Shown piece by piece: positions 1 through 32,559 of a DNA stretch of 32,559 nt (its first letter is position 1; every line of letters begins with the position of its first letter). A program made the position numbers and the translations under genes. The DNA is taken from NCBI GenBank assembly GCA_023665825.1, contig JAMPDE010000001.1, forward strand, positions 648,890 to 681,448, in the 5' to 3' direction. This DNA comes from Alistipes senegalensis (GTDB lineage: Bacteria > Bacteroidota > Bacteroidia > Bacteroidales > Rikenellaceae). A model generated the notes under the pieces. The model was not told the DNA's origin and made no database searches. It saw only the letters and a program-made list of their open reading frames with translations.

Positions 1-156
1 ACGGTAATTAGAATCACTTACAGACAAAGCCTCCGTAAGGCCGCCGGGGGTCTGACTGACAGAACTACCGAAAGTCGATTCGACAGCAAGCCCGAATACA
101 GCGCACGCGGAGACCGCAATCATGCGTAAAGCGACACTTTTGACATTTATTCCCAT
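1..156 (-). CDS. Partial CDS: N-terminus of an unidentified exported protein
   Basis: An open frame runs from ATG at 156 off the window edge (52 codons, no stop). The N-terminus has basic residues (K6, R11), then a hydrophobic stretch (roughly residues 13-24, IAVSACAVFGLA) and a polar Ser/Thr-rich region, which looks like a signal peptide. An alternative start is M12 (position 123). No domain is visible in this fragment, so no function is assigned. It points away from the recombinase gene, and a TATATTTG -7-like box lies 168 bp upstream (325-332), so the two genes are divergent. The real protein lies outside the window. A 63-codon frame at 147-338 overlaps it and was judged spurious. Confidence 0.5.
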   Translation of the reverse strand, partial: MGINVKSVALRMIAVSACAVFGLAVESTFGSSVSQTPGGLTEALSVSDSNYR

Positions 157-324
157 GACGGATAAACTGTAACTTTTTTCATTAAAAACCGAGCCTCGAC
201 CCTTCCATACCACCGAACCGTCCGCGCATAACCCCTCCGAAAATCGACAGAAACATGCGCGAAACAGTTGAAAAACAAGCTGGTATATCGAAAACTACGC
301 TTTTTAACCTTCATTTTCTGACTA

Positions 325-332
325 CAAATATA
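325..332 (-). promoter_or_regulatory. Possible -7 box for the exported protein
   Basis: The minus strand reads TATATTTG, a perfect match to the Bacteroidota -7 consensus TAnnTTTG. No TTTG is found at the expected -33 spacing, and the leader would be about 160 nt, so the call is tentative. Confidence 0.35.
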
Positions 333-389
333 ATGCATATTTCTTTTCGTTGGACATTTTTTTACAAAAAATTGATAATCAATAAAATA

Positions 390-398
390 CCCCCCCCC
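390..398. repeat. C9 homopolymer in intergenic DNA
   Basis: Nine consecutive C in an otherwise AT-rich spacer. Runs of this length are prone to slipped-strand mispairing. It lies about 60 bp upstream of the candidate -7 box at 325-332, so length changes could alter promoter spacing. The only other nine-base G/C run noticed in the window is inside the HTCS gene. Confidence 0.8.
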
Positions 399-584
399 TA
401 CCGATTTTTAAGTAACTGATTTACAGCCGGTTGAAAATACTTCGCAGGCGTCCGAAACCGAATGCGCTATTAATCGAACGATTTATCATTAACGGCCGAT
501 TGCGTTTAGTCCGTTTTTTGTTGTCGAAAAACCCGAAGGCTTGTCCTTTCAGGCCGATTATTGACAATAAATTGCGACGGAAAC

Positions 585-1238
585 ATGATTATTGCCTATT
601 TGAGGGTCAGCACCGGCAAGCAAACGCTGGCCAATCAGCAAAACGAAATATCGAAATTCACGGACAGCCGCAATCTGCACGTCGACCGTTGGGTGACGGA
701 GATCGTGAGCGGCAAGAAATCGGGACGCGAGCGCAAGCTGGGTGCACTCATCCGCCGCATGAAAAAGGGGGATACGCTCATCGTGACCGAGCTGTCGCGG
801 TTGAGCCGCACGCTGACGGACATCATGACCATCGTCGGCGAACTGCTCAAAAAGGAGGTCAAGCTGTACAGCACGAAAGACCGCTATTCGTTCGACGACA
901 CGATCAACAGCAAGGTGCTCTGCTTCGCATTCGGGCTGGTGGCGGAAATCGAACGCAACCTCATCTCCATGCGGACACGCGAAGCGCTGGCGCTGCGACG
1001 CGAACAAGGCATCGTGCTGGGACGCCGCAAGGGAAGCTACACCAAACTGCAACAACTCATCGACGACCGCGTGAAAATCGTGCAGATGATGAACTGCGGC
1101 AAAAGTATCGCGGAAATCTGCCGCCAATACGACGTGGCGCGGAACACGTTCGACCGGTTCCGCAAACAATACACTTATATAATAAAGCACGGCGAACGCC
1201 AACGCTACCGCGTGAACGGGGCCGGAGCGAATCTCTGA
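585..1238 (+). CDS. Mpi-like serine DNA invertase/resolvase
   Basis: A 217-residue small serine recombinase. It begins MIIAYLRVSTGKQ, the family N-terminus with the nucleophilic serine at residue 9, followed by the LSRLSRTL helix region and the VAEIERNLISMRTREAL long helix. The C-terminus has a helix-turn-helix (about residues 150-195, GKSIAEICRQYDVARNTFDR). It resembles the Bacteroides 'master DNA invertase' Mpi group, which flips promoters of surface loci; that role here is inferred from family. ATG at 585 is chosen because homologs start just before the catalytic serine; an in-frame TTG at 561 would add eight unconserved residues. No invertible segment or transposon partner is recognisable nearby, so its target is probably elsewhere. 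It could also be a relic resolvase of a lost element. Confidence 0.85.
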   Translation: MIIAYLRVSTGKQTLANQQNEISKFTDSRNLHVDRWVTEIVSGKKSGRERKLGALIRRMKKGDTLIVTELSRLSRTLTDIMTIVGELLKKEVKLYSTKDRYSFDDTINSKVLCFAFGLVAEIERNLISMRTREALALRREQGIVLGRRKGSYTKLQQLIDDRVKIVQMMNCGKSIAEICRQYDVARNTFDRFRKQYTYIIKHGERQRYRVNGAGANL

Positions 1239-1245
1239 CCGGATT

Positions 1246-1277
1246 TTTGGCGGATTACGCCATTTTGCCTACTTTTA
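1246..1277 (+). promoter_or_regulatory. Promoter of engB
   Basis: TTTG at 1246-1249, a 20-bp spacer, then TACTTTTA at 1270-1277 (seven of eight matches to TAnnTTTG). Both elements and their spacing fit the Bacteroidota housekeeping consensus. The box lies 64 bp before the preferred engB start. Confidence 0.55.
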
Positions 1278-1341
1278 CGGCGATACGCGACGAGGCGCGG
1301 CCGGACGAGACGGCTCGCGTGCGCCGCAAATGCCATTCGCC

Positions 1342-1938
1342 ATGCAGATACAGCACGCCGCATTCCAATGCTCTTCGGAGCGCATCACGCAGGTGCCGAA
1401 AGACACGCTGCCCGACATCGCGTTCATCGGCCGGAGCAACGTGGGCAAATCGTCGCTCATCAACATGCTGACAGGCCGCAACGGACTGGCCAAAGTCTCG
1501 GGCACGCCCGGCAAAACACGGCTGATCAATCACTTCCGCATCGACGACCGCTGGTATCTGGTCGATCTGCCGGGCTACGGCTATGCCCGCACCTCGAAAA
1601 CCCAACGCGGAGAGTTCGCGCGAATCATCACGGACTACGTGCTCCGGTGCGAACGGCTGCATTTCCTGTTCGTGCTGGTCGATATCCGGCTCGAACCGCA
1701 ACGCATCGACCTGCGATTCATCGAGCTGCTGGGCGAACACGGCATTCCGTTCGGAATCATCTTCACGAAAACGGACAAGCTGTCGAAAACGCAGACCCGA
1801 CACAGCATCGCCCGATTCGGCGAAGCCCTGCGCGAACAATGGGAAGAGCTGCCGCCGATGCTGGTCAGTTCGTCGGCGCGGGGCGACGGACGGCAGGAGA
1901 TTCTCGATTTCATCGGCGAATGTCTCGGGAATTTTTAA
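1342..1938 (+). CDS. engB: Ribosome biogenesis GTPase EngB (YsxC/YihA)
   Basis: A 198-residue GTPase of the TrmE-Era-EngA-EngB family that assists large-subunit ribosome assembly. All G motifs are visible: G1 GRSNVGKSS (Lys36, Ser37), the G2-region Thr in SGTPGKTRLIN, G3 DLPGYG, G4 FTKTDK and G5 SSA. Length is normal for the family. ATG at 1342 (MQIQHAAFQ) aligns with the usual MEIKSAEF start; an in-frame ATG at 1330 would add four residues. It has its own consensus promoter and sits 85 bp before prs on the same strand. It is a housekeeping gene unrelated to the PUL. Confidence 0.93.
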   Translation: MQIQHAAFQCSSERITQVPKDTLPDIAFIGRSNVGKSSLINMLTGRNGLAKVSGTPGKTRLINHFRIDDRWYLVDLPGYGYARTSKTQRGEFARIITDYVLRCERLHFLFVLVDIRLEPQRIDLRFIELLGEHGIPFGIIFTKTDKLSKTQTRHSIARFGEALREQWEELPPMLVSSSARGDGRQEILDFIGECLGNF

Positions 1939-1991
1939 CCGATTGTTGAAAAATCGGGCCGGAACGGCATCGTTTTTTCGCCGCATTGTCC

Positions 1992-1999
1992 TATCTTTG
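1992..1999 (+). promoter_or_regulatory. -7 box of the prs promoter
   Basis: TATCTTTG is a perfect TAnnTTTG match, 24 bp before the prs ATG. A T6 run lies upstream, but no TTTG is at the ideal -33 distance. Confidence 0.6.
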
Positions 2000-2023
2000 C
2001 GACAACGTTAACCATCATCACCC

Positions 2024-2965
2024 ATGGCCATCCACAAAATCAAAATTTTCTCCGGTCGCGGCTCGGAATACCTCGCCGCCAAAATCGCATCGAGCTTCGG
2101 CACGAAACTCGGACAAGCCGAAGTCCTGCAATTCAGCGACGGAGAGTTCCAGCCCTGCTACAACGAGTCGATTCGCGGCTGTACGGTCTTCATCATCCAG
2201 TCGACCTTCCCGCCGACGGACAACCTGATGGAGCTGTTGATGATGATCGACGCCGCCCGACGGGCTTCGGCCTACAAGGTGGTGGCCGTGATGCCCTACT
2301 TCGGCTGGGCGCGCCAAGACCGCAAAGACCGTCCGCGCGTGCCGATCGGAGCCAAACTGGTCGCCAACCTGCTGATGGCGGCGGGCGTGGACCGCATCAT
2401 GACGATGGACCTGCACGCCGACCAGATTCAGGGATTTTTCGACATACCGGTCGACGCACTCTATGCCAGCGGCATTTTCGTGCCCTACATCAAAAGCCTG
2501 AACATCCAAGACCTCTCGATCGCCGCCCCCGACATGGGCGGAGCGAAACGGGCCAATACCTACGCGAAACTGCTCGGCACCCCCATCATCATTTCGCACA
2601 AGGAACGGGCGAAACCCAACGTCGTGGGCAAGATGACCGCCATCGGCGACGTCGAGGGGCGCAACGTGCTGATCGTGGACGACATGATCGATACGGCGGG
2701 CACGATCTGTATGGCCGCCGACATGCTGATGTCGCGCGGCGCAAAGAGCGTGCGGGCCGCTATCACGCACCCCGTGCTGTCGGGCCCGGCCTACGACCGC
2801 ATCAACGCCAGCGCGCTGGAAGAGGTCATCGTGACGGACACGATTCCGCTCAACCCCGACCGCGACCTGCACAAGTTCACGGTGCTGTCGGTTGCGGACA
2901 TCTTCGCCGACGTCATCGAGCGCGTCCACAACTACAAGGAAATCTCGTCGATATTCTTCAAATAG
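2024..2965 (+). CDS. prs: Ribose-phosphate pyrophosphokinase (PRPP synthetase)
   Basis: 313 residues, the normal class I length. It makes phosphoribosyl pyrophosphate from ribose 5-phosphate and ATP in the cytoplasm for nucleotide, His, Trp and NAD synthesis. The N-terminal KIFSGRGSEYLAAKIA and FSDGEFQPCYNESIRG segments, the MDLHADQIQGFFDIPVDAL segment, the PDMGGAKRA loop and the PRPP-binding VLIVDDMIDTAGT motif (Asp219, Asp220) are all present. It has its own -7 box. Its stop codon ends one base before the stop of the convergent HTCS gene, so the two transcripts must overlap or terminate inside each other. Confidence 0.96.
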   Translation: MAIHKIKIFSGRGSEYLAAKIASSFGTKLGQAEVLQFSDGEFQPCYNESIRGCTVFIIQSTFPPTDNLMELLMMIDAARRASAYKVVAVMPYFGWARQDRKDRPRVPIGAKLVANLLMAAGVDRIMTMDLHADQIQGFFDIPVDALYASGIFVPYIKSLNIQDLSIAAPDMGGAKRANTYAKLLGTPIIISHKERAKPNVVGKMTAIGDVEGRNVLIVDDMIDTAGTICMAADMLMSRGAKSVRAAITHPVLSGPAYDRINASALEEVIVTDTIPLNPDRDLHKFTVLSVADIFADVIERVHNYKEISSIFFK

Positions 2966-2966
2966 A

Positions 2967-5900
2967 TTATTCGGCCGCTCCTTTCGAGCGGTTGCGGATG
3001 TACTCCGTCGGCAGGCACCCCACGTATTTCTTGAAACTCGTAGCGAAATACGACGGCGAATTGAACCCGACCATCGCGCTGATTTCGGCGATCGAGTGCT
3101 TGCGTTCGAGCAACAGTTTGCAAGCGTAGTTGAACCGGATTTTGCGGATGAACTTTGTCGCCGATTCGCCCGTGATCGACTTCATTTTGAGGTGCAGATT
3201 CGAGCGGCTCATACAGAGCGCCTTGCTGAAATCGTTCGACGAGAACTCCTCGTTGTCCATGTTCTCCTCCACGACCCGAATCGCCTTTTTCAGAAATTCG
3301 CCGTCCATCGGATTGGAAACGATTTTGTCGGGCTCGATTTCGGCGTTGTCCGAATAATGGTGGCGCATCCGGTAGTGCGCTTTGAGGAGGTTCTGCACTT
3401 TGGCACGCAGCAACGACACCGACACCGGCATCGGAAGATAGCCGTCGGCACCCGCTTCGATGCCGGTAATCTGTTCCTCGACCCCGCCGTCGGGTGCGAG
3501 CAGCACGACCGGAATGTGGCACGTGCGGATGTTCTGCTTCACCATGCGGCACAATTTCAGCCCGTCGATTCCCGGTAACAGGCGGTCGGCAATGAGCAGG
3601 TCGGGTTCCAGCGTTTTGAGCTTTTCGAGGGCCTCGTTGCCGTCCGTGACCACGTGCATGTCGTAGTGCCGCTGGAAGTGGTCGGCGATGTAGCGGCCCA
3701 CTTCGGCGTTGGGTTCGGCCAGCAGGATGACTTCGCGGTGTGCTGCGGCATCCTCGTCGGCCGTATCGAGGTCGGCGCGTCCGTCGTCGAGCCACTCGTC
3801 GGGGCGGAACTGCTGGGCGTCTCGGATGATCGAACCGCGCACGTCGTCGGCCCGCGCCCGCTTTTCTTCGGGATAGGCTTCCAGTTCGGCCGGCAAGGTG
3901 ATGATGAACTCGCTGTATTCGCCGGCACGGCTTTGCACCTCGATGCTTCCCTGATGCAGTTCGACGATGCGCCGAACGATAGACAAGCCCAATCCGCTGC
4001 CCGATGCGGTATCGTCGGCCTGATAGAAACGGTCGAACGCATGCCGCTGCTGTTCGGGCGTCATGCCGGCGCCGCTGTCGCGCACCGAAAGCCGGAAACT
4101 CCGGTCGCCCCGCTGGACGGATACCCGAATCATCCCGCCGTCGGGCGTAAACTTGAAGGCATTGGAGAGCAGGTTGGTCAGCATCATTTCGAGGAACATG
4201 CGGTCGACGGGCAGTGCCTCGCCGTGCAGCTCGGACGAAAGGATGTAGTCCATGTCGCGGTTCTGCGCCACCTCCTCGAACATCGAAAAGACCTCCGAAA
4301 CGATGCTGTCGACATCCTGCACGGCCACTTTCATGCGGAATACGCCCAGCTCGGCCTTGCGGTAGTCGAGCAGCTGGTTGATGATGTGCAGCAGTTTCAG
4401 GCTGTTGCGATAGACGTAGTTGAGCCGCGACGCGACGTACTTGTCGGGCGTGCCGTATTCGCGGATTTCCTGCAACGGCGAGAGCACCAGCGTCAACGGC
4501 GTGCGCAGTTCGTGCGACAGGTTGATGTAAAACTGGATTTTCTCTTGGTTCAACTCGGCGAGCTGGGCGCTTTGCAGGCGTTCGAGCCGCAACTGCATCC
4601 GCATTTTCAGCCGTCCGAGCACGGTATAGACCACCAGACCGAGCGCACCCAGTGCCAAGAGCACCCATGCCACGAATGCGCCGGTCGTCTGCCACCACAG
4701 CGGTTTCACGCGGATGGCGACCTCCGCGATGCGGTCGCTCCAACGGCCGTCGCTGTTGGCGGCGCGCACACGGAACGTATAGCGTCCGGGTTCGAGGTTC
4801 GAGTAGGAGGCTTCGGGATTGGCGGTTTCGTACCAGCGGGTATTGAAACCTTCCAGTTTGTAGGCGAAGCGGTTCTGCCCGCCCGAAAGCGGATCGGCCG
4901 CCACGAACCGCACGGCGAAAAGGTTGCAGTCGGAGGGGAACTCGGCCGCACGCACGCGCCCGAGCGAATCGCGTTCGATGTGCACGCGGTCGTCGTCCTG
5001 CGCATCGGCCACGTCGAGCCCGACGATTTGCGTCTCGGGAACGAACGGACTATCGACCAACTCGTGCGGCCGGAACCACGTCAAGCCGCCGATGCCGCCG
5101 AAGTAGAATACACCGTCATGCCCTTTGTAGCAAGCACCCGGATTGAACTGGTTGTTGGCGATGCCGTCGCGCGAAGTGTAGGTGCGGAACTGCCCTTTCT
5201 GCACGTCGAGGCAGGCCAGTCCGCCGTTAGTCGAAATCCACAGACGCCCCAACTCGTCTTCGAGCACTCCGTGCACGATGTCGTTGGGCAGTCCGTCGGC
5301 AGTCGTGAAACGGGTAAACGTTCCGTCGGGTTCGTCGAACCGGAACAGTCCGCGACGGGTTCCGACCCATATGTTACGGCGCGAATCTTCCGTAATGCAC
5401 ACGATGCCAAGCTCTTGTCTTCGGGGGGGGGATTTTGCGCCCGCCGAAGCATGCAGCTCGGGCGTACTGACCTCCCGCCGGTCGGGCAGCCAAAGATAGA
5501 GCCCCGAAGCCGTTCCGATCCATACCCGCTGCCGGGAGTCGCGGAACAACGAATTGATGGACAACGAAGCGAGGCGCGGTTCGTAATCGGTACACCGATG
5601 CCGCGAAAAACGCCCCGAAGCCGGGTCGAACGAGAGCAGACCGTTGAGCGACCCGACCCACAACGTACCATCGTCATCGTCGAGCAGCGCATAACAGCTG
5701 TTGTTGATCGGAATGTTGGCATTGATCGGGAAATGGCGCGTGCGGCGCGTAGCGAGGTGCATCCGGGTCAATCCGCCCGCATGGGTGCCGATCCAAAGGT
5801 TGCCGCGTCCGTCGGGGCGAATGCACTTGACGTTGTTCGAGAGCAGGGCACCGTTATCGACGTTGTACTCCGAAAAACGGCCCGTACGACGGTCGTAGAG

Positions 5901-7037
5901 GTTCACCCCGTCGTCGTTCGTCCCGATCCACAGCATGCTGTCGGGCTCCTCGACGATGCACCCGACCGTATTGTCGCCCAACGAATTGCGCGAAGGGACG
6001 TTGCGCAGGACGCCGAAGCGCCGCGCCAGCGGGTGGTAATAACTCACACCGCCGTAATAGGTGCCCAACCACACCCCCTGCTGGCTGTCGATGAAAATCG
6101 AACGGATCGAATTGTGGCTCAATGCGCCGGGCTCGGCCGTGCGGACATATCGCTCGAAACGGCCCGAACGGGGGTCATAAATCGACAATCCGTCGAACGT
6201 ACCGACCCACAAACGGCCGTCGGCATCGGTTTTCAGTACACGGATGTAGTCGGAACACAATCCGGGATGCTCCGCCGCACGATAACGGGCCACGACCTGC
6301 AAGGCGGCGTCCACCCGATAAAGTCCGTTCCCGTGCGTAGCGACCCAAAAACCGTCGGCTCCGTCGGGAATGATGCTCGCCACGTCGAAACGGGCCAGCT
6401 GCGGCAACACGCGCGTAAGGTTGCCATAAGTCGAGGAATAGGTATAGATGCCGGTCGAGGTGCCGACCAGAAAACCGTCGCGGAACGGACACAACGAACG
6501 GAAATCGGCCCCTTTGAGGTAGGCCTTGATCTCCATGTCGCGCGTCGCGCGGTCGAAAAAGACGAGACCAGAATCGGTCGCCAACAACAATCCGCGACCA
6601 TCGCAATCGGCAATGCCGAATACCTGCATCGGGTGTCCGTCGAGACGGAAATTCTCGAACGTTCCGGTCGCCGCGTCGAAGCAGGCCAGCCCCGAAGCGG
6701 TGCCGACCCACATCCGGCCGCCGTCGGGCCGAAGCGCACAAACGTAGTTGTCGCCCAAACTCGACGCATCGGCTTCGTCGTGGCGGAAGACCGTGAACGT
6801 ATGGCCGTCGTAACGGTTCAGGCCATCCTGCGTTCCCATCCAGATACGGCCGAGCGGGTCTTGGGCCATCGCCAGCACGGTGCTTTGGGACAATCCGTCG
6901 TCGACCGACAGCGTGCGGAACTCGATCGGCGCAGCGACAACGGGCCACGCGAGCAAACACGCGGCCACCCACCACCAAATCCGGCCGAATCTTTCCGAAA
7001 ACGGCCTGCCCATTCGACTGGATGCGCTCTGATTCAT
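2967..7037 (-). CDS. Hybrid two-component system sensor/regulator (HTCS) of the heparan sulfate PUL
   Basis: 1356 residues combining sensor kinase and AraC-type activator in one inner-membrane protein. In order: signal peptide (about 1-35); periplasmic double propeller with 14 visible repeats of the RIWMGTQDGL / NLWIGTHAGGL type (about 40-700); Y_Y_Y domain (about 715-795); transmembrane helix (about 798-820); HisKA with His842 in NLSHELRTP; HATPase with Asn959, DSGAGM and GSGLGLSIV; receiver (about 1103-1216); AraC helix-turn-helix (about 1245-1345). Phospho-acceptor Asp1151 is kept, but the receiver has Pro1109 in the acidic pair, Ala1181 for the switch Thr/Ser and Met1203 for the conserved Lys. 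A C9 run encodes Ser-Pro-Pro-Arg near residue 537. B. thetaiotaomicron BT4663 is the equivalent regulator of its heparin PUL. Start 7037 is the longest; M9 (7013) also gives a good signal peptide and fits the candidate promoter better. Confidence 0.95.
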   Translation of the reverse strand: MNQSASSRMGRPFSERFGRIWWWVAACLLAWPVVAAPIEFRTLSVDDGLSQSTVLAMAQDPLGRIWMGTQDGLNRYDGHTFTVFRHDEADASSLGDNYVCALRPDGGRMWVGTASGLACFDAATGTFENFRLDGHPMQVFGIADCDGRGLLLATDSGLVFFDRATRDMEIKAYLKGADFRSLCPFRDGFLVGTSTGIYTYSSTYGNLTRVLPQLARFDVASIIPDGADGFWVATHGNGLYRVDAALQVVARYRAAEHPGLCSDYIRVLKTDADGRLWVGTFDGLSIYDPRSGRFERYVRTAEPGALSHNSIRSIFIDSQQGVWLGTYYGGVSYYHPLARRFGVLRNVPSRNSLGDNTVGCIVEEPDSMLWIGTNDDGVNLYDRRTGRFSEYNVDNGALLSNNVKCIRPDGRGNLWIGTHAGGLTRMHLATRRTRHFPINANIPINNSCYALLDDDDGTLWVGSLNGLLSFDPASGRFSRHRCTDYEPRLASLSINSLFRDSRQRVWIGTASGLYLWLPDRREVSTPELHASAGAKSPPRRQELGIVCITEDSRRNIWVGTRRGLFRFDEPDGTFTRFTTADGLPNDIVHGVLEDELGRLWISTNGGLACLDVQKGQFRTYTSRDGIANNQFNPGACYKGHDGVFYFGGIGGLTWFRPHELVDSPFVPETQIVGLDVADAQDDDRVHIERDSLGRVRAAEFPSDCNLFAVRFVAADPLSGGQNRFAYKLEGFNTRWYETANPEASYSNLEPGRYTFRVRAANSDGRWSDRIAEVAIRVKPLWWQTTGAFVAWVLLALGALGLVVYTVLGRLKMRMQLRLERLQSAQLAELNQEKIQFYINLSHELRTPLTLVLSPLQEIREYGTPDKYVASRLNYVYRNSLKLLHIINQLLDYRKAELGVFRMKVAVQDVDSIVSEVFSMFEEVAQNRDMDYILSSELHGEALPVDRMFLEMMLTNLLSNAFKFTPDGGMIRVSVQRGDRSFRLSVRDSGAGMTPEQQRHAFDRFYQADDTASGSGLGLSIVRRIVELHQGSIEVQSRAGEYSEFIITLPAELEAYPEEKRARADDVRGSIIRDAQQFRPDEWLDDGRADLDTADEDAAAHREVILLAEPNAEVGRYIADHFQRHYDMHVVTDGNEALEKLKTLEPDLLIADRLLPGIDGLKLCRMVKQNIRTCHIPVVLLAPDGGVEEQITGIEAGADGYLPMPVSVSLLRAKVQNLLKAHYRMRHHYSDNAEIEPDKIVSNPMDGEFLKKAIRVVEENMDNEEFSSNDFSKALCMSRSNLHLKMKSITGESATKFIRKIRFNYACKLLLERKHSIAEISAMVGFNSPSYFATSFKKYVGCLPTEYIRNRSKGAAE
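5423..5431 (-). repeat. C9 homopolymer inside the HTCS coding sequence
   Basis: Nine G on the plus strand, so nine C in the coding strand, within the codons for Ser-Pro-Pro-Arg (about residues 536-539) between propeller repeats. The frame is intact in this sequence. Both other frames close downstream, one by about 5374 and the other by about 5081, well before the membrane helix, kinase and DNA-binding domains. A one-base slip would therefore abolish the regulator. Confidence 0.85.
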
Positions 7038-7041
7038 CGGT

Positions 7042-7070
7042 TAAATATACGCATTTTTTCGGGAAAACAA
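7042..7070 (-). promoter_or_regulatory. Weak candidate promoter of the HTCS gene
   Basis: The minus strand has TATATTTA (7042-7049, seven of eight matches to TAnnTTTG) with a TTG 18 bp upstream (7068-7070). Transcription would begin at about the annotated ATG at 7037, which would favour the internal start at 7013. A perfect 8-bp hairpin (CGGGAAAA, loop CAA, TTTTCCCG; 7060-7078) overlaps the upstream half. Confidence 0.35.
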
Positions 7071-7081
7071 TTTTCCCGCCG

Positions 7082-7125
7082 AAAAACTGCCGCGCGGGCC
7101 GCAACCGTCGAAGATTGCAGCCCGC
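7082..7125 (-). terminator. Imperfect terminator after the PL15 gene
   Basis: On the minus strand, arms 7125-7115 and 7104-7094 pair over ten base pairs with one mismatch (GCGGGC ... GCCCGC core) around a 10-nt loop. TTTTT follows eight bases later (7086-7082). It begins 32 bases after the PL15 stop. The long stem-to-T distance makes it weak, so some read-through into the HTCS gene is likely. Confidence 0.4.
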
Positions 7126-7157
7126 ACAACGCAAAGCCTCACGATGCGAACGAAATG

Positions 7158-9716
7158 CTACCGTACCGATGCGGGCAATTCGTCGACCAACTCGCGGTCG
7201 GCCGCACCCCGTGCACGAATCACGGTACTGCCCCCGACGTACGAGGCGTCGGTGTTGTAAAGCACCGCATGCCCCCGTCTGTCGGTTATCGCGAACGAGG
7301 CCGGACGGGTCGCATCGAGCTGGGCGTCGATCGTCCAGTCGCCGACCCGGATGCGTCCTTTGCCGTCGGTCTGCAACCGAACCGGCCGCCGGCCGTCGGA
7401 CGTAATGCGGAACACGGCCAGAAAACGCTGCGCGTCGCTCTTTTGCACGGGCGAGAACTCGGCGTGCCAGTGCGGAGCATAGACCAACGGTTTGCCGTCG
7501 GCACCGGCGCGGTTCTTCCAATTGACAGCCGGAGAAAAGAAACGGTCGTGCACCTCCGTGCCGAGCGTTCCTCCGGCGAACAAGTCCATGCGCCCCGAAG
7601 CCGCCCCGTTCGACACCCCGACGGCCGCGTCGGCCGAAGCATCGGGCGCGAGCGACGCCATTCGGTGGTGGCTGTGCAGCAACCATGTCCACGTCACCGG
7701 CGTGCGGGCCGCCAATTCGTCGTACACGACAATGATGTCGGGTTTCAGGAAGACGAAGTGCCGGCGGAAACGGGTGACGCCCGGATCGCCGAATCCGTTT
7801 CCGGCCGTATAATCGACGCCCGACTGCCGCATGCGGTCGATCCAGAACGGCGTGCGCATCTCGTCGTAGGCATGCGCCGCATCGCCCAGCGTGTAGGTCA
7901 CCGCCTCGTTGTCGGCCCAGCGGGCCAGCCAGCCGTAGCCGTTCTCGCCGATGACCTGCGCCAGCCCGTCGACCAGCAGCGTATTGTGCCCGCGCGTGCG
8001 GTAGTGCATCAGCGTGTGCGGATCGTTGAAATTAGAGTAATAGCCCGTGCCGCCGAACAACTGCCGGCCGCCATAACTGATCGTGAAGCCGTTGTGCGCA
8101 GCGTGGGCGTGGCCCGTCGACCCGAACGGCAGCGCGAAAAACGACGCCATCAGGTCGCGGCGGCTGTCGGCCGGGTCGGTGTGCATGAGCGAAAAACCCG
8201 CATCGGGATAGAACCGCGACGTCAGCGGAGCCGGCGCTTCGGGCCGTACCGAATCGACCGGTTTGTCGGTGAGGATGCGGTAGAGCTGGAACGTGCGGGC
8301 CTTGTAAAGATTCGCCGGGTCGTCGCCGATCAACCGGTCGGCATACCAGCGGGCCTGCGGGCTGTGCAGTTCGCGCGCCAATGCGTCGGCGAAACCCATG
8401 TACTGGGCAGGCGGCGTGCGGAGTTTTTCGTAATCGTCGCCGAAGCCCGTCGCGTAGGAATCCTTCGGGAACGAATAAATCAGGAAATCGGGCAGCCGAC
8501 GGCACCATGCGAGGTCGAAAAAGTCGACGCCCGTCAGCCGCGACAACACGAACGGAATGTAGACGAACGACACGAGATTGGCCTCGAAATAGCTGTTTCC
8601 GTCGTGCCAGCCGCCGTCGTCGCCGCCCAGAATCGGGAAGCGCGAGCACCACACCTCGTAGCCGTAGCGCATCCATTTCTCGGCATCGGGCAGGTCGCCC
8701 GCCGTAGCGATGGCGGCGAAGAAAAAGTTGCGGAACGTATGCTGCCAGACGTGGTTGTCCATCGAATGCACCTCGAAATCGCGCACGTAATGGCGGTAGA
8801 AATGTTCGCCCCGCACGCGGACGGCTTCGAGCACGGCGGCCCGCTCTTCGGGGGTCATGAAGCCGCCGACCGCATCGTAAGCGACCGCCAGCCCGTACAT
8901 GATCGCCGAACGGTTGAAATCCTCCGACGTGGCATCGCTGTCGATGGGCAATGCGGCGGCATGCAGCGCGTGCCGGATGGCGGCGCGGGCGAAGCATTCC
9001 TCGCCGGTCAACAGATAAGCCAGCGAAAAATCGACGGCCGGTTTGGTGACGACCTCCCCGAACTTGTGGTACATGAAATTGACCATCGACTTCTTCTGAT
9101 AAGCCGACATGCCGGTCGTATCGCGCGGACGGGTCGGTGCGACGGGCACCACCGGTTTGTCCAGCTCGGCGCGGGCATGACGCACCAGTCCGCGAGCTTC
9201 GGGATTGCGGAGCGCGCGTTCACGGAAAGCGTCGAGGCTGTCCCGCTGCACGTAAAGGCGCGGATGCGGCATCGCGGAGATGCGCGCCGCCAGTTCGTCG
9301 CCCGAAGGCGTCACGAAGCAGCGCACCGAATCGGGCACGACGAATTCATGCACCTCCGAACGTGTCGCAGGTGCGTTTTTCAGGCAGGTCGTCACGCGCC
9401 AATAATAGCGGCCGGGAGCCAACGCCTCGTGGGGCGTATAAGCCGCCCACTCCTGCTCGGAACGCCGCGTCCGGTCGGCCGGAAAATCGGGCGAATCGGA
9501 CCATTCGACCACGTAGCGTTCGACCTCGTTCTTTTCGCCCGCCGGCCACAAAAGCGCCGGAGGGTTCTGCCGCACGGCGACGCCCTGCGACGGAGCCGCC
9601 CACTCGCGATAACGCGGCCGCAGCGAAACGCGTTCGGGATGCTGCTCGGCCGGAAAAGGCTGTGCGGCGGCACCGGTCGTCCAAATGAATGCCGCAAGGA
9701 GAATCAAACGTTTCAT
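7158..9716 (-). CDS. PL15-type heparin/heparan sulfate exolyase (heparinase II/III superfamily)
   Basis: 852 residues, secreted to the periplasm by a type I signal peptide (MKRLILLAAFIWTTGAAAQ). An N-terminal FN3-like DUF4962 region (about 45-130, PPALLWP ... RYYWRVTTCLKN) is followed by an alpha-toroid and a C-terminal heparinase II/III beta-sandwich. Likely catalytic residues are Asn321/His322 in DNHVWQH, Tyr376 in GNSYFEAN, and a His of GHAHAAHNG (536, 538 or 541). The 54-residue His-to-Tyr gap equals the Asn-to-Tyr gap in the PL12 enzymes of this locus. The architecture is that of PL15 (Atu3025; BT4652 in B. thetaiotaomicron), which removes unsaturated disaccharides exolytically. It is the last gene of unit III. 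Its ATG overlaps the ROK stop as ATGA, which fixes the start and suggests translational coupling. Substrate is inferred from context. Confidence 0.88.
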   Translation of the reverse strand: MKRLILLAAFIWTTGAAAQPFPAEQHPERVSLRPRYREWAAPSQGVAVRQNPPALLWPAGEKNEVERYVVEWSDSPDFPADRTRRSEQEWAAYTPHEALAPGRYYWRVTTCLKNAPATRSEVHEFVVPDSVRCFVTPSGDELAARISAMPHPRLYVQRDSLDAFRERALRNPEARGLVRHARAELDKPVVPVAPTRPRDTTGMSAYQKKSMVNFMYHKFGEVVTKPAVDFSLAYLLTGEECFARAAIRHALHAAALPIDSDATSEDFNRSAIMYGLAVAYDAVGGFMTPEERAAVLEAVRVRGEHFYRHYVRDFEVHSMDNHVWQHTFRNFFFAAIATAGDLPDAEKWMRYGYEVWCSRFPILGGDDGGWHDGNSYFEANLVSFVYIPFVLSRLTGVDFFDLAWCRRLPDFLIYSFPKDSYATGFGDDYEKLRTPPAQYMGFADALARELHSPQARWYADRLIGDDPANLYKARTFQLYRILTDKPVDSVRPEAPAPLTSRFYPDAGFSLMHTDPADSRRDLMASFFALPFGSTGHAHAAHNGFTISYGGRQLFGGTGYYSNFNDPHTLMHYRTRGHNTLLVDGLAQVIGENGYGWLARWADNEAVTYTLGDAAHAYDEMRTPFWIDRMRQSGVDYTAGNGFGDPGVTRFRRHFVFLKPDIIVVYDELAARTPVTWTWLLHSHHRMASLAPDASADAAVGVSNGAASGRMDLFAGGTLGTEVHDRFFSPAVNWKNRAGADGKPLVYAPHWHAEFSPVQKSDAQRFLAVFRITSDGRRPVRLQTDGKGRIRVGDWTIDAQLDATRPASFAITDRRGHAVLYNTDASYVGGSTVIRARGAADRELVDELPASVR

Positions 9717-10648
9717 GCGTGCGGATTTTCGTAGAGAAACAAACCGGCGGCACCCAGACAACCGGCCCGGTTGCCGAGCGCGGCGGCAATCAGCTGCGTA
9801 TCGGCAGCGCAGACGGGCATGGCGTATCGTTCGACCTTGCGGCGCAGCGCGTCGAGGTAGAAAGCGCCCGCTTCGGAGATGCCTCCGCCCACGACCACCC
9901 GCTGGGGAGCGAAAAGGTTGATCATCGACGCGATGCCGTGCGCGAGGTAGTCCCAATGCTCCTCCATCGCCTGCACGGCAGCCGGTACGCCCCGCAGATA
10001 GGCATCAACCACCATGCGGCCGTCGGCCTGCCCGTCGCCGATACCGGCCAACGCGCAATACCGCCGCACGAGCGCGGAAGTCGAAGCGTAATGTTCCAGA
10101 CACCCCACGCTTCCGCAGGCGCAGGGCTCGCCGTCGCTGCGGACGGTGATGTGACCCATTTCCATGCCGCGATTGCGGTAGCCGCGATAGAGCCTGCCGT
10201 CGACCAGCACACCGCAGCCGATGCCCGTACCGACGGTAACGAACACCACGTCGGTCGCACCTTCGGCCGCACCGAACAGCGATTCGCCCAGTGCCATCAT
10301 GTTGGCGTCGTTGCTGGCCCGCACGGGCAGTCCGGCGACGGCTTCGATCCGCTCGGCCAACGGAAGATTCTCCCAGCCGGGTATGTTCTCCGCCCCGCCG
10401 AGCACCGTCCGGCCGTCGGCCGAAACGATGCCGGGCGTGCCGATGCCGATGCCCTCCAACGCAAGCGAGTGCCCTGCGGCGAACTCCCGGCAGAGCGTCA
10501 CGCCGCGCAGAATCTGCGCAAGCACCGCATCGGCTCCCTTGTCGGCGCACGTGGGCAGCTGTCCGTCGAAAAGCGATGCGCCGCTCCCGTCGACTACGGC
10601 GTACTTCACCGAAGTGCCGCCGAGATCTATGCCTATGGCGTGTTTCAT
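9713..10648 (-). CDS. ROK-family sugar kinase, probable GlcNAc kinase
   Basis: A 311-residue cytoplasmic kinase. The N-terminal phosphate loop IGIDLGGTSVKYAVVD begins at residue 5 and there is no helix-turn-helix, so it is an enzyme and not a ROK repressor. The probable catalytic base is Asp114 in SNDANMMALGE. The zinc site of the family is complete: His166, then Cys176, Cys178 and Cys183 in CACGSVGCLE. In the B. thetaiotaomicron heparin PUL the ROK protein BT4654 occupies the same niche, phosphorylating the amino sugar released from the disaccharide. It is tightly packed: the preceding gene's stop is two bases away and the next gene overlaps by four. The exact sugar (GlcNAc or a sulfated form) cannot be read from sequence. 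Confidence 0.9.
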   Translation of the reverse strand: MKHAIGIDLGGTSVKYAVVDGSGASLFDGQLPTCADKGADAVLAQILRGVTLCREFAAGHSLALEGIGIGTPGIVSADGRTVLGGAENIPGWENLPLAERIEAVAGLPVRASNDANMMALGESLFGAAEGATDVVFVTVGTGIGCGVLVDGRLYRGYRNRGMEMGHITVRSDGEPCACGSVGCLEHYASTSALVRRYCALAGIGDGQADGRMVVDAYLRGVPAAVQAMEEHWDYLAHGIASMINLFAPQRVVVGGGISEAGAFYLDALRRKVERYAMPVCAADTQLIAAALGNRAGCLGAAGLFLYENPHA

Positions 10649-10650
10649 GA

Positions 10651-12297
10651 CTATGCGCGCTCGACCCAGATCGGCGTGCACCAGCCCCATTGGCCGTCGC
10701 GCTGACGCACACGCACGTAATAGTAATCGGTATCGCGTTCGGCGCGGTCGTCGACCATGTAGTGGCCCACCGTGAAGCCCGACACGGGCACGGCACGCTC
10801 GAACTGGACGGCCTCCGAAAGCCAGCCGCGCAGGAAATGCGCCCGGGCACCGGCGAGCAGTTCGTCGAGCGTATGTTCGTAAGTATGCCCGTTGAACTCG
10901 GCGACGATGCGGCCGCTGCGGGGCATCTCGACGTCGAGAATCACGCCCTGCATGGCCGGCGTCATGACGTTGGGATTCTTCGACGAGTACATGTCCAGCA
11001 CGACCTGCCGGTCGTCGCGCTCGACCACGCGGTTGACGCGCGTATGAAAGGCCGTTTCGCCGGGCTGCGGCGAGGTGAAAGCCGCCCCGCGAAAACACGT
11101 CTGCAAATCGTCGATGCGTCCTTCGGACAACCGCACGCGGCCCGACCAGTGGACGTACTCCTCCTCGCGGTTCCAGCCGAAATTGATTTTCAGTTTGGCG
11201 CGGATCACCTCGTCGTCGGGCACAACGCTACGATGCGGCGCACCCAAGCGGGCGACGCACTCGCCGTTCTTGATGATGTCGACGTAATCGAGCTGGTTCT
11301 GCGTTTCGACGTTGAGATAGATTTCGCGTTTGCCGCAGCTCACGACCTCGCCCGGCAGCGCGCCGTTGATGCGGAAGTCGATTTTGATCTTGTCGCCCGT
11401 GACGCCGCACACGCGACGGTCGCCCATCGCTTTCCACAGCGCGTCGCGGTCGAGCGAGTCGGCGTAGACGCCGATACGGCCGTCGCCGTAGCTGCCCGGA
11501 TAACCGGCATGCTGGTCGGTCGAACACATCAGACCGAACTTGTGGCCCTGCTCCAAACCGTAGAGAATCGAACCCTCCCACGTGCGGGGCCCCATGTCGT
11601 GCAGGTAGTTGTAATCGCCCGAATCGCTCTCGGCCAGTCCGTGCCGCGAGAACATCTCGACGAACGGAGCCTGCCGGCCCTCGCGGAACGCCTCCCAGTT
11701 ATAACCGCGAAAACCGTTGATGTAACCCATGTGGTGGGGCGTGACGTAGGCGTCGTATTTTTCGAGTTTCTTTTTGAGGTCGGGTACCGACGTGCATTCG
11801 ACCAACGGGGCATCGAACGTGCGGAACAAGGCCACGTGGTCGCCGTGCTCCATGCTGTGGCACTCGTACGAGGGGAAGGTAAGGAAACGGCCGGGACGAT
11901 CGGCAGCCTGCATCGCGCGCAGGTACTTCTGGTACCCGCCGCGCCGCAGCCGCTTGAACGCTTCGGTGTGGTAGCCGATGACCCAGTTCAGGCGCGGGTC
12001 GTCCGCACCCGGAATGTCGGGCCACAAGGCGTGCGGCGTCACCGACACGAAGTCGAGCTGCTGCTCGGCCGCAGCCAGTGCATCGGCGAGATCGCCGTGT
12101 CCGTAGGTCACGTTGCAATGGTTGTGCACGTCGCCCCAGAATACTTTCAGGTCGCGCAACGAGGGAAATCCCTTTTTGAGGTATTCGGGCAACCGGTCGT
12201 TGTTGCCCGCGAAGGTCGTACAACCCGGGATGGCACTCACGGCCGCGAGCCCCAGCAGGCTCCAACCCGAAGTTTTCAGAAATTGACGTCTGTCCAT
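10651..12297 (-). CDS. Tat-exported PHP-domain (DUF3604-like) lipoprotein of unknown substrate
   Basis: 548 residues. The N-terminus has a twin-arginine motif (DRRQFLK) and a lipobox ending at Cys26 (SAIPGC), so the protein is probably exported folded and lipid-anchored. A PHP metallohydrolase core is visible: GDVHNH (Asp56, His58, His60), FVSVTPHA (His89), the 145-154 segment (Glu145, His147, His151, His154), TPHHMGY (His188, His189) and STDQHAG (Asp261, His263). A beta-rich C-terminal half follows. PHP enzymes are usually metal-dependent phosphoesterases. Lying between the sulfatases and the sugar kinase, it probably acts on a modified HS oligosaccharide, but its reaction is unknown to me. 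A sulfate-ester or phosphate-ester hydrolase (for example on the xylose 2-phosphate of the linkage region) is speculation. Confidence 0.8.
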   Translation of the reverse strand: MDRRQFLKTSGWSLLGLAAVSAIPGCTTFAGNNDRLPEYLKKGFPSLRDLKVFWGDVHNHCNVTYGHGDLADALAAAEQQLDFVSVTPHALWPDIPGADDPRLNWVIGYHTEAFKRLRRGGYQKYLRAMQAADRPGRFLTFPSYECHSMEHGDHVALFRTFDAPLVECTSVPDLKKKLEKYDAYVTPHHMGYINGFRGYNWEAFREGRQAPFVEMFSRHGLAESDSGDYNYLHDMGPRTWEGSILYGLEQGHKFGLMCSTDQHAGYPGSYGDGRIGVYADSLDRDALWKAMGDRRVCGVTGDKIKIDFRINGALPGEVVSCGKREIYLNVETQNQLDYVDIIKNGECVARLGAPHRSVVPDDEVIRAKLKINFGWNREEEYVHWSGRVRLSEGRIDDLQTCFRGAAFTSPQPGETAFHTRVNRVVERDDRQVVLDMYSSKNPNVMTPAMQGVILDVEMPRSGRIVAEFNGHTYEHTLDELLAGARAHFLRGWLSEAVQFERAVPVSGFTVGHYMVDDRAERDTDYYYVRVRQRDGQWGWCTPIWVERA

Positions 12298-12323
12298 AGT
12301 ATGCAAGTTCGCTATTTTAGGTT

Positions 12324-13997
12324 TCACAATTTGTCGGCTCCTTGAAAGAACTCCTGCTCGCGTTCGCAGGGGTCGGTATCGCCGCACTCGCGCTGCAAGG
12401 CTTCGAGACGGGCGTGCAGGTCGGCACGCACGGCGGCATAGTCGGGATCGTCGTAGACGTTCCGCATCTCGTGCGGATCTTTTTTCAGGTCGTACAGCTC
12501 CCACTCGTCCACGTCGTTATAGAAATGGATGAGCTTGTAATCCTCCGTCCGCATGCCGTAGTGACGCTTGACGGAGTGCCACGACGGGTACTCATAGTAA
12601 TGGTAATAAACGCCCGTGCGCCACTCGTCGGGCACGGCGCCACCCGAAGTCAGCACGCCGCGCAACGAACGGCCCTGCATGTCGGCCGGAACGTCCAGAC
12701 CGGCCATGTCGACGAACGTCGGGGCCAAGTCGATGTTCATGGCCAGCGCGTGCGTGCGCGTACCGGCTTTGACGGCGCGGGGATACCGCACCAGCAAGGG
12801 CGTCCGCTGGCACTCCTCGTACATGAAACGCTTGTCGAACCACCCGTGCTCGCCGAGAAAGAAACCCTGATCGGAGGTATAGACGATGATGGTGTTGTCC
12901 AGCTCGCCGATGCGTTCCAGATAATCGAGCAGGCGGCCGACGTTCTCGTCGACGCCGCGAATGACGGCGCAATAGTCCTTCATGTACTGCTGGTACTTCC
13001 AGCGCACGAGCTCGTCGGGCGAAAGCGTGTTCCTGATGCGCCGCCACTCGGCGATGCGCGGAGCATAGGCCTCGTCCCAGCGCGCCCGTTCTTCGGGAGT
13101 CATGCGGTTGTAGGCCGCCTGATACTGCATGACGCTGCTGCGCCAGTCGTTGGCGCGCTTCACGTCGTCTTTGTTGGCGTCGCCCGAATTGTCGAGCGCA
13201 TACGAACGCGAGAGCTCTTCGGGGCCCATCAGTTTGAGGTCCCATTCGGGCCACATGTCGCGGCCGATCTCCATCGCCTGCTCGCGGGCCGCGCGGCCGC
13301 GACCGGTGTAATCGTCCAGCAGATTGGCCGGTTCGGGGAAGACGCGGTCGTCGTGGATGCCCAAATGCCGCTGGGCGGGCATCCAGTTGCGGTGCGGTGC
13401 CTTGTGGTAATAGAGCATGGCGAACGGGCGGGACGGGTCGCGGTGTTCGAGGAAGTCGATGGCCTTGTCGGTGATGATGTCCGTCACGTAGCCCGGCTCG
13501 GTGATTTCGGTGCCGTTCTCGATGAACAGCGGCGAATAGTATTCGCCCTGCCCCACCAGAATGCTCCAAAAGTCGAAGCCCTGCGGCTCGGAATTGAGGT
13601 GCCACTTGCCGATCATGGCCGTCTGGTATCCCGCGTCGTGCAGCACCTTCGGGAAGGTCTGCTGGTCGCCGTCGAACGTGCGCGAATTGTCGGTGAAGCC
13701 GTTGACATGGCTGTATTTGCCCGTCAGGATGCAGGCTCGCGACGGGCCCGAAATGGCGTTGGAGACGTAGCAGTTCTCGAAGAGCATCCCCTCGCGGGCG
13801 AGGCGGTCGAGATTGGGCGTTTCGACCAGCAGGCTGCCGTAGCAGCTCATCGCCTGCGAGGTGTGGTCGTCGGTCATCATGACGATGATGTTCGGACGGC
13901 GGGGCGGACGGTCGCCGCAGCCGGTCAGCGCGACGAGCGAAAGCGGCACGGCGGCATAGCGCATGCCGGAGAAATAACGACTGGATTGAGATAACAT
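12324..13997 (-). CDS. S1-family sulfatase, probable N-acetylglucosamine-6-sulfatase (S1_11-like)
   Basis: 557 residues with a lipobox at Cys27 (VALTGC). The start could also be M12. The formylglycine motif is SGPSR at Ser83-Arg87, followed by ACILTGKYSH, so maturation needs an anaerobic sulfatase-maturating enzyme, which is not in the window. Metal ligands Asp43 and Asp44 (MMTDDH), the GKWH motif and a late TSDQGFFLGEHGWFDKR segment are present. The C-terminal segment with HYYEYP, VKRHYGMR, KLIHFYND and DEWELYDLKKDP is typical of GlcNAc-6-sulfatases of subfamily S1_11, such as BT4656 from the B. thetaiotaomicron heparin PUL. It would remove 6-O-sulfate from GlcNAc6S after lyase action. It is the second gene of unit III, 15 bp after the other sulfatase. 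Confidence 0.9.
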   Translation of the reverse strand: MLSQSSRYFSGMRYAAVPLSLVALTGCGDRPPRRPNIIVMMTDDHTSQAMSCYGSLLVETPNLDRLAREGMLFENCYVSNAISGPSRACILTGKYSHVNGFTDNSRTFDGDQQTFPKVLHDAGYQTAMIGKWHLNSEPQGFDFWSILVGQGEYYSPLFIENGTEITEPGYVTDIITDKAIDFLEHRDPSRPFAMLYYHKAPHRNWMPAQRHLGIHDDRVFPEPANLLDDYTGRGRAAREQAMEIGRDMWPEWDLKLMGPEELSRSYALDNSGDANKDDVKRANDWRSSVMQYQAAYNRMTPEERARWDEAYAPRIAEWRRIRNTLSPDELVRWKYQQYMKDYCAVIRGVDENVGRLLDYLERIGELDNTIIVYTSDQGFFLGEHGWFDKRFMYEECQRTPLLVRYPRAVKAGTRTHALAMNIDLAPTFVDMAGLDVPADMQGRSLRGVLTSGGAVPDEWRTGVYYHYYEYPSWHSVKRHYGMRTEDYKLIHFYNDVDEWELYDLKKDPHEMRNVYDDPDYAAVRADLHARLEALQRECGDTDPCEREQEFFQGADKL

Positions 13998-14012
13998 GAC
14001 AAAATCGGTATT

Positions 14013-15428
14013 TTATTTAGTTTCGGAATTTGCGGCGCGGAACGGAGCCATGTTGCGCATCAGCGGACGGTCGTTCGTGCGCTCGGCCCACGCATACATC
14101 TTGGCGCGCAGACGGGCCAGTTCGGCGGCATAGCGGCGATCGACGGCCAGATTGACCATTTCGCCGCTGTCGTCGCGCAGGTCGTAGAGCTGTTCGCGGT
14201 TGCGGCCCCACTGGTAGAGGATGTATTTGTAACGCCCCTCGATGATGCTCCAGCCGCGAATACCGGCACCGGAAAGCAGCGTCTCGACGAACACTTCGTC
14301 GTGGAGCGTACTTTGCCGCCCTTCGGCGACGGGGCGCAGGCTGCGACCGCGATAACGCGCCGAATCGAGCGCGATGCCCGCGTAATCGCACACGGTGGCG
14401 TACAAGTCCAATCCGACGTTGGACAACGCCTCGTCGTTGCACGTACCGGCCGGACCGCGTCCTTCGGGCGACTTGACGATCAACGGCACGTTGATGACCT
14501 CCTCGAACAAGGCCCATTTCTGGTTCCAGCCGTGCGCGGCCACGCCGTCGCCGTGATCGGAGAGGAAAATGATGACGGAATCGTCGTACAGCCCGCGCCG
14601 TTTCAACACCTCGACCAACCGGCCGATTTCGTGGTCGACCCGCTCGACGAGCCGGTAGTAGGCATAGAGATACCGCCGCCAGTCGTCCTGCGTGTAAGTG
14701 TAGGTGTCGTGGTAACGGGGCGAAGCGTCGTGTTCGAGCCGCACGGCTTCGGGTTCGTAGGTCGAGGGCATGAAGTTGGGCGGCAGGTTGGGGCAGTCGT
14801 GCGTGGCGAAAGGTTCCAACTCGCCGTACTGCAACGTCTCGAAGCGTCCGTATTCGCAGATTTCGTGCGGGTCGAGCAGCGAAGCGACCAAGAACAACGG
14901 CTTGCGGCCGTCGTAACGGGCCAGCGCCTCGTCGCAGGCGTCGGGCAGCGTCGGGTCGTGCATCGGGCAGACGCGCCGGAAACCGGTGCCCGAATCGGGC
15001 AGATTGACTTCGGGGATGTGCCACTTGCCGGCATAAAGGCACTCGTAACCGGCATCGGCCATGCGGATGCCGAGCCCCTGCCGCATATCCTCGTCGTTGG
15101 GGCGGATCGCGTTGTCGCGCGCCCCGACTTCGGACGGCATGCGTCCGGTGATGAGCGAAGCGCGGCAGGGGCCGCTCAACGGATAAGGACAGTAAGCGCG
15201 GGTGAAACGCACGCCATCGGCGGCCAGTGCGTCCATCGCGGGGGTCGAAACATGTGGATTGCCGGCGCAGGAGAGTGCACCGGCGGTCTGCTGGTCGGTC
15301 AAGATGACGATGATGTCGGGACGCGAAGCGGCGGCCCGTCGCTGGGGAGCGGCAGCCTGCGCGGCGAAAGCCGACAAGGCAAGACCGGCGCAAAGCGTCG
15401 GTGCCGCGAAGTTTTTGAGGTCAGTCAT
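14013..15428 (-). CDS. S1-family sulfatase of undetermined specificity
   Basis: 471 residues, first gene of unit III. Type I signal peptide (CAGLALSAFAAQAAA). The maturation motif is SGPCR (Ser85 to Arg89) followed by ASLITGRMP, a serine-type site with Cys in the fourth position. The metal-site start is ILTDQQ (Asp45). Further motifs are AGKWHIPE, FLVASLLDPHE, FLSDHGDGVAAHGW and a terminal EQLYDLRDDSGEMVNL segment. I cannot place it in a subfamily. In context the missing heparan activities are the 2-O-sulfatase and the N-sulfatase (sulfamidase), so either is a candidate. ATG at 15428 is preferred because it gives a normal signal peptide and follows the -7 box by 31 bases; a longer frame to 15629 would span the promoter and operators. 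Confidence 0.87.
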   Translation of the reverse strand: MTDLKNFAAPTLCAGLALSAFAAQAAAPQRRAAASRPDIIVILTDQQTAGALSCAGNPHVSTPAMDALAADGVRFTRAYCPYPLSGPCRASLITGRMPSEVGARDNAIRPNDEDMRQGLGIRMADAGYECLYAGKWHIPEVNLPDSGTGFRRVCPMHDPTLPDACDEALARYDGRKPLFLVASLLDPHEICEYGRFETLQYGELEPFATHDCPNLPPNFMPSTYEPEAVRLEHDASPRYHDTYTYTQDDWRRYLYAYYRLVERVDHEIGRLVEVLKRRGLYDDSVIIFLSDHGDGVAAHGWNQKWALFEEVINVPLIVKSPEGRGPAGTCNDEALSNVGLDLYATVCDYAGIALDSARYRGRSLRPVAEGRQSTLHDEVFVETLLSGAGIRGWSIIEGRYKYILYQWGRNREQLYDLRDDSGEMVNLAVDRRYAAELARLRAKMYAWAERTNDRPLMRNMAPFRAANSETK

Positions 15429-15459
15429 ACGGTCAGTTTCAGTTTGTCGAAAGCAAGAA

Positions 15460-15467
15460 CAAAAATA
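15460..15467 (-). promoter_or_regulatory. -7 box of unit III (sulfatase operon)
   Basis: The minus strand reads TATTTTTG, matching TAnnTTTG, 31 bases before the sulfatase start. No -33 element is present. The operator at 15537 begins exactly 70 bp upstream of its first T. Confidence 0.6.
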
Positions 15468-15536
15468 GTCGATGCGGTGCGAAAAAAGGCTGCCGAATGT
15501 TCCCGAAAACACCAATCGCGTACAAAACGATGCTAC

Positions 15537-15574
15537 ATTTGTGCAATCCGACCCCAAATTTGTCCCAAAAGAGG
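15537..15574 (-). promoter_or_regulatory. Candidate HTCS operator A (serves unit III)
   Basis: Read on the plus strand it contains TTTGTGCAATCCGA and, 21 bp on, TTTGTCC. It matches operator B (32192-32229) at 26 of 38 positions without gaps, and operator C (15631-15594, opposite strand) in the same core. Positions invariant in all three include the two GT steps, CA, CCGA and the second TTTGT. Its spacing to the -7 box (70 bp) equals that of operator B. Confidence 0.65.
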
Positions 15575-15593
15575 GCCGCGAAGCCTCGTCACG

Positions 15594-15631
15594 ACCCGAA
15601 TTATACAAAATCGGCATCGGTCTGCACAAAA
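15594..15631 (+). promoter_or_regulatory. Candidate HTCS operator C (serves unit II)
   Basis: The minus strand, read from 15631, gives TTTTGTGCAGACCGA and then GATTTTGT, the same two-box direct repeat as operators A and B. It is inverted to suit the plus-strand PL12 operon, and its proximal base is 71 bp upstream of the TAACTTTG box. Nineteen bases separate it from operator A. Confidence 0.6.
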
Positions 15632-15701
15632 TTGGGAACGCACTGCGGAATCGTGCGGAAAGATTGGTACATTTTCAAAATCGCGGAACGCCGCCGCATA
15701 G

Positions 15702-15709
15702 TAACTTTG
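15702..15709 (+). promoter_or_regulatory. -7 box of unit II (lyase operon)
   Basis: TAACTTTG is a perfect TAnnTTTG match ending 23 bases before the PL12 ATG, leaving a short leader. No -33 TTTG is found at 19-21 bp. Confidence 0.65.
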
Positions 15710-15732
15710 TATACCAAAAATACGAAAACCGC

Positions 15733-17685
15733 ATGAATGCCTTGAAACCTTTGTTCGTCCTGCTGGCCGCCGTCGCGCCGCTGGCCGTCGGCGCACAAAC
15801 CGACCCCGATGTCTTCGCCCTGCTTGACCTTGCGCAACCGGGATTGGAGCAAGTCGCCGCCCTGCACGCCGCAGGCGACGACGATGCAGCGGCCGAAGCC
15901 CTGCTCGCCTACTATCGCGCCCGCAAAGAGACGGTCTACCCCGACATCGACCCGGAACATCCCGTCCTCACGGACGAAGAACGCCGCTGGGCCGACGATG
16001 CGCTCGAACACCGCTTTTTCGTCCACTCGGGCTACCAGCCCTCCTACTTCTACGGCGACGACATCGACTGGCAGTACTGGCCCGTCAAGGACAACGAACT
16101 GCGCTGGCAGCTGCACCGCATGAAGTGGTGGCTGCCGATGGGCAAGGCCTACCGGCTGACGGGCGACGAACGCTATGCGGCCGAATGGTGCCGCCAATAC
16201 CTCGACTGGATGCGCAAGAATCCGCTGACGGAGTACCGCGAGGACGGCGGGCGCGACCTGATGCACGCCGACAACGTCTATTTCGCATGGCGGCCGCTGG
16301 AAGTGAGCGACCGGCTCGAATTCCAGATCCAGCAATTCTGCTGCATGCTGCCTGCCGAAGCGTTCGACGGCGCATTCCTGCTCCGTTTTCTGGAAAACTA
16401 CCGCCGCCACGCCGACCACATCACGCACCATTTTTCGGCATCGGGCAACCACCTGCTCTTTCAGGCGCAGCGGCTCGTCTTTGCGGGGGTGTTCTTCCCC
16501 GAATTCCGCGAAGCGGCCGCATGGCGCGCACGGGGCGTGGAAATCCTCAACCGCGAAATAGCCAAGCAGGTCTATGACGACGGCATGCAATACGAACTCG
16601 ACCCGCACTACCACCTCGAATCCATCGACATATTCCTGAAAGCGTTCGGCATGGCCGAAGCCAACGGAATGGGAGACGAGTTCCCGTCGGAGTACCTCGC
16701 CACCGTCGAACGGATGATCGACGCCCATATCCACTGCCTCTACCCCGACTACACCACCCCGCTGTTCAGCGACAACCGCCAGCACGACAAGCAGGAGCTG
16801 CTGGCCCGCTACCGCAAATGGCTGGAACTCTTCCCGACGAACGCCGCCGTCCGCCGGCTGGCGACCGAAGGAGCCGAAGGCGCGGCCCCGAACCACCTTT
16901 CGCGGGCGTTCCGCACGTCGGGATTCTACACGATGCGCAACGGCTGGGACGACGACGCGACCGTGCTCATCCTCAAAGCGGGCCCGCCTGCATTCTGGCA
17001 CAACCAACCCGACAACGGCACGTTCGAGCTGTGGGTGCGCGGACGCAACTTCTTTCCCGATTCGGGATGCTATGTCTACGGCGGCGATGCGGAGGTGATG
17101 GCCCTGCGCAACTGGTTCCGGCAGACGCAGGTGCACAACACGCTGACGCTCGACGACCGCAATCTGGAACGCACCGACTCGCGCTGTCTGGCGTGGGAGA
17201 CCGACGGCCCGACCGAACGGCTGACGGTCGAAAATCCCTCGTACGAGGGGCTGACCCACCGGCGGACCGTGTGGTTCGTCAACCGGCGGTTCTTCGTGCT
17301 GCTCGACTGCGCGGAGGGAGACGCCGCAGGCTCCGTCGCGCTGCACTACCAACTGGCGGAAGATACGCCGGCGGAAGATGCGGCGCATTGCCGCGTGGCG
17401 ACACGATTCGCCGACGGGAACAACCTCGCGATGCAGGTTTTCGGGCCGCGCGGCACGGCGATGCAGCGGCGCGAAGGGTGGCAGTCGCCCCGCTACCGCG
17501 AACGGCACAAACGTCCGGCCTATGCTTTCGCCGTGCGGAAGCAGGCGCAACGCCCCGTACGGTTCGTGACGGTGCTGCTGCCGGCCACCGATGCCACCCG
17601 CCCCCGTATCCGTGCGAAAGTACGCCGCGACGGCACGGTCCGCGTGAAAATCGACGGCCGGAAATACGTCTTAAACAACAATTAA
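15733..17685 (+). CDS. PL12 heparan-sulfate lyase (heparinase III type), copy 1
   Basis: 650 residues with a type I signal peptide (MNALKPLFVLLAAVAPLAVGAQ), so probably periplasmic. The N-terminal heparinase II/III alpha-toroid covers about 25-350 (QPSYFYGDDIDWQYWP, DNELRWQLHR) and the C-terminal beta-sandwich the rest. The catalytic set is complete: Asn239 in SGNHLLFQAQ, Tyr293 in DPHYHLES and His423 in HNQPDNGTFELW. These sit almost exactly where Pedobacter heparinus heparinase III has Asn240, Tyr294 and His424 (recalled from the literature). It cleaves the low-sulfated parts of heparan sulfate by beta-elimination. ATG at 15733 is chosen for the signal peptide and the -7 box just upstream. 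First gene of unit II, 16 bp before its paralog. Confidence 0.92.
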   Translation: MNALKPLFVLLAAVAPLAVGAQTDPDVFALLDLAQPGLEQVAALHAAGDDDAAAEALLAYYRARKETVYPDIDPEHPVLTDEERRWADDALEHRFFVHSGYQPSYFYGDDIDWQYWPVKDNELRWQLHRMKWWLPMGKAYRLTGDERYAAEWCRQYLDWMRKNPLTEYREDGGRDLMHADNVYFAWRPLEVSDRLEFQIQQFCCMLPAEAFDGAFLLRFLENYRRHADHITHHFSASGNHLLFQAQRLVFAGVFFPEFREAAAWRARGVEILNREIAKQVYDDGMQYELDPHYHLESIDIFLKAFGMAEANGMGDEFPSEYLATVERMIDAHIHCLYPDYTTPLFSDNRQHDKQELLARYRKWLELFPTNAAVRRLATEGAEGAAPNHLSRAFRTSGFYTMRNGWDDDATVLILKAGPPAFWHNQPDNGTFELWVRGRNFFPDSGCYVYGGDAEVMALRNWFRQTQVHNTLTLDDRNLERTDSRCLAWETDGPTERLTVENPSYEGLTHRRTVWFVNRRFFVLLDCAEGDAAGSVALHYQLAEDTPAEDAAHCRVATRFADGNNLAMQVFGPRGTAMQRREGWQSPRYRERHKRPAYAFAVRKQAQRPVRFVTVLLPATDATRPRIRAKVRRDGTVRVKIDGRKYVLNNN

Positions 17686-17701
17686 AACCACCAATACCGA
17701 A

Positions 17702-19732
17702 ATGAAACGAATCCTACTGACATTGGCCGTCGGGCTGTGCAGCGTCGCAGCCGTTTCCGCCGCGACAGCGAAACCGGCAAAACCGGCGAAAAGCGACCAC
17801 ATCACGGCCGAAGCGCAAGGGCTCTACGACCTGCTCGACCTCGACCGTGCGGGGCTGGAAGCCGTGAAAAAAGCCTGCAACAAGGGCGACTACGCCGCCG
17901 CAGACAAGGCCCTGCTCGACTATTTCCGCAAGCGCAAAGGTGTCGTGCAAATCGACGTCGACCTGCAAAACGTTACGATCAAGAAGAACGAACTGCGCTG
18001 GGCCGAAGAATCGCTCGAACACAAGTTCTACGCCCACAAAGGGTACCAGCCCTCCTACTTCTACGGCGACGACATCGACTGGCGCTACTGGCCCGTCAAG
18101 GACAACGAACTGCGCTGGCAGCTGCACCGCCACTACTGGTTCATTCCGCTGGCGAAAGCCTATGCAATTTCAGGCCAAAACAAATACATCGACGCATGGA
18201 TCGACCAGTACACCGACTGGATCCGCAAGAATCCGCTCGACGGAGTGGAACGGTTGCAGGCCGCCGGAGCATCGGCCGAAGCGATTGCGGCCGAAAAGGA
18301 GAACATCCGCTTCGCATGGCGTCCGATGGAGGCCGGACGCCGCCTGCAAGACCAGCTGGCCGAATTCGCGCTGACGATCCAGTCGCCGCGCTTCACGCCC
18401 GAATTCCTGAATCTCTTTCTGCGCATGTTCCACCAGCATGCCGACTACGTGCTGCACCACTACTCGAAGCAGGGCAACCACCTGCTTTTCGAGGCCCAGC
18501 GCATGCTCTTCGCGGGCATCTACTTCCCCGAATTCCTCGACGCAGCTGAATGGCGTCGCAGCGGCATCGAAATCCTCAACCGCGAAATCGGCGTGCAGGT
18601 CTACGACGACGGCATGCAGTTCGAGCTGGACTACGGCTACCACCTCGCCTCGATCGACATATTCATCAAGGCGCTGAATATGGCCGCAGCCAACGGGATG
18701 GCGCACGAATTCCCCGAATCATACATCCGCACGGTCGAAAGCATGACCGTCGTGGCGTTCAACCTGCTCTTTCCCGACTACACAAACCCGATGTTCGGCG
18801 ACACGAAAAGCCACGAAAAATCGTCGCTGACCCAACAATTCGGCCGCTGGCACAAGGTCTTCACCGACAACGACCAGCTGGAGTGGTCCGCCACGAGCGG
18901 CAAACGGGGCGAAATGCCGCCCTACACCTCGCGGCAATTCCCCGCATCGGGATTCTACGTTCTGCGCACGGGGTGGCTGCCCGATGCGACGGTGACGGTC
19001 GTCAAGGCAGGGCCTCCGGCATTCTGGCACAACCAGCCCGACAACGGCACGTTCGACTACTGGCATGCCGGACGCAACTTCTTCCCCGATTCGGGCAGCT
19101 ACGTCTACGGCGGCGACAGCACCGTGCTGGCCCAGCGCGACTGGTTCCGCCAGACGCGCGTGCACAACACGCTGACGCTCGACAACCGCAATCTGGAACA
19201 GACCGACTCGAAGCCGCTGCTATGGAAAACCGATGAGCGAATGACCGTCGCGGTGGTGGAAAATCCCTCCTACGAGGGACTGACGCACCGCCGGTCGTTC
19301 TACCTCATGGACGACGGCGTACTGGTCATCGCCGACCAAGCCTACGGAACGGCGCAGGGCGTCGTGGGCGTGCATTTCAACCTCTGTCCGGGCGAAATCG
19401 AGTTCGACAAGAACGGCACGATGCGCACCCGATTCGCCGACGGCAACAACATCCGCATCAAGACCACCTGCAACCGGCCGGCCCGCATCGCCGACGAGGA
19501 AGGCTGGGTGTCGTATGCCTATCGCGAAAAAGCCGAACGTCCGGCCTACGTCGTCGAGACCGACAAAACGGACGATGCGCCGCTGCTGTTCATCACCGTC
19601 ATCGCACCCGACGACGAAGCGCATCGCGGCTCGATCGCCGTCGTGCCGCAGGAAACGGCCGTCACCGGCAAACTGGCATTCGACGTTCGGGTGGGTGCAA
19701 AAAGCTATTCATTAGGCTATGAACTCGAATAA
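17702..19732 (+). CDS. PL12 heparan-sulfate lyase (heparinase III type), copy 2
   Basis: 676 residues, paralog of the preceding gene. Type I signal peptide followed by a short AKPAKPAKS linker. The toroid and beta-sandwich match copy 1. Catalytic residues are Asn259 (QGNHLLFEAQ), Tyr313 (DYGYHLAS) and His443 (HNQPDNGTFDYW), with the same 54- and 130-residue spacings. It is close to BT4657 of B. thetaiotaomicron. A region of 87 bases (18044-18130) is nearly identical to 16033-16119 in copy 1 at DNA level, more than the rest of the genes would predict. Its last 14 bases overlap the start of the PL13 gene. The two copies may prefer different sulfation patterns; this cannot be read from sequence. 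Confidence 0.92.
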   Translation: MKRILLTLAVGLCSVAAVSAATAKPAKPAKSDHITAEAQGLYDLLDLDRAGLEAVKKACNKGDYAAADKALLDYFRKRKGVVQIDVDLQNVTIKKNELRWAEESLEHKFYAHKGYQPSYFYGDDIDWRYWPVKDNELRWQLHRHYWFIPLAKAYAISGQNKYIDAWIDQYTDWIRKNPLDGVERLQAAGASAEAIAAEKENIRFAWRPMEAGRRLQDQLAEFALTIQSPRFTPEFLNLFLRMFHQHADYVLHHYSKQGNHLLFEAQRMLFAGIYFPEFLDAAEWRRSGIEILNREIGVQVYDDGMQFELDYGYHLASIDIFIKALNMAAANGMAHEFPESYIRTVESMTVVAFNLLFPDYTNPMFGDTKSHEKSSLTQQFGRWHKVFTDNDQLEWSATSGKRGEMPPYTSRQFPASGFYVLRTGWLPDATVTVVKAGPPAFWHNQPDNGTFDYWHAGRNFFPDSGSYVYGGDSTVLAQRDWFRQTRVHNTLTLDNRNLEQTDSKPLLWKTDERMTVAVVENPSYEGLTHRRSFYLMDDGVLVIADQAYGTAQGVVGVHFNLCPGEIEFDKNGTMRTRFADGNNIRIKTTCNRPARIADEEGWVSYAYREKAERPAYVVETDKTDDAPLLFITVIAPDDEAHRGSIAVVPQETAVTGKLAFDVRVGAKSYSLGYELE

Positions 19733-20885
19733 AGAACTCACCGGATTTCTGTGCGGGGCGTTGCTGCTGCTGGCGGCAACGCCCATCGCTGCCCGACAGC
19801 CCGAACTGGAAAATCTGCCCGAACGGGTCAACGTACAGGCCGACAGCGCACGCCGCGACCAAATCATCGACGGCGAGTGGGTCGCAGTCGGCATCCGCAA
19901 GGAAGGAGCTATCTGCCGCGACCATACGCGGATGTACGAAGGCCGCCCCTCGATCCGCTTCACGCTGGGCCGCGACGACAACACGCTGGCGGGCTATGCC
20001 GCCGGCGAAACGAAAGGCCGCGCCGAATTGAGCTACTGCTACGCCACGTCGGACGATTTCGCCGCCCTGCCCACCGAAGCCTATCCGGCAGCCCAACGGA
20101 TGAAAACCGTCTATCATCACGGCAAGGGCATCTGCGCGCAAGGCTCGAAATGGAGCTACACCTTCGCCGTCTACGTTCCCTCGACGCTCTCGGACGAGGT
20201 GTGCACCATCTTCGCCCAATGGCACGGCATGCCCGACCGCACGCTCGTGACGGCACCCGACGGACGGGTGATGAAACTCACGCCCGAAGAATTTCTGGCG
20301 ATGGAAGACACGGTCATTATCCGCAAAGACATCGTTCATACGCGGGTGGCGGGCACGGACAAACGCGGCAAAACGGTCTGGAAAGCGGGCGAACCGACCG
20401 GCTGGAAAGTCGAGCAGGGCGGCTATCCCCCGCTGGCATTCGGATTCTCGGGCGGGCGATTCTACATCAAGGCCAACTCCGACCGCCGCTGGTTCACCGA
20501 CAAGACCGACCGCTGCAACGCCAATCCCGCCGAAGCCGAAGTGCTGCGTCCGGTCGAATCGGAGTACAAATCGTCGACCATCGCCTGCCGGATGCCGTTC
20601 GACGAGTTCCCGAAGGATTGCTGGGTCACGTTCGACGTCGAAATCGACTGGTCGCGCTATTCGGGCCCGACGGAGCGCATCGAGGCACCCGGACGGCTGG
20701 ACGTGCGGATGTCTTACGAACAGGCAGACAAACGCCGGCAAAAGCATCTGGTGCGCAATGCCCGCATCGCTATCGGCCGCAACGACGAAGACGGCTACTA
20801 CTTCAAATACGGCATCTACCGCGTCGGCAACAGCACCGAGCCGGTCAGCTACAATCTGGCCGGATTCCGGCAGCAAGAGCGCTGA
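19719..20885 (+). CDS. PL13 heparin lyase I (heparinase I)
   Basis: 388 residues. N-terminal signal peptide (GFLCGALLLLAATPIAA), then a jelly-roll heparinase I domain filling the protein. Family hallmarks are clear: FAQWHGMPDRTLV, KAGEPTGWKVEQGGYPPLAFGFSGG (split by the fold), FYIKANSDR, TDRCNANP, YKSSTIA, DEFPKDCWVTF and the C-terminal DDGYYFK-like / GIYRVGNST ... YNLAG segment. The His in QWHGMPDR lies in the known active-site region. Heparinase I cuts highly sulfated GlcNS6S-IdoA2S stretches, complementing the PL12 enzymes. In B. thetaiotaomicron the PL13 gene (BT4675) lies apart from the main PUL, whereas here it is in one operon with two PL12 genes. It starts inside the preceding gene (14-base overlap) and is followed by a strong terminator. 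Confidence 0.94.
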   Translation: MNSNKELTGFLCGALLLLAATPIAARQPELENLPERVNVQADSARRDQIIDGEWVAVGIRKEGAICRDHTRMYEGRPSIRFTLGRDDNTLAGYAAGETKGRAELSYCYATSDDFAALPTEAYPAAQRMKTVYHHGKGICAQGSKWSYTFAVYVPSTLSDEVCTIFAQWHGMPDRTLVTAPDGRVMKLTPEEFLAMEDTVIIRKDIVHTRVAGTDKRGKTVWKAGEPTGWKVEQGGYPPLAFGFSGGRFYIKANSDRRWFTDKTDRCNANPAEAEVLRPVESEYKSSTIACRMPFDEFPKDCWVTFDVEIDWSRYSGPTERIEAPGRLDVRMSYEQADKRRQKHLVRNARIAIGRNDEDGYYFKYGIYRVGNSTEPVSYNLAGFRQQER

Positions 20886-20907
20886 ACGACCGGAACGAAG
20901 GAGAAAT

Positions 20908-20945
20908 GAAGCGTCCCGACCTTGACGACAAGGTCGGGACGCTTC
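20908..20945. terminator. Strong hairpin terminator between convergent units II and I
   Basis: A perfect 17-bp stem (GAAGCGTCCCGACCTTG with its complement) closes a 4-base ACGA loop, followed on the plus strand by GTTTTCG. It lies between the PL13 stop (20885) and the SusD stop (20965), which converge. On the minus strand a shorter ATTTCT follows, so it probably works in both directions, better on plus. Confidence 0.85.
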
Positions 20946-20964
20946 GTTTTCGGGCGGACACGGA

Positions 20965-22584
20965 CTATTTGCCCCAACCCGGATTTTGCTGGCACTTGGG
21001 CATCAAGTCCAATTCGCGCTGGGGAATGGGCAGCAACTCGTGACGTCCCTGCACGGTGTACAACCGCACCGTGTAGTTGGCCCCTTCGTTCCAGTCGAGC
21101 AATGCCTGCGCCGTTTCACGGATCTTATCGTAGTAGATACCCCACCGGATCAAATCCTGTTTGCGATGGCCCTCGAAGCAAAGTTCGTAGGCGCGTTCCT
21201 TGCGAATCGCCTCGCGCAACTCCTCGCGCGACAAACCGTACGAAAGGTCGTGGTTCGTATCGCCGAAACCGCGACGGCGCACGGCATTCACCGCGTCGAC
21301 CGCGTCGGTGATCGACCCGCCCGATTCGTTGAGCGACTCGGCGAACAAGAGCAGCACGTCGGAATAACGCAGGATATACCAGTTGATGTTCGACTTGTCG
21401 TTGTTGATCATATAGCCGGGCAGATCGACATACTTCTCGGTATTCCATTTGGCCGGAGTGAAGAGCTGCTTGTTCTTGTCGTCGTTTTGCTTCGTAATGT
21501 AAGCGACGTGATCCGAACTTGCCTCATGGTATTTATAATCGGCGATCGACAAAGCCATACGCGGGTCGTTGTGCGTCGCCCACTCGTCCGTGAAGGTGGC
21601 GATCACTTTCCAGTTGGCCGAATTGCGTCCGCGCACACCGTCGATGGTAGCCGCCGACACGCCGTTCCATTTGCCGATACGTCCGGCCGTATTGTCGCTG
21701 TCGAGCCCCGTAGGCGAATAGAACGACACTTCGAGCAGGCTCTCGCCGGCATCCCATTCGCCAGTGCAGGTGTTGTCCCACACCTTCTCGTAATCGGGAA
21801 TCAGGCGATGCTTGCCCGATTCGACGACACGGCGGGCGACTTTGGCCGCTTCGGCCCATTTCGATTCGTCGCGCACGGGATACCCCGCCCACGTGCAATA
21901 GACTTTGGTCAACAAGCCCAACGCGGCTCCTTTCGAGAAACGATAGGCATTCGACGAACGCATGTTGTCGTCGACCGCCCAAGGAAGCACTTCGGCCGCG
22001 TATTTGAGGTCTTCCTCGATAAGTGCGTAGACATCGGTCGGGGCGGACTGTTCGTACTCCACGTCGCGTTTGCGCGATTCGGAAGTGGCGGTCGTCAGGA
22101 CGACGTTGCCGTACCACCGCACCAGCTCGAAGTAGAACAAGGCGCGCAACGCACGGGCCTCACCCAGATAGACCGTTCCCAACGCACGGTCGGAATCGCC
22201 CCATTCGCCGATGCGGGCCGAAAGCGTTTCGATAAGATCGTTCGCTTCGTAAATCGCCGAATAGAGCTTCTGCCACGTCCCCGAAATCTGCGACGTCGAG
22301 GCGTTGTGCGAGTTGGTCGGAATCTCGCGGAACCCCGAAGTCGCGCTGCCCTCGCACTGGGCGATGTCGGTCGAAATGGTGAACAGCAACGACAGGTGAT
22401 ACGAATAAGTATTCTCGTTGGCGAGGTTCTTATAGACGCCTTGCAAGACACTCTCGGCCTCTTTGGCGTTGTTCACGTAGTTATCCTTGCCGATCTCGGT
22501 ATACGACGTCTCTTCCAACAGATCGGAGCACGAACCGGCCAGCAGGCAAAGAACGGAAAGCGTATATAACAGGTATTTTTTCAT
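20965..22584 (-). CDS. susD: SusD-like glycan-binding lipoprotein (RagB/SusD family)
   Basis: 539 residues. Lipoprotein signal MKKYLLYTLSVLCLLAGSC with Cys19, followed by SDLLEE, typical of surface-exported Bacteroidota lipoproteins. The alpha-helical TPR-like SusD fold is recognised from LQGVYKNLAN, ARALRALFYFELVRWYG, SSNAYRFSKGAALGLLTKVY, NWYILRYSDVLLLFAESLNE, AVNAVRRRGFG, LREAIRKERAYELCFEGHRKQDLIRWG and the C-terminal LLPIPQRELDLMPKCQQNPGW. It sits as a lid on the SusC pore and captures heparan sulfate oligosaccharides. ATG 22584 is preferred over 22596 because it begins the normal signal. It lies 15 bp after susC and is the last gene of unit I. Confidence 0.95.
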   Translation of the reverse strand: MKKYLLYTLSVLCLLAGSCSDLLEETSYTEIGKDNYVNNAKEAESVLQGVYKNLANENTYSYHLSLLFTISTDIAQCEGSATSGFREIPTNSHNASTSQISGTWQKLYSAIYEANDLIETLSARIGEWGDSDRALGTVYLGEARALRALFYFELVRWYGNVVLTTATSESRKRDVEYEQSAPTDVYALIEEDLKYAAEVLPWAVDDNMRSSNAYRFSKGAALGLLTKVYCTWAGYPVRDESKWAEAAKVARRVVESGKHRLIPDYEKVWDNTCTGEWDAGESLLEVSFYSPTGLDSDNTAGRIGKWNGVSAATIDGVRGRNSANWKVIATFTDEWATHNDPRMALSIADYKYHEASSDHVAYITKQNDDKNKQLFTPAKWNTEKYVDLPGYMINNDKSNINWYILRYSDVLLLFAESLNESGGSITDAVDAVNAVRRRGFGDTNHDLSYGLSREELREAIRKERAYELCFEGHRKQDLIRWGIYYDKIRETAQALLDWNEGANYTVRLYTVQGRHELLPIPQRELDLMPKCQQNPGWGK

Positions 22585-22599
22585 GATTGTGCACATTTT

Positions 22600-25500
22600 T
22601 TAGAAAGTCAGGTCGATACCGCACGTATAAACTCGGCTCTTGGGATACGCACCCCAGTCGAGCGAAGGGGTCATCGGGTTCGCCGCCCTCATGTTCACTT
22701 CGGGGTCGTAGCCCGAGTAGCCCGTCACGACAAAAAGGTTCTGCGCCGAGAAATAGAGCCGCAGCTTCGACACGTAGAACTTGCTCGTCCATTTTTTGGG
22801 GAACGTATAGCCCACCGTCAGGTTCTTCAAGCGCAGGAACGAGCCGTCCTCGATGAAACGCGAATAGAGTTCGTTCTTGATGTAACCGTCCCAGCGCGGC
22901 ACGCTGTTCGAGGCATTGGTCGGCGACCAGCGGTCGGCGACTTCGGCCATCAGGTTGGAACGCTGGTCCTGCGACTGCGAAGCGAAGACGCGCGTAGCGT
23001 TGTAGACGTCGTTGCCGTAGTTGAACTGGAACATGAAGCTCAAATCGACTCCCTTGTAGGAGAAGCTGTTGGTGATACCGCCGAACCATTTGGGCGTGCC
23101 GTTGCCGATGACCGTACGGTCGTTCGTCGTAATCACACCGTCGCCGTCGATGTCCTTGTACTTGACGGTACCGGGCGTCACGGTTTTGCCCAAGTGGTCG
23201 GAAATATCGGCCACGCCCTCCTTGAGCGTGCGGACGCCCTGCGTGTCGATGTTGAAATCCGAATCCTGATATACGCCGTCGAAAGCGTACCCGTAAATCA
23301 GACCCAACGACTGCCCGACGCGGGCCACATAGTCGTAACCCGTATAATCGCCGTGCCACGAAGCACGGGTCAGCATCTCTTTCGCGCCGTCGGCCAGTTC
23401 GCGCAACTCGTTGCGGATGAACGAAATGTTGAAGTCGGTCGTCCAACGGAAGCCGCCGGGTGTATTGAAATTGGTCGAATTGATCGCCAACTCGATACCC
23501 TTGTTGCGGATTTTACCCACGTTGGCCCACTGCGACGCGAAACCCGAAACATAGGCGCGGTTGGCAGCCATCAAGAGGTCTTTGGTATCTTTGATGAAGA
23601 AGTCGGCCGTGAGGTTCAGGCGGTTATTCCACAATCCCAAGTCGATACCGATGTTGGTGCTCTGCGAAGCCTCCCAACGGATGTTCTCGTTGGCCAGCTG
23701 CTTGGGCGAAAGCACCGTGATGAGGTTGTTTCCGTAGCCGTACTTGCCCTGCGAGTAGAGTTCCAGCGAGAGGTAGTTGGCGATGCGGTCGTTGCCGACG
23801 ACACCCCAGCCGGCGCGCAGTTTGAGGTTCGAGACGACCTCCTGCTGCTTCATGAACGGCTCCTCCGAGATGCGCCATGCGCCCGAGAACGAGGGGAAGA
23901 AACCCCACTTGTTGTTCTTGCTGAACACGGTCGAGCCGTCGGCACGCAACGTGAACGTGAAGAGATAACGATCCTTGTAACTGTAATTGCCGCGTGCGAA
24001 GAACGACACGAGCATATTCTCCGATCTTCCCGACTGGGCCGTCGTAGGCGTGGCGCCCAATCCGAGATTGTTGTTTTCGAGGTTGTCGAACGGGAAGTCG
24101 GTCGAAGCGGCCGTCACGAACTCCGTCCCTTGATAGGAAGTCTCCTGACCGAGCATCACATCGAACGCATGGCCGTTCTTGGGCGTATATTTGTAAGTAA
24201 GCTGGTTGTAGTTCGTCCAACGGTTGTTGCGCGTCATGCGGGTCGAGCCGTAGGGGGTCTGGCCGTTGCGATAGGCCTCTTTCGAGCCCTCTTTGAAGAA
24301 CTGGTAGTAACGCTGGTAGCTCGTGTTGTAGGTTACGGCCGTGCGGAACGTCCATCCTTTGCCGAAATCGACGTTCAGGGCGAGGTTGCCCGACCACATT
24401 TCGGTTTTGGTGGTATTGACGACCGATTCGGCCTGCTTGATGGGATTGACCTGCGCCAACGACTCGGAGCTCTCCAATTCCAACGGGTCGATGGCTGCGT
24501 CGAGCAGCTCCTCGTCGGTCATGCGCAGACCGGCCGTAGGACGGGCACGCAGAATCTGCGCCAACATGTTGAAACGTCCGTTGTCGCCCGAAGTACCCAT
24601 ACCCCGCTTGTCGGTATTGGCATAGTTGACCGTGCCCTCGAACGATACGGCTTTCGAGATTTGGTGGCTGATGCGCATCTTGCCGGTGATTTTGTTGAAG
24701 GCGCTGTTGCGGAAGATACCGTTTTCGAGGAAATCCGAGAAACTGAACGAATACTTGGTCTTGTCCGAACCGCCCGACACCGAGATGTTGTGATCCTGCG
24801 ACCAAGTGGGCCGGAAAGTCTCGTTCTGCCAATCGACACCGCCGGCACCGAGATAATCGTCGATCGTCTGGTAGCGGTACGGCACTCCTTCGTCATCGTT
24901 GCCGAGCTTGAAGTAAGTTCCCGTGAACTTGTCGGGCCAAGCCTCCATCTGCAAACCTACGAATTCGTAGGGCGAAAGCAGGTCGAGCGTCTTGGAAATT
25001 TTGCGGTAGCTGGCCGAACCGTTGTACGACACGACGGGACGCCCCTTTTGGCCCGCTTTGGTGGTGACCATCACCACGCCGTTGGCGGCACGCGAACCGT
25101 AGATGGCCGACGACGAAGCATCTTTCAGCACCTCGATCGACGCGATGTCCGAGTTGGCGAGGTAATCGATGTTGTCCACTTGGAAACCGTCGACGATGTA
25201 GAGCGGCGTCGTATCGCCGTTGACCGAACCCACACCGCGCACCTTGATGTCGAAACCGGCACCCGGCGTACCGTCCGTCGCAGTAATCTGCACACCGGCG
25301 ATCTGTCCGCCCAGCGCCTCGACGACCGAACCGGTCTTGAAGCCCTCGACGTCTTTGGCCGAAACCGAAGCGACGGAACCCGTCAGGTCGCTCTTTTTCA
25401 TCGTACCGTACCCGACCACGACGACCTCGTCCAAAGCATTGACTTCGGGTTCGAGTTTAACGTCGATGCGGGTTTGCGAACCGACCTTGACTTCGTGGGT

Positions 25501-25761
25501 TTTGTATCCCAAGTAGAAGAATTCGAGTACGGCGTTTTTATCGGCCGTGATGGCATAGGAACCGTCGAGGTCGGCCGACACGCCCTGTGTGGTGCCGCGA
25601 ATGACGACGCTCGCGCCGATAGCGGGCTGGTCGTTCTCGTCGACGATCCGGCCCGTGATTTTCTGTTGGGCCGATGCCGCGAAGGTCAGCATCAGGGCGA
25701 GAAGGGTCAAGACCCCTCTCCGCCCGAAAGCCCATATGATACTATTTTTCATTCGTTTCAT
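22600..25761 (-). CDS. susC: SusC-like TonB-dependent outer-membrane transporter
   Basis: 1053 residues. Signal peptide to about residue 32 (LALMLTFAASAQQ), carboxypeptidase-regulatory-like domain (about 34-105, ITGRIVDENDQPAIGASVVIRGT), the SusC signature around the TonB box (ALDEVVVVGYGTMKKSDLTG, about 110-130), the plug (VRGVGSVNGDTTPLYIVDGF, IEVLKDASSSAIYGSRAANGVVMVTTK) and a long beta-barrel ending in an aromatic residue (CGIDLTF). It imports oligosaccharides across the outer membrane using TonB energy. Partner of the SusD gene directly downstream; BT4660 is the functional counterpart in B. thetaiotaomicron. It starts 14 bp after the surface-binding protein gene; no separate promoter is visible. 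Confidence 0.96.
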   Translation of the reverse strand: MKRMKNSIIWAFGRRGVLTLLALMLTFAASAQQKITGRIVDENDQPAIGASVVIRGTTQGVSADLDGSYAITADKNAVLEFFYLGYKTHEVKVGSQTRIDVKLEPEVNALDEVVVVGYGTMKKSDLTGSVASVSAKDVEGFKTGSVVEALGGQIAGVQITATDGTPGAGFDIKVRGVGSVNGDTTPLYIVDGFQVDNIDYLANSDIASIEVLKDASSSAIYGSRAANGVVMVTTKAGQKGRPVVSYNGSASYRKISKTLDLLSPYEFVGLQMEAWPDKFTGTYFKLGNDDEGVPYRYQTIDDYLGAGGVDWQNETFRPTWSQDHNISVSGGSDKTKYSFSFSDFLENGIFRNSAFNKITGKMRISHQISKAVSFEGTVNYANTDKRGMGTSGDNGRFNMLAQILRARPTAGLRMTDEELLDAAIDPLELESSESLAQVNPIKQAESVVNTTKTEMWSGNLALNVDFGKGWTFRTAVTYNTSYQRYYQFFKEGSKEAYRNGQTPYGSTRMTRNNRWTNYNQLTYKYTPKNGHAFDVMLGQETSYQGTEFVTAASTDFPFDNLENNNLGLGATPTTAQSGRSENMLVSFFARGNYSYKDRYLFTFTLRADGSTVFSKNNKWGFFPSFSGAWRISEEPFMKQQEVVSNLKLRAGWGVVGNDRIANYLSLELYSQGKYGYGNNLITVLSPKQLANENIRWEASQSTNIGIDLGLWNNRLNLTADFFIKDTKDLLMAANRAYVSGFASQWANVGKIRNKGIELAINSTNFNTPGGFRWTTDFNISFIRNELRELADGAKEMLTRASWHGDYTGYDYVARVGQSLGLIYGYAFDGVYQDSDFNIDTQGVRTLKEGVADISDHLGKTVTPGTVKYKDIDGDGVITTNDRTVIGNGTPKWFGGITNSFSYKGVDLSFMFQFNYGNDVYNATRVFASQSQDQRSNLMAEVADRWSPTNASNSVPRWDGYIKNELYSRFIEDGSFLRLKNLTVGYTFPKKWTSKFYVSKLRLYFSAQNLFVVTGYSGYDPEVNMRAANPMTPSLDWGAYPKSRVYTCGIDLTF

Positions 25762-25775
25762 GTTCAGTTAGGTTT

Positions 25776-27911
25776 TTAGAAGTTCTCGTCGAACCAGATC
25801 CAAATCGGGAAAATCTGCGACTTGGAGCCAGCTACTCCACTCTCTTGGCCATTTACGACAAAGGTCATTTGCCCATGGAACATTCCGCTGGCCGAATTGC
25901 CATTCGTATCAAGCCATTTGTTCGGATTCACCACCACCTCTTTGGTTGCAGGATCGACATAGGCCGCAGGGACAGACAACCGATTCTTATTATCATAATA
26001 AGATACAGGAGCTCTATTACCCTTAGCTGCCATGGCAGCCGGATCAGAATCCGAAATCGCCTCGTAATAAGGCTGCCAAATATGGTTGCGTAAGAAGCCG
26101 TCAACCGTAGGCTGGCCATCGACATGGGAAACGGGCCCTTGGAAATTATAATAATTGAACGTACGGCGGTAATCCAACAAGAACTGCGAAGGATCATCGA
26201 CACCTTCGACGGTCGGAGCGAGCGACCGACCACCGACTTTCGGATTTACCTGCAAGACAAACGGTGCATAGAAAATAGATACGCCGTCAACCGCTTGGTT
26301 GAAGTAGAAGAATACCGGAACCGTTACCGAGGTTTCTCCGGGTTGGCCCTTACCTGCCGTAGCCGTTACGAAAATCAGACCGCCATTACCGGCTTTGAAT
26401 CCGGACATTACCAATATACCCGTATCCGAATCGATTGTCGTACCACCACAATTGTGTTTAGATTTGACCGACCATTCGAGTTGCGTGCCCGGTTTGGCAT
26501 CGGTCGTCGGAGTAAGCGAGAGTGCTTTCATCTCACTGGCAGATGCACAACGATACTGATTCGCATAATTTTCGGCGGGTTCCAATCCGAGATTGTTGCC
26601 GTAAACGATCTTCGTAAAGTAATACGGGTTTTCGACTACGGTCAGTTTCAGTATCGTTTCGGCCGAAGATTTCATATTTTCGACCTTCACGGGAATCGAA
26701 TGCTCGCCGAGCGGAATTTTATTCTTTTCGGCCGAAGATACCACACCCATAGCGTCGATTTGAATTTGCCCGGCCAATTCGGCAGGCAGTTCGCCCAACT
26801 CGAACTTGACTTCGTCGCCGACAAGCCCTGCTTTCGGTGAAGCCGAGAAAGTTCCGCCTTGAATCATTTGGACATCATCGTAACCGAACGTAGTCGGGTC
26901 GATAGGCTCGATGTAAGCGATGACCGTAAGCGTATAGGCACCCTCGAAGACGGCAGAACCGAATTCGTTGGTGACCCGCAAATCGAGCGTATAGACGGCA
27001 TCGAGCGGCAGGCCGCTGTTCTCCCCGACCGAAATCACACCCGTAGCGGGGTCGATGACGATTTTGCCGGTAGCATCGGACCCGTCCGAAGACGCGATTT
27101 TTTCGATAGCCCATACCGTCTGTTCGGACGACCCTTTCATGGTCGGCGCCATGCCGGTGAATGCCCGGTCCACTTCCATACGTCCCGAAGCAACGGGATA
27201 CGCGATTTCCAGCGGAGCGCTGGTAATGCGCACCGTCAACAGATTTTCGTAGGTGTATTTACCGGCGCGCGTGGTGATGCAGATAGGCAGCGGATAGGTG
27301 CCCGGCAAGACTTCGCCCTTGAAACCGGAATTGAGCGTAATCACCCCCTTGTTCGAGATGGCGAAATACTCGCGGCCCTCTTCCTGCTGCAACGCATAGG
27401 AGAGAATCGACACGGTTTCGCCGACGGGCGTCACGGTGACGGAAACATCCGTCGTCGCCAGTTCGTCGAAAGGAATATCGAGCGTCGATGCACTCACTTC
27501 CAGCTCGGCAGGCGCGGCCGCTACCATCCGCACGACGAAAATGTCGGAGAAGCGGAACGTGCCGCCGCCGGCCCGACACGAAATGGAGAGTTTATAGGTA
27601 CCGGTAGGCAGTTCGTCGGTATCGGCAATGGAGACGGCACCGGTTGCCGCGTCGATGCTGAAACAAGCGACCTCGACCGGCTGGTCGTCGCACTTGACGC
27701 CCACGATGGCAAATTCCGACGGCGTCGGGCCGTGATAACTCGGAGTACCCGACAGGTAGTTCATCGACGGGCCGATATCGACGACCGTCGAATAGTAAAG
27801 CTGCAAATCGCCGCCGGCGGTATCGTCGTCTTCGCAAGCCGTGAATGCGACCGTGCACAACGCCGCCGCAAGAACGAAGCATGCTTTTCGGATGAATGGT
27901 TTCATAGTCAT
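25776..27911 (-). CDS. Surface heparan sulfate-binding lipoprotein (SGBP, DUF4958-like)
   Basis: 711 residues. Lipoprotein signal ending at Cys26 (VAFTAC) followed by EDDD, an acidic surface-export signal. At least four cadherin/Ig-like repeats follow, each with an 'IDxxTGxIS ... LPxGxYxLxI' pattern (for example FSIDAATGAVSI, FAISNKGVITL, IVIDPATGVISV, IQIDAMGVVSS), spanning about residues 35-420. A distinct C-terminal domain (about 430-711) is rich in aromatics (YRRTFNYYNFQGP, HIWQPYY) that could contact glycan, though it may be structural. No catalytic motif is seen. It is upstream of susC in the position of BT4661, the heparan sulfate-binding surface protein of B. thetaiotaomicron, and I infer the same role. 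The start may be M3 (27905). Gaps to neighbours are 16 and 14 bp. Confidence 0.82.
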   Translation of the reverse strand: MTMKPFIRKACFVLAAALCTVAFTACEDDDTAGGDLQLYYSTVVDIGPSMNYLSGTPSYHGPTPSEFAIVGVKCDDQPVEVACFSIDAATGAVSIADTDELPTGTYKLSISCRAGGGTFRFSDIFVVRMVAAAPAELEVSASTLDIPFDELATTDVSVTVTPVGETVSILSYALQQEEGREYFAISNKGVITLNSGFKGEVLPGTYPLPICITTRAGKYTYENLLTVRITSAPLEIAYPVASGRMEVDRAFTGMAPTMKGSSEQTVWAIEKIASSDGSDATGKIVIDPATGVISVGENSGLPLDAVYTLDLRVTNEFGSAVFEGAYTLTVIAYIEPIDPTTFGYDDVQMIQGGTFSASPKAGLVGDEVKFELGELPAELAGQIQIDAMGVVSSAEKNKIPLGEHSIPVKVENMKSSAETILKLTVVENPYYFTKIVYGNNLGLEPAENYANQYRCASASEMKALSLTPTTDAKPGTQLEWSVKSKHNCGGTTIDSDTGILVMSGFKAGNGGLIFVTATAGKGQPGETSVTVPVFFYFNQAVDGVSIFYAPFVLQVNPKVGGRSLAPTVEGVDDPSQFLLDYRRTFNYYNFQGPVSHVDGQPTVDGFLRNHIWQPYYEAISDSDPAAMAAKGNRAPVSYYDNKNRLSVPAAYVDPATKEVVVNPNKWLDTNGNSASGMFHGQMTFVVNGQESGVAGSKSQIFPIWIWFDENF

Positions 27912-27927
27912 ATAGCAGTTTTAGCGT

Positions 27928-30825
27928 TTATTTCGTGTAGGTGTATTTCAGGTCATACCGGTATACCTTGTTGTCGATGTGCAGGGTAAACGACGTATCT
28001 TCGAACTCGACCCGGATTTTCTCGGAAGCATTCTTCGTCGGCAACAGCACGGTGACGAAGCGCACGACGTCCTCGTCGGCCGTCTTCTCGACATCGATCT
28101 GGTAGGACTTGCGCTTCGTTTCCTCATTGATTTTGTAGGAAACGAAGCCTTCACGCGGGTTGAACGTGCACGGCTTGCTGCAGAACGTACGCACCAGCAG
28201 GTTGTTTTTGTCGGCAAATGCGGTATGTGCACCGTATTCGGCGGCGTCATACACGACCTCCGTGTCCGAACCCTCGACAAGGTGGAAATTCAGGTTCACC
28301 GTACCGGCGGCATTGCCGATAGCCTCGTCGAGCAGGACATAGAGATTATCGGGCTCACGGTTGAGCAGATAGACCGTGCGGCGATGGGTCAAACCCTCGT
28401 AGGAGAGATTTTCCAGCGTCAGACACGGCGTCGTGTAGCCCTCCGTGAGGTTGCGATACAAACTGCCGGCGACTTTCAAATTTTTACCATTGAGCGACAG
28501 GGTATTATGGGCTGTCGTGGCAGCGAATTTGGCACGGTTCGCATTCGTTTCGCGGTCGCCTGCATAGGAGAAACAACCCGAATCGGGGAAGAAGTTACGC
28601 CCTTTGACCCACAACTCGAACGTGTTGTTGTCCCACTGGCGATGCCACTCCTTATCCTGCCCGATAACGACCGCAGGAGCATTCTGCAAGACCATCATCA
28701 TGTCGTCCTTCGTCCAACCCGTACGCATCACGTAGTAACCGGCATCGGGGAAAGTAACGAAATTCGTTTGGGGCTGCGAGCCCTCTTTGCCCTCCGTCGC
28801 CAGCCACAGCATCTCCTGATTGTCGGGGAAAAGCTCGCAATACTCTTTCAAGTTGCGCGTGAGTACACTTTTGCTCCACGACCCGTCGCGCCATGTATCG
28901 CCGAATTGGGGAATCGTGTAATTCGGATAAATCATGTTCATCACAACCTCCGTCATTTTGCGCATGGCTTCGACATAACCCGACGGGAAATAGCCGTTTC
29001 CGCCATTGAGTTGCGCAACCCGCAAAGCCGTACGGAAATCGGAAATGGCGGCGATATGATAGTGCAAGGCACCGTCCATCAACCAGCCGTCGGGGAAGTA
29101 CTGCGCCGAAACCTCGCGGTTGAGCACCCCGCTACCGCTCGATTTCCACGTGGCCGAATTTTTCAGTTCGGGGAAAAGCATGCCGGCGAACGTGACGGCC
29201 TGCGCCTGCGTGATGAGGTGATTCGTGGTCTCGGAATAGTTGTTTACGATGTGATTGGCCTCCTCGTCGAGACGCACCAACACTTCCGCCAGCCACTCGG
29301 CGGTAATCGTCGGCGAATCCTGATAATACTCCAACAGCGCGCAGCGGTCGATCAATCGCGCCGCCACATCGAGCGGACGCCACGACCAGTGATTCTTCAC
29401 ATCAGTACCCTGCTCGGGTTTGGGATTCTGCCGAATCCAGTCGGCATAGACCTCCATCCAGTTTTCGACATATTTTTCCTCTTTCGTCGTGTAGTAGGTC
29501 TTGGCCTGCGGCACCATCCACTGGTGGCGGTGAAGCTGCCAACGCTGTTCATTTTTGCCGGTGTACTTATTCCAGTCGATGCCGTCGCCGGCATCATTCA
29601 TATAAGAATAAGGCCTCTCCTCGTCTTCTGCACTCGGATCGTAAAAATTCTTGATATAGAAACGGTATCCGCTCTCTTTGAATGCGTAGTCGGCTTGTTT
29701 TTTGGCTGTTTCTTTCGCCTTTTCGCTCAATGCCAGCGTAGCATTCAAATCGACATTCGGGTTCCGGTCGTGCGGACGCGTGCGGTAGTAAGCGAGCAAC
29801 TCGTCCAACGCCAAACCGTAGTCGAGTTGGTCGTAAGCGGTCTTGACTTTGGACAAACCGCTGTAATCGAGGTCGAGGAGGTCGAATACCCGCATGTCGA
29901 TACCTTCGTTCATCGACTCGGAGCCCTCCGTCTTCCATTCGGCCGCCCGCACCATTTCGGGGAAAATCAACCCCGCACGGAAAACCGCGTGTGCCTGAAC
30001 CGCTTTTTCCGCTTCGTCTTCGGAGTAGTTCGCCGAGAGGTATTCGGCCTCTTGAGCTACATTTGCCAGAAAACGCGCGAACAGCTGCGGCGTCAGATTG
30101 GACGACTGCATGAAGTAATAGATCAGGTCGCACTGCCCTTCCAGACGGTAGGCCACGTCGATGGGCCGCCAAGCGAACATCGCTTCGTTCGAGGTCTCGG
30201 GAGCATCGGCAGCGACCGTCTCGCCCGCAGGCAACGGATATTTGTCCAGCCAGTTTTCGTAGACTTCGATCCATCCCTTAGCATACGACTCGTCCAGCGA
30301 CGTGCGGTAAGCCTTGCCCTGCGCGACCATCCACGCATGACGATGCACGCGGTAGTGCTGCTCCTCGTCGGCCGAATTGAGCGTCCAGTCGAGTTTGCCC
30401 GAACCGTTGGCGTAGGAATAAGGCTGTCCGCCGTCGTCGTACCCTTCGACATAAAAACGGTATTTCCCGTCGGCGGAAGCATGGTCGGCCCACGTCTGCT
30501 CCGTAGCGGAAATCGACGGGGCGATCAGACTTACATGGTTGTTGGGCACGTCGGTACGGCTGCGGTAATACTCCAACAAGGCCTGTGCCGCCAGATAATA
30601 CTGGTCGGCGTCGCGCAACGATTTCACCGATTCCAAACCTCGATAATCGAGATTCAACGCCTCGAAAACAGCCGATTCGATGACGCTGTTGTCGGGAATT
30701 ACGGGATCGGCGGTCGTGCCGCCGCTGCTCGACGACTGTTCGATATCGTCGGACAGGCAGCCCGTTGCGAACAAGGCTGCCGCTACGAAACAAGCGGTCG
30801 TGATTTTCGCGAAAATTCGTTTCAT
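27928..30825 (-). CDS. Surface PL12-type heparan sulfate lyase with a duplicated N-terminal toroid
   Basis: 965 residues. Lipoprotein signal with Cys23 followed by LSDDIE, an acidic surface-export signal, then a Ser/Gly linker. Two heparinase-type toroid modules occur in tandem. The first (about 52-310: FEALNLDYRGLESVK, RVHRHAWMVAQGKAY, FAWRPIDVAYRLEG) stops shortly after the FPEM segment. The second (from 311: FDLLDLDYSGLSKVK, QLHRHQWMVPQAKTY, WSWRPLDVAARL) continues into the beta-sandwich. Catalytic residues are in the second: Asn535 (TTNHLITQAQ), Tyr589 (LHYHIA) and His728 (WHRQWDNNTF). The aligned residue in the first is Ala272 (EDEAEKAVQAH), so that module is probably inactive. It matches the position of BT4662, the surface PL12 enzyme of B. 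thetaiotaomicron. Confidence 0.9.
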   Translation of the reverse strand: MKRIFAKITTACFVAAALFATGCLSDDIEQSSSSGGTTADPVIPDNSVIESAVFEALNLDYRGLESVKSLRDADQYYLAAQALLEYYRSRTDVPNNHVSLIAPSISATEQTWADHASADGKYRFYVEGYDDGGQPYSYANGSGKLDWTLNSADEEQHYRVHRHAWMVAQGKAYRTSLDESYAKGWIEVYENWLDKYPLPAGETVAADAPETSNEAMFAWRPIDVAYRLEGQCDLIYYFMQSSNLTPQLFARFLANVAQEAEYLSANYSEDEAEKAVQAHAVFRAGLIFPEMVRAAEWKTEGSESMNEGIDMRVFDLLDLDYSGLSKVKTAYDQLDYGLALDELLAYYRTRPHDRNPNVDLNATLALSEKAKETAKKQADYAFKESGYRFYIKNFYDPSAEDEERPYSYMNDAGDGIDWNKYTGKNEQRWQLHRHQWMVPQAKTYYTTKEEKYVENWMEVYADWIRQNPKPEQGTDVKNHWSWRPLDVAARLIDRCALLEYYQDSPTITAEWLAEVLVRLDEEANHIVNNYSETTNHLITQAQAVTFAGMLFPELKNSATWKSSGSGVLNREVSAQYFPDGWLMDGALHYHIAAISDFRTALRVAQLNGGNGYFPSGYVEAMRKMTEVVMNMIYPNYTIPQFGDTWRDGSWSKSVLTRNLKEYCELFPDNQEMLWLATEGKEGSQPQTNFVTFPDAGYYVMRTGWTKDDMMMVLQNAPAVVIGQDKEWHRQWDNNTFELWVKGRNFFPDSGCFSYAGDRETNANRAKFAATTAHNTLSLNGKNLKVAGSLYRNLTEGYTTPCLTLENLSYEGLTHRRTVYLLNREPDNLYVLLDEAIGNAAGTVNLNFHLVEGSDTEVVYDAAEYGAHTAFADKNNLLVRTFCSKPCTFNPREGFVSYKINEETKRKSYQIDVEKTADEDVVRFVTVLLPTKNASEKIRVEFEDTSFTLHIDNKVYRYDLKYTYTK

Positions 30826-30874
30826 ACAGGTTTATGATTTTAGGTTTTTGTATTCGCTATCGGATGTGCCGCCG

Positions 30875-32065
30875 CTATGCCTCGCCCCGCAAATGCAGGT
30901 AACGCCCGATGGCTTCGAGGAAATAGTAGTCGGCGTAATTGAGCGGCGTGTCGATTTCGCTGTTGGCGGGCCAGTGGCCGACGCTGTGCATCAACACGAA
31001 ACCGCCGTTGGTGCCTTCGGCGGCCAGATAGTCGTCGGAGCACAAGGACATCAGCAAGGTTTCGGCATAGTCGAAATACTTGCGGCCCTCGTCGGCGGGC
31101 ACCAGCGTCGAAAGCTCGAACAGCGCCGAAGCCATAACGGCAGCCGCCGAAGCGTCGCGCGGAGCATCGGGCTGGCCGGGCGCGTCGTAATCCCAATACG
31201 GGATGCGGTCGGCCGGCGTACGGGGATGGTTCATCACCAGCGAAGCGATCCGCTCGGCATGCGCCAAGTATTTGGGATCGCCCGTTTCGCGGAAGCACAT
31301 CGTGTAACCGTAAAGGCCCCACGCCTGTCCGCGCGCCCAAGCCGATGCGTCGGCGTAACCTTGAAAGGTGCCGCGACTTTCGACCGAACCGTCGTCGTTG
31401 TAGCTGACGACGTGGTAGGAGCTGGCGTCGTCGCGGAAATGGTTCGCCAGCGTGATGTCGGCATGGCGGCAGGCCACGTCGCGATATTTCGGGTCGCCCG
31501 TCTGCTTCGATGCCCAGAACAGCATCTCCAAGTTCATCATGTTATCGATGATGACGGGATAGTTCCACTCGCCGAAGTCCCACGAACGAATCAGACCGAT
31601 GGTCGGATTGCAACGCGAAATCAGGCTGTTGGCCGCCTCGACGATGACTTCGGCCGAATGCTTGTCGCCGAGCGCGGCCTGCTGCTGCCCGAACGAGCAG
31701 AAGACCATGAAGCCCAAGTCGTGCGTACCTTTATAATACTGGATACCCTCCAAACGGCCGGTATACTTTTCGGCCTCCGAGCGCAGCGCTTCGTCGCCCG
31801 AGAGGCCGTAGGCCAGCCACAGCGAGCCGGGAAAGAAACCGCTCGTCCAGTCGTGGGCATCGATGACCTTGAACTTGGGCATCAACGAACGCGGGAAGCC
31901 CGGCAAAGTATCGAATTCGGAAGCCGCATGCTGCAACTGAACGCAGGCACGGCCGATGGCCCGCTCGACAGCGGCGATTTTCGGATCGTTGTCGGCACGG
32001 CAGCCGCAGAAAAGCGAGGCGCACAAGCCGAAGATCGGGAGGATCGAAAGAACTCTTTTTTTCAT
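30875..32065 (-). CDS. GH88 unsaturated glucuronyl hydrolase
   Basis: 396 residues, first gene of unit I. Lipoprotein-like signal (LFCGC, Cys20 or Cys22), so probably periplasmic and membrane-anchored. It fills a single (alpha/alpha)6 barrel. The two family aspartates are visible: Asp116 in THDLGF and Asp174 in IDNMMNLEML (equivalent to Asp88 and Asp149 of the Bacillus enzyme). Other family segments are DWTSGFFPGSLWLAY, QGYADASAWARGQAWGLYGY and PLNYADYYFLEA. It removes the 4,5-unsaturated uronic acid left by the lyases, by hydration and not direct glycoside hydrolysis. BT4658 is the counterpart in B. thetaiotaomicron. It is 49 bp upstream of the tandem PL12 gene and has its own operator and -7 box. 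Confidence 0.94.
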   Translation of the reverse strand: MKKRVLSILPIFGLCASLFCGCRADNDPKIAAVERAIGRACVQLQHAASEFDTLPGFPRSLMPKFKVIDAHDWTSGFFPGSLWLAYGLSGDEALRSEAEKYTGRLEGIQYYKGTHDLGFMVFCSFGQQQAALGDKHSAEVIVEAANSLISRCNPTIGLIRSWDFGEWNYPVIIDNMMNLEMLFWASKQTGDPKYRDVACRHADITLANHFRDDASSYHVVSYNDDGSVESRGTFQGYADASAWARGQAWGLYGYTMCFRETGDPKYLAHAERIASLVMNHPRTPADRIPYWDYDAPGQPDAPRDASAAAVMASALFELSTLVPADEGRKYFDYAETLLMSLCSDDYLAAEGTNGGFVLMHSVGHWPANSEIDTPLNYADYYFLEAIGRYLHLRGEA

Positions 32066-32114
32066 ATTGAAGGTTTACGGGTTTAATTCGGTTATGTACC
32101 GTTTTTCGGTAATA

Positions 32115-32122
32115 CAAAATTA
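32115..32122 (-). promoter_or_regulatory. -7 box of unit I (GH88-susCD operon)
   Basis: The minus strand reads TAATTTTG, matching TAnnTTTG, 49 bases before the GH88 start. No TTTG is found 19-21 bp upstream. Operator B begins 70 bp upstream. Confidence 0.6.
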
Positions 32123-32191
32123 CCCGTAGCCCCTCCGACGCTACCCGAGAATTGCGCAAATGATTTTCAAAACCGCTCAAATAAACTTCGA

Positions 32192-32229
32192 TTTCGTCCA
32201 ATCCGATGCGAATTTTGTTCAAAATCCGG
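32192..32229 (-). promoter_or_regulatory. Candidate HTCS operator B (serves unit I)
   Basis: The plus strand contains TTTCGTCCAATCCGA and, 21 bp on, TTTTGTTC. Ungapped identity to operator A is 26 of 38; the block GTnCA, CCGA, TTTGT is shared with A and C. The distance to the -7 box is 70 bp, the same as operator A, although the surrounding sequences are otherwise unrelated. Confidence 0.65.
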
Positions 32230-32285
32230 TTTTAATGCGGGAATAACGGGGGCGAAGTTTCGGAATCGAGCAGGCCGCATACGAA

Positions 32286-32317
32286 AAAGCGGGACAAGTC
32301 CGAACTTGTCCCGCTTT
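32286..32317 (-). terminator. Terminator of the gene at the right edge
   Basis: A perfect 14-bp stem (AAAGCGGGACAAGT and complement) with a 4-base loop, seven bases after the stop of the partial minus-strand CDS. On the minus strand the stem ends in a T-rich run (CTTTTTCG). It separates that gene from the PUL promoter. Confidence 0.8.
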
Positions 32318-32323
32318 CGTGCG

Positions 32324-32559
32324 TCATTGCTCTCCGCCGGTCGTTTCCGCCGGTTTGTCTTTGCGACGGTGGCGACGGCCGCCGCGATGCCGGCGCTTGC
32401 GGTCGCGTGTGCCGCGATTCCCCTCGCCGCGCCCCGAATTGTGGTCGTTGTCGGGCTGCGGCTGGCCCGCTGTTTCCGCAGGCGCGGAAGATTGTGCGGA
32501 AAGACCGGCCTCTTTGGTCTCCGAAGATGCACCGCCACCGCGCCGGTTGCGGCCACGTC
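32324..32559 (-). CDS. Partial CDS: Arg/Gly-rich C-terminal tail of an unidentified protein
   Basis: The minus-strand frame is open from the window edge to TGA at 32324-32326, 77 visible codons. The tail starts RGRNRRGGG, has a Ser/Ala/Glu/Gln-rich middle, and ends in a basic block (RDRKRRHRGGRRHRRKDK) and PAETTGGEQ. Such basic disordered tails occur on Bacteroidota RNA-associated proteins such as the PSP1/RicT-like protein or DEAD-box helicases; which one cannot be told from the tail. This frame was chosen over the overlapping His/Ala/Thr-rich frame because its stop is followed directly by a strong terminator. Confidence 0.6.
   Translation of the reverse strand, partial: RGRNRRGGGASSETKEAGLSAQSSAPAETAGQPQPDNDHNSGRGEGNRGTRDRKRRHRGGRRHRRKDKPAETTGGEQ

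Follow-up and report, generated by a model that had tools for sequence, protein, structure and literature searches.

Background

In Bacteroides of the gut, HTCSs are described as one of the main classes of regulators that control PULs (PMC11253607). The operators predicted for 16 HTCSs of Bacteroides thetaiotaomicron are direct repeats in which two conserved sites lie 21 bp apart on average (PMC3878776). In the HTCS_Hep regulon of this bacterium, which belongs to BT4663, the motif was predicted upstream of BT4662, BT4675 and BT4658-52 (Ravcheev et al. 2013, PMC3878776). Phosphorylated BT4663-RR, the regulator half of this heparin HTCS, bound DNA of the bt4662 (susCD) promoter in a gel shift (Gao, Wu and Stock 2024, PMC11253607). 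The same work describes S/CHIP as a receiver motif of HTCSs as well as D and K contact residues in the HTCS DNA-binding domain. In the passages of both reports that deal with operators, these are predicted as two-site motifs without a placement rule (PMC3878776, PMC11253607).

Here we investigated a window of 32,559 nucleotides from Alistipes senegalensis, meaning the whole stretch of DNA that was analysed. It contains a PUL whose gene content (heparinase II/III families, sulfatases, GH88, a BT4661-like protein and SusCD) fits the degradation and uptake of heparin/heparan. As described for the HTCS_Hep regulon (PMC3878776), this predicted heparin/heparan PUL has its own HTCS, and a direct-repeat motif precedes several transcription units and is conserved between genomes. 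The regulator is of the same heparin HTCS type as BT4663, and the promoter class matches that of bt4662 in driving susCD homologues (PMC11253607). The 21-bp direct repeat with its same-face dimer geometry also agrees with the general HTCS motif as outlined in PMC3878776.

There are differences as well. The HTCS_Hep motif, compared here by its description and not by motif letters, is a two-site motif for which the relevant passages state no relation to the -7 box (PMC3878776), and the passages on BT4663-RR report gel-shift binding without box mapping, four sites or a promoter distance (PMC11253607). In contrast to HTCS_Hep, the A. senegalensis PUL belongs to another genome group (family label f1) and has four predicted boxes that are locked to the promoter, together with divergent arrays set apart by a gap on the scale of helical turns. 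Compared with the general two-site motif outlined in PMC3878776, its heparan PUL promoters would contain four half-sites of graded strength. Two-box 21-bp HTCS repeats are already published, whereas a four-box, promoter-locked form of HTCS operator was not found in the literature searched. If true, a four-box rule anchored at the promoter would allow binding sites, start sites and regulons to be predicted from the sequence and would account for the odd gap of 70 bp. The combination of a strong distal with a weak proximal dimer suggests a candidate design principle for the steepness of glycan-triggered gene switching.

Results

Direct repeats upstream of three PUL transcription units

Three two-box elements, A (15537-15574, forward strand), B (32192-32229, forward strand) and C (15594-15631, reverse strand), were present at the positions and with the sequence that a preliminary description had given. 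A and B are identical at 26 of 38 positions, in agreement with the earlier count, A and C at 23 and B and C at 24. The two boxes of each element form a direct repeat with a pitch of exactly 21 bp, and remeasurement returned the distances of 70, 70 and 71 bp (A, B, C) to the first T of the predicted -7 box. A direct repeat of two sites about 21 bp apart, located upstream of PUL operons that are linked to an HTCS gene, is what is expected of an HTCS operator. The features of the window are collected in Table 1.

Table 1. Genes, half-sites and predicted -7 boxes of the three promoters (distances in bp from the first T of the -7 box; ranks among 101 offsets within the single promoter)
Feature	Position	Strand	Remark
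HTCS regulator	2967..7037	-	last gene of the promoter A run; candidate binder of the boxes
Promoter A genes	7158..15431	-	two sulfatases, ORF with sub-threshold DUF3604 match, ROK-family protein, DUF4962/heparinase II/III-like protein; HTCS after these
Predicted -7 box of promoter A (TATTTTTG)	15460..15467	-	consensus match; first T of TAnnTTTG at 15467
Promoter A weak box 4 (ACATT)	15496..15500	-	-33; rank 39 alone, supported by orthologues
Promoter A weak box 3 (ACGCG in TTTTGTACGCG)	15517..15521	-	-54; rank 4 in promoter A alone
Promoter A box 2 (ACAAA)	15538..15542	-	-75
Promoter A box 1 (ACAAA)	15559..15563	-	-96
Gap between divergent arrays A and C	15564..15604		box 1 to box 1, 42 bp
Promoter C box 1 (ACAAA)	15605..15609	+	-97
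Promoter C box 2 (ACAAA)	15626..15630	+	-76
Promoter C weak box 3 (GGAAT)	15647..15651	+	-55; rank 12 alone
Promoter C weak box 4 (ACATT)	15669..15673	+	-33; offset 64, rank 3
Predicted -7 box of promoter C (TAACTTTG)	15702..15709	+	first T of TAnnTTTG at 15702
Promoter C genes	15733..20885	+	two heparinase II/III-family proteins, PF14099 polysaccharide lyase
Promoter B genes	20965..32065	-	GH88-like, heparinase II/III-family, BT4661-like surface glycan binding protein, SusC, SusD
Predicted -7 box of promoter B (TAATTTTG)	32115..32122	-	first T of TAnnTTTG at 32122
Promoter B weak box 4 (GCAAT)	32151..32155	-	-33; rank 3
Promoter B weak box 3 (GCGGT)	32172..32176	-	-54; poor match, rank 10
Promoter B box 2 (ACGAA)	32193..32197	-	-75
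Promoter B box 1 (ACAAA)	32214..32218	-	-96

Occurrence in the source genome and in relatives

In the source genome (2,274,797 bases, 88% complete), the exact core had three matches, which were A, B and C; this count alone is circular, since the core pattern had been written from these three elements. At two mismatches there were five matches, and at one mismatch a single one, G000:C11:759268, which lies inside a ruvB gene and was treated as chance. An independent test came from related PULs. A matrix built from A, B and C alone found elements at the same promoters of syntenic PULs, and conservation before orthologous genes was seen in related genomes; in G206 and G244, which have a related surface protein, this matrix did not find the element.

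We searched 268 family genomes with the narrow pattern ACAAA-N16-ACAAA-N67..73-TAnnTTTG, which is blind to promoters with an altered box letter, B included, and obtained 65 matches in 38 genomes; the same pattern read backwards gave six. Orthologous PUL genes follow 42 of the 65 matches, at a spacing of 70 in 40 cases and 71 in two, and these 42 fall in 17 of the 23 genomes carrying the surface protein of the PUL. The remaining 23 matches scatter over the spacings 67 to 73 (3, 2, 4, 6, 2, 2 and 4, respectively). A looser pattern (N12-20, N58-82) was rejected as a genome-wide detector; it matched in 231 of the 268 genomes, which is background in AT-rich relatives.

In G233, G234, G237 and G275, the element scored low with the three-site matrix (9.7-16.6 bits, its range for unrelated matches). 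The matrix yielded nothing at promoters of the f20 and f60 genomes, where a scan for half-site pairs then located elements. At L139 (G327), a locus with a related HTCS, a two-box match was found without TAnnTTTG at the right distance, and the heparinase-gene matches in G286 and G572 were likewise without TAnnTTTG.

When 50 promoters were read base by base, box 1 was located 96 bp from the -7 box in 43, 95 bp in five and 97 bp in two; entry into this set, composed of 38 promoters (three duplicate rows removed) and 12 from later-added genomes, had required TAnnTTTG in range, at 90-100 for the 38 and at 67-73 after box 2 for the 12. The earlier view of A, B and C as a real site that is locked in position and orientation upstream of all three PUL transcription units was borne out.

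A spacing of two helical turns and A-rich boxes would also fit phased A-tracts that bend the DNA, or UP-type elements, acting without a sequence-specific protein. This explanation is hardly credible, because conservation includes the C at the second base and the TTnnACAAA surround, the box sequence differs between HTCS loci at the same pitch, and a gel shift with BT4663-RR is on record (PMC11253607).

Weak copies of the half-site closer to the -7 box

The preliminary description had regarded the spacers as otherwise unrelated. This does not apply to the DNA from box 2 to the -7 box, in which two further weak copies of the half-site are present. A half-site matrix trained on boxes 1 and 2 only was applied to 12 non-redundant congeneric training promoters, to which 29 had been reduced by an 80% identity cut. 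Among 63 offsets, 42 ranked first and 63 second. The two offsets again ranked first and second of 63 in 12 held-out promoters from five later-added genomes, which are homologues of the training promoters and not independent of them. The observed score at these offsets was matched by none of 2000 spacer shuffles, and in reverse-complemented spacers the offsets fell to ranks 60 and 51 of 63.

Applied to eight distant promoters, the matrix from boxes 1 and 2 returned 62 and 41 as top offsets; the -7 box is located at 95 in five of these eight, and the weak boxes therefore lie again at about -33 and -54. When the matrix was instead derived from these eight distant promoters, offset 51 took first place, followed by 62 and then 41. 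Offset 51 departs from the lattice by roughly one helical turn and may represent the second contact of each AraC domain.

Half-sites continuing the pitch towards the -7 box were thus found on promoter groups, while single promoters gave a mixed picture. The ranks of offsets 42 and 63 among 101 were 4 and 39 in A, 12 and 4 in C, and 10 and 3 in B, so that boxes 3 and 4 were not uniformly prominent. Several orthologues have AGAAT at the box 3 position of promoter C. The extra base of promoter C sits upstream of box 4, and the distance from box 4 to the -7 box is kept.

The strong boxes, their pitch, the lock to the predicted -7 box, the likeness of the weak to the strong boxes and the conservation in heparan PULs of four Bacteroidales families are documented at the level of sequence. 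The operator probably consists of four phased half-sites (strong, strong, weak, weak) over about 84 bp, with box 4 at -33 from the -7 box. We consider it fairly probable that the operator in all three heparan-sulfate PUL promoters is built from four AraC-type half-sites spaced at 21 bp, with strong distal ACAAA boxes at about -96 and -75 and degenerate proximal boxes at about -54 and -33 from the first T of TAnnTTTG. The real, locked 21-bp direct repeat of the earlier operator reading stands. That reading was incomplete in taking the pair as a lone operator that is separated from the -7 box by unrelated sequence; the pair looks like the strong distal half of an array whose weak proximal half comes close to the -7 box.

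Boxes 1 and 2 are far better conserved than boxes 3 and 4, which are degenerate in single promoters, and the published HTCS motif is a two-site motif in the description given (PMC3878776). These points would suit an HTCS that binds the two distal boxes only and works, in the manner of a class I activator, from a place some 70 bp upstream of the -7 box. The conserved bases at -54 and -33 would then serve as a polymerase contact or as the site of another factor. We regard this as unlikely, since the weak boxes resemble the strong ones under a model blind to them, one and two 21-bp steps on, in training and later promoters. Moreover, the weak boxes of the distant promoters are shifted by one base, as in most cases is the -7 box, and other HTCS loci favour the proximal pair (see below).

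The trinucleotide TTG was found at -27 to -18 in none of 20 heparan promoters, compared to 37 of 165 promoters away from HTCS genes. Because the heparan promoters lacked TTG in the control window -47 to -38 too (0 of 20, compared to 22 of 165 in the far set), the absence of a -33 element from heparan promoters is only suggested.

For an array of four boxes, activation may be envisaged as follows. In response to a periplasmic heparan oligosaccharide, the HTCS would phosphorylate its own receiver. Once released, the AraC domains of a first dimer of the HTCS would hold the strong distal pair and aid a second dimer onto the weak proximal pair, and this proximal dimer, near the would-be -33 element, would recruit RNA polymerase. 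The weak proximal boxes would hold the promoter off until active HTCS suffices. Since the HTCS gene forms the end of the promoter A run, the loop is probably self-amplifying.

The HTCS as candidate binder

The protein encoded at 2967..7037 contains a Reg_prop sensor, Y_Y_Y, HisKA, HATPase_c, Response_reg and an AraC-type HTH (HTH_18), all above the Pfam cut-off, and hence unites a predicted periplasmic sensor, histidine kinase, receiver and AraC-type domain in one chain, as is typical for the HTCS family. The receiver has the motif CHIP at residue 1173. The recognition helix MSRSNLHLKMK(S/A)ITGE is shared by this HTCS and 8 of 8 aligned heparan-PUL orthologues (five congeners, G326, G286 and G572); it differs at two places in L139, the ninth aligned relative, and occurs in none of 23 other aligned HTCSs. 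The PUL's own HTCS is therefore the likely binder of the array, as the recognition helix is common to orthologues and not to paralogues. This supports the earlier proposal of an HTCS as binder, with the protein at 2967..7037 as the candidate.

Besides this candidate, the source genome has a further five HTCSs of full length and several shorter matches of AraC type. No HTCS match was obtained in the stretches examined from G233, G234 and G237, three genomes with the element at their promoters. The array might be bound by a different regulator, such as an AraC-type protein or a one-component activator whose gene lies elsewhere. This is very unlikely, because the box sequence is conserved together with the recognition helix of the HTCS across heparan PULs from several families, PULs adjoining other HTCSs have other box sequences, and BT4663-RR is reported to bind the bt4662 promoter (PMC11253607).

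The 21-bp lattice at other HTCS loci

Without any filter, 139 candidates from the surroundings of other HTCS loci gave a value of 3.96 for lag 21 at -55, which is below the highest of 60 shuffles (4.06), and lag 20 at -70 tied with it for the top. A filter for promoters adjoining the HTCS gene, chosen after this result had been seen, divided the candidates into 37 near and 73 far promoters, and 29 were set aside (the HTCS gene's own promoter, or no HTCS gene called). The top value of the 37 near promoters (4.54) stayed below the highest of 60 shuffles (4.65), and that of 57 candidates of f20 genomes (4.44) below the highest of 200 shuffles (4.70).

Of 55 promoters selected likewise for adjoining other HTCS genes, 14 reached 8 or more of 12 matches in the proximal place at lag 21, compared to 0-3 at the other lags from 17 to 25. 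The top cell of this set exceeded 300 of 300 shuffles. The distal pair was weak at these loci (5 of 55, compared to 1-3 at other lags). With one of three control anchors, TTnnTATG (28 rows), lag 21 at -53 was also among the top cells. The box sequence varies between HTCS loci but the pitch stays, and the comparison suggests that other HTCS PULs likewise keep the pair at a set distance from TAnnTTTG, in most cases in the proximal place. When distal and proximal boxes of non-heparan promoters were compared, cross pairs favoured lag 21 at register -87 and not at -100; four boxes are therefore claimed for heparan PULs only.

The distance from box 1 of array A to box 1 of array C is 42 bp in 12 of 14 genomes (source included) and 32 bp in the other two. 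We tentatively propose, as a possible generalisation, that Bacteroidales HTCS operators share one 21-bp lattice that is fixed to the -7 box and whose last box replaces the -33 element. In ordinary HTCS promoters the strong pair would be proximal, whereas in heparan PULs it would lie one dimer length (42 bp) upstream with a weak pair in the proximal place, so that two HTCS dimers in tandem would give a steep response; divergent heparan operons would be placed integral helical turns apart.

Inspection by eye further yielded single four-box examples outside heparan PULs, at the loci L121 and L182.

The element and its three transcription units

The preliminary description had reported one element three times in the heparan sulfate PUL, as a direct repeat with a 21-bp pitch whose distances to the −7 boxes of three transcription units are 70, 70 and 71 bp. 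Its letters, coordinates and match counts were all confirmed on re-reading, the distances are correct, and the gene content behind each promoter (A, B and C, named after the copies) fits the units as described; that each gene run is a single transcript is assumed from gene order. A search for the exact core pattern over 2,274,797 bases of the genome (88% complete) returned only these three copies, all in the window, a count that is circular by itself because the pattern was derived from them. In the heparinase II/III protein of the promoter B unit, two stretches match the N-terminal domain, as if duplicated, and a resolvase gene lies close to the PUL.

Features of the window and of other HTCS loci
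Feature	Location	Strand	Remarks
Element A	window 15537-15574	+	unit: two sulfatases, ORF with sub-threshold DUF3604 match, ROK protein, DUF4962/heparinase-like protein, HTCS
Element B	window 32192-32229	+	unit: GH88-like protein, heparinase II/III protein, BT4661-like surface protein, SusC, SusD
Element C	window 15594-15631	-	unit: two heparinase II/III proteins, PF14099 lyase
HTCS gene	window 2967-7037 (with the gap before it, 2967-7157)		closing gene of the promoter A run
Searched stretch spanning the gap before HTCS gene	window 6991-7250		TAnnTTTG not found
Heparinase II/III gene	window 27928-30825	-	behind promoter B
Resolvase (serine-recombinase) gene	window 585-1238	+	near window start
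SusC-sized gene beside other HTCS	L182:4406-7558	-	promoter at -187; about four repeats, 21-bp pitch
SusC-sized gene beside other HTCS	L121:12437-15586	+	promoter at -167; about four repeats, 21-bp pitch
Divergent promoters, other HTCS locus	L113:8626-8830

Conservation in related PULs

Relatives were traced through the PUL's surface glycan binding protein, which has matches in 23 of the 268 family genomes and 6 of the 393 at order level, with the own genome in both counts. Stretches from 23 other genomes, leaving out the weakly matching family genomes G022, G202, G203 and G248, were annotated by tblastn and scanned with a matrix from A, B and C only. This matrix detected the element before PUL genes in 14 of the 23, with low scores (9.7–16.6 bits) in four of them (G233, G234, G237, G275). 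Four further genomes missed by the matrix (G286, G572, G326, G523) were recovered by a half-site pair scan; for G163, G166 and G167 the fetched piece stopped short of the promoter and the elements were located later on other contigs. In G206 and G244 the element was not found in the fetched stretches.

Searching the 268 family genomes for a narrow pattern, ACAAA-N16-ACAAA-N67..73-TAnnTTTG, gave 65 matches in 38 genomes. Promoters before PUL genes account for 42 matches, spread over 17 of the 23 genomes that have the surface protein, and their spacing is 70 in 40 cases and 71 in two; the remaining 23 matches are distributed as 3, 2, 4, 6, 2, 2 and 4 across spacings 67 to 73. A looser spacing pattern matched 231 of the 268 genomes, that is background, and was rejected as a detector. 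When 50 promoters were read base by base (38 unique plus 12 fetched later, all required to have TAnnTTTG within range), box 1 started 96 bp upstream of the first T of the −7 box in 43, 95 in five and 97 in two. Antisense to the SusD gene, a 12–19-bit element match recurs at about the same place in G170, G009, G158, G156, G150, G013, G154 and G153, probably reflecting conserved codons.

Two probable weaker half-sites in the conserved gap

The gap between the visible boxes and the −7 box had been taken for otherwise unrelated spacer. Instead, it is conserved, contains further ACA-type words (33 promoters: 3 of the window, 30 others) and probably holds two weaker half-sites at offsets 42 and 63 from box 1. 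A half-site matrix was trained on boxes 1 and 2 only (ACAAA, about −96 and −75), using the 12 of 29 congeneric promoters (genus label g1) kept after an 80% identity cut. In these 12, offsets 42 and 63 were the next-best of 101 (scores 0.46 and 0.09, the following ones −5.76 and below) and ranks 1 and 2 of the 63 within the spacer; a fifth step, offset 84, ranked 56 of 101. None of 2000 shuffles attained the observed score at offsets 42 and 63, and the lattice was not found in reverse-complemented spacers scored in the same way. Both offsets were again ranks 1 and 2 of 63 in 12 later-fetched promoters (5 genomes) outside the matrix, which are homologues of the training ones, the third promoter of G170 having been in the matrix.

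In eight distant promoters (one each of G326, G572, G286, G233, G237 and G275, two of G523) the same matrix gave 62 and 41 as top offsets, and the −7 box lies at 95 rather than 96 in five of the eight; boxes 3 and 4 are therefore at about −54 and −33 in both groups. Training on these distant promoters instead gave the offset order 51, 62, 41. In promoter C the −7 box is one base farther and box 4 shifts along (offset 64).

Two-site direct repeats averaging 21 bp have been predicted for 16 HTCSs, and the HTCS_Hep regulon already drawn (PMC3878776). ChIP-seq with BT0366/BT1754 chimeras yielded binding regions, the word 'motif' being absent from the main text (PMC3404733). Searches of the open-access literature turned up neither a four-box nor a promoter-locked HTCS operator.

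Box 4 sits just upstream of the place of the −33 element, part of the −7/−33 promoter reported in start-site maps of B. thetaiotaomicron (PMC7366714). TTG at −27 to −18 occurred in 0 of 20 heparan promoters versus 37 of 165 promoters remote from HTCS genes, peaking at −23 in the latter. This suggests absence of the −33 element from heparan promoters, and no more than suggests it, since they also lack TTG in the control window −47 to −38 (0/20 versus 22/165).

Promoters of other HTCS systems

We collected the flanks of the remaining five full-length HTCS genes in this genome and 18 HTCS stretches from two genomes of family f20, and added 60 HTCS stretches from other Bacteroidales; L139, a heparan relative, was set apart. 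ORFs were called by codon bias, and self-similarity was scored by position and lag from the anchor TAnnTTTG. For the first 81 non-heparan candidates the top cell was lag 21 at −58 (4.49 versus 4.15 for the highest of 200 shuffles). Taken separately, this genome's 24 candidates (4.67 versus 4.54) and the 57 from the f20 genomes (4.44 versus 4.70, alone not beyond chance) also had lag 21 as the top lag. For the 27 distant heparan-PUL candidates, a set in which one promoter is represented by several −7 candidates, the top cell was lag 21 at −100 (5.22 versus 4.74).

Scored together, the 139 candidates added later did not exceed the shuffles, and one of three control anchors also gave lag 21, at −53. 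Lag 21 at −54 and −100 gave the top cells, within shuffle range, in the 37 candidates adjoining an HTCS gene, and no lag-21 peak was found in the 73 far from one. The 55 promoters adjoining HTCS genes scored above 300 of 300 shuffles. A clear proximal pair was present in 14 of these (0–3 at other lags, 17 to 25) and a distal pair in five (1–3 at other lags). By these counts and shuffles, comparison of sequences supports a promoter-locked proximal pair in other HTCS PULs and weakly supports a distal slot. By eye, individual non-heparan promoters (L121 and L182) show four boxes, with repeats that differ in box letters from the heparan ones.

Divergent promoters A and C

In the window the divergent arrays leave a gap at 15564–15604, and box 1 of C lies 42 bp from box 1 of A. 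Of 14 genomes compared, 12 have this spacing and two (G163 and G166) have 32 bp; L199 and L201 are loci of the same comparison. The 10-bp step, about one helical turn, fits a phase constraint but could also be a single event. At L113, upstream of a different HTCS locus in this genome, divergent promoters seem to share overlapping 21-bp arrays read on either strand.

Candidate regulator

In its AraC domain, the window HTCS carries the helix MSRSNLHLKMKSITGE, which may be read from the AraC fold as the recognition helix. It is kept in all five aligned congeners and in G326, G286 and G572, with S or A at one place; the L139 HTCS has MSRSNLHLKLKALTGE there, and none of 23 other aligned HTCSs has the helix. 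The receiver contains CHIP, a motif described in PMC11253607, where the regulator half of BT4663, the heparin HTCS of B. thetaiotaomicron, binds bt4662 promoter DNA in a phosphorylation-dependent manner. We infer that the window HTCS binds A, B and C. The strong distal pair would be occupied first, the weak proximal pair would then be filled through cooperation, and the proximal dimer could stand in for the −33 element. As the HTCS gene is last behind promoter A and the gap before it is devoid of TAnnTTTG, positive autoregulation is probable. G286 and G572, both f20 genomes, have the HTCS at another place in the PUL.
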